DNA of 64,000 nucleotides, from the NCBI GenBank assembly GCA_015956445.1, contig WIUZ02000002.1, positions 1,550,001 to 1,614,000 on the forward strand, written 5' to 3'. Position 1 is the stretch's first letter. Each line of letters opens with the position of its first letter. The notes under the pieces are model-generated. The model saw only the letters and a program-made list of their open reading frames with translations, was not told where the DNA came from and did not search any database. Shown here piece by piece: positions 1-64,000 of the stretch. Source of the DNA: Thelephora terrestris. Lineage: Eukaryota > Basidiomycota > Agaricomycetes > Thelephorales > Thelephoraceae. The position numbers and the translations under genes are program-made.

Positions 1-1202
1 ACGTGACGTTCTCATTTACTAGTGAGAAAATGCGGTTGATATGCTTCCAGACAAATTCCCATCACTTTCAGGCAGAGTACCTCGACCAGGGAAATTCCAC
101 CTCGCAAGGCGCAATCCACCGCGACGCCGCTTCGAGCCTCTTCACCAGTATCCTCGACCCATTCTGGGACCCCCAAAAACTTCTAGGACCGGAACCTGAC
201 CTCGAACAAATTCGGCCGCAAACGATCCGTATGTAGGCGGCGATCACCTCGTTCAGATCGGATTGGAGTTTTGATCGACATCGATGACAGATACCTGGCT
301 GATTGCAAATAACAGACTGGCCTGGCTGCTCTAATAGGTTCAGCGTCCATCGCGGGAACGGAAACCGGCGACCTACGAAGCTGAGGGACGCGTTGAAGTC
401 CTTGTCGTACCCCCCCCCCCCACGCGCAATCTCCGTCAAACTCCTTAAATTCGCTCTGTTAGATAGCAAAGAAGTCAGTCCGCGAGTTTTCGGTCCTGAG
501 CGGATCAAATGATTCTCTAGGGGCGGAACGGAGGCTGGGTGGGATGCCCATGTTAGCAACGGCGCGGTTACCACTGCAGTCGGGCGGACTCAGGATCGGA
601 CATACCGTTTCGGATCGATCTGGACGACCGTTGGCTCTTGTGGCTGGGGTTCGGTTGTGCGCGATCCCTAGGAGGCGACAGGTTTGCGGTTGATGATTGC
701 GTTGAGGCGAAAGAGTTCGGCGCTTGGCATACAGGCCACGATCAGCACCGACTGCCGGTTAAGTTCCCAAATTGGCCGGGTTCTGGACGCAGGTTTCCAC
801 GAATCCATTGAAGTGAGGCCGCCCAGAGTCCGCAGCGTCTATCAAGGGGTTGGTTTGATGCGGGAACGGAAGCGATGTAAGAGACGAACGCTTCCAAGAC
901 ATCAGGTAGTCCTGGAGTGTGACAATAGCTTGCTGTCGAAGTGCGGGAAAGCATCTGCGAAGGCTGCTCTGTCGGTGAGCGAATCTGGAAATGGCGCGAG
1001 AATGCAGGAGACTAGAGTGGAAGGAGCTTCACCTTGTGACTTCAGCAGTGATGGCTGGCACGCGTCGCAGAGCAGGTTGTTCCGCTGGATCGATTTCTGT
1101 ATGTGAAGCTTGCCTTGTTAGAATATTTCCGTTTCACTGATCGGACGTTCTTACTTTTCTGGGCGGACGCAAGAAGATGGGAGTTGGGTGTGATCGATAC
1201 AT
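1..1202. other. No recognisable gene
   Basis: Only short overlapping open frames on both strands, none with a familiar motif or a convincing exon/intron pattern. There is a run of about 12 C residues near 410-421. It is probably decayed intergenic or transposon-derived sequence, which is an inference. Confidence 0.5.
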
Positions 1203-1612
1203 ACAGCTGGTTGCGTTTCGATAGGCCTATTTCCACAAATTTAGGCCCCAAATTCTTATTTATGTTTTGATGGTATTGGTGCTCGGCATCCTGGCAGATG
1301 CCGGGGGTAGACGCACGATGCCGGGCCAATCACACGATGTTAGCTCAGGCCTCATGGCATCATCACTCGCTCCCGGTTTCGTATCCGTCCCAAGGAAGTT
1401 CCAGCACTTGCCTGGCATTGACCACTAGTTGCTGACCACCCCAAGGACCGAAAATCGAGTGGAGTAGATTAATTTACGACCCGCTGCGGACCGATGTGCA
1501 AACTGGCCGGTGCCACGATGCCGGGGTGCCGGGCCCCAGTAACATCAAAACATAAACAAAAATTTGGGGCCTAAATTTGTGGAAATAGGTCTATCGAAAC
1601 GCAACCAGCTGT
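1203..1612. mobile_element. MITE with long terminal inverted repeats
   Basis: The two ends are inverted copies of each other: ACAGCTGGTTGCGTTTCGAT at 1203 matches the complement of the sequence ending at 1612, and similarity continues for about 70-80 bp through a shared block containing ATTTCCACAAATTTAGGCCC. CAT precedes the left end (1200-1202) and follows the right end (1613-1615), a possible 3-bp target duplication. The 410-bp length and lack of coding capacity fit a non-autonomous DNA transposon. The superfamily is not assignable from these ends. Confidence 0.75.
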
Positions 1613-2996
1613 CATTGTCTTCTTGTTGATCTAGAGCGATTGGTCGACTTTTGTTCGGGTCGCCGGACTCTTTGAGGTATTCGGTTGTCGGTTTGGTCTG
1701 TTTCGTTGGGGGATTGGCCATCGGGGGGCTTGGCCATCGCGTTGTGAATGTTGGGAATGCCACTACAAATCCCTCAGCCTGGGGTACACAGTGGTCGTTG
1801 CTAAACGTACTAGTTACCGTCGTCCACACGAAGCACTCAAACGCAACTGTCCGAAGGCAGTTAAATTGAGGCTAAGATGAGATGGTAGTAGAAACACCTA
1901 CGCGTAACTAGGCACATTCACGATCTCACGATCAGGGCGCAAACGTGACTAAGTAGATGATTGTGGAGGGTGTCGGTAGTGACTTGCGGTGGAACCGCGG
2001 GTTGTGCAAGGGTATGGGACGATGCACCGGTGTTACTCCTGAGACCACATGATCTACGTGAGGCTGGTGGATGAGGGACTGAGGAGGTAGTCCTGGGATG
2101 AATACGCGAGGACCCCCGCCGTAATCGGAAAAGTCTGTACACCTTGAAAATCAGTGTTTTTGTGGAATATGGCAATCGGAAGCGGACTGGTGGAGGGTCA
2201 CCAGCAAACCTAAACATGAACCGTCGTGGCCAACGGGATGACGCTGCTGACGGATACTGCGCCCTAACCGCGGGCGCCGTTACACCTCTCCCTCCCTCCC
2301 CACGAACACCAACAGATCATCGGTCGTGTTCCAGAGATGGGCAGAGGGATCCACACGGAGTTCATCAGTGTCGAGGATTCCTGCAAGCACCGGCAGCACT
2401 CGTAGGGCTCAGGGTAAGTTTCGGCCTTCCACTTATTTTCACGAGCACTCGAACTGTCAGGAACTGAGTGAGTTGAAGCCTCCGACGTTCGATGCACGTA
2501 CATCGCCTGCGACATCACTCACGTAACGGGTAAATTTGAGGGCTCTCAGCCGCGCGGTTTTCTTCGCAAAGGAGATGCCACCCTTGAATCGAAGGAAGGC
2601 CAACCTCCGGAACCAAGGTAAGGAAATGCGGTGACGCCAAGGTGATCCATAAACCGTGAGTGTTATCAGGTTGTCAGACGGTCGCGAAACTTTCTAAACC
2701 TAAACAACCCGATCGATATCTCGACAAATCCTCCGCCTCTTTTCACACGCTCAATCCGGATCCTTGGACACAGCCCCACCACTCTTTGTCTCGGTGATCG
2801 TCGTGCTCGTACCAAGTATGTATGTACATCTAACCGTTGTCAACATCCTGGGGTGGCACGCGTAGCGGATCATAATGATCCTGTTTTGCAATCATAATTG
2901 ATTATAAGTGCCTGCAATTTTGTCACCCAAACCCTACAACTCGTCATCACAGACTGTATTGCTTCCACTGGGGGTACCAAGGTGCAACTTACGCCC
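1613..2996. other. No recognisable gene
   Basis: Nothing convincing was seen. Short frames on both strands overlap each other and show no known motif. Confidence 0.45.
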
Positions 2997-3287
2997 TCAT
3001 TGCAGAGTTTCACTGACCTTGGTCGGAGGTAACAGCAGGGTATGCACATCTCCGCTCCCAAAACCACAGTACAGAATCCTCTTATTAAGCGGGCGCCAGG
3101 CAATCGAGGTCAAAGGGGAAAGATCGACGAATCTCGAGAGAGGGACCCAACCCCGGACCATCTTCGCATAGACTATGAGTGTGCTCCCGGCGGCGAGGTA
3201 ATTGCCATCGGGGGAAAATGCCATGGTCATGATCGAACTATCGTGTCCCTCCAAGCTTGTCTTGTATCTGTAGTGAGGTTGCATCAA
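2997..3287 (-). pseudogene. WD40-repeat protein, 5' fragment
   Basis: The open frame starts with a WD40-like unit (GHDSSIMTMAFSPDGNYLAAG) and continues with RFVDLSPLTSIAWRPLNKRI and FGSGDVHTLLLP. This is the same block order as the first exon of the longer WD40 gene at 23905-25294 (RFVDASPITSLVWHPTIQRL, GCNSGDIHMIRF), so the two are paralogues. Later exons matching the rest of the longer copy were not found downstream on the minus strand, so this copy is probably 3' truncated. It lies downstream of a Plavaka fragment on the same strand, as the longer copy does. Confidence 0.7.
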
Positions 3288-3420
3288 TGATCAGATCTTA
3301 ACTCGACTGGTGTTCGGTGGATTGAGGACACGCCAAAGCAAGTATAGATAAAAGAAAAAGATTTTGCGTGACCAACATCAGGTGACTTCAACATGATTAC
3401 TCTACAGCCTACTCGTCTAC

Positions 3421-4430
3421 TCAAGCTCGCCCGCCTCCCATGCGCGCTGCAATACGCGCCTTCCTGGAGATCATATACACTAGGAAGACAAGCGCAAGCG
3501 TACTGACTACGTCTACAGTTACCGACACCCCATGATTGGATTCCAGAAATCTCAGCTGGACGGAGAGATGTGCCAACCCAAAGTCAACGTGTCGTCTGAG
3601 GATGGCGGTTACAATGTAGGTCTGGATAGTAGATGTGGGTTGGGGAAGTTCCTTGACGATGGCTATCATCGCGCCAGTGATAACGCCATACGCCATGTAA
3701 CGTATGGACGCGAGTGAAATGAGGAACTCCACCCGGTAATGAGTTCTGCTTCTGGTGTCGAGCTAGCATGATTGTGAGGAGGTGAAAGACCCCAGTGTGC
3801 AGATTCTTGCGCCTTGGTTGAGTTATAGGGTTGAGCATTTTGGGTACCCTGGAAGAAATCATGAAAGCCGTTCAAAACCACGTCCGGCCTGACGACTTAC
3901 ATGACGAGAAGCTGTTGGTTCGCGGGCGTGCCACGATGGAGGATTCTCACCAAAGCTGTAAATCCACTGCGGCCACGCATCAGAAAAGACACCGGCTGGA
4001 GCCTATGCATACTCACCCTCTTCTCTATGAAGGCCAACAGGATCCTTTGTTGCTCCGATGAGACCTTGTGGTGTCTTGGAAGTCCGAAGAGGGGTTCCAG
4101 CTCATAGATTTGTGTTCCTTCGTCAGCTGCATGTCGGAGGATGTAATCAATGACGGCATTGTCCACAGCATCTCTGGCGGTTCTCATGACTGTTGCAATA
4201 TCCTTGTGAACCTGAGAGAGTCCTCGTATCTGTCTGAGTTGGTGAGAAGGGGAGAGAGGACAAACCAGATTTCTCGATGCAGTAAGAAGGCGATGGGCTG
4301 CCCGATCAATCTCGTCGACTGGAAGGCCAGCCTGGTGAAAGTCTGGTTTCAGCTAAACGAGTTGATAAAAACAGCACATACCCCCTGGCCCAGACCGAGA
4401 ATATAACTCTCGACCTGCTCAAGATCGCCG
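3421..4430 (-). CDS. Unknown multi-exon protein with a C-terminal membrane segment
   Basis: Several minus-strand open blocks are joined by plausible GT-AG introns. They contain ESYILGLGQ, GLPVDEIDRAAHRLLTASRN, IRGLSQVHKDIATVMRTARD, then YELEPLFGLPRHHKVSSEQQ, a Ser/Pro-rich stretch (NHASSTPEAELITG), and a last block with a hydrophobic helix (VVSTLALVFLVYMIS) followed by basic residues. This looks like a soluble helical N-terminus with one membrane anchor. The family is not recognised, and the 5' end and exact exon set are uncertain. It lies between a Plavaka 3' fragment and the WD40 fragment, all on the minus strand. It could be a decaying gene. Confidence 0.42.
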
Positions 4431-5689
4431 CGAGAGAGGTAATGCTACAAGAGTATACGTCTCTCTGAGTCGAGAAGAGCTAAGAACAAAGACCAAGACG
4501 CACCAAATCGGCGAGAGGCACGCGATCAAGCAGACGGGACTGTCAGGGTGGGGTGGGTGTATGTGATGGGATCGAGCTGAGCCGGACGAACGAGAAGATA
4601 GACGAACCATAAGGGCTGGTCTTTTGTTCTTAGAAATACCCTATCGCACCGTTAGTGAAAGAAGGCTTAAGTACTGCATGCGCACACTTTGAGTAGTTTG
4701 ACATCTGGTCCGCCTGAGCCATCAACGACCATGACAGCATTGTTCTGTGCATAGTAGTGAGAACGTAGCAGACCTAACGACTGCAGACTCACCTCATTTT
4801 CCTGATGAGGAGCGACAGGACCAACTGCAGTAGTGTCGTGCTAGCTCCATTGGTAAGTGGAAACCTTCTACGAAATCAAGCGGAAGGAGGACCGACAGGC
4901 TGAAGTGGTACCGGTGGAGTTGGGGGCTGTCGAGATCCACAAGAATGGGGGAGGTGGTGGAATCAGCCGCCGTCGCGGTATCGCAGACACTTTGGACGGG
5001 AGAGCCATTTGGAAACATATTGAAGGCAAGAGCCTAAAGGCAAGATGAGAGGTCCTCGTGCCGCGGTGAGTTGACGCGGATACTGCTTTTAATCTTGGGA
5101 TAATCGCATTGCGGTGCGAGGTGATGAAACAACTTACATTTTGGGCAACCGACATGTGCGCCAGGGACATCAAAACTAGGTTTTTTGTTTGCGGTTGGGT
5201 GCAACAGCCCCATTTTTGGAGACACCGCCCAAAAGTCCCGAGATGAATCGACGTAAGATCGCCGTCCCGTTTTGGGGTATCAGTGGCAGATTGATGCAGA
5301 TACATGATCAATTGATACCTCGAGGCTAGTCTCGATCCAGACGGTTCGGGTTTCAATTTTTTTTTGAAAAACTCTCACGCGCTGCGCTCAGGGTGAGTAC
5401 TCTGACCTCTCTCCAAGGCACGAGCTCTGATCGAGTTCAGATCTTGAACCAGATCTAAAAATCACAAATTTCTCTCTCCGCTCGGGATTATCCCTGCGTG
5501 TCGCGTCCCCCCACCGGCTTGATTCTAGACTACCTCGAGGCGACAGGGAACTTCATTCTGCTGGATCCGCGTTGGGATCATTAAGTAATTACGACATCTC
5601 AGTGCAGCAATAAAAGGAAACCAAATCGCGTGGGCAATTGTCACTATCGTTGGGTTCTTGTCGGAAGTTCGTATGTGTCCATGTGCTAC
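4431..5689. other. No recognisable gene
   Basis: Minus-strand open frames around 4868-5356 show no known domain; a CPKC pair is present but unsupported by context. Nothing else is evident. Confidence 0.4.
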
Positions 5690-6865
5690 AGAAACTCAGC
5701 ACAGTCCAAGACATCGAAGGGGGACGAAACTACATGCCTTGTTGAGGGGAAGTACCTGGAAATGTTCGCTCTCCCGTTGGTCGAAGAACGTCCTCGCAAA
5801 GTGTGAAATGATTTTATCAACTCCCACCACATGAATGGCAATGGCCTGGTTCCAACATAGAAATCCACCAGCAAACCCGAACTGTCGATATCTCCATCGA
5901 GCATCCTCGTCTTCAACTACTGCCCACTCCTGGACCACCAAGAGGATGTTGCTCTTGGGGCCTGGGTCACCTACGTCAAGGGTGGGAGTGGGACTCATAT
6001 GACAGGGAAAAAATTGCCTCGATCCTTCCAGCCCGATGCGAGGAACCGCCGGCCCTGAGCCTCCGGAAAATGACATTACTATCGCGACGAAGAGCCTTTT
6101 CACTGGCAAAGATTACTCCTCGGATGGAAATCTTGTCCAACCTAAGCGCGGTGCGTGGGGCAGACCAGGAACTTGAATAACTCGTATATGTACCTGTCTG
6201 CAGAGTGCTTTCTGTTCAGAAAACGAGCAACTGCTGCGCGGGTATCGTCAGCGAGTTCAACAGGCTTGGGGGGTTTGGTGGTGGGGTAATGAGTTTCATC
6301 TGCCAACCGAGTTCCCCTAAGGTCCTCATCGGCAACCTTGTGGAATGCATCAAGCGATGGTTTGATTTGAGGGAAATTGGCGTTAGTTAGGATCCCTTGA
6401 AGGTTTGAACTACGGCAAACGCTCATGGTGAAAGTAGCTTCGAGGTCCCCTGCGTCTAAGTGAGGACTGCACCATCCTAGACATACTACAGATGCTCGTA
6501 CCAGACTTGTTGCTAACATTTTGCATTCCCAGAACCTCGAGGAACCGTTCACCGCCGAATGCTTGAGCAGCGTGTGTTGGACCGAATAACCGCAAGAAGT
6601 CCCCGGTATGAAGCACAGCATGGTGGATGGGCTGAATCTTGTTTTCCTTGAAGAGCGTCTTCATCTCAGTCAGATAACGTGTGATTAATTGTTTGTGATC
6701 CTCGGCCATTTGGAGCGTGATCGACCGTTGGGTTGCGAGTTGGATTGGCGATGTCAGGCCCATGGAATTGCAGCGGAGGTCGAATCGTCGATCAGCGAGG
6801 CTGCCCCAGAGACGGTTGAGGGTCAAAGGGAGATGGATCGTGCAAACGACCATTGATGTGAACAA
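5690..6865 (-). pseudogene. Plavaka-type transposase, 3' (C-terminal) fragment
   Basis: Minus-strand blocks match the C-terminal half of the fuller copy at 19675-23559: MVVCTIHLPLTLNRLWGSLA, LATQRSITLQMAEDHKQLIT, FLRLFGPTHAAQAFGGERFL, then after an intron ELEATFTMSVCRSSNLQGIL, LADETHYPTTKPPKP and RQFGFAGGFLCWNQA. The catalytic region upstream is absent: similarity begins abruptly near 6860 at the MVVCTIHLP block. It is therefore a 5'-truncated remnant of a cut-and-paste element of the CACTA-related (Transposase_21-like) group. The peptide AEDHKQL keeps a lysine where the other copy has a stop codon. Confidence 0.8.
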
Positions 6866-7377
6866 TGTATATCAGATCCTGGCGCCCGGGGATATTTGTG
6901 CCGGAACGATCCGTCACCAAGGTTTTCCCTCCCCCGATATCATAGCGAGCTGAAGTCCGTATCATTGAACAAACAGGTATACCGTAGGTGTACAGACTCA
7001 TGTCCGGAAGCCGTTTGAAAAATATCGCTCGTTGTGCTGACAGCAATCAGTTTTGATCAATACCGGAGAATACCGGTCGGCAATCAAGGTCTTTGCCGAC
7101 ACGGAGCCGGCATTTTCTTTCTTGGACGTGGAAAGGTTTTGGAAGGGTTTCGGCAACGAAGCGGCTGAGACATGTAAGCAGTGTATCCCAATCAACTTAC
7201 GAAGGAGAGAAGCCTTGCAAAGGCTGAGGCTGAGCCCGAGCCCGGTCTGGGCAAGGGGTCTGATGAAGGTGTTGCTAAAACGTAGGGTTCAAAGGCACAG
7301 TACATTGTGTCAACAGAATGTCAACAGGAACACCTATCTAGAACTCCGTAAGGGAACTGGAACTTTGAAGGTCGTAT
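6866..7377. other. Unassigned sequence
   Basis: A short minus-strand frame (about 6792-7046, with YDIGGGKTLVTDRSG) and a plus-strand frame (7053-7415) are open but not recognised. They may be exon remnants. No function is claimed. Confidence 0.3.
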
Positions 7378-8242
7378 TTACTCCGCCGCCTTTGCCTTCT
7401 CCTTGCGGCCCCTGATTGTCATGTAACTCGCCGCAGTAATCCAGCTTGGAGTGCCATTCACTCGGATGCTAAGAACTCTGTCAGCGATGACAGGGTGGTA
7501 AACCTTCGCCACATCCGTAACGCGCTTCCAACTCCTACTCATGTCAAATAGCCAAATCTCGTGCCGATCTGCGGCTCTGTTGGTGTGCACGTACAGATCT
7601 CCAACCTTGGGATCAAGGCCTGGAGAAGGGGTGCGGATGTCATCATAGGAACTGGATGTGTACCAGGCTGTGGTACCAGGAGAACCTGAAGCAAAGGGTC
7701 GTTCCTGCTTGTAAGGAACAATGACAGGTGAGAACAGTGGGTCGAGAACTGGAACTTTGAGCGAGGTGACGGGAGGCTGGTCGGGAGCTTGAGGGCTGAA
7801 ACAACACAAAGAGTCAGCTGCACGTCATGAGATTACAATCAAAGACTCACATATCTGTATCCTTGGGAGGGTTGCCCACTAGTTGTGCAGACTCCAGATT
7901 CTGCACGAGGGATTCCAAGATTGTTGGATTGATGTTGTGCTTGGCACAAATGGTAGGGATAGACTCCCGAAAAGCCTCCGGATTTTGCACAATCGCTGGG
8001 ATTATACTATTCAGCGTCCGCGCAGCAGTAGCAGACTCGGAAGGGTGTGCGTGGGATTGGCTGGGGACGGGTGTTCGAGAGCGGGGTGGCAGGTCACGGG
8101 TGGGAACGACACCGGCACCATACGGTCGTGAACGTCTGTTCGAACAGGGTACGACGTCAAACGTCTGAGCCGGAGTAGGATGAAAAAGAGCGGACACACG
8201 CTTCTCTGCTGACGTTCCGAGATCTACAGACAAGGCCTCCAT
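7378..8242 (-). CDS. Conserved-looking hypothetical protein, 269 aa
   Basis: Two exons, 8242-7851 and 7795-7378, are joined by a 55-nt intron (7796-7850) that starts GTGAGT and ends TTTCAG. The phase matches (2+1), giving 269 residues with no internal stop. Residues 1-60 are Arg/Pro/Ser-rich, a helical stretch follows (TLNSIIPAIVQNPEAFRESI), and the C-terminal half is better ordered (VGDLYVHTNRAADRHEIWLF, then W, V and Y positions) ending in a Lys-rich tail. The family is not recognised. It is transcribed away from the gene at 8841-9418, so the two share an upstream region of about 600 bp. Confidence 0.75.
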
Positions 8243-8840
8243 CCTCGTCGATGCTGTATTGGCGGAATGGAAAGCGACGTCGGTTGATAGACTAATAACA
8301 AAAAGTTCAGGACGTCGTTGCCTCTAACGGCAGAAGGACAGGAGACAAACCTCTGGTACAATTCGCGAGGTGGAATATCCACCAGACGACGGCAAGAAGA
8401 TTGTTCGAGGGGAGGTGTTGTTCATGGTGGTAAGGTGAATCGAACCCACCAGCCAACGCCGTTTATAAGTAAATGTTGGGTCGCACATGGTTGGTAAGGA
8501 GTCTTTCTTTCTTCCTTTGAGCCTCTTGTGGAACGGGTCATAGAGGCGGTGATCGTAGGATCGCGCGTTGTTTCAATCCTTTGAGTCCTTACCATCACTA
8601 TCGTCTTCGTTTCTTTCCTTTCCTCAGTCTTTACCATCGCTATCATCATCTTTTCTTTTCTTTCCTCATCTCATCTCTGAGCAAGCACGATGCCCAGGCA
8701 AGGTAAAAGAGAGGCGAAGAGAGGCGGGTGATATAAACCAATCACCGCCCGACCTCTAGCCCACCACGCCGTCACCCTCCTTGCTCCTCGTCTCTGCCCG
8801 TTTTCTTCTGTTTCTGGTCCTACGTTTCTATCGCAGCAAA
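8243..8840. promoter_or_regulatory. Shared upstream region of a divergent gene pair
   Basis: These 598 bp separate the starts of two genes reading outward. Long pyrimidine tracts (CTTTCC/TTTCTT runs, about 8560-8690) lie upstream of the plus-strand start, as is common in fungal promoters. No TATA box was placed with confidence. Confidence 0.45.
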
Positions 8841-9418
8841 ATGCCCGTTCTTCGAGTTCACCCGACAGGGGAGATTGTGAGCCATCGTATCTACTCAATG
8901 AAATGCACCTTGCTGACCACGCCAAAGGAGGATGGAACGACTGAGGGATACATCTTCCGCTCACAGAGGCATCGCCGCCTCCCCATTCACTTCAAAACCA
9001 TCGTCCCACTCGCCGAGACGTTCGAAAACCCACGGTACATTCGCATCAAGGATGAGTTTTCTCAGCCGATCGCTGGGAACGAAATCCACGATTGCAAGGT
9101 CATAGTCGATAAGAACGTCTTTCTCATCACTGCCTATTGGAAGGAAGACGGTCAAAGAAATATGGCCGTTGAGAGCGTAGGCAAGGGTTTGCGTTGGAAA
9201 GGGGAAATAGCAGTCGTCCAGGTCGGGAAATTCACGCCTTTTTACAAACATCCCAAGAATCCCTCTTCCGTCAACAAGGCGATTGCCCGGTGAGTTTATC
9301 CGACATGGAGCTGGGTGCTGTACCTGACCCTTCTGTGCTTTCTAGATTTGTGACGGAGTTCACTTTTTGCACAGCGCTGTCCAAGCCATGCCCAACTTAT
9401 ATCGACATGGATGACTAG
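8841..9418 (+). CDS. Hypothetical protein, 173 aa
   Basis: Two exons, 8841-9289 and 9346-9418, are separated by a 56-nt intron with GTGAGT donor and TCTAG acceptor. The phases agree and give 173 residues. The start is taken at 8841 because the context (GCAAAATG) is good; an in-frame ATG at 8781 would add a hydrophobic N-terminal stretch. The protein is compact and mixed in character (MKCTLLTTPKEDGTTEGYIF, RRLPIHFKTIVPLAETFENP, VDKNVFLITAYWKEDGQ) with no signal peptide from the chosen start and no membrane helix. The family is unknown. If the 8781 start is used, the hydrophobic leader could be a signal anchor. Confidence 0.75.
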
Positions 9419-10824
9419 CATGCGAACGGAATTCCAGATGCGTCCCCAGTTTCTTGTCCGGGTAGTTTCGTTCTATTTGCTGTTTTACTGCTTCGCGATG
9501 TTGTAATCAAATGTCTAAAATACCCCCTCTGGATGTTGTGTCTTTGCGTTCTCTTTGACTTGCGTCTCGGAAGTGTGAGGGCAGGCCGGCACATCCGCCA
9601 CTCGACAACTTCCGCGCGACTTCGTGCCAACATTCAACCACAGTCACCTCGAGGCATCGCCTACATGCAGGATCAGATCATGATCACCAAAAGATCCGTG
9701 GTAGGGTCCCTATGGTAGAAAGTTCATGTTCATTTCTTCATCTCTTGCGGTCACAATGATGGCCAGATAAGAAAAACTCTCCGGCTTTGGATGGAAGTTG
9801 GATGTGCTCATAACACTCGTTCGAGGTCTCAAATCTCAGATCTCAGATCCCAGGCACGATCTTTATGTATTGCCAACCGATCCACTTGTTTCAGGTCTAT
9901 AGGTCAGGGCGCGCTTACATGTTGCACTGCGCTTACGCAGAAAGAGCATCTATACAGCAATCTCGATCTTTGGGTCAACTAATCCAACATTCAAATCATT
10001 TCATAACTGACCCGATCGACCCCCAGCTGTTGCCTAGTAAGCTTTTATTTATACATTTCCCTTTGTCTTTCAGGCCCTCGACACAAAGAAAGGTGAGAAC
10101 ACGATCTTCCCCATTATACCCCAAGTACTGACGTACTTATTTGTTTTAGCGCCTAAACCTCCACAGTCCAAAAATTGCCGCCAGCACTGCTGAACCTTTT
10201 ACAAACCTCTTAGACGGCCGTCACATCCGTGATTTCGCTGCACCGGTTGATCACCAGCTGGACCCGGCACTACTCGGTTTTGGAAGCCCGCAAATTACTC
10301 ATTCATCCGTAAGTTCCTGCCTCTGCCCTGCAAAATTGTTCTCACATGACATTGGCACAGCCCGTGAATGGGCGACCCCATTAAGCGGACCAGGAGACCA
10401 CCACTCCAGTCGACCAGGGTGTATTTCTGGTGGCCTCTGCATAGGGCGACGATCTGGGCAAGCCAGAGACGGTCTTAATACCCCCAGGTTCACATTGAGC
10501 CCATACCTGCCCTCAGTGGCTACAACTACTCACCCCTGCTTCACTCCGAGGTGCTCGCCTGCGGCCTCTACGAATCTTCTGACATCTTATGCACGCAATC
10601 GTCCCTCGGATACCCCCAGAATATGCTCGTGATGGATTCCGCACCGACCGGTTCCCTTGAAGCTGCCGCCGTTGATTTATACGGGGGGTGAGCTCATACC
10701 TTCGCGTTCACCCTTCCATTTTCGCCAGACCATCTATATTCAGGTTCCAACCCGCTTCCTTGGCGTTGAAGTCCTAGTCCCCAAATGCACTTGGTCCCTT
10801 GCTGTTTCGTACCTCTATGTTTTG
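9419..10824. other. Intergenic with possible decayed exons
   Basis: No recognised gene. Around 10140-10310 and 10510-10680 the plus strand has open stretches with protein-like composition (for example SLGYPQNMLVMDSAPTG and AAAVDLYGG), the first followed by a GTAAGT-type donor. These could be exons of a gene damaged by the Pal1 insertion just downstream, but no homologous continuation was found on the far side. A short CAGATCTC-like repeat lies near 9830-9855. Confidence 0.35.
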
Positions 10825-13341
10825 AGCAGCTGCAGCCCAGTTTTTATAATTATTGGGGTTACAATGGGAGCACTTTTATATTTGACCTGGGTTGTCCTCA
10901 CAATTATAATTGCAACTTTAACCCAGCAAGAATTATAAATGTAGCCTCCCCTTGCCTGACGTCCCATCCATCGTACTGGGTACTGGCCCATTGCTTCGGA
11001 CCCAAGGAATTGATGGGCTGATGGGATATGCCCAGTGCTTCGGGCACATGCTGGTGCCACAACCGTGGGAAATCATTTCCCACGCTCCTGCCCTTTGTTG
11101 CTGACATAGGCTGGTCATGTGACCTACCAAAAGGGGGTAATTTTGATGGCTTATATAAGCAAGTCATGTGACTGAAAAGAGTGGATGTTGATTATATAAG
11201 CAGGTCATATGACTGACCAAAAAAGGAAAGTTTTGATGGCTTACATAAGCAACTCAAAAATGATTTTGGCATTGAATTTCCTTTTTAGGAAATTTTGATG
11301 GCTGATATAAGCAGGTCATGTGACTGAAAAAAGTGGGTGTTGCTTATGTAATCAGGTCATGTGACTGACCAAAAAAGGAAAGTTTTGATGGCTTACATAA
11401 GTGTCTCAAAAATGCTTTTGGAGGGGTCTTTCCCAAAAAGAAATTTCCTTTTTAGGAAATATTTGATGGATTACCAAAAAAGAAAATTTCCCTTTTAGGA
11501 AAGACTTTCCAAAAAAGGCAATTTGATGGCTTATGTAAGCAACTTGAAAATGCTTTTGGCAAAAATTACCAAAAAAAGAAATTATATGCCAGAAAAATCG
11601 GAAAAATGCCAGAAAAATTCTAAAAAATACCGAAAAAATTCCGAGTGAGGGGGGCCGAGCGAAGCGAGGCCTAGGGAGATGGGCGGGGGCAAAGGGTAGG
11701 TGGGGAAACCACCTTTCCGCCCTTTCGTCTCTTTATAGCCCAAGAGACTCATCAGTGCCGTTGCCAAGTAAGGAAGAAGTTACCAAATGCGGAGAACAAA
11801 GCGGGGTTATGGCTTGCTATTGTTCTTCCCGTTATGGGAACACGCCGTAGGCGTGTTCCATCAGAAACGGATAAGGGGCCCGGGCCTTTGTGGTGGATGA
11901 ATGTATTGTGATGCCCCTATCTTAGGGTTCGGATCAGCCAACCCCTATCTGTCACGCTGAAACGCGATCAGTGGAGTTAGAAGCATCAATTCATTACCTA
12001 AGCGTCTCTTTTGACAGTTTCCATCAGAGAAGACTGATGATCAAAAAGAAGAGAAGACGTGATGCGTGATCGGATCAAACTTCTTTGATCCGATCACGCA
12101 TCACGTCTTCTCTTCTTTTTGATCATCAGTCTTCTCTGATGGAAACTGTCAAAAGAGACGCTTAGGTAATGAATTGATGCTTCTAACTCCACTGATCGCG
12201 TTTCAGCGTGACAGATAGGGGTTGGCTGATCCGAACCCTAAGATAGGGGCATCACAATACATTCATCCACCACAAAGGCCCGGGCCCCTTATCCGTTTCT
12301 GATGGAACACGCCTACGGCGTGTTCCCATAACGGGAAGAACAATAGCAAGCCATAACCCCGCTTTGTTCTCCGCATTTGGTAACTTCTTCCTTACTTGGC
12401 AACGGCACTGATGAGTCTCTTGGGCTATAAAGAGACGAAAGGGCGGAAAGGTGGTTTCCCCACCTACCCTTTGCCCCCGCCCATCTCCCTAGGCCTCGCT
12501 TCGCTCGGCCCCCCTCACTCGGAATTTTTTCGGTATTTTTTAGAATTTTTCTGGCATTTTTCCGATTTTTCTGGCATATAATTTCTTTTTTTGGTAATTT
12601 TTGCCAAAAGCATTTTCAAGTTGCTTACATAAGCCATCAAATTGCCTTTTTTGGAAAGTCTTTCCTAAAAGGGAAATTTTCTTTTTTGGTAATCCATCAA
12701 ATATTTCCTAAAAAGGAAATTTCTTTTTGGGAAAGACCCCTCCAAAAGCATTTTTGAGACACTTATGTAAGCCATCAAAACTTTCCTTTTTTGGTCAGTC
12801 ACATGACCTGATTACATAAGCAACACCCACTTTTTTCAGTCACATGACCTGCTTATATCAGCCATCAAAATTTCCTAAAAAGGAAATTCAATGCCAAAAT
12901 CATTTTTGAGTTGCTTATGTAAGCCATCAAAACTTTCCTTTTTTGGTCAGTCATATGACCTGCTTATATAATCAACATCCACTCTTTTCAGTCACATGAC
13001 TTGCTTATATAAGCCATCAAAATTACCCCCTTTTGGTAGGTCACATGACCAGCCTATGTCAGCAACAAAGGGCAGGAGCGTGGGAAATGATTTCCCACGG
13101 TTGTGGCACCAGCATGTGCCCGAAGCACTGGGCATATCCCATCAGCCCATCAATTCCTTGGGTCCGAAGCAATGGGCCAGTACCCAGTACGATGGATGGG
13201 ACGTCAGGCAAGGGGAGGCTACATTTATAATTCTTGCTGGGTTAAAGTTGCAATTATAATTGTGAGGACAACCCAGGTCAAATATAAAAGTCACTCCCTT
13301 TGCTAACAGGAATTAATATATTTTTTGGGCTGCAGCTATTG
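10825..13341. mobile_element. Pal1: giant palindromic (foldback) element
   Basis: Arms 10872-12079 and 12084-13291 are inverted copies around a 4-nt centre (CTTC at 12080-12083). Corresponding positions always sum to 24163, so there is no net indel across 1.2 kb, and identical peptides would be read from both arms. Beyond this, diverged inverted sequence runs to AGCTGCAGCCCA (10828-10839) and its complement (13326-13337). ATGTTTTG occurs directly outside both ends (10817-10824 and 13342-13349), a perfect 8-bp target duplication as in hAT-like insertions. Subterminal sequence has repeated TCATGTGAC and GATGGCTTACATAAGC-like motifs and TTTCCTTTTTAGGAAA-like small palindromes. No transposase is encoded. 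Confidence 0.93.
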
Positions 13342-13764
13342 ATGTTTTGGGCTTCAATGCTAGCTAGGGAGGATCCCAGCGCACCAAACGTAGGTGGGCT
13401 CGTCATTGTTCCCAGGTGCTTGTAACCATGTTGAGGTTCGATGACGGGCGACCAGAGAGGAGACTTAGATCAATAGATGGCAATTTAAATTCGTTACTGT
13501 GGAGAGTTGAATTTGGATTCGGCGGATCAACTAATTGTATCGCACCCGCGTTGACCATCTATCCCGCGCGAAGCCATCCAATAACGATTATTCTGCGGCT
13601 TCACAATGCGTCCTTTCCCACCGCTCCCGTAAAATAGATTGGCCATTCTAGTGTGCGTGACCAGCTGGGGAGGCAACAGGGCTGCCTCGTGGTGTAGCTT
13701 CCCCTCTGTCACACGGCACCGACAAAACCCGCCACTCCTCCCTCAGTCATTCTAAACGCAAGTC
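13342..13764. other. No recognisable gene
   Basis: Sequence between Pal1 and the split gene. Only a short plus-strand frame (13416-13637) without recognisable features. Confidence 0.4.
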
Positions 13765-15169
13765 ATGTCGCCCATCAGTCGTTCCCTCACAAAACTGGCC
13801 CTGCCTCCCAAATTGGCCGCGAATATCGCATCGTTTGGTTGTTTCCTTGTTTCAGCACAACTCAACCCATTGCTCATACCCGCTGCGTTCATAGTGGGCC
13901 AAACAACCAGCGCAGCCACTCTTGCTGGTAACAATTCTTTGGAGGCCGACACTTCCCAGGTAACGGCCATTCGCAATCTCTCACTAGATGTAGTTTTCAA
14001 GCTTGCGAACCATTCACAGCTAGGCCAAAACTCGACCGCGAGTGGCTCGGGACTGAGGGAAAATGTGAGGGTTGCTTTCCTGCAGATAAGTCAGTTTCAC
14101 TGAAAGACTGCCTGAAGCTTATTCAGCTGTCAATCCCTGACAATTCAACGGAAATATATTTCGATCCAGGGACCGGAGAGTGTTACGCAGCTACAGAAGA
14201 GATCGAGAGCGAAAGCGAAAGCGATGATCAAGACAGAACTCTCTTAGACAGTGCGAGCCGGCTTGCGCATCAGGTATGTGGAAGAGGCTTTGCCTTGAGC
14301 TTGGGATTCACTGGCGCACAGTTCCAGGAGTTCGGCGTCCACGACCTTTCACCAACCCACCACTCAACACCGACAACCAGTATTCGTGTGAGTTTGGGTT
14401 ATTTCTTTCGTGAATAAGTGACCCAATATCATCGCAGCACGGCAGAACTCGTTCACGTGTCCACTTCGAGCGCCAACGAAGTCCAGTGTCTGGGACCCAA
14501 CACGAAGGTAGGGGTTCCAACCGCGGTTCACGGGACAGAGGGGTTGGCGATCCGGGCGAACCACCCAGGAGAAGTGCACCGCGAACGCCACGACGAGACG
14601 GCCAAGTAAGTTTTCTTGAAAGATGTAGATCGGTACGTCCGCGATTACATCCACGTTGACTAGGACGGGTGGGTGACAGTGGACGACATAAACAACCTTG
14701 CCGAATCGATAAACCAGGGCTACAAAAGAATCATCTCAATCATCCAGGCCGACTCTCATGGAAATCGCAATGGGGTTGACCTGCATCCAGACAGAGAAAG
14801 TAACAGCGCTCGTCCAACACGCAGGGTCCCACCTGTTGGAAGCACACGTTCCCCTTTTGAGAACGAGCTCTCTGTTGGCTTCCTTTACTCTTTGTGGTCG
14901 CTCAATTACTAATCAGACTGTAGGACCTGATCAGAATCCACATCGATCACTTAATGCCTTCCGCAAAGGCTCATGTAAACACTGTGACTGATGCTGATTT
15001 GGAGGCATTCGATCCCCGGCGAGGCGAATGTTGCACGGCGTCAAATTTTCGGTTCAACCTGGGTGGCACCGCATGGGATGTTTGGAACAAGTCTGCAACG
15101 CGTGTTTTTGTCAATCACTTTCTGGAGAAACACACCCGTTACCTGGCGAATGATAAAGTTGTCCATTCT
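13765..15169 (+). pseudogene. Split gene, 5' part (unknown protein, interrupted by Pal2)
   Basis: A series of plus-strand exons is joined by plausible introns: an acidic block (GTGECYAATEEIESESESDD, about 14195-14240), an Arg/Ser-rich block (HGRTRSRVHFERQRSP), WVTVDDINNLAESINQGYKR, then after an intron near 14880-14930 the block TDADLEAFDPRRGECCTASN followed by FNLGGTAWDVWNKSATRVFV and the last residues before the break, LANDKVVHS. The arrangement of an aspartate-rich 'F-D' block, then WNK and RVF-(V)-FL, is a pattern I recall from large families of uncharacterised basidiomycete proteins. The true start is uncertain. The frame ends within Pal2 at CAC TAG; its continuation lies at 18469 beyond the element. 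Confidence 0.6.
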
Positions 15170-15528
15170 CACTAGTGGTAGTTAACTTTTACTGAGTAAA
15201 GTGTGATAACTGGTCAGATTTCACCCTCAAAGTTATCATGATAACTTTGAGTACTGCTCAACCCATACTCACCCACTGTTTTGGGTTGATGGGAGAGGTC
15301 CCAATTAGGCAGGTGCCGAGGGTGTGGATTGCCTGGGAGTCTGGGTGGGTTTCCTTTTTGGGAATATCCCAGAAAGGAAATATTGATGGCTTATGTAAGC
15401 AATGATGGGAAACAGAATAGATGGAATGTCTATAAAAGGAAATACTATAAAAGAAAATACCATAAGAGGAAATTTGATGGATTACATAATGGGATCATGT
15501 GACTTCCTAAAAAGGAAATTTTGCCTGG

Positions 15529-15674
15529 TATGTTATTTTTACCAAATATGTTATTTTTACCAAATATGTTATTTTTACCAAATATGTTATTTTTACCAAA
15601 TATGTTATTTTTACCAAATATGTTATTTTTACCAAATATGTTATTTTTACCAAATATGTTATTTTTTACCAGAT
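15529..15674 (+). repeat. 18-bp minisatellite in the left arm of Pal2
   Basis: Eight consecutive copies of an 18-bp unit (TGTTATTTTTACCAAATA, last copy variant). The mirror region of the right arm (about 18052-18107) has only three copies, so arm lengths differ by about 90 bp here. An open frame across the array (CYFYQI repeated) is a by-product of the repeat. Confidence 0.9.
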
Positions 15675-15867
15675 TTGTTATTTTTCTAACTACAGCAATT
15701 TCTAAGTATGAGAACTTCCAAATAGCATAATTTTCAAAGATAGTGACCTTTCAATAAATTGATTTTCCAACATTACAATTGGAAGGTCTTCATTTCAATG
15801 AGATTTATGTAAACTTTTCTTTGCCTTTTCTACCATATGATAGAATATGGTTCTGTTTGTAGTCATG

Positions 15868-16545
15868 ACCTAACCTAACCTAAACCGACCCTAACTCAAC
15901 TTTATTTTGTTTTATCTTATCTCACCTAATCCCTAATCTAATCTAATCTACAAGTGTTTCATCTAATCTACCCAAAATAGTCCACCTGACCTAACCTAAC
16001 CTACAGTAAATCCAACCCACTGTAAATGTAATCTACCATAAACATAATCTACGGTAAACATAGTCTACAATAAACATATTCTACGGCAAACATAGTCTAC
16101 GGTAAACATAGTCTACGGTAAACGTAGTCTACGGTAAATGTAGTCTACGGTAAACTTAATCTACGGTAAATGTAGTCTACCATAAACGTAGTCTACGGTA
16201 AATGTAGTCTACCATAAACGTAGTCTACCGTAAACGTACTCTACCATAAACATAATCTACCATAAATTTAACCTAAACCTAACCTAACCTAAACCTAACC
16301 TAACCTAACCTAACCTAACCTAACCTACCGTCAACGTAAACCTAACCTGACCTAACCTACCCTAAACCTAACCTGTCCCAAACCTAAACCTAACCTACCC
16401 TAAACCCCACCCTACAGTAGTCCACCTAACCTTACCTGACCCTGTTCTAAAGTAGCCTTACCCAACCCAATATGTTCTACTCAACCTAACCTAACTAAAT
16501 CTATCTGGACCTACCTGATCTAACCCAGCCTAGCATAACCTAACC
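15868..16545 (+). repeat. Telomere-like CCTAA array, left arm of Pal2
   Basis: Dense CCTAA/CCTAAA units (the purest run is about 16262-16325) flank a block of about 250 bp of degenerate TAAACGTAGTCTACGG-like units (about 16015-16262). The reverse-complement version, TTAGGT/TTAGGTTTAGG, runs from about 17150 to 17865 in the right arm. The unit resembles a fungal telomere repeat but is mostly 5- and 6-mers mixed rather than pure CCCTAA. Confidence 0.85.
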
Positions 16546-17149
16546 TAATCTGCAAAAATGTGAACCTAGCTCAACCTATCCTCACCCAGCCCATTAGTAT
16601 GTAACTTGGTTTATGGGAACACAGGATGAACCACACACTTCCCAACTACAAGCTGACAATTGCTCAAGTGCATCTACTTTGCTGGACCTACAAGCCAGTG
16701 GACCTATAAGCCTATATGCCCACAAACCCGTGGGGACCTATACTCAGTACATGTGACAAGCCATATTCTGTTCCAGACTGCAACCTGGCTGCAACCCAAG
16801 CCCTTTCACCCTGCAGGCTAATGGACTCATCAACTCAAACCCTTACAGATCTGTAGGCCCATAATACACCAACTGGCTAATAGGTCCAGCTAGGTGGACA
16901 AGTTTGGGTTGCAGTCAGGTTGCAGTCTGGAACAGAATATGGCTTGTCACATGTACTGAGTATAGGTCCCCACGGGTTTGTGGGCATATAGGCTTATAGG
17001 TCCACTGGCTTGTAGGTCCAGCAAAGTAGATGCACTTGAGCAATTGTCAGCTTGTAGTTGGGAAGTGTGTGGTTCATCCTGTGTTCCCATAAACCAAGTT
17101 ACATACTAATGGGCTGGGTGAGGATAGGTTGAGCTAGGTTCACATTTTT

Positions 17150-17865
17150 GCAGATTAGGTTAGGTTATGCTAGGCTGGGTTAGATCAGGTAGGTCCAGAT
17201 AGATTTAGCTAGGTTAGGTTGAGTAGAACATATTGGGTTGGGTAAGGCTACTTTAGAACAGGGTCAGGTAAGGTTAGGTGGACTACTGTAGGGTGGGGTT
17301 TAGGGTAGGTTAGGTTTAGGTTTGGGACAGGTTAGGTTTAGGGTAGGTTAGGTCAGGTTAGGTTTACGTTGACGGTAGGTTAGGTTAGGTTAGGTTAGGT
17401 TAGGTTAGGTTTAGGTTAGGTTAGGTTAGGTTTAGGTTAAATTTATGGTAGATTATGTTTATGGTAGAGTACGTTTACGGTAGACTACGTTTATGGTAGA
17501 CTACATTTACCGTAGACTACGTTTATGGTAGACTACATTTACCGTAGATTAAGTTTACCGTAGACTACATTTACCGTAGACTACGTTTACCGTAGACTAT
17601 GTTTACCGTAGACTATGTTTACCGTAGACTATGTTTGCCGTAGAATATGTTTATTGTAGACTATGTTTACCGTAGATTATGTTTATGGTAGATTACATTT
17701 ACAGTGGGTTGGATTTACTGTAGGTTAGGTTAGGTCAGGTGGACTATTTTGGGTAGATTAGATGAAACACTTGTAGATTAGATTAGATTAGGGATTAGGT
17801 GAGATAAGATAAAACAAAATAAAGTTGAGTTAGGGTCGGTTTAGGTTAGGTTAGGTCATGACTAC
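17150..17865 (-). repeat. Telomere-like array, right arm of Pal2
   Basis: Mirror copy of the left-arm array: TTAGGT runs near 17385-17450 and CGTAGACTACGTTTA-like units between about 17450 and 17710. Confidence 0.85.
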
Positions 17866-18461
17866 AAACAGAACCATATTCTATCATATGGTAGAAAAGG
17901 CAAAGAAAAGTTTACATAAATCTCATTGAAATGAAGACCTTCCAATTGTAATGTTGGAAAATCAATTTATTGAAAGGTCACTATCTTTGAAAATTATGCT
18001 ATTTGGAAGTTCTCATACTTAGAAATTGCTGTAGTTAGAAAAATAACAAATCTGGTAAAAAATAACATATTTGGTAAAAATAACATATTTGGTAGAAATA
18101 ACATACCAGGCAAAATTTCCTTTTTAGGAAGTCACATGATCCCATTATGTAATCCATCAAATTTCCTCTTATGGTATTTCTTTTATAGTATTTCCTTTTA
18201 TAGACATTCCATCTATTCTGTTTCCCATCATTGCTTACATAAGCCATCAATATTTCCTTTCTGGGATATTCCCAAAAAGGAAACCCACCCAGACTCCCAG
18301 GCAATCCACACCCTCGGCACCTGCCTAATTGGGACCTCTCCCATCAACCCAAAACAGTGGGTGAGTATGGGTTGAGCAGTACTCAAAGTTATCATGATAA
18401 CTTTGAGGGTGAAATCTGACCAGTTATCACACTTTACTCAGTAATGTAACTACCACAGCTG

Positions 18462-19074
18462 CCGTTCTATGGTAACGGAGAAGACGACTTCGGCCATCGG
18501 AAGTATTATTAGATCCTATCGCCTCAGGGATACGCCTCGCGATGACCTCAAGGTATCCCGAAAGAAGAGAGCCCGAAGGGAGCGAAAACGGACGGTCCGT
18601 ATTTTCTCGGAGATTTTTGCAGTTCTGTCGGTGACCTTGATGCCTTTCATTCAGTTGTTCATCCGCCGGCGTAATCTCACGCGCTTTTACCCAGGCCTTA
18701 TGTCTCAACAGAAGAAGTTAGATCAGCTGGGAGTATCTGGTATGTCTAGCGACGAGACATCGGACAGTGGCGGTACCAAGCAATGGAGGATCTTGGCTCC
18801 TCAGTGGAGGTCAGACGCAGTCACCGCGTGGGTCCGCTACTTCAATGCCCTCTACCACCGAGCCAAGCGAGACCGCCGTTTCAGCAACGATCGTGGGGCA
18901 TTGCCTCGCGTTCGCAAGAACGCCAAGAACTACAGCAACAACACGAAATTTGTGGGTGATTTGCCAAAGAACGCATACCGGCCGCAGTGGTTGAACGAGC
19001 AAATCGACATCGTAAACACCGTGCGGCCCGGCCCCAACGTATCTTGGATGCATGAACCCGCTATAGTCGAGTGA
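18462..19074 (+). pseudogene. Split gene, 3' part (unknown protein, interrupted by Pal2)
   Basis: The open frame from 18469 continues the protein broken at 15169: TTSAIGSIIRSYRLRDTPRD, a basic stretch (KKRARRERKRT), a likely 60-nt intron (GTCCGT to CATTCAG, about 18595-18654), then FIRRRNLTRFYPG, LGVSGMSSDETSD, PQWRSDAVTAWVRYFNALYH and a C-terminal LPKNAYRPQWLNE. The (V/I)xGMSSDE motif and the PxWRS block are features I associate with the same uncharacterised basidiomycete family as the 5' part. In the present arrangement it has no own promoter. The stop at 19072-19074 overlaps a GTGAGT and could instead be an intron start. Confidence 0.6.
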
Positions 19075-19674
19075 GTCACTATTACACATTCAATCAGTCC
19101 GCTTTTGTCTCACAGCAGCTGCAGGATGGTTGTGGGGTCACAGGCAATGCCTGAAAATGCAACTAGAAACGAACGCATGCCCGAGGATTAGGCGAGCCCG
19201 ACAGGATTTTATAAGAACAACCCGGCGATGGTTCCGTAGTCATTATGAATAGATCATATCGTGTCAACGGAGGGTATCAAGCGACCCTAGGCGACTATCC
19301 GCAATTTTAAATTTAATAACATCTGTCGTCGAAGGGTGCGGGTTGCCGAAGTCCAGTGTTCCTGACCCCATAGAGCTTCACGGTGCCTTCCTTAAAAGGC
19401 TCGAAAAATGTGTTCAGAAACGGGTGGAGTCTTAAGATCTTATGGGCAGTCAGTAATGAGTGTTGCAGCTGCCTCAGACTGCCTGGTGTTTATTGAATGT
19501 CACGAGACTGATAGGAACGTTCCCGGAAATAAAAATTATTGAAAAATTGCAGAAGTTTGATATTCGGTCAATCGCCCACATCCTAGAGAGCGACGCCCAG
19601 GTAAGCGCTGGCGTCGCCGATCCATCCCAATCCTATCGCTGAAACAAATTCTGCCCAAGACCATCCACTCCGGT
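19075..19674. other. Upstream region of the Plavaka element
   Basis: No gene recognised. This is probably the 5' end and promoter of the transposon that follows. Terminal inverted repeats for that transposon could not be located by eye. Confidence 0.35.
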
Positions 19675-22600
19675 ATGAAGAAGGTGCTCTGCAGGTGTCG
19701 ATCTCACTGCACGAGATACGATCCAAGCACCGGCATATATGTGGGCCCTGGTGTCCCTATTCCTTCCAAGACGGCTGGACGACACGCTCTCGAGGATCAA
19801 TTAGCTGAAGCCGCCAAAAACTTCATTGGGACCTCCGATCCCAGATCAGATTCTCCCGCTCCGCCTGCTGGCGGCGGTGCTTTCGAGGTTGATGACCCAT
19901 CCCAGGAAGAACTATACGCATTGGAGGCAGAGATTGCCGGAAGAACCGTATGGTCTCCAACCGACCACCCTCTGGTCTTCCTTACCGAGCCGGGCCCCTC
20001 GCAGGGGTTCGTACTTCCGAACCCATCCGAAATCCATCTTTCAAATCACGGTCCCCACGCCTTAGACCCTACCCACCATTCAAATATAGCCTACATTGAA
20101 AACGAAATGAGGCTTTGCGAGATACTTGTCCAGTTGCGTGAACTGCGACATTCAGGGACACCGTTAGAAGATCTGGAGGAGAAAGTTTCCGAGGGGCTTG
20201 CTAGGATGTGGAGGCATAAAGAGGTGGAATGGAGCAGGCGTCGTTACCGGTCGGTAGCGATACATCACGGCATTCCCGTTGTTGAGACAGGTATGTTTCC
20301 GTTTTTAGTCTGGAATGCACGGATCTGATTGCGTTCAGCTGCCTATTTCCAAACGCCTGTACCCACAAACCCCATAATCGCCATTGCGTTATTGACCATC
20401 CTTATCCTCCATCTCTTTTTCCGTGTCCCGCGAAGAGCCACGCTCGTCATGATTGCCGGGTTTCGTTCAATGCTCGCGACAATATCCCAGGAAGAAGGCG
20501 TTCCCACCAGTATTCCAAGCGACCCCAGAACAATCGTTGGCCACTTTGACCTCGACCCTCGTACCGTCTCTCATCTCCAGTGCCCCGCATGTTACGCTCT
20601 TTATACCCACGCAGCCACCGGTAACAGTCCCTCGACTCTTCCAGAAGTCGAACGGTGCACCTTCCGGTCAACACTGACAAGCGAACCATGTAACGTCCCC
20701 TTGTGGACAGAACACCGTGTTGGTGCCCGTACTATCCGCACTCCTCGGAGGAAGTACGTTCACCAAAGCCTCAAAGAGTGGATGGGCCGACTCATAGCGC
20801 AACCTGGTGTGGAGGATATCCTTGATCGTCCACTCGAACGGCCACACACTGATCGTCTCAATGATATCTGGGATTCCCCTGTATTCAGAAATTTCCACGA
20901 TGATGATAAATCCCCTTTTTTCGCAAAGCATGGGGACGAGGCGAGGTTCGCATTTAGTCTCGGAGCCGATAGCTTTCATCCCCTCCATAACCTCGAGGCG
21001 AAGCAGCTCATGAGCGCCACCGCAATCTTCTTGGTCCTGTTAAATTTTCCAGAGGATCAACGTTACAAGTCCAAGAACATGTACCTCGCCGGAGTCATTC
21101 CTGGCCCCGGAAAACCATCCCTTGAACAAATCAATCACGTCCTATCGCTCATTGTGAAGGAACTTCTGGAGTTCTGGAAAGGCGTCTACTTCACTTGCAG
21201 TGCGAAGTTTCCCAACGGTCGGTTTTCCAAAGGCGCGTTGATCCCCCTCGTTTGTGATATGCTGGCCGCTCGACAGATTGCTGGGCTTGGGAGCGTCAAC
21301 TCAAAATTTTTCTGCACCTTCTGCTTGCTAACAATCCAAGAAATCGAGAACCTTGACAAATCGACCTGGCCAGAGCGTCGGTTGTACGAACAGTTGACTC
21401 GGGCGGAGGAGTGGAAGGCATGCCCCAGCGAACGCGGTCGAGAGTCATTGTTCAAGCTCCACGGCATACGGTGGTCCGCCCTTTTGGATCTTCTGTACTG
21501 GAACCCAATCCTGTTTTCCGTCGTGGACCAGATGCATGCTGCTTACCTTGGCCTCTATCAAACCCACTGCAGAAAGCTATGGGGCATCGATCTCTCAGTC
21601 GAAGGCGGCGATGGTACTATCTTGTCCACTCACGAGCCCCCCTCACGGCCAGAAGACCCGGTTCTTGAACACTGGCTGGACCTCATTCGAAGAAACCCCC
21701 CGAACCTGCTAGCACGACTTTCAGCAAAAGGCACACCCAAAAAAGTCTTTTGGCACATCTGTTTCGACAATGATCTACGATATGCCGGCAGCAAAAGTAT
21801 GCTTGCGAAAGCGATCACGGAATGGGTAAGTGGCCCCGTGGTGTCATAGATCGAAAGGCTCAAACGTTTTGGACATAGCGAGCCAAAACGTCCCCCCAAG
21901 ATATCGTTCTCAGGCAGATGAACGATGGCAGAGGTGACGAGACAGGCCAAAATCATAACACCGAGGACGCAGATCGTGTGTTTCAAGAGAGGTATGCACA
22001 CGCAATGAGGATCTTCAAGGAGTACACGGAAGGGGCCGGTTTTATCAACAATGTGACTCGAGACATCCTTTGTGCCATGTGCGAGGCAGAGGACTTGCCT
22101 ACTACTGGATACAAGATTGATTTACTCACGCGGCTCAAGAAATGGGTTTGTGGCCCTAAGATCAAAGCTTGCTTTCACTTACGCCTGGTTTGATCTAGCG
22201 CGAGGAGAACATTCTCCGCCCTGCCCCGAGACAGGAAACCTCACCTCGTGGAGCAGTTTTGGGACGGGACGTCATGGAGGAGGTTTGGAATGATATGAAG
22301 CTGACAGAGCTCCCTTCGTGGATGAGTCCTGCACCCCCAAATTGGGGCACAACTGCAAGGGGGAAGCTAACTGCCGACCAGTGGATGGTTGTCTGCACAG
22401 TCCACTTGCCTGTCACCCTCATAAGGCTCTGGGGTAACCTTAGAGATCGGCGCTTCGAGCTACTCTGCAACTTCATGGATTTGACGTCTGCCATACAACT
22501 TGCAACCCAGCGGTCAATCACAGCACAAATGATCAACGACCACTAACTTCTCATCGTGCGATACTTGAACATGAAACGATTATTCAAGGGAAGCAAAGTT

Positions 22601-23559
22601 CAACCGATCCACCATGTCGCCCAACATACTGCAGACTTCCTTCGTCTATTTGGTCCTACCCATGCGGTCCAGGCTTTCGGTGGTGAAAGGTTACTCGAGG
22701 TCCTGGGTCTCCAGAACACTAATCTTAAATCTGGTATGCTCCACTCCGAATACTGCTACCCACCGCTTAGTCCGCAATTATAGGAGAGCTGGAAGCCACG
22801 TTTACAATTGCTATCTGCAGAAGTTCAAACTTGCAGAGTATCCTGGATCGTAACGACATCACAAGTGATGCTCGACCACTCATCGAGGCGTTCACAAAGG
22901 TTGCCAACGAGGACCATCGTGGCACTTGTTTGGCTGATGAAACGCACCACCCCCCAACCAAGCCCCCAAAGGCTTTATGCCTATCAGACGACGTCCATCA
23001 ACTCTTGGTTTCTCTGCTGAATCGGCGGTACCAGACTAGACGTTTCACAACCATACACAACAGCCCTTGGTTTGTGCAACCGGCTGTCCTCAAGTTAGAC
23101 AAGTTGTCTATACGAGGGGTCATTTACGCCAGCGCTGAATCCTTACCGCGAGACAGCAACATTATCTTTCGGAAGCCTGGGGATCCGACGCTATGGGTAG
23201 GGAAGATCAAGACCATATTCTCTTCAACAAACCACGAGGCGGCGGAAATCGCTTATTTGGTCATGGAAGAATGGTTACCTGTCATGGATCCCGCCGCGCA
23301 ACAAACCTACCAACAATTCGGGTTCGCTGGTGGGTTCCTCTGCCAGAACAGAACCACAGAGACAGCGTCTGTGATCGAGAATTGCGATGTCGTTTGCCAC
23401 TTTGCGAAAACGTTCCTGGGACAACGGAATGGTGAAACATTTCACGCCCTCCCCCTTGATAAGGTAAGAGAATTCTTTTGTTTTGCATCAGCCTCTTATC
23501 ATGGCCCTCAGATGCTCGACTCCTACACGATTCCGTTGGAAAGGAATTTCCATTCTTGA
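19675..23559 (+). pseudogene. Plavaka-type DNA transposase, near-intact with one internal stop
   Basis: Six exons (19675-20290, 20339-21825, 21879-22145, 22199-22733, 22784-23463, 23512-23559) with 48-53-nt GT-AG introns add up to 1,211 codons in one frame. N-terminus: Cys-rich CRCRSHC. Then a zinc-finger-like block (CPACYALY ... ERCTF). Catalytic region: LGADSFHPL, LLNFPEDQRYKSKNMYLAGV, IPGPGKPSLEQINH, LIPLVCDMLAARQIAGL, CTFCLL and HGIRWSALLDLLYWNPI with VVDQMHAAYLGL; the Asp of GADSFHP and of LVCD are likely catalytic. The C-terminal block (CTVHLPVTLIRLWGNL ... QFGFAGGFLC) is typical of basidiomycete Plavaka proteins (Transposase_21/CACTA-like). The only break is TAA at 22544-22546; the paralogue at 5690-6865 has lysine there. 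Otherwise it looks recently active. Confidence 0.88.
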
Positions 23560-23904
23560 TGCAAGGAACACCACTCGGTCACCTCGTTTGACTAAACTAG
23601 TACGCAAACGAGTCTGAGCTTTTGGACAGTAATCAATAATCAAATCAAAATATGCGAGGGAATTGTTAAGTAGCATAATGCTGATTATCTCGTAGCATAC
23701 TACCAATTATTCCACGGAACCTTTTTGATCACCAATAACGGTCTACGGTAGTAGCATAATAACAAGGCCACGCGTCATGGTCATGGCTAGTAATTTACAA
23801 TAAAAATACCAGGTTTTGCCCTTGATGCATGATGCATCGATCACTGGTCTCCCGCAGCGTGTACTATCATACCGTTCTATCGTTTTAAGTCATCAACTAC
23901 CTCC
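23560..23904. other. Spacer between Plavaka gene and WD40 gene
   Basis: 345 bp, AT-richer than the flanks, with no open frame of interest. It probably contains the promoter of the WD40 gene and may contain the 3' end of the transposon. Confidence 0.4.
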
Positions 23905-25294
23905 ATGTGTACGCTCGTGGGCACTCTCGACGGTCACAAGGACTCAATAAATGCAACCCAGTTCTCTCCCAACGGAGCTTACCTTGCCAGCGGTGGCGAG
24001 GATGGGTTGTTATTAATCCATTCCATTAACAACTGGCGACCTCTTCTCCGATTTGTCGATGCCTCGCCGATAACATCACTGGTGTGGCATCCCACGATTC
24101 AGAGGCTCCTCTTTTGTGGCTGCAACAGTGGCGATATACACATGATACGATTTTCAGCGTCTGGCGGGCGTTCACGTTTCTTGCAGCGATGAACGTTCAT
24201 TGCACTAACAGATGTTCAAATCTCAGCAAGATGTTCGCATCTCTTTGAACGAGACACAGGACAAGATACATTGCATGGCACACCACCGCAGAAAGAACTT
24301 GCTGGCGGTCGGATGCGGCCAAGACGTGTTTATGATCAACTACGAAATCCGCGGGGAAGGTAAATCCAGCTGGGTCGTAACATCAAAAACATCGTTCCTG
24401 CCTCCCCCTCGGCCCCCTGGTTCCAGCGGGTTCCTCTCTAACCCACTTGCGCGTTCAATCAGCTTTTTGAAGGCGGACTGTCTCCTCATCGCCTATCTGG
24501 ATCACGGAATAGTGTGGGTGGGCTTACGTTACTGGACCGTACAACGCTGATGATCAAGGTTTCAGCTGTTGGGACCTGAAGATTTCAGCTCTCACCTGGC
24601 ATATCACGCCAAGGGGATGTCGAACGTACGCCTTGTCCCACGGGCGTCTTACGCTGTCAATGCTGAAATTTACCACAGAGGTAGAGCAGCAGTCTCCCCC
24701 AATGAGAGCAAGCTAGCCGTGACAAATCTATTCGATGGGGTGGATGTGTATTCCATGGCTGACCAGAGTAGGCTGAACTCTGTTTCAGTGGACGTGAAGG
24801 AGAACGTCTCCACGGCGGTGGCCTTTTTGAGTGATAACACCGTCGTATTTGGAGGGGGATCTGGCGTCGCATATATCGCCGAAGGCACACCACTGATGGT
24901 TACTCGCATTCTCAGACACGGTGGTATGTCTTTCTTCTTGTCCGTTGGCTCGGTTCTGATCTGGTGGAGCAGGAGGCGATCTTGTCCAGGCCCTGGTAAA
25001 GTTCTTGCCATTATACATGTAATCACTGATGCCTGTACCTAGGCATTTTGTACGCTTTGTTGGGGCAAATGCCTCATAGCAACGGGGACGTCTGAGCAGC
25101 AAGAACGGACGGCGGTGAGGATATGGAAAATGGACCACCCCGATGGCATTCAAAGTTTCCTCTCCTGGGTATGGAGTAATGCTATTTCTCCTGGTTCAAT
25201 TCATAATACAATCATTCGTCAGGTTCATATCCATTTCATCCTACTCACACTCGTCTGTATATCCTGGTGTGCAAACCGTCCCCCCCTCCATTGA
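23905..25294 (+). CDS. WD40-repeat protein with C-terminal membrane anchor
   Basis: A multi-exon gene. Exon 1 starts MCTLVGTLDGHKDSINATQF and contains a canonical WD40 unit (FSPNGAYLASGGEDGLLLIH) and SLVWHPTIQRLLFCGCNSGD. Later exons are linked by short introns, for example about 24170-24230 and 24637-24689 (GTACGC to CCACAG), the latter restoring CRTGRAAVSPNESKLAVTNL in frame. CWDLKISALTWHI and IATGTSEQQERTAVRIWKMD look like further blades. The last exon ends in a hydrophobic helix (HFILLTLVCISW) and a short tail, stop at 25292-25294. It is probably a beta-propeller tethered to a membrane; the binding partner is unknown. A truncated relative lies at 2997-3287. Confidence 0.7.
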
Positions 25295-28200
25295 CGAGAC
25301 TAACTCCAATCAGCTTTACCTGGTGGCCCAGGCAAGAATCTTCAACACATGATGTATCGCCATGAACCGGAATTTGGAGGCTCAGGCCTCAGGCCTCAGG
25401 TAGGAAGCGTCATCGTTGGAAGTGTTTTGAAACAATACAATTCAAATATCATGGAATGGGAAGTCGGGCAGGCAAACAGTCATACTTTTTTGATCTGACA
25501 GCCACTATATGTGTGTCTTGTGGAATACGTCAATAATACCCAGATCCTGGAAGCATAGAACCGCCCGAACATCTTTATAACTTGGGACCGACTCAAGATC
25601 GACTCGCCCATGCGACCGATTTTCAACATCTCGGCAACTACCGGGGTCAGCGTCTCAATTTACCTTGACCACCACCTACCTTCCAATTCGCCCATCGCTC
25701 CGAGGATCCTTTCCCAACACCGACCCCACCACCAAGAAAATGCTCTTGAGCCCACTCTCAAGTCCATTCAATGAATTCGACTCAAGGTCAACTCCTACCT
25801 GGTCCTCGAGGTCGCTGCAGATGGTCCCGGCCTGCGTATCGTAGGCTCTTATCGAAGGCTCTGGTTCGGCGGCGATGAAACTCACCATTAGTGCGGAGGT
25901 CGCCGAAACTGTCAGCAGATAGCAGGTACGTCCCCCCATCCTCACTCTGAGCACTTGGGATTCCCCGCCCTGACCGGATTCTCTAGGCTGCCAACTCCCC
26001 CCATTCGATCAATGGTGACGTCTTCAACCTAGTCCCGGTCTTCGTGTGGCTGACTGCGCCTCACCCTTGACATTGTCTACATTTGAATCACTTCTTCCCT
26101 GACTCTCCCATCACGACTCCCGACACCAGCACCGACCCCTTCCTACAGGCACCACACACGCGAAACCCGGATCGTGCTTCTGTCGCTTCGGACATGTCAT
26201 TTCGCTCAACGACGCGGTAGCACCCTCAACGAAAGCCCTGGTACACCTCCACAAGGTTACGGACGCCTCCTGGATCGTGCCAACCGACAAATCGCTCGCG
26301 ACAAGAAGCACGATCCTGATCCATTCCTCAAACCTGGCACGGCCACTCCTAATAGTTGAGTCGATCTCGACGAGAAACAGAATTCCCTCCTGAACCAGGC
26401 CATCGCAGGTTATCTTGCTGTCTCAGTTTGAACCCAAAAACGCTCAACCTTGACCTCGTAGATTTGCAACGCGGGGTTTGCCGTACCTCCGAACCATCGG
26501 AACAAAGTGTACGGACGTGTTCTCGCACTTGTTGGTTGACGAAAAAACGTTGCGGTTGCCGCATTGATGATGTCGGTATGTTGCCGCTACGTCGCGCTCC
26601 TTTTCTAACGCGTTATTAAAGCAGCACTTACACGACGCCGACTCGACCACACCGTGCTTCCACAACAGCGACTCAAGTACACCGTGCTTCAACCACGCGG
26701 ACTCGACCGTAACCGTGCTTCAACACCCTGCTTACACGACGCCATCTCGACCACAACTTTACGATCAACTTTGATGACGCACATCACGCATCATCATTGA
26801 CATGTATCATACGCTTTCGTCAAGCACCTTTTATGCTACAGGAAAAGACTTCCTGAATTGTTCCGCTGCCATAACCGCGCGCACTTCGGCCACCCGTCGG
26901 AGGCCGCTGGTAGACGTTGCCATTTGATCTGGTCGACTCTTCTCTGCTGGTACAACGATACATACATCAATTCTTGAAGACATGCAGATCGACAACAGCA
27001 TTGGATGTATTCAACCGGACAACCGCGATGGAAACTCGAGAGGGGCATATAGCGAACTGATACACGATTGTGCGACTCCAATTGAAGGGCTTTAATCGTG
27101 CTGTTGGCGGTTGGGTCACGGCGGTTGTGACCTACCCCAGAATCGAATCGGCCTCGAGTTCCCTGCGTCGAAGCATTTCGACTCACTGTAGAAAAATATT
27201 CAGATAATCGACCAAAGCCTGGTTATACTTATGAGGAAATTCCCGGGACGTAAGTACTTCAAGCTTCAAGCTTCAAGAGTCGCTAGTCAACGTGTTTTAA
27301 ATTTCCAACACCAACATTTGCGCGCCCCAGCATTCTTTCAAGATCCCTCTTCGGACGGGGACGCCCTCCGACTATCTTGGCTGCCAGCTGTATGGTATCT
27401 GAACAGGTTTCCGATTTTACTTTTGGCGCGCTGGGCGCAGACGGCTTTTCTCGTGAGTCATTCTTTCGTATCGTTATAATACCCAGTATGCATGACACCA
27501 GATATCAGAGACTGATGTAGATTCCCCACCTCAAGGACTCCGACAAGGCAACTTGCCAACATCTCGGAAGTCTCCGAGACAAGTTTCTGCGTGGCGCTGG
27601 GCTCAACTGATTCGTAACCTCACTAGGGACGCTCCCCTTCCTCTTCCACCACACCCGTTCCTTCCACACGATTTTCTACGACTTCCATCTGACCATCCGG
27701 AGTGCTGGCCTATATCAAGTTCTTCCCTCCCCCGCCAGAGATGGCCCCCGATCGTTTCTCGATTGCTCGTCAACTCCGTCGCAACAGGTCCCTGAACGTT
27801 GAACAGCTGCTGGTAAGGATCAGCTATCATCCTGGGCGTACGTTTGTCGCGCTCACTCTTTTGACGATTGTAGGCCACAAGCTCAAGCGGCAAATTTCAC
27901 TCAAATTTTGAATCGGATCGGATCCCATGATCGGATCCCATAACCCCCACCTAACCCGCGCCCCCAGGGTCTACCGCATCCTCCTGGTACCCAAACCTCC
28001 TCCATTCCCTTCGTTACGCATTCGCCAGTCCGCGACGACTCTTGCGTTGGTAGGAGGTCCGACGCTGTCCGATAAGGCTACAACCGGCTCCGTTTGTCCT
28101 TGATGGGGATCTGGACCATTCCTAGCGGCTGTGCGCGGAAGAGATGAAAATGTGAGCCACCTGTTCGTCCCATCCCGTGTCCTCAGGCTTCACTGCTCAC

Positions 28201-28387
28201 CTTCTGGCTTCAAGTACGACATCTTCAGCCGCGGCCGATGGTCCATCAATAGTCCGTTCATGTATTTTGTGTACTCAAAGGCAAGCGTTGACTCGCAAGA
28301 GACCCGATCCGCTGCTGACCCGACTCTATCAAGCTCATCACCCGCAAGAGGTTCCCATTTTGCCGCTACAGTTTCCGAGAGGATGGA
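25295..28387. other. Long stretch without a recognised gene
   Basis: Many short open frames on both strands, none recognised. A plus-strand frame at 27702-27911 (RFSIARQLRRNRSLNVEQLL) has coding-like composition but no clear neighbours. CTCAGGC triplication near 25380. Overall it looks like degenerate gene or transposon sequence. Confidence 0.4.
26629..26760. repeat. Degenerate tandem repeat (ACTCGACC...CCGTGCTTC)
   Basis: Several imperfect copies of a unit of about 30 bp containing CGACTCGACC and CCGTGCTTCA follow one another. No coding sense was evident. Confidence 0.5.
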
Positions 28388-28888
28388 CACTGGGGGCAGG
28401 GGCACCTGGAATCGGTGATTACATCTTGATTACATGGTGAGTTCATGTGCACTTTTCAATAATTGTAATCGCAAATTCCAGGTTGATTACATTTCAAATG
28501 TTCCCTTGACATGTAATCCAACCAATGTCCACCAATTCCATTTGAAATGTTCTCAACAAATGTTTCTGGGATGCTTTTGACCTGTCGGCAAAAATGACAT
28601 TGCAATATAATCAGCATGTTCTTCAATCGTCTGAGATGTAATCTAAATGCGCTCAAAAACATGAGATTTTTTCACAATGTGCCCAGTGGGCACATTCAGG
28701 AAACATTGCTTGGGAACATCTTGAGGAAATTTCAAATGGAGTTGGTGGCAACAGGTGAATTACATGTCAAGGTAACATTTGAAATGTAATCAACCTGGAA
28801 TTGGCGATTACAATTATTGAAAAGTGTACATGAACTCACCATGTAATCAAGATGTAGTCACTGATTCCAGGTGCCCCTGCCCCCAGTG
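28388..28888. mobile_element. CACTG-ended MITE (CACTA-like), 501 bp
   Basis: The left end CACTGGGGGCAGGGGCACCT and the right end are perfect inverted copies, and the inverted similarity continues through TGATTACATCTTGATTACAT and further inward. GGA precedes the left end (28385-28387) and follows the right end (28889-28891), a 3-bp target duplication. CACTG/CAGTG termini plus a 3-bp duplication are the signature of the CACTA (EnSpm/CMC) superfamily. Non-coding and CpG-poor. It shares its first 11 bases (CACTGGGGGCA) with the larger element at 33325-34277. Confidence 0.9.
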
Positions 28889-28932
28889 GGAAGTTTGGTT
28901 GTGAGGGAAAAGCAGCAAGTCAACCGAGATTC

Positions 28933-30077
28933 GTGAGTGTGAGGTTCCTGATTTTGACTTCAAGATCTCGTTCTCAAGCTCTGCCCAGCCGTGACTGGGC
29001 ATCTCAAGGTTATTCGACGTCTAGGAGTCTGTACTCGAACGAAGCAAAATACAACCACCAACAACCACTACCCCGCCCCCGATCCCACTCCGAACCCTTC
29101 GCTCAGCCAGCCCACGGTCCTAAAGAACCTCACCGGGGGTTCGTCTTATTCCAGAACATGGAACGCGAGGCTCAAAATGACCAAATGGATCACAGTCGTC
29201 CCATCGCCAGCCTTTCCAGTAAAGCACATGACCGATTTATCCGGTCAAGGCATCGGAGTCGAGGACGAACGGGACAGGGAGGGGTCCCAGTCGAGGAACG
29301 ATGACACCGCAGAAGCCCGCTTCCTACACTACCTCATCTCCCTCATCTCCATCGACCTCCGCCACTAGCCGCATTCCCAAAGCCAGAGCTCTACCTCCCA
29401 CCACGGATGACGAGGAGCCAATCCTCTCAATCGGATGGGTTCGTCAGCTCGGTTGGAGTCCTTCCATCTTCTACCACGTGCAGCACATCACACCGGGACT
29501 ACAGTGGGTCTCACCAGCCACAGCAAGTACCGTTGTACGAGACGTCAACCGATCTACACGGTCAAAGCATCGGAGTCGAGGACAAACGGGACAAGGAGGG
29601 TTTCCGAATCGAGGAACGACGCAACGCCGAAGAAGCCTGCTTCCCACACTGCCTCATCTCCATCGACTTCCGTCGCTGGCGACATCCCCAAGAACAAAGC
29701 TCTACCTCCCACCCCGCAAAAAAATACGCCGCGACCTAGGGCAGCAATACCTCTTCTTCACAGACTGCTCAGCCCACAATCGAAGTCACCGCGCCGCCCT
29801 CTCCCACGTTCCCTCATCCGGAGACAGACGGGGTAAGTGGTTTACGCATGAATATCAAAGGGACGGGAAGGTAATTGGCCAAGACCCACAGGACTGGAAC
29901 GTCGTTGGACAAGATCGGATTCGCGAAGCTCTGCAGGGGATCTCGGTCCACGGTGGACTCCACGAACGGCAAGGTGAGGTCGACCGTGGACGGCCTGACA
30001 ACATGAGTTCAAGGCAAGCTTATACCACCGTTCCCAACCTCCGCCTTGGCTCAAACTCCAGCCCTTCGCTGTTATGA
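28933..30077 (+). CDS. Pro/Ser-rich low-complexity ORF with internal duplication
   Basis: Overlapping plus-strand frames across 28933-30077 encode disordered sequence rich in Pro, Ser, Arg and Gln. The motif (K/R)ALPPT occurs twice, in ARALPPTTDDEEP and NKALPPTPQKNTP. The DNA shows two diverged direct copies of about 175 bp, 29229-29403 and 29546-29716, each running from a (T)CGGTCAA block to CTCTACCTCCCACC. The copies are read in different frames in places, so the present frame may be broken. KALPPTP-like motifs are frequent in fungal signalling or cytoskeletal proteins as SH3-type ligands, but no folded domain is visible. The exon structure is not resolved. Confidence 0.35.
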
Positions 30078-31670
30078 ATGTGGATCTGTCCTAGTCCGCA
30101 CGAACGTTCTGGACAGCGTATGGCTGGCCGGCAGACTCCCGAATCTTCAACCTCCCTCCGGTGGGCCAGGGTAGGTCATTTGTCACACCCACGTACATCT
30201 AAGCCTCGCGCCGTCCAAACAAGGGCTCCCCTACGTCCAACCTCGTCTCACCCAGGTCTCACCCAAACAACATCTGCATGTGTTACCGAGTCTGTCTCTC
30301 CAAGTTGACGGGCACGGCGAATTTTGAGAGGGCCGATCTGTGGGAGAATTCAAACCGCATGAGACAGCAAACGGGTTGTATGTTCTGTACACCTTTGAAA
30401 CTTCCCTCCATGGGTTCTAAAATTGATTTTGTGTTTGCAGGCTGTACTTTAGAATGTTAGGGGTCAAACGTCGAAGCTCCCCACTTTGCGCCGGTTCACG
30501 TTGACTGCAACTGCTGTCGGAAAGATCGAGGAAGGGAAGATTGGTGAGCCCAAGAAACTACAGCCCTCGCAATTCCTTCTCACACCAAAATCGCTCAATA
30601 TCTCTCGCAGCCCATCCAATATCCAAACAGCTTGAGATCAGCTCGCGGTATGCGTCGAACCCGGCAAGTCTTTGAAACAACAACCTATTTCTTATGTTCT
30701 AGCATCGTCATTCCCACTGGCAACCAACAACCTCGACGCGCCATCCCGACCACAGCACCAAGGCGACTCACAATGCCTTCTGACCAGTGTAGGCATCCCA
30801 CGTGCCATCTCTGCTTTGCATTTCGCACATCTCTTCCCATCACCCCACGCCACACCGGATTGCCACTCACCCCGCCCTAGTCCTGCACACCGTATACCTC
30901 AATCGTCCGGGCAAGCTTCCTGGCACTCAGAGCAAATACTTTTCTTCCCGCCTGCTGGATATGGAGCAATCCACCCCGCCAACTCCTTTCAATTACCATC
31001 CTCTCGACTCAAACGCGTGAGACATGCATACGACTCAAAACGACCCCAGCACTGACTTGTAACACAGGATCAATCCCGTTGCAACCCTCCCGGTTGATGC
31101 CCTGACATGTGTCTGTGAACAACTGGAGTCCTCCAGTGCCAAGGATGTCACTATGCTGAAACATGAAGTGAACCAGACCAACTACTCCGCTCGAAGATTC
31201 AACACCCGAAGACCACTCAACTTCTCTCGAGGAAGCTTGAACCCGTTTCTCCTAAGTTTCTCTCCATCACCTGCGGTGGCTCTCCCGGCTTGCGGGTGAA
31301 CCCTAAATTTAGTGATTCGAACGGTCACGACAGTTGTAGCCATCCACCAAGTCCAACTATCACCTCAGACCAGGATCTTGGTTGTCGTGCTCTTTCTTTA
31401 ATGGAGGAGGTTGGTTTCGCAATACCTCACCCACGGAGGTATCTTGTCCTGACCTCATGTTTGCGCTTAACGGTTCTGATGAGTTGTGATCGGACGGTTT
31501 CCCGTAGGTTGTGACTGACAAGTTGCTGATATCAATCGATATCAACCAGGAGAACAGAACACGCCCACCAGTTCCACTGGTCAGGGCAGGTTTCCTCACC
31601 TCTCATATAGATAAATCATTTATAGAACGTCGCTGATAACCGCTAACGAAAATACCCACAATGCCGGCCA
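30078..31670. other. No recognised gene
   Basis: Short, mostly Pro/Ser/Thr-rich frames on the plus strand and nothing recognisable. It could contain further exons of the disordered ORF upstream. Confidence 0.35.
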
Positions 31671-31701
31671 CTACATCCAGCTGTTCCCGCAAGGTGATGG
31701 T

Positions 31702-32877
31702 ATGTTGCCTCGAGGCATTTCATTCAAAATGTCACAAATGATCACGTGGGTACAGTGTCTTTCCACTATCTCTCTCGACCTCAACCTACTCGACATCCTT
31801 TCACTTTTGCAAGCTGGCTTCCGGTCACAAACGCTCGCTCTCCCCTCTCGCGGTCCAAGGTCACGGCCGCCAGAAAGTCGTTTGCCCAAGCAGTCGCACG
31901 AAACCGCAACCGCGAGCGGCTCTGGGTCTGTCGACCAGATACCAGAAGTGGGCACGCACCCCCCAGCGCGCGCTAGGAGAAACTGGTGGCTCCGCATTTA
32001 CCTTTGGCAGTGCTCAAGGTATCGCCATTTTCTCGTCTGTAGAGAATGACTAAGAAATATGTTCTTTCAGCCGCGTGCCGATTCACCTTCTCCTCTCGCC
32101 ACCCGTTCAAGAAAGCTGCCCCGCCCGACGACAACATCGCTCCTCTCGAGAGCGACTGTGTCAGCGTAAACGCTTCAAGCGATATCCCCTCGATGGGCGG
32201 TTCGAGGACCATTGCGATCCCCACATTGTCCAACCCCACGACTCGTGTGTTTTTCCCAATCCGCTCTCCAAGTCTGGCCATTGAGAGGTCCGTGGGAGAA
32301 ATTGTTCCTGCAGATGACCCCATGGACGCGTACAAAGGTACGTTCAGAAGCTCCTTTTGAAAAAATCCAACCACTCACTATTAATATAGACGAGACTGTA
32401 CCTCATGGCTCCAGGTTGCCCTTCGTAGCGATATCTTCTAGGGAGCACTCAATGTATCGATCTCGCAGGCGTGGATCTCGTGGGTCAGACGGATCGTCTG
32501 CCGCTGAGGTCCTTCAGTACCTGGTCAACCCAGATGTTTGAGCCACCAACCCACCCACCGGCGAAGGCACTCAGACTTTCGATCCTATCACTGGTGTCCC
32601 CATACAGCCCCAACATTCACGAACCAGCATCGCAGACATCCGTTTAAACGATATTCCCGAGGATATCGGGAGCCCCACCGGACCAACCGATACTCCCAAC
32701 GGCCTGCATGGAGGCACTGCACCAGGAGTCAGCACGAGGGCTCCTTCCAATCCTCTTCGTCCCATCCGGACCAGGGGTGCTTTCATCATTGGCAATGGTG
32801 CTCCCATCAAGATCGACGACAGCCTAGAGGTCCATTTGAGGGATGGTGCTGATGGGCAGGTTGACTTCATTATCTAA
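31702..32877 (+). pseudogene. Unknown multi-exon protein interrupted by one TGA
   Basis: An exon ending near 32019 (GGSAFTFGSAQ) is joined by an intron of about 50 nt to CRFTFSSRHPFKKAAPPDDN, IPSMGGSRTIAIPTLSNPTT and ADDPMDAYK. A second intron (GTACGT to TATAG, about 32339-32390) leads to DETVPHGSRLPFVAISSREH and AAEVLQYLVNPDV, where TGA (32539-32541) stops the frame. The same frame then stays open for 111 further codons (PPTGEGTQTFDPITGVPIQP ... GAFIIGNGAPIKIDDSLEVH) to TAA at 32875-32877. One nonsense codon thus splits an otherwise continuous ORF. The family is not recognised and the 5' end is uncertain. Confidence 0.5.
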
Positions 32878-33166
32878 AAATGTGTTCGCTTCCACTCCGC
32901 TCGATGTCAGATTTCCTTCGTCCCCTTTTGTATTACATCCACTGCTATCTATGAAGTATCCTGAGTGCTGAAATTTTTCCCTTCCACGGATGTCGTCGTG
33001 TGTGACACTCACAACCAACAGCAGTATGGCCGTGAGGTCGGAAGCGCGTGCCGAGACGTTGAAGAGTTGAGCGATTACCCGACGACCTCCAAACAACACA
33101 ATAGGTAATGTTTAGTAGGCCCAGGCTAGCGTCGTCCTTCTGGCATGAAATGGTCGCTCAATGTTA

Positions 33167-34393
33167 CAGCGAGTTGCAAAACGATAGACGTGTTTTTGAA
33201 AAGACAGGACTGTATTTTTTTGTTTACACTGTGACATATAAACAAAGATATTTGAATTCAAAATCGGACGGGAATCAAAATCGGGTGTCGATGGATGGTG
33301 CCGTGGGACGGCAAACCACGGAGACACTGGGGGCAAGGGGTCAAATACCCAGTGGGTACATGCTGAATACATTGTGATCACAGTCAAAAAGTGATCACAA
33401 TGTGCCCAGTGGGGAAATTTTGAATACATTCAAAATGTGCCAGGCCATGTGTATCCAATGTGCCCACTGTGTACATTTTGATTGTGATCACAATGTACTC
33501 AGCAATGTGATCTCAATGTGCCCAGTGGGGACATTTTGATTGCAATCACAATGTACCCACCAATGTGATCTCAATGTGCCCAGTGGGCACATTTTAAATT
33601 CTTTCACAAAGTGCTCAGCAATGTGTTCACAATGTACCCAGTTCAGTACATGATGGTTTCTTTCACAATGTTGTCCACAATGTGTCCAGCATGTGCCTGA
33701 GCCACTCATTCAAACTTCTTTCACAAAGTATCCAGTGATGTGTTCACAATGTGTACAGCCATATACATGATGATTTCTTTGAGAATACATGGTGAAATTG
33801 AACAATATTGTGATCACATTGTGATTACTTCAAAAAGTACCCCCTGGGGACATTATGGACACATCACTGGATACTTTGTGAAAGAAGTTTGAATGAGTGG
33901 CTCAGGCACATGCTGGACACATTGTGGACAACATTGTGAAAGAAACCATCATGTACTGAACTGGGTACATTGTGAACACATTGCTGAGCACTTTGTGAAA
34001 GAATTTAAAATGTGCCCACTGGGCACATTGAGATCACATTGGTGGGTACATTGTGATTGCAATCAAAATGTCCCCACTGGGCACATTGAGATCACATTGC
34101 TGAGTACATTGTGATCACAATCAAAATGTGCCCAGTGGGCACATTGGATACACATGGCCTGGCACATTTTGAATGTATTCAAATTTTCCCCACTGGGCAC
34201 ATTGTGATCGCTTTTTGACTGTGATCACAATGTATTCAGCATGTACCCACCGGGTATTTGACCCCTTGCCCCCAGTGAGAGCACTCAGTTCAATGGGCCT
34301 GAGGTCAGAAACCTTTGTTTACGTGTCACGGTGTAAAAAAAAAAAAACTATCCTGTCTTTTCAAAAACACGTCTATCGTTTTGCAACTCGCTG
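33167..34393. mobile_element. Older inverted-repeat element hosting a nested MITE
   Basis: CAGCGAGTTGCAAAACGATA at 33167 and its complement ending at 34393 start two inverted arms of about 65 bp, including GTTTTTGAAAAGACAGGA. The arms flank the CACTG MITE at 33325-34277. Without the MITE and one 3-bp duplication, the element would be only about 270 bp long. No clear target duplication was found outside the arms. A poly-A run of about 12 lies in the right arm near 34337. Confidence 0.7.
33325..34277. mobile_element. CACTG-ended palindromic MITE, 953 bp, nested
   Basis: Ends CACTGGGGGCAAGGGGTC and its complement, with AGA on both outer sides (33322-33324 and 34278-34280) as a 3-bp target duplication. 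Arms of about 420 bp are inverted copies without net indel: positions sum to 67602. The centre of about 100 bp is at roughly 33750-33850. The interior is built of short variants of AATGTGCCCAGTGGGCACATT, itself a small palindrome, and is essentially free of CpG. It is non-coding and is a larger relative of the element at 28388-28888. Confidence 0.92.
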
Positions 34394-34701
34394 CATCACA
34401 CCCGGAACGACATCGTCATGATCCTTTGTCGACAGTGAACATTCGATCGCGTGGCCCGCAGCTTAGTAAATAAACATAGATACTGGCTACATCCCAGTCG
34501 GAACACGTCCAAGTTCTTTCCATGGAGAGTTCGAATATATACGTTCGAATATATATTCAGCAATTTTGAGGCCGGACTTCACAAAAAAAATCGTGTTCGA
34601 ATGACCACCTGCTGCCAGACTAAGTTGACGTTTTCAATTTTGCCTGCAGACTTGTGACTCAGTGTGACTTGCCCTGATCCGCCAAGGATTCAACGGCTAT
34701 C

Positions 34702-35489
34702 ATGCAGAAACAGCCTGCTGCAGCTCACGAGAGCGACACGCAGACCAGGCGTACTCAAGACCTTCGCGACCGGCCTTCTCACCCCGCCTTCGATAGGCTC
34801 GAGGAGATGGAGGTCAAAGAACTGCAAGAGGTGAGTACACGTCCTGTCCTCTCCGGGGTGGGCTAGTTCTCACGAACTTGTAATCGTTCAGGACCACGAC
34901 ACACTGAAGAAGGGTTTCAACCGGCTCCTCGAAATGCACATCGAATCCGCGGGGAAGATCATGACCCTGGAGAAGGACTTCGATCAGTGCCGCGAGCTGA
35001 AGGTGCAACTCGAAGCGCGAGTTGAACATCTCGAAGCCCAGATTATCGTGGCAAACAAAGCGAACTCTATGCTGCGCAAAGTAAGTAAATCCATTCTACC
35101 TGCTTACTTGTTGACTTATTCGCCTATAGGAGGTTTCCTCGATCATTTTTCCGTGGTTTCGCTCCCAATTAACTCCCTTTTCAGGTCTTCAACGAAGTCA
35201 GCGAAAAACTTAAATGTATGATTTGCCTCGGATTGTTCGCCATACCGTATAGGTACGGACTTCTGCCTCCAAGTACCTCATTCACATTTAACCAGCCTGT
35301 TGTTCTAGCCTCGACTGCCGCCACGTGTATTGCGGGCCCTGCTTGGTCGAATGGTTCACTTCCCAGAGAGCCACAACCTGCCCTGCGTGTCGCGTCGACA
35401 GCGTCAACCTACCTCAACCAGTAGTCCTTATTAGATGTAGATGCACATTACCACGGTATCTCGTATTTGTGCAATCTAGCATGCGGTAG
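34702..35489 (+). CDS. RING-finger (C3HC4) protein with coiled coil
   Basis: Exons 34702-34830, 34892-35080, then 35185-35252 (possibly preceded by a 3-nt exon at 35130-35132), and 35309 to the end, with GT-AG introns in consistent phase. The N-terminal half is charged and helical (KGFNRLLEMHIESAGKIM, ELKVQLEARVEHLEAQIIVA), typical of a coiled coil. The C-terminus has a RING: CMIC, then CRHVYCGPC, then CPAC, giving all eight metal ligands in C3HC4 order. This suggests an E3 ubiquitin ligase of the cytosol or nucleus. After NLPQP the frame enters Pal3 (from 35419) and stops at 35487-35489, so the final 23 codons or so are supplied by the palindrome. The native tail may be lost. Confidence 0.72.
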
Positions 35490-38400
35490 TTTGTGCAATG
35501 CTATAGGCATTGCAATTGGGCCTGCAGGTTGTGCAATGCCGACGATATGGTACTACTGGGTGACTGGGTCAGCTTATATAAGCCAGTCATGTGATTTTCC
35601 CAAAAAGGAAATTTTTATGGCTGACATAAGCAGGTCATGTGACTGAAAAAAGTGGATGTTGCTTATGTAATCAGAGCATGTGACCGACCAAAAAAGGAAA
35701 GTTTTGATGGCTTACATAAGCAACTCAAAAATGATTTTGGCATCAAAAATTCCTTTTTAGGAAATTTTGATGGCTGACATAATCAGGTCATGTGACTGAA
35801 AAAAGTGGGTGTTGCTTATGTAATCAGGTCATGTGACCGACCAAAAAAGGAAAGTTTTGATGGCTTACATAAGCGTCTCAAAAATGCTTTTGGAGGGGAC
35901 TTTCCTAAAAAGGAAATTCCTTTTTAGGAAATATTTGATGGATTACCAAAAAAGGAAATTTTGATGGCTTACATAAGCAACTCAGAAATGCTTTTGAAAA
36001 TTTTCCTAAAAAGGAAATTATATGCTAGAAAACTCGGAAAAATGCCAGAAAAATCCTAAAAAATACCGAAAAAATTCCCACAGGTCTGGAAAGTGCTCAA
36101 AATTGCAAATAAATACCAGAAATATTTAAATAAATCATTTTTCTGGCTGGATAAATCCTGGAAAAATCCGGAAAAATTACCAGAAATTCCAGAATATGTA
36201 TAAGTATTTTATAAAAATTATTCTGATTTTTTTTTGTTCATTAAATAGCTTGTAATTTTGATATTAATGTATTTTCTGCTCCAAAAAATTAATAAAAGTT
36301 GATAATTACAAATATATTCATAGTCTTCATTATATCATAAAATACAGACCTGTTTGTGGTCATAAACTACCCCTATAACTGGTCCTAGACCTAACCTAAC
36401 CTAACCCTAACCCTAACCCTAAACCTAACCTAACCTAAACCTAACCTAGTACAAAACCTAAACCTAAACCTAACCTGCCCTACACCTAACCTGGCCTAGT
36501 TTGGCCTTATCTTATCTTATCTTATCTTATCATGTCTCACCTAGCCTAAACCTAACCTAACCTAGCCTAGCCTAACCTGACATAGTCCACTTAACCTAGT
36601 CCACCACAGATCACCCAACCTAACCTGACCTAAAGTGGTCCACCTGACCCAGCCTGATGCAACTTGACTTGATCTTATCTAATCAGCTGTCATCTTATCT
36701 GCCCTTAATCTAAATGCCTTAGCTGACCAACGTCTAACCCAACCTCACCCAGCTCACCAGCACATGACTGGGCCACAGGAACACACTATGAGCTGTACCA
36801 TCCCATACCCTGTATCCAACTGTCACTCAAGCACAACAACTGTGGTGGACCTACAAGTTAGTGGACCTACAAGCCCACAGACCCACAACTTTAGACTGCT
36901 CACTCAGTGGAGACACCTGTTATCCAACCTCACCCATGTACTGCTCTCATCCTGTGTTCTGTGCCAGACCCCAACTTCACCACAACTCAAGATCAGCCGG
37001 GTGGCTGAACCTACAAGCCAGATTGATATAGACCACCAGTTGTGCATCCCTGGATTGGTAGGCCTGAGAGTACATGGTCCAGCCAGGTGGCTGAACTTGA
37101 GTTGTGGTGAAGTTGGGGTCTGGCACAGAACACAGGATGAGAGCAGTACATGGGTGAGGTTGGATAACAGATGTCTCCACTGAGTGAGCAGTCTAAAGTT
37201 GTGGGTCTGTGGGCTTGTAGGTCCACTAACTTGTAGGTCCACCACAGTTGTTGTGCTTGAGTGACAGTTGGATACAGGGTATGGGATGGTACAGCTCATA
37301 GTGTGTTCCTGTGGCCCAGTCATGTGCTGGTGAGCTGGGTGAGGTTGGGTTAGACGTTGGTCAGCTAAGGCATTTAGATTAAGGGCAGATAAGATGACAG
37401 CTGATTAGATAAGATCAAGTCAAGTTGCATCAGGCTGGGTCAGGTGGACCACTTTAGGTCAGGTTAGGTTGGGTGATCTGTGGTGGACTAGGTTAAGTGG
37501 ACTATGTCAGGTTAGGCTAGGCTAGGTTAGGTTAGGTTTAGGCTAGGTGAGACATGATAAGATAAGATAAGATAAGATAAGGCCAAACTAGGCCAGGTTA
37601 GGTGTAGGGCAGGTTAGGTTTAGGTTTAGGTTTTGTACTAGGTTAGGTTTAGGTTAGGTTAGGTTTAGGGTTAGGGTTAGGGTTAGGTTAGGTTAGGTCT
37701 AGGACCAGTTATAGGGGTAGTTTATGACCACAAACAGGTCTGTATTTTATGATATAATGAAGACTATGAATATATTTGTAATTATCAACTTTTATTAATT
37801 TTTTGGAGCAGAAAATACATTAATATCAAAATTACAAGCTATTTAATGAACAAAAAAAAATCAGAATAATTTTTATAAAATACTTATACATATTCTGGAA
37901 TTTCTGGTAATTTTTCCGGATTTTTCCAGGATTTATCCAGCCAGAAAAATGATTTATTTAAATATTTCTGGTATTTATTTGCAATTTTGAGCACTTTCCA
38001 GACCTGTGGGAATTTTTTCGGTATTTTTTAGGATTTTTCTGGCATTTTTCCGAGTTTTCTAGCATATAATTTCCTTTTTAGGAAAATTTTCAAAAGCATT
38101 TCTGAGTTGCTTATGTAAGCCATCAAAATTTCCTTTTTTGGTAATCCATCAAATATTTCCTAAAAAGGAATTTCCTTTTTAGGAAAGTCCCCTCCAAAAG
38201 CATTTTTGAGACGCTTATGTAAGCCATCAAAACTTTCCTTTTTTGGTCGGTCACATGACCTGATTACATAAGCAACACCCACTTTTTTCAGTCACATGAC
38301 CTGATTATGTCAGCCATCAAAATTTCCTAAAAAGGAATTTTTGATGCCAAAATCATTTTTGAGTTGCTTATGTAAGCCATCAAAACTTTCCTTTTTTGGT

Positions 38401-38668
38401 CGGTCACATGCTCTGATTACATAAGCAACATCCACTTTTTTCAGTCACATGACCTGCTTATGTCAGCCATAAAAATTTCCTTTTTGGGAAAATCACATGA
38501 CTGGCTTATATAAGCTGACCCAGTCACCCAGTAGTACCATATCGTCGGCATTGCACAACCTGCAGGCCCAATTGCAATGCCTATAGCATTGCACAAACTA
38601 CCGCATGCTAGATTACACAAATACGAGATACTGTGGTAATGTGCATCTACATCTAATAAGGACTACTG
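35419..38668. mobile_element. Pal3: giant palindromic element with telomere-like arrays
   Basis: The left end CAGTAGTCCTTATTAGATGT and the complement of the right end match, and corresponding positions of the arms sum to 74087 throughout, so 1.57-kb arms lie without net indel around a central spacer of about 100 bp (roughly 36994-37094). Arms contain repeated TCATGTGAC/CTTACATAAGC modules shared with Pal1, an AT-rich block with CCAGAAAAAT-like units, and CCTAA/CCCTAA plus CTTAT arrays as in Pal2. The spacer contains GGTCCAGCCAGGTGG, close to the Pal2 spacer (GGTCCAGCTAGGTGG). No target duplication was found; an LTR abuts the right side five bases away. Non-coding. Confidence 0.92.
36388..36480 (+). 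repeat. Telomere-like CCTAA/CCCTAA array, left arm of Pal3
   Basis: Contains three consecutive CCCTAA units, the common fungal telomere repeat, at about 36404-36421 within a longer CCTAA array. The mirror copy (GGGTTAGGGTTAGGGTTAGG) is at about 37666-37690. Confidence 0.9.
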
Positions 38669-38673
38669 CAAAA

Positions 38674-39970
38674 TGAACTACCCAGTCTTGCTAAGTCGTG
38701 GGAACACGTAGCAAGAAGAGGGAGCTGAAGGGTGTGGGTGACCGGTTGTGCAGACGTCGGTAGGGTAAAGCAGGTAGAGGTAGAGAGGAGTAGGGAGAAG
38801 TAGGGAGAAGTAGGGAGAAGTAGGGAGGGAATAGGAAGTGGTAGCGATAGAGTAGAGTCTCAATAGACGAGCGTCGCGACGAAGAGGGTCGCGGCGGGAT
38901 AGGTGGCTAAGAAAGAAGCTATCAGCGCGAGACGAGAGAACGAGAGGATACCTGAGACGAGAAGAAACTAGTAGAAGTGGTGAACACTGCGTTCGCCACG
39001 AAGAGCTAAGAGCTGAGCACTGCGCTCAAGACTGGGGTAGAGCACTGCGCTCGCGAGACGAGTAGAGAAGGTCGAGAAGCACTGTGCTTCACGTCGAGAG
39101 AAGTCGAGATGAGGAAAGAGAAAAGCTAGAGGGTTCTTCGAGCACTGCGCTCAAAGAGAACTTGGTCGCGAAGAACGAAGAGTGTTGGAGGCTTTAGACA
39201 GCGCAAGGCTGAGTTGAACTTCAGAGGGAAAAGGGGAACTGCACTTCGTTGTGGTGAACCAGGACTGTCTACTGACACTTATATAGTAGGTAGAGAGAGT
39301 GGTCGAAGGTAGAACACGAAGAGGGGAGAACAAAACATAACAAGGTAAACGTCGCGAGAGAGCGGGAATCGTGAAGTTCGTGAAGGGCGTAGGGAGGTCA
39401 TACAAAAACGAAGAGCGGAACAGAGGGGAGAACAAGAATGCGCAAAGGACGAACAAGACGGCGGGAGGAGTGGGGGGAGGAATGAAGGTATCGTGGGAAA
39501 CTACGGGACAATGAAATGGAGGATCGAACCGAGAAGTCAAAGCGGGATCGGAGTGGAACAGGCGGGAGGCGGGGAACACGGCGAGACAGTCAAGACGGCG
39601 ACGACATGCAACAAGAGGGCGGGGGGGCACGTGTTCCGGAGTCGGGACTGCGGACCGATGCGGGGGAGTCCGAACAATGACAAACAAGGGGGGCGAGGCG
39701 AGTCAAGTCAGGTGGGAGGACGGAAGTGATCGGGTGGCACGTGGGATCGGGGAGGCCTGACTCGGAGCGTGGACTTAGAGGATTTTGTCGAAGTCCAAAG
39801 GAGCGGGAGGTCGCGAGACTATCGGGAGGCTGGCGATGGTCGACAAGGGGTCGTGTCGGAGGAGGGGGCTTCGCGCTGCGTCGCGATGTATGGGTGGATA
39901 GCTGAGGAGGGTGCTGGAGTTGCTAGGGGTATAGTACGAGTCGGACAGCCAGCGAAACGGAGGCAGGTCA
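38674..39970 (-). mobile_element. LTR-A, minus-strand copy
   Basis: Read on the minus strand it begins TGACCTGCCTCCGTTTCGCT at 39970 and ends GGGTAGTTCA at 38674, so it has canonical TG...CA ends. It is a diverged inverted copy of the LTR at 44607-45875 and includes the TATATAAG promoter box, a short GTAGGGAGAA tandem repeat (about 38795-38825) and GAGCACTGCGCTC-like inverted motifs. No 4-5-bp duplication flanks it. Its lower edge lies five bases from the end of Pal3. It may be a solo LTR that lost a flank, or one end of a deleted element. Confidence 0.75.
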
Positions 39971-40839
39971 ACGGTCACGTTCTCTGCGACCAGAGAGTCA
40001 CGTGAGCCGCGATCTTGTTGGATGAGTTTGGGGGTGGTGAGGCGGGAATTGTGGAACACCAGCTGAATCTAACCAAACCGGTCGAGGTTGAGCAACGTGT
40101 CATTACCCAGCAGGGTTGCGCTGCAGCCTATATTTTGCTGCACAGGCTCCCAAAAATCCCTGAGTGCCCACGATATTTGCGGGTTTCTGGGCATGGACGT
40201 AGAGTGAGAGACCTGGGAAGCCTATGAAATCGAATCAAACTAGTAGAAATCAATAGATACGCACTCACCCTATAAGGTCCCAAAGAGGCTTGAGTCTGAG
40301 CGCCGGGGATCTGGGGTTATCGCGAATTCCCGATTTGATGCAGACGAGGCGGGATCCTTCAAAAGACCACTAGATCTGACGAAATAAAGGAAATATGAGA
40401 GCCATGGACTTACATTAAGAAGTCCTGAAGTAGATAGGGAATGAGGGCGGCAGAACCCGTGTTATTCATGATTTTTGAGCACACAGGCGTGAAGCGGGAA
40501 CCTGGAAAATATAACCAAATGCAGTCAGAGCAGTTGCGATTAGGAGGTATTGACTTGCTTTGTAAGGTGGTGTGGCAGCTTGAGTCTAGGTGCCGAGGAT
40601 CTAGAGCTATGGTGAATTTTCGGACCGGTGGGAGGAGGAAAAAATGTTTGAAAGTCTGTGAAATCGGACAAAGCTGAGAGGTAATGAGAGCCATATGCGT
40701 GTGTTGCAGAACCTCAAAACGAATAGATAATATTCGCAGCAGAACCAAAGCTATTCAAGATTTTTGAGTGCACGAGCATGACACGGGTACCCTGAAAAAC
40801 ACGTCAAATCGTACAAAACCAGTGTCAAGAGGGAGGTAT
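39971..40839. other. Transposon-derived, no recognised gene
   Basis: Plus-strand short frames only. The sequence has a repeated pattern of intron-like breaks and 'GTTGAG/ATGAGAGCC' phrases, which look like degenerate internal retrotransposon sequence. Confidence 0.35.
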
Positions 40840-41330
40840 TGTCACAAATCCACTTCTGGGAACAAAAGATCAGCCAGGTAGTTAATGAAATTCGTGCCAT
40901 CAAGACCCATCAAAGCAGCCTGAGGGCAGTAAGTGGTTCAGCAGGAAATGAGAGAGTGTCAGGTGATCAGAATATGTCAGGTGATGGGAATATGTCAGGT
41001 GATGGGAATATGTCAGGTGATCGGAGCATGATCAAGGCTATGTGTGGAAACCCATCATGTGACTTATCACATGATTTGTTGCCCAACCAAACAAGGCCAA
41101 AGACAGATGACCAAATAGTATCAAATAGTATCATGTGACTTGTTGGATGGGAATATATATAAGGAAAGGTGTCTCAGATCTTTCTCTTTTCCCATCCTCA
41201 ATCTTCTTTGTAATCACTATCATTAGTTTCAATATATCAGAGTATAAACCATACTCTATTCTCACCCCTTCTATTCATTTGATGGGCAAATCAATTGCCT
41301 GAAGTGTGAACCCTCAATACACTCCTAACA
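40840..41330 (+). mobile_element. Possible LTR (TGTCAC...TAACA) with TATA box
   Basis: Begins TGTCACAAATCCACTT after a purine-rich run (AAGAGGGAGG), contains ATATATATAAGG near 41153, followed by pyrimidine-rich transcription-start-like sequence, and ends CACTCCTAACA. The size and internal promoter fit an LTR of a retrotransposon. No second copy and no target duplication are visible, so the boundaries are tentative. Confidence 0.4.
40950..41030 (+). repeat. 18-bp tandem repeat GGTGATGGGAATATGTCA
   Basis: About four copies, with the outer ones variant (GGTGATCAGAATATGTCA, GGTGATCGGAGCATG). It lies inside the possible LTR. Confidence 0.75.
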
Positions 41331-42104
41331 TCTTCTCATTGGTTACAGGTATCAACCAAGAGAACAAACCCCTCTATCCCCACATCCATCTTCCTCTGCC
41401 CCTACATACCACCTCCCTAGACATCTCCTCCAACCCCCTTTCCATCCCCAACACTGATCCTCTGACATCAGAACAAGCTTAGGCTGTTAACCCTGACAGG
41501 TATTTACTCACATTAAAAACATCCAAAAGGTCTAAGCATGGGATGCAGATGAGCCTGCACTATTCATGATTTTCAGGCGAACGAGCCCGGGCAGGGGCGT
41601 TCAAAATAGCATTAAACTGGCAAAAGACCAGTGCAGCTTTGGGGGTATATACCCAAACTTGAAGGATCCGAAGGTGGGTGGGTGTGGGGACGGAGGATCC
41701 TGTGGTATCGACGATATTTGCTCGTTGAACCACCAGGAGAGGTTCTCCAAACCTCAATAGATTTGGCCATAATTGGTGCCAAATAAAACCTGTAGTAAGT
41801 AAGCTTAATCCGCCCAAAGGAAATTGCTCAAAGGGGCACATACCACGGGTAACTGGAGGTTTTTTGTGGCCGGAGTGTAGGCGCGACCTGCCCGATCGGG
41901 AGGTGGAATCAACCGTGAGAACTGACCGGTGGAATGGGTCAAATCACCCAGTGCTGATGCGAGTGATGGGCCAGACCCTTGGAACCTGGAACAATTACAT
42001 TTCTTTGGTCACCCAAACATCACAAATATACAAAGATGGGCTAACTAGAAGATTTATAAATGAATGCAGCTTGTTGACTGAAGAAATATATTTTCTCAGC
42101 TGCA
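41331..42104. other. No recognised gene
   Basis: A minus-strand frame at 41560-41841 is open but unrecognised. The first 130 bp could be the start of an internal retrotransposon region. Nothing firm. Confidence 0.35.
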
Positions 42105-42468
42105 GCTGCTGCAGAAAGTTCCGATCAATAAGGAAATTGTGAGAGGATGAGGGCATAGAACGATGGGGAACTGGAGATCGATGGCGGGAAGACAAGATAA
42201 CGATGGGTGACAATGGTGAAAGGCTGAAATGTGAGTCGAAGTGAGGGCGAAGGGCGTGGAGAATGAGGCATTGGCAATAACGAAGTTCCGGAGGGTCGAC
42301 GAGCACGAGACTGGGGCTAGAACGCGGGAAATCGAAACAGGGTTCCTGGGAAGAGAGTGCGAAGCGGGGAAGAAAGTCCAAAAGACAATAGGAAAGGTCC
42401 GGTGACTCGGATGGAGGCTGCCTTGAGGCAATCACGAGGTCGGGAAGCGTCCGGAACTCAATGAGGTA
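42105..42468 (-). mobile_element. LTR-B fragment, minus-strand
   Basis: On the minus strand it starts TGAGTTCCGGACGCTTCCCG near 42460 and matches the plus-strand LTR-B at about 43551 onward (GAGTTCCGGACTCTTCCCGG, CTTTCTTCCCCGCTTCGCA, ACCCTGTTTCGA). The match stops near 42105 (TTATTGATCGGAACTT), so only the first 360 bp or so remain. The long antisense-looking frame across it is not a gene. Confidence 0.65.
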
Positions 42469-42489
42469 GAACAACCAATCGGGAGGAAT

Positions 42490-43149
42490 CGGAGAACCGC
42501 CGATTCAACGTCGTGACACCGGGTACGATCTTCTGATCTCTAGCTCATGGACTTCCCCTTTTGGCCTTGCTTCACACGATCACTCCGTCCTCCCGGTAAC
42601 ATCTACCCCAGCATCGTTCCGACTTCCTGACGTACCGTCTGGTCCCCTACCCTGCGTCGGACTCGTGTTTACCCCTTTCTATTTACCTATTCCTATCTTC
42701 CCACCGTTTCTCCATTTGTTCACGACTTTCCCATCTCTTTCATGTAGATCGCACTGTCTCTACCTATAAATACCCTGTATTAGCTTACCAAATGACAAGA
42801 AACCCCCTGGGCCTCTTCACACCTCTTTTCCCTTCTACCTGAACAACCTGATCATCAAAAACCTCCAGCTCCTTGCTCTGACATCGATTCCAATAGCCCC
42901 GTAGTTCCAATAGCCCCCTAGTCTCCTAGCCCATCGTCCACTAGCCCCCTAGCCCATTGTCATTGTCAAGCAGGAGTTTGCTAGTGCGGAGTTCTCCCCT
43001 CTCGTCCCGACAACGTCGCGACCTACCGTGGTTCCCTCTCCTCTGTCTAGCTTCTCTCCCCTTCCCAGCCTCTGCACAACCGGTGACCCCTCACCCCCAC
43101 TTCTGCTATTCTGGTCGTGTCCCAACTCCACCCGGATAGTAGCAGTTCA
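42490..43149 (+). mobile_element. LTR-C (related LTR family)
   Basis: It ends CTCTGCACAACCGGTGACCC ... AGTAGCAGTTCA, a terminal layout shared with LTR-A (CTGCACAACCGGTCACCC ... GGTAGTTCA). A TATA-like CTATAAATACC lies near 42763. The start is uncertain (TGACACCGGGTACG near 42514 is possible) and no target duplication matches. It is probably a lone LTR of a Gypsy-like element. Confidence 0.5.
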
Positions 43150-43550
43150 ACGTGTGTGGTCAAACTGCCAATTGCGAAGATGCAGAAGGTGCAGTGACCC
43201 CCCGAGACCATGCCTTCTCTGGAACACGGTCTACTGTTGACCCACTTTAGCCCAGGATCAAGTTGTTAGATATGCTGTGTAGTATCTTATTAAATAAATA
43301 GATCACTGCTTATCTCCATTGTGCAATCCATCAAGGCAAAAACCCTGGTGCCAAAGGTCAAGCCAGGAGGAAAAAAATAATTGTAATTCTATGTACTTCC
43401 ATGTGCTTCCAAAGCTTCAACATGCTTCTAAGCGCTCCAAAAGGACCTTTGGCTCATCCAACCGCCTCGATAAAACTTAGGATACATCCACACACTTTCG
43501 CGACGTTGAAACTCCCAGTCTCTGATTCCTTCCTATTGTTCATTCGACTC
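43150..43550. other. Spacer between LTR remnants
   Basis: No gene and no recognised repeat beyond general pyrimidine richness. Confidence 0.4.
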
Positions 43551-44606
43551 CATAGAGTTCCGGACTCTTCCCGGCCTCGCGACTGCCTCGAGGCAACCTT
43601 CACCCTTCATGATCACCGGACTGCCTCTATTGTTCCTCAGACGTTCTTCCCCGCTTCGCATCTCCTCCTGGGAACCCTGTTTCGAATCCTCGAGTTCTGC
43701 CATCTGCCACCTGCTACTCGACCCTCCGGAACTCTGATATCCCCGACGCCTCGTTCCCCTCGCCTTTCATCCTCGTTTCAACCCTTGTTCTAGCCCCTCG
43801 CCATTGCTACCCATCGCCATTGCTATCCATCGCCATCAATTCCTCCCGCTATCTATCTCCGGTTATCCCATCATTCTACGCTCTCGTCCTCGCGATTTCT
43901 TATCAATCGGAACTTCCCGGTTGATCGATCAGTTCCATTCCCTGCGCCGTTCCGCTCTCCGGGCATTTGCCTCCGTTGCTATCCTCCGCTCTCAATTCCT
44001 GTTCCCCTGCGTCTTCTCCTGTATGACACGGCTTCCTCTCGTGCCATCGTCACCCCTTCGTCATCGTCCCTGTAGTTACTCAGCCTTCGTCGTCATTCCC
44101 CCCTAGTAGTTACCCCTCTTACCAAGTTCCCCTTAGTTTCGCTTTTCCGTTCCCCTTCTCTCTCACAGACTATCTCGACACTGCCTATTTAGGAGATTCT
44201 TCGGTTTCCTTTATATACTGTGTCTTAGATAGCCTGAAATGCATCGACTCAGATCCCCCAGTTCAGTTCCAGTCCGAGTTCTCCAGTTCTCCGGTTCGCT
44301 CTCCAGTTCTCAAGTCAAGTTCTCGGCTTCTCTGTGTCTTATTGCTGCTCCTACCAAAAGCCTACCTCTGCTACTTTCCGACTTTGCGGTGATTCTCCAT
44401 CGCAACTCTCTGCACCCTCGGTTCCTATCCCTCTCTGCTTTGTCTCGAATCTCGCACTTCATTCTAGTCGTCGTGGCCTTCCCCGGCAATCCTCCAGACA
44501 TCTTCGGGCATCTCTGAACAGATCTTCTGTTCCGGTGGTCGTACAGAACTCAACACTCAACCGGTACCCACCTCAACTGTTTGTCCACTCTTTCTAGGGT
44601 ATCCGA
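43551..44606 (+). mobile_element. LTR-B, plus-strand copy interrupted by LTR-A
   Basis: It starts at TAGAGTTCCGGACTC (degenerate TG start), contains TTTATATACTG near 44210 as a promoter box, and runs to TAGGGTATCCGA at 44606, where LTR-A is inserted. It resumes after LTR-A with CCGACTACCCGGAGTGTTCA and ends GCTAGTTCA at 45904. The shared ending (AACCGGTACCCACC ... AGTTCA) shows it is related to LTR-A and LTR-C. Pyrimidine-rich and without a credible gene. Confidence 0.65.
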
Positions 44607-45875
44607 TGACCTGCCTCCGTTTCGCTGGCCATCCGACTCATACTATACCCCTAGCAACTCCAGCACCCTCCTCAGCCATCCACCCATACGTCGCGACGCA
44701 GCGCGAAGCCCCCTCCTTCGACATGACCCCTTGTCAACCATCGCCAGCCTCCCAATAGTCTCGCGACCTCCCACTCCTCTGGACTTCGCCAAAATCCTCT
44801 AAGTCCACGCTCCAAGTCCAACCTCCCCGATCCCACATGCCACCCGATCACTTCTGTTCTCCCACCTGACTTGACTCGCCTTGCCCCCTTGTTCATCATT
44901 GTTCGGATCCCCCCGCATTGGTCCGCCGCCCCGACTCTGGAACATGTGCCCCCTGCCCTCTTGTTGCATGTTGTCGCCATCTCGACTGTCTCACCATGTT
45001 CCCCGCCTCCCGCTTGTTCCACTCCGATCCCGCTTTGACTTCTCGGTTTGATCCTCCATTTCATTGTCCCGTAGTTTCCCACGATACCTTCATTCCTCCC
45101 CCACTCCTCCCGCCATCTTGTTCGTCCTCCGCGCATTCTTGTTCTCCCCTCTGTTCCGCTCCTCATTTTTGTATGACCTCCCTACTCCCTTCACGACCTC
45201 CACGATTCCCGCCCCCCCACGACGTTTGCCTTGTTATGTTTTGTTCTCCCCTCTTCGTGTTCTACCTTCGACCACTCTCTCTACCTACTATATAAGTGTC
45301 AGTAGACAGTCCTGGTTCGAATAACGAAGTGCAGTTCCCCCTTTCCCTCTGAAGTTCAAACTCAGCCTTGCACTGTCTAAAGCCTCCAACACTCTTCGTT
45401 CCTCACGACCAAGTCCTCTTTGAGCACAGTGCTCGAACAACCCTCTAGCTTTTCTCTTTCCTCATCTCGACTTCTTTCGACGTGAAGCGCAGTGCTTCTC
45501 GATCTTCTCTACTCGTCTCGCGAGCACAGTGCTCAGCTCTTAGCTCTTCGTGGCGAACGCAGTGTTCACCACTTCTACTAGTTTCTTCTCGTCTCAGGTA
45601 TCTTCTCATTCTCTCGTCTCGCACTGATAGCTTCTCTCTTAGCCACCTATCCCGCCGCGACCCTCTTCGTCGCAACGCTCGTCTATTGAGACTCTACTCT
45701 ATCGCTACCACTTCCTATTCCCTCCCTACTTCTCCCTACTTCTCCCTACTTCTCCCTACTCCTCTCTACCTCTACCTACCTTACCCTACCGACGTCTGCA
45801 CAACCGGTCACCCACACCCTTCAGCTCCCTCTCCCTGCTACGTGTTCCCACGACTTAGCGAGACTGGGTAGTTCA
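44607..45875 (+). mobile_element. Solo LTR-A, plus-strand, inserted in LTR-B
   Basis: 1,269 bp with ends TGACCTGCC and GTAGTTCA, flanked by CCGA on both sides (44603-44606 and 45876-45879), a 4-bp target duplication. A TATATAAG box at about 45289-45296 is followed by a start-site-like region. This is a clean solo LTR left by recombination between the two LTRs of a full element. The diverged opposite-strand copy is at 38674-39970. Confidence 0.85.
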
Positions 45876-45904
45876 CCGACTACCCGGAGTGTTCAGCTAG
45901 TTCA
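45876..45904 (+). mobile_element. 3' remnant of LTR-B after the LTR-A insertion
   Basis: CCGACTACCCGGAGTGTTCA plus AGTTCA completes LTR-B beyond the solo LTR. Confidence 0.6.
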
Positions 45905-46923
45905 ACGCTTGGGACCGACTGTCAATATTGGAGGCACTCTGAAGCGCTCCTACGAACCCTTTTTTGTTCCAGGTAATTTTGCATTTCCCAAGCGCTTCCA
46001 TGTTCACCCAAGCTGACTCAGTGTTTTCCTGATGGCAATGGATTCAAAAGAAATGTGTAATATGTTGTCAGACCTGCCAGAAACCTTTTGCTTGGGACAA
46101 GACATAAACATTTTGGATTTTACAAGGTAGCTAGGTCCTTGCAGGCTATTCAAAAAGTAATAAAGCCCCTTATCAAAAGAGTGGTTCAAGAAAAATCTGT
46201 GCTAAATTCCAGACCATTAGGAGAGGTTAGTTTTGGATTGGCTTGGGGGTCATACTTTTGGATCAACACAGGGTGTTGGAGTAATCAAGGAGGATACAGT
46301 GCATATATTGCAGCCAATACAAAGTGGTGCTGCAATCATGTCAGTTGTCCGACCCTGCTCACTTGACCACCTGTTGAAGCTTCTCCAGGGTCCTGGAACA
46401 AATTAAAGTCAAACTGCAAGGTTTGTTTGATCACATTGAGAGTGTGGGGCACATGGAGGGCAATGGGAACATCAAGGACAGGCCTAATCTGATCAATGTT
46501 ATTTGAGAGACAATTGTCAATTGCCAAGTGAGTAGCAGGGTTCAAACTGTGTCACAGGGCCTGTTCTGGGCGGAGGGAGATGGTTGGGAAAATCATTGGA
46601 CTCACTGAAAATCTGGAACCTTTCACCCTCATTGGTACCAGTGGGATCGATCAGGAAAACTGCAATTTTCCTCACTCTCCTCTACCACAGTCACATCAGG
46701 GAACACTTTTACAATGGCCATGAGTTCATCTGCTGTGATCAATTGCCAGATTTGCACGGCTATTGCCTTGCCCATCTCCCCAAGGCCATTGGCACCAGGG
46801 TCCAAAACCCTGAGGATAATCAGGCAGCACTCAGCAGACAGGGGTCAGAATAAATAAACAGCTCATTGGAGGAAATTTTGCATAGGTAAGTACAGTTACA
46901 GGAAGTAATATACACTACAGGAC
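45905..46923. other. CpG-poor unassigned sequence downstream of the NLR gene
   Basis: Short open frames on both strands (for example 46088-46366 plus, 46336-46545 minus with DFNLFQDPGEASTGG) are not recognised. Base composition resembles the last NLR exons more than the LTR region to the left, so it may be part of the same imported or amplified block. Confidence 0.35.
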
Positions 46924-49900
46924 TCAAGAGGACATGTTATCCAAATCCAGAATCAGCACCTCCCCTGAGTCATAACCAGCAATCACAAATCGACCATCCC
47001 ACTGCACATCTTGGGGTTTTTTATATCTACCAGGAAGTTGAAAGGCCTTTTTGGTGCACTTGTCCTCAAACCTAACATCAAAAACTCTCATTTCTGTTTG
47101 CAAACTACCAGCATGAATGACCAACTCTATATGGGGTCTGTCTGAGGCAATCCCAGGTAATTTGACAGGAATAGGCTCTTGAGGCCCAAAGTCCCAAGCC
47201 TGAGTGGGTTCACCATTGACTGCTACCTTTGAACCATCCAAACAGAGGGGGTCAAACTTCACTGGTTCCTTCTCTAGTGCCACACTGCCTATGTACGCTC
47301 CTGTCCACAGAGAAAAGGCCCGAACCCCAGTTGTGGATAGACTCAAAAACCTTGATCCATCCCCTGCTATCCTGATATCACTGCCGTGACAAATCACCAA
47401 TAGGGATTCTCCTTTCTCAGTGTTCCAGATGTGGATCTTACTATGAGCCTTCCCAGACACCACAATTAACCTGTCACCAATCAGTTGCATGTCTCCACAC
47501 CAGATGTTTCTAGCTTGGATTTGGGAGGTTTTCAGACACTGGCCAGTGAAGATGTTCCAGGTCTTAACTATGCCCTCCTTATCAATTGAGAAGGCAAGTC
47601 CATCCTTTGATTGCATACTGACAGCTCTAATTTGGGCTTTAGTGGTTGGTATGGACTCTGCACCAGACGTAACTGGGTCTGACAACGAGTGACTGATCTC
47701 CCAGAACTTGATTCCATCATAATTTAATGAAATGAGGGTGTGAGGGGAGGCAAAAGCAATAGAACGAGGGTGATCTCCATCAAAGGACTTGACAAGTTGA
47801 AGGGACTTTGAGCCATTAGTCTCAAAGAGGCAGACACCAAGTCTAGAGATACAAGCAATGAACTTTCCATCAGGAGAGAAACAACACTGGGAGAAGTCTG
47901 CATCAGGATCATGGAAGTTTGCCACAACCTCTCCACTCTCAGCATCTTGGACGACAACACCTTTCTGATTGCACGAAACAAACTGGGTGCCATCTGAGGA
48001 GAAAGCAATGTGATGACTATTGATCAGGGGTCCAGGATAACCTTTGATTCCTGACCACCATGTTTTAGTTGTATAATAGTCTGCAAGTGTAGATAGGAGG
48101 TGTTGAGGGTGCTTGGGGGAAAAAGTAACAGTTGGTGCATGACGATAATCTGGGCCCTTTTTTTCATGGCACTTTCCTGTCTCAATATTCCACACAAACA
48201 TTCCACCAGAGCATCCCACAGCAATCATGGTATTGTCTGCTGAGATGGAAACAGAACGCACTGTATGACGAACGTCAAAGGTTTTGATAACTCCACCAGT
48301 CTGAACATCCCAGAGTTTGGCAGTCTTATCATAACTGCCAGACACAAGCAATGTTCCATCTGCTGAGAAGGCCAGAGAAGTAAGTTTGTCCAAGTGCCCA
48401 GTAAAAGCTGCTGCCTGGCTGCCTGTTATTGCATCAAGGATAATGATTTCATCTCCACTGCCAGCTGCAATGGTATTATCCTTGCAGGAAAGGGTGTAAG
48501 CTTTACAGGGAACCACACGATTGTGTTTTTCCCATTCTGGATGACACACTACCACCCTGATCTTTTGTGGGAACCTTGTGCTGTAGCACTGGTAGAGCCA
48601 GGATGAATGGGGGCAGAATTGGAGAGCAGAGTTGTATATGTGGTAAGGAAACTTGACAATGGCATCAAATCTTCCCATGATGAAATGCTTGCTATCTCTT
48701 GTCCACTTGCAGGATGCTCCTGTCTAAGAATGAATAAGTATAGGTCCCAGTAGAGGTTCTATACATTGCTTACCAACATATACCATTTGTCTATATCATT
48801 AAGAGCATAAACACCAATGTCAAGGTTCTTAATCAAGACAAGGAGTTCAATCCAGAACAGGAGGTTGGTCGTGAAGAACTTGTCAATTGCTTTGTGGACT
48901 TCCTCAAGATTATCACCACTGCAGGAAATCTTTGCAAGATGCCTTGTCCAGAACTTGCATGCATATTCCAAGGCATCACTGATGTATGTGGCCCTGAGTT
49001 CTGGAAGGTTCTCAATCTTGCTGAGGTCTGTATATCCGCCCAAGTTGCAGATGTCCATCTTCAACCCACTCTCCATTACACTGAGGCAGGAAAGCAGGAT
49101 CTCCCTGTGATGGATTGAAGGGTTGATGAAGAAGTGGTTGTTGGTGCATCGACTTGGGTCTGTGAGAAAGTCTGGAAATGACTTGTGGAAGATTCGGATG
49201 GGGTGTTGTTGGTCTGCTGGAACAAGGAGGAGGGAATGAAGGGTGCGTAGAGAGCTGGATACTCTGGCTGGGGTGACATAGCTGCTGAGGAGGGTTGAGA
49301 AGGTTTTGATAGAGAGTGGTTGGAAGACAAGCACTACTGCCCCCAAGACAAATCTAAAGTGGGAGTAGAGGCTGGGATCACCTGGATCTGCATCACAAAG
49401 AGCTTGCTCCAGGACCTGAGTATACAGGAGATCAATGCCTGACCTCCCTTCATGGAAGGTGTCTTGGGGAAGTGAAACAAGGAGGGCAAGCCTCTCATCA
49501 GGTGGATGGTGATTGGATGCAACAAACTTGATGACTGTTGAAGCATAGATGAAAAATCCTGCCGCCTTCTTGCAGAGAGTACTGATGTTGTGTTGACCAG
49601 GCCAGTCCTCCCCAAGGCTGCAATCGCTGCGATGTTTAGCAATATTGAAGAACTGGGCTTCAAAAAAAAGCTTGATATCACTGTCCACCAAAGAGGGTTG
49701 AACCTCATGGAGTTTGAGTACTTCTGTGTGAGGCTGCAGTGACTGTAGTCGGAATCCAGAACGAATCCTGGGCTCAGGCCTTCCAGTGATGAAGAACTTG
49801 ATGAGGGGAATCCTGTCCACATAGCGGGAGAGCACAGAGAGGAGGGCAGATGCAGGTTCCTTGTCTTGACATTCGTCGAGGGCATCAATGATAATGAGGG

Positions 49901-51365
49901 TTGGAAGTTGTGTTGTACGGAATGGACCAACAATGAGCTTCTCCATCTGGGAACAAAGGGATTCTCGTCCGACATCAGGGTTGGCTGTCAAGGTTGGGAG
50001 TAATGCCTTTCGGAATTGTGGATATCGATAAGCCAACTGGAATGCAAGGGTAGGGAAGATTGATCGAAGGTTGCTCCTGTCCTCAAAGTCCCGTGAGCAG
50101 AAAAAACTGGCCCCCAACTTCCCATCTGCAAAGGCTCTCTCTGCAAATGACTGAGCAATGGTTGACTTCCCAGTCCCAGCCAGACCATTGAGCCAGAAAA
50201 CTCGTTTGTCGTTTTTGTCATTCAACCAGTCTTCGAGCTGCAAGAGGACATCTGTCCTGGTACCCTTCATGCATCCCTGCCTTTCCCCACAGAGGTACCC
50301 AGCATCGCTGACATGATACATGCGGTCAAGGAGGGTAAGATCAGCTCGTTCCTGTATGCTAGTTATACCATGCGGGAAGATGGAATTGAGGAATGAGACC
50401 TACAATGAGCAGACAATTCTTTTCAAATATGTCTTGTTGCAACGATGTCTGATGTGTACATTAGGCAAGACCAAGGTGAGGAAATCTGAGGACCAACCTG
50501 ATATTCCATCATAGCGTCCCGAATATCCTCAACCATACTGCTAAGCCTTCCCATATCCTCGGCATTCTTCACGACACGCATGACCGTGCCCCGCTGCGCC
50601 AGTGCGGTGAGGTCCTTGAGAATGTTATCCAACTTCCTGGTAGATGGCACTCCAGTTAGCTAGAGTAGCCCATGGCCTCTGAGGAGTTGGCCTACTTCTC
50701 TAGAATATGTCTCCTCTCTGTCTCCTTATCCTCACTCTCCGGGACGGGGCCTCCTAGAAAAAGTGCCAGCTCTTCGACCCGAGGTGTCAAAGTTTCAATC
50801 TTTTTGTGACAGTCCACTGCGTTCTGTGAAGAAGGTGAGCTCCTTGAGTTGGATGGTGGACGAATGGTGGTTCAAACCTCGTAATTGTCGAGGATGAAGC
50901 ACAAAGCAGCGGCGGTAGACTTGAGTGGAGGAAAGGCGTCTGCGGACTCCTTTATCCCGACAAGGATGAGCCTGGCTGTGGAGGAGACGGTGTCCAATCT
51001 GCTCTTGAACGTTGCTCTTGGGTCGACAGTATCATCTGTAGAGCCCGTGCGATTTCTTTTTCCTATGTTGAAGATGGACCGGCGTCGATCCGATGGGGCG
51101 TTGTCGTCTGAGTTTCGCCAGAGAGAACGGTTAGATAGATTATCTGGGAGATACTCGTTCGCGTACTGTTTGGTTCCTGGTCGCCCGAAGCCAAGAGGCC
51201 GGGTGTTGGCAAAGTCGAGGGGCCGATTCCAAGATCCGGAGTTGATTCCGTGGGACGCAGTGCGCCCGGATCGAGCATTGTTGGGTTTCCGATGGCGCTG
51301 GCTTCGCCTCTAGCTTCACTTTGTGCTCGGCGATGTTTTTTCTGTAGAGGGACGAATTTTCGCAT
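46924..51365 (-). CDS. NACHT-WD40 NLR-like (STAND) protein, 1,373 aa, apparently intact
   Basis: Six exons: 51365-51167, 51107-50878, 50823-50696, 50636-50498, 50399-48774, 48723-46924, joined by five GT-AG introns of 59, 54, 59, 98 and 50 nt. All phases agree, giving 1,374 codons with no internal stop. Residues 1-90 are Pro/Ser/Arg-rich. Residues 95-232 are a helical N-terminal domain with KESADAFPPLKS, a motif I recall from Agaricomycete NLRs. NACHT: Walker A GLAGTGKST (about 304-312) and Walker B LIIIDALDEC (about 400-409), then FFITGRPEPRIR. Exon 6 encodes a WD40 region (about 870-1373) with FSADGTLLVSGSYDKTAKLW and several weaker blades. Such NTPases act as self/non-self or danger sensors in fungi; that role is by family. 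The last two exons are strikingly CpG-poor. Confidence 0.9.
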
Positions 51366-52827
51366 GTCGTTGAGTGAGGTCAGATGGCGGGACGATAAGA
51401 GAATCAGAGGCGGCGCTCGCCTTCCCTTTCTGGCGACCCCGCGCGTGGATGGGCGCAGATCATCCGCGACGGACAGAGATCCCTCGGTTTCAACCTACAG
51501 TATTCCATCCTTCTGCCCGGCTTGTCCCACGTCCTCTGCGTGTTCCAGTCTCTATTCCTGCTCTGTATCCTCCATCCAGCCATACCGATGCTTTGCGCGA
51601 CACAGACGCCAGATTCCATGAGATGGGCAGTCCCCTTTGTCTTCACTGGGTCGTTACGTCGCTGATGTTGAAGACCTCTATCCGTTCGCTTTCCTAATCT
51701 CTCCGACCCAGTGACCCCACCTGATTCTTCTGTCGTGGTCATCCCCGGTTCGGTTCCTGCAAAATCACCGTCCGGAATCTAACGTCCTCCCAGTCCTATC
51801 CCGACCGTACCCCACCATCCCATGTAACCTCGCTGAAGAGACCACGACCGATTTACCCTTCCAGGCGAGCTAGACCAGCCAGACCCCACCGCTCGACCGG
51901 GTCTTCCCACTCCTGCAGTTCATGCACAAAGGCACCGTAGCCAACCGACGTGACATTCCACATCGCAACCACGAGCAGGGCCCGTGGATGGCGAGATTTC
52001 TCGCCGACCTGGAAATATCATTATCGGTCTTTCCATCGGCGATAGAAAACTCCACAGCGTCGTGCTCCTCGTATCAACAAGTCCTTGGAGAAGATATCGG
52101 TTCTATTCCCTCCGATGGTTTTGCGGGCTCTGAATGACTCAAATACCCGATCCTACTGGACCGCGCTCTGCATGTCCTCGACGGACTCAAGCCCCGCTTC
52201 GCAGAATCTGCTTACCTATGAAATATCTACTCAAACTCCTACCCACGTTTGGCCCGGCCCCCTTTTCGATCTAGCTACCTCGCCACGCGGATCGCCACCT
52301 ACCTTCTCGCTATGAACCTCAAACGTGCGGTCTCCTTGGCTCTGATCCCCAATACCCTTGAAGTCCCCGCCCTCCAGACGTTGTGGGGAGCAGACTTGGC
52401 CGACAAAAAACTACATCCAGCGCCTCAGGTTGTCAACGGACTTCGGACGAAGTAGCGCGCAAAATCTGCGGGCAATCTGGCTCGCTGTCACAAGGGATGG
52501 ATGATTGTGATACCATGTTGACGGAAATTTCGATGGGAAACCCGAAGGTCCGTGAAATGCCTCAAGTTCGCACTTATCGTGCGAATACTGTATGTAACTC
52601 GTACAACCACGCCACATTAGCTTCGCATTTCATGAATTTTGAACATCGATATCAATAAGCGGTAGCGACAAGTTCTACAGAGAGTGTGAACGGATCGGCT
52701 TCATCAACAGGAACAGTAACACAACATGACAGAAAGAAAAGATACGACAACCGAGAACATGTAAAGGAAGAGTATATGCAGAACAGCGGATGATGTCAGT
52801 GCCGGATGAGAGTAAAGTGCTCAGCAT
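51366..52827. other. No recognised gene; possible decayed coding
   Basis: This includes the upstream region of the NLR gene. Plus-strand open stretches near 52140-52455 (SSYLATRIATYLLAMNLKRA) look protein-like but have frame breaks and no recognised domain. Confidence 0.4.
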
Positions 52828-54358
52828 CCCTCAGGACGCATTCACCTGGTTGGATTCACCGCCTAGGGTGGACCTTGTTGAGATTCTCTGTGGCGCAAGT
52901 TCGGACGAAACATCGCAAGAACATGGCTGGCGAAATATTAACCGGCTGAGGGAGGTCATTGATTCCTATATCCTCTCGTTGAGTACGGGGCGGCATGCTC
53001 GAGCCAGAATTGTAGAATGAAGCGGTGGAAACGAGCTGGGTCCTGTGGGATGCGTCGGGGGGTGGTGGTCTCAAGCGAATGAGATACCATATCCCAAGTG
53101 GTAAGGTTGTTCGCTGCGAATCGTTGAGTCCGCCCGCTTCAACTTCACGGAACTTCGTCACCCCGTGGATCGTTTGGGCAGTGATAACCTGAGCGACCAC
53201 AGGGTCTCTGCGATTTCCTCCCGAAGGAACGGTACGCGCTAAACACCTATGATTTCACCGTAAGAAACGTGAAGCCCACCAAAAGAGTGGTTATATCCCT
53301 TACAAGGTCCGCCTTCGTGAAAACGTGAGCTTCGGCCTCGCGGTATAAATGCGGAGAAGTAGATATTGTTACGCGGGCGGGATTATCTATTGTTGAGGGT
53401 GACCGTAGCATTGAGCGTTCTACAGGCGCCTCCACATGGCAAAGGATTGATTCCGGCTTTGGTTCGATAATGAAGTAGGCTGACGGGTAGCTGACTGGCT
53501 GTAGTGAGTGGCGCTAGCGAAACGCTGTGATTAAACGAAACGATAACTGGTGGCTTGCAGGAGTGACTATTAGCCTCCCTCAGGGATTGGGTGTGGTTGA
53601 AACCGGCAGCGCGGTCGGCGCGAAGTCTTGGTTTCGCTTCGAGGGGGCCCCGAAGATGGCGGTTGTGCGGGAAGCGCATTACCCTAGCCGATTCAGATAC
53701 AGTAGCCCATCCGACCTCTGTGGCCCAAACAAAATGACCGCAGAGATCATTCAAATGGCGATATGTGGAACGCGCAAAATCACTTGTGATTAACAAGAAT
53801 CTTCGAATCGATACAGTCAAAATCGAGAGAGAAGTCCAGGGAGACTCGTACAAAACTTTCGTTTGGTGGGATACAAGTGTTCGTTGACCTAACGCTTGGC
53901 CGGATTGAATCAATAACGATGCGTTGGGGCTCTTGGACGGCGGTGGCCTTGGGGTATGTGGCCGTCAAGACTCCGTTTTCCATCGAGGCTATACGATTGC
54001 GATCCCCATCAGCTCACAGTCCTCGTCGGAAGTGTGAATACAAGCCACCGCACTTACCTTGGTACCCTCAGGGAGACCAACGCTCCTGGAGAACCTCCCG
54101 GTCCTCCTCTCACGAACGGCGTACCCATGCTCGCTTTTCTCGGTGGACTCGGAGACCTCCCCGGAGATGATGAGGTTCCCAGCATGCATGTTGATGTTGA
54201 CCTGATCCTTGGTCAGCCCAGGAAGCTCGAACGTGGCCGTCACGAGGTTTTTTTCTGCGTCCTCGTGTAGGTCAATCCTATGGCGGTTCTCCATCAGTAC
54301 CTGAAGACAAAGTGCGGTGGTTGGGTGCAGGATGATTTCTTACCTCGGCTTCAACAAG
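52828..54358. repeat. Segmental duplication, copy 1
   Basis: Direct-orientation duplicate of 58743-60192. Both begin CCCTCAGGACGCATTCACCT and end at the TTCAACAA of HSP20 exon 1. Many small indels separate the copies, for example an extra stretch of about 90 bp after CACCTGG in copy 1. It carries a dead HSP20 copy. Confidence 0.88.
53907..54358 (-). pseudogene. HSP20 (alpha-crystallin) small heat-shock protein, dead copy
   Basis: The crystallin core is readable (DLHEDAEKNLVTATFELPGL, EHGYAVRERRTGRFSRSVGL), but three defects are visible against the intact copy at 59732-60313. The 5' exon is missing, since duplication ends inside it after the LLKPR codons. The acceptor of the last intron and the first codons of the last exon are deleted between two CCTC repeats. 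The TGA stop has become TCA (53907-53909). The Met at the exon 2 start is Ile. It is not expected to make a working chaperone. Confidence 0.8.
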
Positions 54359-54446
54359 TGCACTACTTCCGATCTGCGCTTTGGGTGTGTCCCCTTTATG
54401 ACTGAAGGATAAATTCGCTTGACCCCGCGGTCATCCGCCAAGGCAC

Positions 54447-54799
54447 GTGAGATCGGCGCACGGCGGTGACCGTCTGCCTCTGGGCCCTCCCTGGGCATAT
54501 TTGGGACTCCCGAACATCTGTTCAAGAAGATTGATGCAAAGACACGTTGCGTCGAAGAAGACGCGAGGTCTAAGGCAGCTGGACCCTCCGAAGATATGGG
54601 CCCTAAGACGGTGGAAGTGTTGGAGTGGGAGGGGAGAGTGAGGAGTCAGGGGGATATCGTGAGGGAGTTGAAGGCGAAGGGTATCAGTTCTACGGAGCAT
54701 CAGGCGATCGTTGCGAAGGCTGTGGATGAACTGAGGATGTCCAAGACGGAGGCTGGCCTTGGTTCAACACAACGCGAGAGCCGAAGCCGCGGCTGCTGA
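54447..54799 (+). other. ORF fragment resembling a WHEP-type helical motif
   Basis: The plus-strand frame contains GRVRSQGDIVRELKAKGISS followed by AIVAKAVDELRMSKTEAG. The spacing of QG-(x)-VRxLK and AVxELxxxK resembles WHEP domains found in tRNA-synthetase-associated proteins. Upstream and downstream exons were not found, so it would be a gene fragment. The assignment is weak. Confidence 0.25.
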
Positions 54800-55181
54800 C
54801 TGAAATTGTTGCGTATATGATTTTTTGTAGACGTGCCTGGGGGAGTGGAGAAGGGGATCATCTTGTGTACCGTGACTGTCTGCGGCTGGAATAGATCCCC
54901 GATCAATTGCCCTGGCCTGCACCCGACTCTGATTGCCTCCGCGGGTTTGCATGGAACTGCTGCTAAGACGCCGGCTACATGCTATCTCAAATACCCCAAA
55001 ACCGCGCAGTACAATGAGGGAAATCTTCTGTGCGTCACGTCGCATAAGCCCGCCTTGAAGCCTGCTACTGACTAAGAAAGCAGAGAGCCGCATCCCGACC
55101 GCATCGAACCACAAGATGTATAACTAACGGCAGAATCCTTCCCCTCCCGTCGCACTCACACCTCCAACCTCACCCCAAACT

Positions 55182-55358
55182 ATGGACACAAAAAATGGCC
55201 CCGCTGGCGTTCTAACCAAGAAAGTCCTGTTCGTGACGAATTCTGAGATTGGCCAAGCAAACACGATTCTGGCGATGGGCCTGGAAGCCTCCACGCGGCC
55301 ACATGTGGAAGTGCACATCGCGTCCCTCCCGGCTCTCGAACGAAACGGCATTCGATGC
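55182..55358 (+). pseudogene. UDP-glycosyltransferase, N-terminal fragment
   Basis: A start codon is followed by KKVLFVTNSEIGQANTILAM and RPHVEVHIASLPAL, which is the beginning of fungal family-1 glycosyltransferases (first beta strand, glycine-poor loop, then the VEVHxASxPAL strand). Similarity ends after about 57 residues and the sequence passes directly into an ABC-transporter segment. Only the 5' end of the gene is present, so no active enzyme is expected. Confidence 0.6.
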
Positions 55359-56984
55359 GAATGTTTTTGATGACGGCTTCGAACGTCATCGGAGCGTTCG
55401 TGTTGATCGCGGTCATTATCCCTGGTTCTTGGTCGCGGTCGGTGCGATCTTGGTTGCCTACTACTTCCTTTCGCTGTATTACAGGGCTAGCGCGAGAGAG
55501 TTGAAGCGGTTGGATGCCATCTTGCGCTCTTCGTTGTATGCACATTTCTCGGAGTCTCTCACAGGTCTAGCTACCATCCGGGCTTATGGTGAAACTGACC
55601 GGTTCCGTAAAGAAAGCGAGGAACGGGTGAACACCGAGAACAGGTTCGTGTGCGCCTCTCCCAGGTCGTACCAAAGATATTGACGTATCTACATTAGGGT
55701 CTACTGGCTGACGATTACTAATCAACGTTGGCTTGGTATGCGAGTAGAAATCCTTGGTCTTCTCCTCACTTTCGTCGTCGCCCGATTCACCATCTCCCCC
55801 GCCCAAACCGGCGTCACTCTCAGTTACATCATTAGCATCCAGCAGACCTTCTGATGGCTCGTCCGTCAAGTTGCAAAGTTGGAGAACGACAGGAACTCCG
55901 TCGAGCGCATCATGCATTACGCGGACGGTCTCGAACAGGAGCCTCCGCACGAGATTCCAGAAAGGAAACCACAGGCACCGTGGCCGGGCGAGGGACACGT
56001 GGAAATCAGGGACGTGGTTCTGAGGTACCGACCTGAGTTGCCGGACGTTTTGAGAGGGTTGACTATGGATGTGGCTCCGGGAGAGAAGATCGGGATTGTT
56101 GGGAGGACGGGCGCCGGGAAGTCGTCGATTATGACGGCGCTGTATCGACTCGTGGAGTTGTCTGCTGGGTCTATCGTTATCGATGGCGTGGATATATCCG
56201 AGATAGGCTTGAAGGACCTCAGGAGCGCCTTGGCTATCATTCCTCAGGATAAGGTACGCATTTCTTCTCTGGTCCCTCGCAATTCTGTTTACTGATTCAT
56301 TTGGACTCGCAGCTGCTGTTCTCCGGCACGTTGCGGTCCAACCTGGACCCCTTCGATCAATTCGACGACGCTAAGCTCTGGGACGCCCTCAAACGATCGT
56401 ATTTGGTAGAAGAGATCAAAACCCAAGGCACAGTGGTAGAGGGAGAGGCGGAGGCTGATGGACCGAAGAGATTCAGCCTTGATACCGTTATCGAGGATGA
56501 AGGCAGCAATTTGTCTGTCGGACAACGGTCGCTGGTTTCACTGGCCAGGGCTTTGGTTAAGGATACGAGGGTGTTGATCTTGGACGAAGCCACTGGTACG
56601 GTCAATCTTCTTTTCAGGGTTGTGTGGCGGATGTACTGACCGCCTTTCGTAGCCTCTGTCGATTACGAGACCGACAGGAAGATTCAAGATACGATCGCTA
56701 CGGAGTTTGAAGACCGCACCATTCTGTGTATTGTTCGTGAGTTCCCAATCTCACACATCGAGTCCGAGGGCGTTACACATCTAACGGTTACTCTCCCAAT
56801 GGACCGACTTCAGACCATCATTGGTTACGATAGGATCTGCGTTATGGACGCTGGACGGATCGCAGAATTTGATACCCCGACGAGGTTGTACCACATGGAA
56901 GATGGGATCTTCCGCGGAATGTTCGACCGTTCGCAGATTACGCTTCAAGATATCCGAAGAGCGGCCAAGTTGCGGGAGCTGTAG
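55359..56984 (+). pseudogene. ABC transporter (ABCC/Yor1-like), C-terminal half, degenerate
   Basis: Contains the end of the second membrane domain (AVGAILVAYYFLSLYYRASA, ESLTGLATIRAYGETDRF) and the second nucleotide-binding domain: Walker A GRTGAGKSS, Q-loop IIPQD, signature LSVGQR and Walker B VLILDEAT, in normal order. Defects: a 1-nt frameshift near 55420 after IGAFVLIAVII, an in-frame TGA at 55852-55854, and loss of the H-loop histidine region (the IAHRLRT block is disrupted near 56735-56815). The first membrane domain and first NBD are absent. Several 50-60-nt introns remain visible, such as 56253-56312. It is fused to a glycosyltransferase start upstream. Confidence 0.82.
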
Positions 56985-57442
56985 ATGGCCTACCCGCCTT
57001 GGGATTTATTAGGACTTTCTCCTTCTGAACGTTCGTCGTCGAAGGCTGCGATTTCGAACGACAGTTTTAGGATGTGCTCATGTTTGTACGTTTAATAGAC
57101 CCTTAGAATGGGGTTTTTCACGGTGATGTTAGCGGGTTGCTCCCCACCGTACATTCGGAGGGGGATTGCGCTTTTTTTAGACTCAGGGGCGGACATAAAT
57201 GCCTTACTACTCTACTAGTTGACGATGTACGATTCTTAATGTTTTTCATGTAGCAAAATTCATGTTTTACAAGCCTCAGCTGTCGGATGAATGTCTTTGT
57301 CGGTTCGAAGACTCTCACTGTTCCAAGCTTCGGGACGCGTTTTCTTGGGCACGTGATCGACCGATCGTTAATGAGTCAACGGGCGGCTACGCGTCTCCCC
57401 AGCCTCGCCCACTCCGTCTTCCCTGACTAAACAACTCCCACA

Positions 57443-58195
57443 ATGTCTGGCACGACTAGGAAACCTCTTCCACCCGCATTGAAGGCCCTCAAACCTATCC
57501 TGGACGCATTGCCTCCTGAAGAGACTTCGGAGGACGAAATGGAAACGAAGAGCGTCAAGGATTTCACGGTGAGGGTGTTCAACGCTTCGGAGAGGGTGAA
57601 GTCTCGGAAGCCGGCCTCTAACTCGCCATTCAACTAGGCGGGGGTGAAGGTTTTCTATCCAAAAGGCGAAATTCAGAGAGAATCGTATCGCACGAAGGAC
57701 GGGAAAGTCCGTATGCAATCGCACAAGGGATACCGTTTTTGCTTCTGATCAGCGAACGCGTTTACAGAAAGTGCCACAGCACCATTGGAGAGTCTACGAT
57801 CTGATTCAACAGCTTCCGGTTGGGAAGGTCACGACGTACAAAGTGATCTGCGTCACTCTCCGCGAAGGCTCGCCACGTTCAGGTATGCCCCTCTCCACTC
57901 GCATCTGAATGGCCTCTACGAGCCTGTGCTCAAGCCGCTCACGCGGTACCGGTTTCATTCAGTCGGCACCGCTCTCGCGAATAACCCTTTCGCTCCATTC
58001 ATTCCATGCCACAGAGTCATCGCCTCCGATCGAACGATTGGAGGGTTCTGTGGAGAGAAACCCAAGCCGGGTTCGAGGAATCGTTCGATGGTGTCCCATT
58101 GTGACTGGAAACTGCGGATGCTGAGACTCGAAGGGGTCAGGTTCGATGATCAGGGTCGTCTGATTGCTCCCAGCTTGGCCATGTGGCAGCCTTGA
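57443..58195 (+). CDS. Methylated-DNA-[protein]-cysteine S-methyltransferase (MGMT/Ogt-like)
   Basis: Exons 57443-57595, 57638-57706, 57768-57882 and 57963-58195 join in frame to 189 aa (introns of 42, 61 and 80 nt; a variant with exon 2 to 57727 needs a GG donor). The catalytic half is complete: RVYDLIQQLPVGKVTTYKVI (helix before the recognition helix), RSVGTALANNPFAPFIPCHR with the acceptor Cys in PCHRV, the arginine finger before SVG, the NNP hinge, and IGGFCGE. It removes O6-alkyl groups from guanine by irreversible transfer to the cysteine, in the nucleus. There is no extended N-terminal metal-binding domain. The gene looks functional amid pseudogenes. If the GT used at 57707 is weak, splicing could be inefficient. 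Confidence 0.78.
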
Positions 58196-58742
58196 TAATC
58201 TATCCCTATACCCTGCGCGTTTGCCTCTCCTTCCGACTCGGGGTGACGGGTCCAAACGAACGAATGTGGTACGATTCAATTTTGATTCTGTGCATTAGTA
58301 GTGTTCAATAATACAATTACGGCCATTGGCGCTCCGGCCAAGGAGAACGTTACACACGAGGGACCGGCTTAAATAACCGCCAGCTTGAAGTAATCAGGAT
58401 CTATGGATTCCAGATAAGTTACCATCACGCTTTGTACAGTTGGACACGGGAATCATTCTGTGAACACGTGTTGATCTGTGGGCTACATTAAGTCGATTAA
58501 AAACCTTTAAAAACCCGTTCGTTCCGGCCGCGGCCTGGTAAATGATGCTGTGCTACGGCAGAGCGGCCGGTGATATATATATGCGCACAATCGAGCAGGA
58601 TCCGAGGACCATTTTGATATGTAGAGCGAATTCTGGGTTTCATACTACCAGCACAGCGATGATAGAAGCCGGCAACACACCTTACTTTGTGAAACCTGAG
58701 AAGATTACCCTACTCATGGACCAATAAGAATCGAAGTTGCTG
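58196..58742. other. No recognised gene
   Basis: Intergenic. Nothing evident. Confidence 0.45.
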
Positions 58743-60192
58743 CCCTCAGGACGCATTCACCTGGCTGGCAAGATATGAACCAGGCGAGGGAAGTCATGGG
58801 TTCATTGAGTACGTAGCGGCCTGCCCGAGGTCGAGTTGTAGAATGGAGCAGTGGAAACGAACTGGGTCCTGTGGGATGCGTCGGGGGTGGTGGTCTCAAG
58901 GTAATGAGATCCCATATCCCAAGTGGTACGGATGTTCGCTACGAATCGTCGAGGTCGCCCGCTTCACCGTCACGGAACTTGCTTACCCCGTGGATCGTTT
59001 GGGCACAACCTTAGCGACCACAGGGACTCTGTGCATTCCTGTCAACGGAACGGTACGCGCTTCACACCTACGACTTCGCCGTAAGAAGGGTTAAGACCAC
59101 CAAAAAGAATGGTTATATCCTTTGCAAGGTCCGCCTTCGTGAAAAGGTGAGCGTCGGCCTCGTGGTAGGGATACGGAGAAGTAGATATTGTCCCCCGGAC
59201 CAAATTATCTTCCGTTGCGGGTGATCTACGTAGCAATATAAGCGTTCCGCAGGTGCACGCCTCCATAGGGCAAAGGGCTGATTCCGGCTTTGGTTCGATA
59301 CTAAGTAGGCTGGCAGCCTGTAGCTGACTGGCTGTTGATGTGAGTGGCGTTGACGAAAGGATAAGCGATGGCTTGCAGGAGTAACTATCGGCCTCTTTCA
59401 ACGAGGGCTTTGGCATATTTGTCACCGACAGCGCGATTGGCGCGAAGTCTTAGTTTCGCTTCGAGGGGCCCCGGAGACGGCGGTTTATGGGAAACGCATC
59501 ACCCTAGCCGATTCAAACGCACGGAAGCCCATCGTTCTTAAGTTTGGTGGCTCAAACAAAATGACCGCAGAGATCATTCAAACGGGGATATGTGGATCGC
59601 GCAAAATCACTTGTAATTTACAAGAATATTCGAATCAATACAGTCAAGATCGAGAGAGGAATTCAGAGGGGGTTGTACAAAACTTCGTTTGGTGGGATAC
59701 AAGTGTTCGTTCCCCTAACGTTTGGCGGGGTTCAATCAATAGCGATGCGTTGGGGCTCTTGGCCGGCGGTGGCCTTGGGGTATGTGACCGTCAAGACTCC
59801 GTTTTCCATCGAGGCCTTGATATCCTGAGGCTATGCGATCCCCATCAGCTCACAGCCCTCGTTGGAAGTGTGAATACAAGCCACCGCACTTACCTTGGTA
59901 CCCTCAGGGAGACCAACGCTCCTGGAGAACCTCCCGGTCCTCCTCTCACGAACAGCGTACCCATGCTCGGTTTTCTCGGTGGACTCGGAGACCTCCCCGG
60001 AGATGATGAGGTTCCCAGCATGCATGTCGATGTTGACCTTATCCTTGGTCAGCCCGGGAAGCTCGAACGTGGCCGTCACGAGGTTTTTTTCCGCGTCCTC
60101 GTGTAGGTCCATCCTGCAGCGGTTTTTTATCAGTACCTGAAGACAAAGTGTGGTGGTTGGGTGTCGGATGATTTCTTACCTTGGCTTCAACA
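58743..60192. repeat. Segmental duplication, copy 2
   Basis: Direct-orientation duplicate of 52828-54358, about 5.9 kb downstream (start to start). It carries the intact HSP20 gene at its right edge and extends beyond the duplicated part only there, so copy 2 is likely the source and copy 1 the truncated product. Confidence 0.88.
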
Positions 60193-60313
60193 AACGGGGG
60201 ACCTGTTGTTCCTCGTAGGACACAGGGGGACCACTGCGACCGCCGCGGGAGCGGAGCGTGTCGTCGATGAACTGGTCCAGGTCAAAGAAGGGGTAGATGC
60301 GGCTGATAGACAT
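59732..60313 (-). CDS. Small heat-shock protein HSP20 family, 148 aa
   Basis: Three exons, 60313-60180, 60113-59894 and 59824-59732, with GT-AG introns of 66 and 69 nt; the phases agree and give 148 residues. N-terminus MSISRIYPFFDLDQFIDDTL is the variable arm with the usual F-D-x-F pattern. The alpha-crystallin domain (about 46-140) has VTATFELPGLTKDKVNID, EHGYAVRERRTGRFSRSVGL and the terminal strand MENGVLTVTYPK. A C-terminal RIAID tail replaces the usual I-x-I anchor (I-A-I is present). It is an ATP-independent holdase chaperone of the cytosol. It shares its body with the pseudogene at 53907-54358. Confidence 0.88.
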
Positions 60314-61092
60314 TGCGAGTGGAAGAGAGCAGCGGGTTAGAGAGATGAGAAGAGTGTGTGTTGAGTTGTGAGTTGTTGGGGAGAAGCAGGTGGATGCAGC
60401 AGGAGCGGTTATATACCTCAGGGGCCAGATGTGTGGGATGCAAAATTAGTGGCTCCAGAGCACTATGGAATTTTCTTGGAATTCTCCAGAACTCGACGTG
60501 CCCCACAAAATCCGCACAGATTGGGTGGGATTCAGCTCTTCCTTGGGATATGCGTGACACAAGCGCTCACAATCACCACCATGATAGAACGTTCCAGGGC
60601 CCCCTGGTCAAGTCTGGAGGCCGTCCCACTTTTTCGAGGCTTTGGAGTCTGTTAGAAATCCACAGAAGCCAGGATAGGTTCGTTCCAAACCCACTGCCCT
60701 CGGGGAGCTTCGGCCTGTAGCCGATCCGATCGAAGATCGGATACCTCCCGCGAGGGAGGGGTTTGAAGCAAAGTGCAACTTTTTGCAGGAGTCCAGTCGT
60801 GGGAAAGTTTTATTGTGATCAGTTGTTATCCTCGCTCTTATCCCTATTGTTTTATCCACTACACTACGTTCTTATGTGACTAATCGCTCCCGCGTGACCC
60901 CCGTGTGACACCACGACCCTCAACAAATTATCCGAACAGAGAACCCTCCATCGAATGCAACTCCTCCTCCCCACATCCCGGAACTCACACACGCATCTCC
61001 CCCTCCCCGATCTCGCCAACACAGTGTTGGCATCTCTCATCACACACGCATGGCTTTCATCGCCCAATGACCTTCTTCGTCACAACCCACTG
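60314..61092. other. HSP20 promoter side and intergenic
   Basis: The first 150 bp upstream of the HSP20 start hold an AATTTTCTTGGAATTCTCCAG stretch (about 60467-60487) with alternating TTC/GAA units, compatible with a heat-shock element. The rest shows no recognised gene. Confidence 0.45.
60469..60491. promoter_or_regulatory. Candidate heat-shock element
   Basis: TTTTCTTGGAATTCTCCAGA contains alternating TTC and GAA-like pentamers about 160 bp upstream of the HSP20 start. Assigned by position and motif only. Confidence 0.4.
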
Positions 61093-61923
61093 TCATGACC
61101 CCATCGGCCGGACATACTGCGCGAGGTTCGGTCGTTCGGTGCCAACGTCAATCCCCCAGAAAGGACGAGACGTCCCAAAACTGAGTGTATTGTAGACCGT
61201 CTTGAAGATGGGGTCCGTGAATGTTGCAGAGAGCGCCCACCAAGGTACGTTGTTCCCGAGGATGACTCGAAGCGTCTTCAGCTCGCCATAATCCTTGCAG
61301 AACTTGTCGGCCCACTCTCGGATGACGTGGGCTTCATCGACGAGCACACCAAGAATCCGCTTCCGGGCCTCCTCATCAGCGTATAACTTCTTCATGCGTG
61401 GATTGCGAAGGAGATATTCAGGAGAGGCGAATATGAGGTGTGTTCCGTTATCGGGGTGCAGGGCCTTAGAAACGTCCTCTCGTGAGGTATTCTCGTTGAA
61501 CGTGATGGCCTTGATACCGGCCTTCGTCATTCTCGTGACCTGCACCATTTGTTAATAGAACATCCCAGCATACACACAGAAAAGAGGGTGCACCTGGTCG
61601 CTTTCTAACGCTTTCAAGGGCGACACAATAACATAGTAACCCTTCGTTCTTGACAACTTCACTGCCAAACCAAGAAGAGCAAAAACCATGGTTTTCCCTT
61701 TTCCAGTCCCAGCACTGACGACTCCATCGTTGCCTTCGAGGATTTTTACCGCAGCTTCGAGTTGCCAGTCATGAGGTTTGTAGCCAAAAGATTGCTTGAC
61801 TTCTTCCTTTAGCCTCTCCTCCTCCACTCTTGCCTTAAAGCGGGGCCAATCCTCGCCCGTGGGTATAGGTTGAGAGTCGAGTGTCGGAGTATGATTGTGG
61901 GGGTGTGGGATGGGCGTTTGCAT
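61093..61923 (-). pseudogene. RecQ-like DEAH helicase, N-terminal half only
   Basis: Exons 61923-61594 and 61539-61093 with a 54-nt intron. Motif order: WQLEAAVKILEGNDGVVSAG then TGKGKTM (Walker A), VSPLKALESDQ (motif Ia), LIFASPEYLL (Ib), VDEAHVI (DEAH box, motif II), LSATF (motif III). The protein ends soon after at RPNLAQYVRPMGS, so the second RecA-like domain with motifs IV-VI, the zinc-binding and the winged-helix parts are missing. An upstream in-frame ATG at 62040 would add about 40 residues. Such truncated RecQ-type genes are common as multicopy remnants in basidiomycetes. It is unlikely to unwind DNA alone. Confidence 0.75.
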
Positions 61924-62577
61924 GCTCAAATTGGTAGTGTGGTAAGTGCGAGGTCGAGAAGACAACCCGCTACACGAAGCGTGACATCGCATTACATTTT
62001 TCATTAAATTTGCCTTGTAGTAGAATGAATGGTGTAACAAAAAATTGTAGTTCGATTACAAAATTTACTTACTCGACCCGGGTCATACAAAAAACGTCAC
62101 TTTGCCCCAAGCCCTGTGATGATTTCGCCGTTTACCCCCTTTTATTTCATTCTTTCAACGCCTCATCACCACTATGTTAGTCGGTGCCCTGCCCTAAACA
62201 TGGCGGTAAACTGTTTATTATGCCACATGCACTATGATTAACGATTCAAAGTCCAATACGTGGAACGTGCTACTAGTCAAGATACCCCAGAAGACCCGAG
62301 GTATAATACGTGAACATGTACCGGCGAATCTTCATACGAAGATTCCCCCTACCTGGCCCTCCGTTGCCCCTGGACGACTAGTAGATATTCAGGCTACCGA
62401 CAACAAGGGATGTATTAATAAGTGTCGCGCGTTGACCTCTCGCAGAAGTCAACCGGCTTATTAATCTGACCCTTGGATTGGACTTACGACAAACATTATG
62501 CTCTACGACTCATGGATCATACGCAATAAGACAAGAGATTAATTCCTTGGAAGTTCAAATAAGTACAAAAGAGTTAT
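61924..62577. other. Intergenic, AT-richer
   Basis: No gene recognised between the helicase remnant and the terminal gene; it holds the promoter of the first and the 3' region of the second. Confidence 0.45.
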
Positions 62578-63840
62578 TTAATCAATATCTCTGCGAATCC
62601 TTTGTACTACTTCCAAGGCCGACCTCACCAACTCCTCATTCAACCAGTTCTGCTCCCTGATCTCGTTTGGGTCTACGTCTGACAAGTCATCGTAATCTGG
62701 AAGCTCCGTGTCAGAGTTCGGCTCGCTATCGGGAACGAACTCGGCGTACGGGTCATACTCCAGAGCAGGCCATTGACGGCGACTACCCCAAGGAGTAGAC
62801 ACGAACTCAGGACGAGGAGTGTCCCTACGGACAACTCCCACGTTCTGATAGAACTCGTCGCTCCCAATCTCAATGACCTCATCGTCAACCGGAACCAACC
62901 TGTTCTCATGACGGACCAATAGACGAGCAGGCGGCGACTCGGCCCGATTAGGAATAATCGGCGACCCGGCCCGATGCGGAACCTCCAATTCTTCCTCTTC
63001 AACTCGGACCTCCGGCTCGTTACACCTCCTCTGGAGATCCCGGACTTCTCCGGTCAACTCGGAGACACGACGAGTAAGGCGAACCTAAAAGAGTAGGGTT
63101 AGAAGATATTAAAAACCTTCAACCCCTACCCCTTACCTTATCGTCCTCCAATTCTCCGGTTTTAGTAACCAGAGCTCGGACCAAGTCCTTTAGAGTGGAC
63201 AACTCTCCCTAAAAAGAAAGTTTGAGTTAGAAAGGTCAATTACCCCGGACCCAAACTTTCTTACCTTCAACAAATCGATGTCGGCGCCCTGCCGAACAAT
63301 GCTATCTTCCTGTCCATGAATAACCCCCTGCATATCTTCCTTCCAGTTCTCCAACGCTTCGATCTCCTCACGACGACCATCAATACGCTCGTTGACATGA
63401 GCAACTTCATCCATCAACATGGACCCAACGTTCCCCGTATGAAGAACGCTGGCCTCCAACACGGAGTTGAAGGTCTCGTTAGCCTCAGTCACGAACTCAA
63501 CACCCCTATTAAGGAGTTCGTTCGCATACGGGTTAGTCTCGATGCGCGCCAACTTGCGCCGAGACACCCTACGAGCGGCTTGGAGAAAGTCCCTGAAACC
63601 TAAAAGGAGTTAGTTCGCTTTCCTAAATCGAAATGCGCAACCAGACCCCCCACCTAGATCAGAGAACCCTTCATTAGGGTCGGCGGTGGCGGTCCGGTCC
63701 ATGATTGCTCCCAAAGTAGGATAAGGACGGGAAGGATCACGGCGGGCATGGGAGAAGCGGTCGATATTGTAGTTGTTCTCCTGAACAGGAGAGTAAGAGG
63801 AAGAGCGGCGAGTGGGATTGCGAGTAGAGGCACGAGGCAT
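62578..63840 (-). CDS. Hypothetical coiled-coil protein, 366 aa
   Basis: Four exons, 63840-63654, 63599-63265, 63208-63137 and 63084-62578, with 52-56-nt introns ending TTTTAG or TTAC-type sites; the phases agree and give 366 residues without a break. The N-terminus is Arg/Ser-rich (MPRASTRNPTRRSSSYSPV). The middle is helical and charged (VNERIDGRREEIEALENWKE, then STLKDLVRALVTKTGELEDD, SELTGEVRDLQRR), typical of a long coiled coil. The C-terminus is acidic and disordered with a final helix (EELVRSALEVVQRIRRDID). It has no catalytic motif and the family is not recognised. The layout resembles a structural Gag-like protein in general terms only; the intact introns argue for a host gene. Confidence 0.75.
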
Positions 63841-64000
63841 ATTGGCTGTGTGTAACAAAGGTGGTTTGTTGGAAGACCAGTCATCCAACCCCCTTTGGTT
63901 ATATACCAAACGCCACGCCCCTTTCACGACTCGGGAGTTGAGTCATCCTTTCTATTGTTTACTGCGCATGACCCACATGACATCATATGCCCCTATTCTT

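What the first reader, a model, noticed from the sequence alone, without database searches (positions are those of the whole stretch)
10825..38668. Pal1-3 form one unnamed foldback family with exchangeable modules
The three elements have different ends but share interior modules: repeated TCATGTGAC and CTTACATAAGC motifs, CCAGAAAAAT-type AT blocks (Pal1, Pal3), CCTAA arrays and closely related central spacers (GGTCCAGC(C/T)AGGTGG in Pal2, Pal3). Regular spacing of TCATGTGAC in the subterminal part could be binding sites for an unknown transposase. I know no described fungal element with this design.
Basis: partly seen in the sequence, partly recalled or inferred. Interest (0 to 1): 0.85.

Follow-up and report, generated by a model that had tools for sequence, protein, structure and literature searches.

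The report
Mutator-like foldback transposon family in fungus
Three near-perfect DNA palindromes in a fungal genome are gene-less members of one large jumping-DNA family; a relative with the same arms carries a Mutator-type transposase that probably moves them, and others carry a reverse transcriptase.

Summary
Pal1 (10824-13341), Pal2 (15170-18461) and Pal3 (35419-38668) are real and related; their shared motifs lie far above chance. They belong to a foldback family with roughly 100 loci in this 40.6 Mb genome. Exact target duplications flank 15 of 38 copies with both flanks read, fourteen of 7 bp and one of 8. One copy (C2:262655-272844) has 1,236-bp, 100% identical arms around a MULE (Mutator-like) transposase; its arm matches Pal1's arm interior at 87% over 997 nt. 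Separately, four close copies of an open reverse-transcriptase frame sit between family arms, with at least two, probably three, kinds of ends. Pal1's centre is exactly a 20-base hairpin found at the inner edge of the coding elements' arms. Arms within a copy are 99-100% identical in 16 of 17 copies tested; own partner is nearest in 15 of 17. Best reading: Mutator/Foldback-like elements (compare nematode Tm1), moved in trans by the MULE enzyme. Seven bp lies outside the published MULE range (8-11), so formal membership is withheld. The reverse-transcriptase passengers are the most novel part.

The parts
10824..13341 (.). Pal1: non-autonomous foldback element, ends GAGCAGCTGCAGC / CAATAGCTGCAGC
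   Evidence: Arms 100%; its outer arm 10872-11090 has strong matches at 8 other loci (15 strong of 19 hits); exact 7-bp target duplication
10817..10823 (.). target duplication ATGTTTT, left of Pal1
13342..13348 (.). target duplication ATGTTTT, right of Pal1
11136..12079 (+). Pal1 left-arm interior: 87% identical (997 columns) to the arm of the MULE-coding element; from 11288 on also 86% (846 columns) to the arm of an RT-coding element
12072..12091 (.). centre of symmetry GGATCAAA-CTTC-TTTGATCC; the same hairpin sits unduplicated at the inner edge of the arms of the MULE element and of an RT element
11110..11421 (+). TCATGTGAC / CTTACATAAGC modules, partly a 152-bp tandem duplication
15170..18461 (.). 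Pal2: foldback element, ends CACTAGTGGTAGT / CAGCTGTGGTAGT; flanks CCATTCT / CCGTTCT (6 of 7)
16269..16406 (+). CCTAA array, left arm of Pal2 (mirror 17297-17461)
16818..16885 (.). 68-nt central spacer of Pal2
35419..38668 (.). Pal3: foldback element, ends CAGTAGTCCTTATTAGATGTAG; no target duplication (CCTCAAC / CAAAATG)
35606..35893 (+). TCATGTGAC / CTTACATAAGC modules, 153-bp tandem duplication, left arm of Pal3
36384..36492 (+). CCTAA / CCCTAA array, left arm of Pal3 (mirror 37595-37703)
   Evidence: 37 of 45 perfect CCCTAA arrays of the genome lie in family loci
37012..37075 (.). 64-nt central spacer of Pal3, shared with other copies

Best explanation
Pal1-3 are non-autonomous foldback (long inverted-arm) DNA transposons. 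A Mutator-like transposase coded by a rarer full-length relative with the same arms probably recognises their ends and moves them by cut-and-paste, leaving 7-bp target duplications. Pal1-type copies are internal-deletion derivatives: the gene region was lost and the two arms were joined at a 20-base self-complementary hairpin that marks the inner edge of each arm. After that, the two arms of a copy are kept identical by arm-to-arm gene conversion (or self-templated repair), and recombination between copies swaps ends and flanks. Shown: family, arms, 7-bp duplications, MULE gene inside family arms, hairpin match, within-copy arm identity. Inferred: that this transposase does the moving, the deletion step, the conversion step, the exchange mechanism.
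For: About 105 loci, 97 with paired inverted ends (rough count from positions). Exact 7-bp (one 8-bp) duplications in 15 of 38 copies with both flanks read: CAGTAGT ends 8 of 26, Pal1-type 4 of 6, Pal2-type 3 of 6. L031+L032 (C2:262655-272844): 1,236-bp arms 100% identical; MULE domain E=6.3e-9, above its cut-off; SWIM finger E=0.018, below its cut-off; DGTFG, TDTD, CRFH and NHLESFN motifs present (their catalytic role is recalled). No inverted pair with a side in the gene region at E up to 1, so the gene does not look like a separate nested TIR transposon. Its arm matches Pal1 223-1208 to 313-1256 at 87% and Pal3 at 84% over 485 columns. The hairpin is in both its arms and at Pal1's centre. 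Arms within a copy 99-100% in 16 of 17; own partner nearest in 15 of 17. L011 and L015 carry the two sides of one 7-bp target, which fits recombination between copies.
Against: The duplication is 7 bp; the published MULE range is 8-11 (PMC6446971 passage; 8-10 in PMC5225508). Only one MULE-coding copy was seen, and it has no target duplication; neither have the two RT-coding copies whose two flanks I read. RT-coding copies (four close ones) outnumber the single MULE copy seen. 23 of 38 copies lack an exact duplication. The source of the Pal2/Pal3 centre (CCTAA arrays, spacer) was not found in any coding element read.
Confidence: 0.7

Rival explanations
1. The reverse transcriptase is the engine. 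The arms are the repeats of a Penelope-like retroelement (layout arm, inverted partial arm, RT, arm); self-primed (snap-back) DNA synthesis at short inverted repeats makes the palindromes, which the RT machinery inserts.
For: Four close RT copies, all open, all between family arms in the same order. RT core under purifying selection: dN/dS 0.066 over 490 codons, one pair of copies. The layout matches the Penelope layout in PMC3846280 (direct pLTRs plus an adjacent inverted pLTR, palindromes read as self-priming). Two junctions lie at pre-existing short inverted repeats: hairpin GGATCAAA..TTTGATCC and CATCA..TGATG.
Against: Nearly constant 7-bp duplications and fixed ends suit a DDE transposase better. 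No endonuclease domain found in 1,027 aa, though some 130-140 N-terminal codons are unseen. No RT-coding copy has a target duplication (0 of 2 read on both sides). The RT search found only five loci, so nearly all palindromes hold no RT. A MULE transposase is present in the same shell. The Pal1 junction is also explained by deletion at the 20-base repeat.
Confidence: 0.15
2. An unrelated transposase acting in trans, such as a P/Galileo-type enzyme (7-bp duplications, long foldback arms); the MULE and RT genes are both passengers.
For: Galileo has 7-bp, rarely 8-bp, duplications and long palindromic arms (PMC4168063 passages). Both coding types could be cargo.
Against: The search for the P-type RNase H family in this genome gave nothing, but its 14 control genomes were silent too, so this is weak. 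In large copies read, nested elements and no transposase were seen: ten frames of L009, L010 and L011 have no Pfam match; L029, L030, L043 and L049 were judged from alignments and frames by eye.
Confidence: 0.12
3. Not mobile elements: inverted duplications or assembly artefacts.
For: 23 of 38 copies lack exact duplications; in L009 the inverted repeat runs past the element ends into at least 814 bp of flank at 100%.
Against: 15 exact duplications at unrelated sites, fixed termini, about 105 loci, divergent copies.
Confidence: 0.03

Closest known systems
Tm1, Mutator/Foldback family of root-knot nematodes (PMC3169594: abstract, passages and section 9 read)
   Same: Composite long inverted arms with repeated motifs, two different terminal motifs (one per end), many gene-less copies plus rare transposase copies of MULE (Phantom-like) type; a copy with the same terminal motif at both ends lacks a target duplication, as L035 does here
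   Different: Tm1 duplications are 8-10, mostly 9 bp; its two arms average 93% identity, 5 of 61 copies at 100%; here 7 bp, and 99-100% in 16 of 17 copies. The words 'reverse transcriptase' do not occur in its main text
Galileo (P superfamily, Drosophila; PMC4168063 passages read)
   Same: 7-bp duplications, foldback arms that grow by tandem repeats, gene-less copies with two arms only
   Different: Transposase is P-type; here the only transposase found in the shell is MULE-type
Penelope-like retroelements (PMC3846280, PMC6431247, PMC11167929 passages read)
   Same: RT-coding copies here have direct and inverted arm copies around one RT gene; palindromic junctions
   Different: No GIY-YIG domain seen; PMC3846280 states that fungal PLEs are endonuclease-deficient and do not share this layout; no hammerhead reached threshold (best Hammerhead_HH10 27.7 bits against 75, in L018); the PLE label rests on motifs that I recall, not on a tree or structure
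MULE superfamily in general (PMC6446971, PMC5225508 passages read)
   Same: MULE transposase domain with a weak SWIM finger, long arms, gene-less members
   Different: 7-bp instead of 8-11 bp duplications; arms of 1.2 kb and more against up to 640 bp in the table passages that I saw; 'reverse transcriptase' does not occur in the main text of PMC6446971

Membership tests
MULE (Mutator-like) superfamily | MULE transposase domain in the autonomous member | tested here: met
   PF10551 E=6.3e-9, 36.6 bits, cut-off 27.6, in L031 inside family arms; one copy only
MULE (Mutator-like) superfamily | Long terminal inverted repeats (over 100 bp) | tested here: met
   1,208-nt and 1,593-nt arms in Pal1 and Pal3; 1,236 nt in the MULE copy
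MULE (Mutator-like) superfamily | Target duplication of 8-11 bp | tested here: not met
   7 bp in 14 and 8 bp in 1 of the 15 copies with exact duplications; MULE copy itself has none
MULE (Mutator-like) superfamily | Transposase placed among MULE clades by a tree | not tested
Foldback class | Element consists mainly of long inverted arms with subterminal repeats, little or no loop | tested here: met
   4-, 68- and 64-nt spacers in Pal1-3, repeated modules
P/Galileo superfamily | 7-bp target duplication | tested here: met
P/Galileo superfamily | P-type transposase in a member | tested here: inconclusive
   PF21787 none in this genome, 14 controls silent too
Penelope-like elements (RT-coding copies only) | RT of the PLE clade | tested here: inconclusive
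   RVT_1 E=2.3e-6, 27.9 bits, just below its cut-off 29.6; weak NCBIfam hits to retron and DRT reverse transcriptases (best E=3.4e-4); no PDB sequence match; structure prediction never ran (11 tries)
Penelope-like elements (RT-coding copies only) | ORF between direct repeats with an adjacent inverted repeat | tested here: met
   arm, inverted partial arm, RT, arm in 4 of 4 close copies; the inverted piece is only 34-49 bp in the C56 copy
Penelope-like elements (RT-coding copies only) | GIY-YIG endonuclease (absent in EN-deficient PLEs) | tested here: inconclusive
   none in 1,027 aa; some 130-140 N-terminal codons unseen

The most novel reading that the evidence does not exclude
One terminal shell, two engines: the same long arms are used both by a Mutator-like DNA transposase element and by a Penelope-like reverse-transcriptase element under purifying selection. 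The RT makes foldbacks by self-priming at short hairpins in the arms, the transposase spreads them, and the family is a working hybrid of retroelement and DNA transposon.
Probability: 0.2. Interest if true: 0.85.

Novelty: new variant of a known kind. Interest (0 to 1): 0.55.

Why it matters
It joins gene-less kilobase palindromes, hard to assemble and usually left unnamed, to a candidate transposase and a precise birth scar (a 20-base hairpin at the arm's inner edge). It shows the two arms of single copies evolving in concert, a testable case of arm-to-arm conversion in young palindromes. A selected reverse transcriptase riding in the same arms would, if it acts on them, link retroelement self-priming to the open question of how foldback elements arise. 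The copies seem to recombine with each other and so could reshape the chromosomes.

Tried and rejected
Rejected: large copies as autonomous elements in general. L009, L010, L011, L029, L030, L043 and L049 (6.3-9.4 kb) hold nested unrelated elements: TGTCAG...CTGACA elements in six of the seven, a different element in L011 and a second one in L049; their 5-bp duplications were read by eye in L009, L010, L029, L030, L031 and L043. Ten frames of L009-L011 have no Pfam match. Rejected as sole answer: the RT as engine, after the MULE copy turned up. Considered and dropped: self-cleaving ribozymes in the arms; no Rfam family reached its threshold in L018, L019, L033, L034, L050, L051 or window 10800-13400, and the best hits (MIR7723, mir-399, mir-1253) are long hairpins. 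TCATGTGAC as a proven transposase site: no test was possible. Telomere origin: 45 CCCTAA-array hits, 37 within family loci, none within 53 kb of a contig end, so the arrays are family modules in this assembly; a telomeric origin is neither shown nor excluded. P-type transposase: silent search with silent controls. PDB sequence searches of the RT and of the MULE frame: no match. PHROGs and NCBIfam repeat 'reverse transcriptase' only weakly. Ten literature searches listed no fungal foldback family of this design in the titles, abstract openings and passages that I saw; curated repeat libraries were not available. Not read: C10:226306, C12:136866, C16:608655, C23:2669771 and C56:1986918; C1:3326341 only in part (L018).
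Full report
OBSERVATION. The shared words are far above chance: TCATGTGAC occurs 18 times in the window, 16 of them inside the three elements, against a shuffle mean of 0.6 (20 shuffles). Pal1 and Pal3 align over 544 columns at 84% in the subterminal part; Pal2 and Pal3 share the CCTAA arrays and a short part of the centre. Two corrections: Pal1 has no CCTAACCTAACC, and the regular spacing of TCATGTGAC follows from a 152-153-bp tandem duplication.

FAMILY. The genome (G000, 40.6 Mb, 60 contigs; organism not named; NACHT, WD40 and tnp2 domains in the window, suggest a basidiomycete, which is inference) holds many relatives. The end CAGTAGTCCTTATTA occurs 50 times on each strand (control 0). Pal1's outer arm has 19 hits, 15 of them strong; Pal2's outer arm has 72, 38 of them strong, with 40 of 74 candidates scored. 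Merging positions copied from six searches gives about 105 loci, 97 of them with paired inverted ends, 61 of these 97 between 2.9 and 4.7 kb apart. The count is rough: only six places were used, lists were cut at 40 scored candidates or 100 places, and neighbouring copies can merge.

ENDS AND TARGET SITES. Termini are fixed: CAGTAGT..., GAGCAGCTGCAGC.../CAATAGCTGCAGC..., CACTAGTGG.../CAGCTGTGG.... Exact target duplications flank 8 of 26 copies with CAGTAGT ends (21 rows, plus the RT copy on C59 and Pal3, L030, the MULE copy and the RT copy of L033/L034), 4 of 6 Pal1-type and 3 of 6 Pal2-type copies: 15 of 38, fourteen of 7 bp and one of 8. Left out: a Pal1-type pair in L038 that spans two elements, and L012, L018, L037 and L043, where one end was not found. 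Pal1 has ATGTTTT on both sides; Pal2 has CCATTCT/CCGTTCT; Pal3 has none. The Pal1-type and Pal2-type copies read carry one of each of two end variants, except L035, which has the same variant on both sides and no duplication (in L029 one variant is slightly altered). The nematode Mutator/Foldback family Tm1 has the same exception, for which its authors suggest a crossover (PMC3169594).

TWO CODING MEMBERS. The large copies L009, L010, L011, L029, L030, L043 and L049 proved to be palindromes with nested unrelated elements (ten frames of the first three without Pfam match). Two kinds are different. (1) L031+L032 (C2:262655-272844, 10.2 kb): arms of 1,236 bp, 100% identical, ends CAGTAGTCCTTATC, one nested element, and between them two frames with a MULE transposase domain (E=6.3e-9) and a weak SWIM finger. 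No inverted pair at E up to 1 has a side in the gene region, so the gene does not look like a separate nested transposon. Its arm matches Pal1's arm interior over 997 columns at 87%, and Pal3's over 485 at 84%; the outermost 222 and 152 nt do not align. (2) A reverse transcriptase of more than 1,000 aa has five loci in the genome, all open; four are 91-100% alike, and all four lie between inverted family arms: C23:711158-728995, C23:about 2189530-2196600, C56:2481263 to the contig end, and C59:1544967-1551901. The surroundings of the fifth (C19, 48%) were not read. In the direction of the RT the order is arm, inverted partial arm, RT, arm in 4 of 4, the inverted piece being only 34-49 bp in the C56 copy. 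Over 490 codons of the RT core two copies differ by 37.5 synonymous and 9.5 non-synonymous changes, dN/dS 0.066: selection has kept the protein. The ends differ: CAGTAGTAC in two copies, CAGTAGTCC in one, and in the fourth an arm that starts near CTGTGGTAG, its exact terminus unseen. Ends are exchanged around one core.

HOW PAL1 AROSE. At the inner edge of the arms of an RT element and of the MULE element stands an unduplicated hairpin, (C)GGATCAAA-GAAG-TTTGATCC (z -4.2 for 111 nt around it on one strand; one base differs in the MULE copies). Pal1's centre of symmetry is this hairpin with its 4-base loop. Because the 20-mer is self-complementary, the copies in the two arms are nearly direct repeats, so a deletion between them removes the gene and leaves arm-hairpin-arm, which is Pal1. 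Snap-back synthesis at the hairpin would give the same product; the sequence cannot tell the two apart. One RT element (L034) has a second palindrome centred at another short inverted repeat, CATCA...TGATG, and the 580-bp copy L047 is centred on a third one in the subterminal module. The centre of the Pal2/Pal3 class (CCTAA arrays, 64-68-nt spacer) recurs in many copies read, but its unduplicated source was not found.

ARMS EVOLVE TOGETHER. In 17 CAGTAGT copies, up to 1.6 kb of the two arms was aligned (gaps ignored): 16 are 99.1-100% identical within the copy (9 at 100.00%), one (L025) is 67%; the nearest other copy is 75-99.8%; in 15 of 17 the own partner is nearest, not in L022 and L025. 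With a shared centre this points to arm-to-arm conversion or self-templated repair rather than separate origins; homogenisation by the assembler is not excluded. L011 and L015 on one contig carry the two sides of one 7-bp target (among 42 flanks about 0.1 such match is expected by chance, my estimate), and their flanks continue each other in the nested element of L049: this fits recombination between copies. A plain reciprocal inversion would also need matching left flanks, which they lack.

MECHANISM AND FILING. The best-supported reading is a foldback DNA-transposon family moved in trans by the MULE transposase of its coding relative. It works like Mutator/Foldback elements such as Tm1. I do not file it formally in the MULE superfamily, because the target duplication, tested, is 7 bp and not 8-11 (PMC6446971, PMC5225508 passages). 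The main rival gives the engine to the reverse transcriptase, whose layout equals the Penelope layout described for rotifers (PMC3846280), where palindromic junctions are read as self-priming; that paper says that fungal Penelope-like elements lack this layout. The Penelope label for this RT rests on motifs that I recall (DKNLG, IPKIHK, YxDD context) and on layout; no tree or structure could be made.

LIMITS. Of the seven papers I saw passages, and for PMC3169594 also the abstract and one section.

Noticed in passing
window 33325-34277: A fourth palindrome (428-nt arms, 97-nt spacer, 58-bp tandem units with GTGATC and CCCAGTGGG) of an unrelated family; related stretches are nested in L009 (66-70% to the window copy), which in turn matches L018 at 64-69%.
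   Followed up: partly
window 38674-45875: A 7.2-kb element with interrupted inverted ends of about 1.3 kb (pieces 93-95%) that abuts Pal3; parts of the same family flank the palindrome in L021. Its interior has TCATGTGAC twice, the second about 17 nt upstream of a TATA-like stretch.
   Followed up: partly
L010:3287-6610, L029:2292-5592, L030:2587-5883, L043:3830-6751, L031:2398-5322: Abundant 2.9-3.3-kb elements TGTCAG...CTGACA with 5-bp duplications (by eye); 286 + and 296 - matches of their end pattern in the genome (control 0 and 1). Palindromes and these elements insert into each other.
   Followed up: partly
window 18445-21849: A tnp2 (Transposase_21, E=1.8e-9) frame directly beside Pal2, perhaps a CACTA-type element hit by Pal2.
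   Followed up: no
L009:1-2457 and 6834-9290: The inverted repeat runs past the element ends into at least 814 bp of flank at 100% identity, so the flanks are inverted copies of each other: a larger inverted duplication or an assembly artefact.
   Followed up: no
C1, C2, C3, C8, C12, C13, C23, C56, C58, C59, C60 of G000: All 45 hits of CCCTAACCCTAACCCTAACCC lie at least 53 kb from a contig end; 37 are inside loci of this family.
   Followed up: partly
L033/L034, joined 12370-17290: A palindrome of 35-bp CCCATGGGTTGTACAA units with CTAAC arrays nested in an RT-coding element, beside a nested LINE whose poly(A) end abuts the RT frame (borders by eye).
   Followed up: no
C56:2487480-2487500 of G000: The contig ends inside the arm of an RT-coding element, 49 bases before its expected end: an assembly break at a long inverted repeat.
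   Followed up: no
window 34700-35418: By eye, Pal3 sits at the 3' end of what looks like a RING-finger gene; no domain search was run on it.
   Followed up: no
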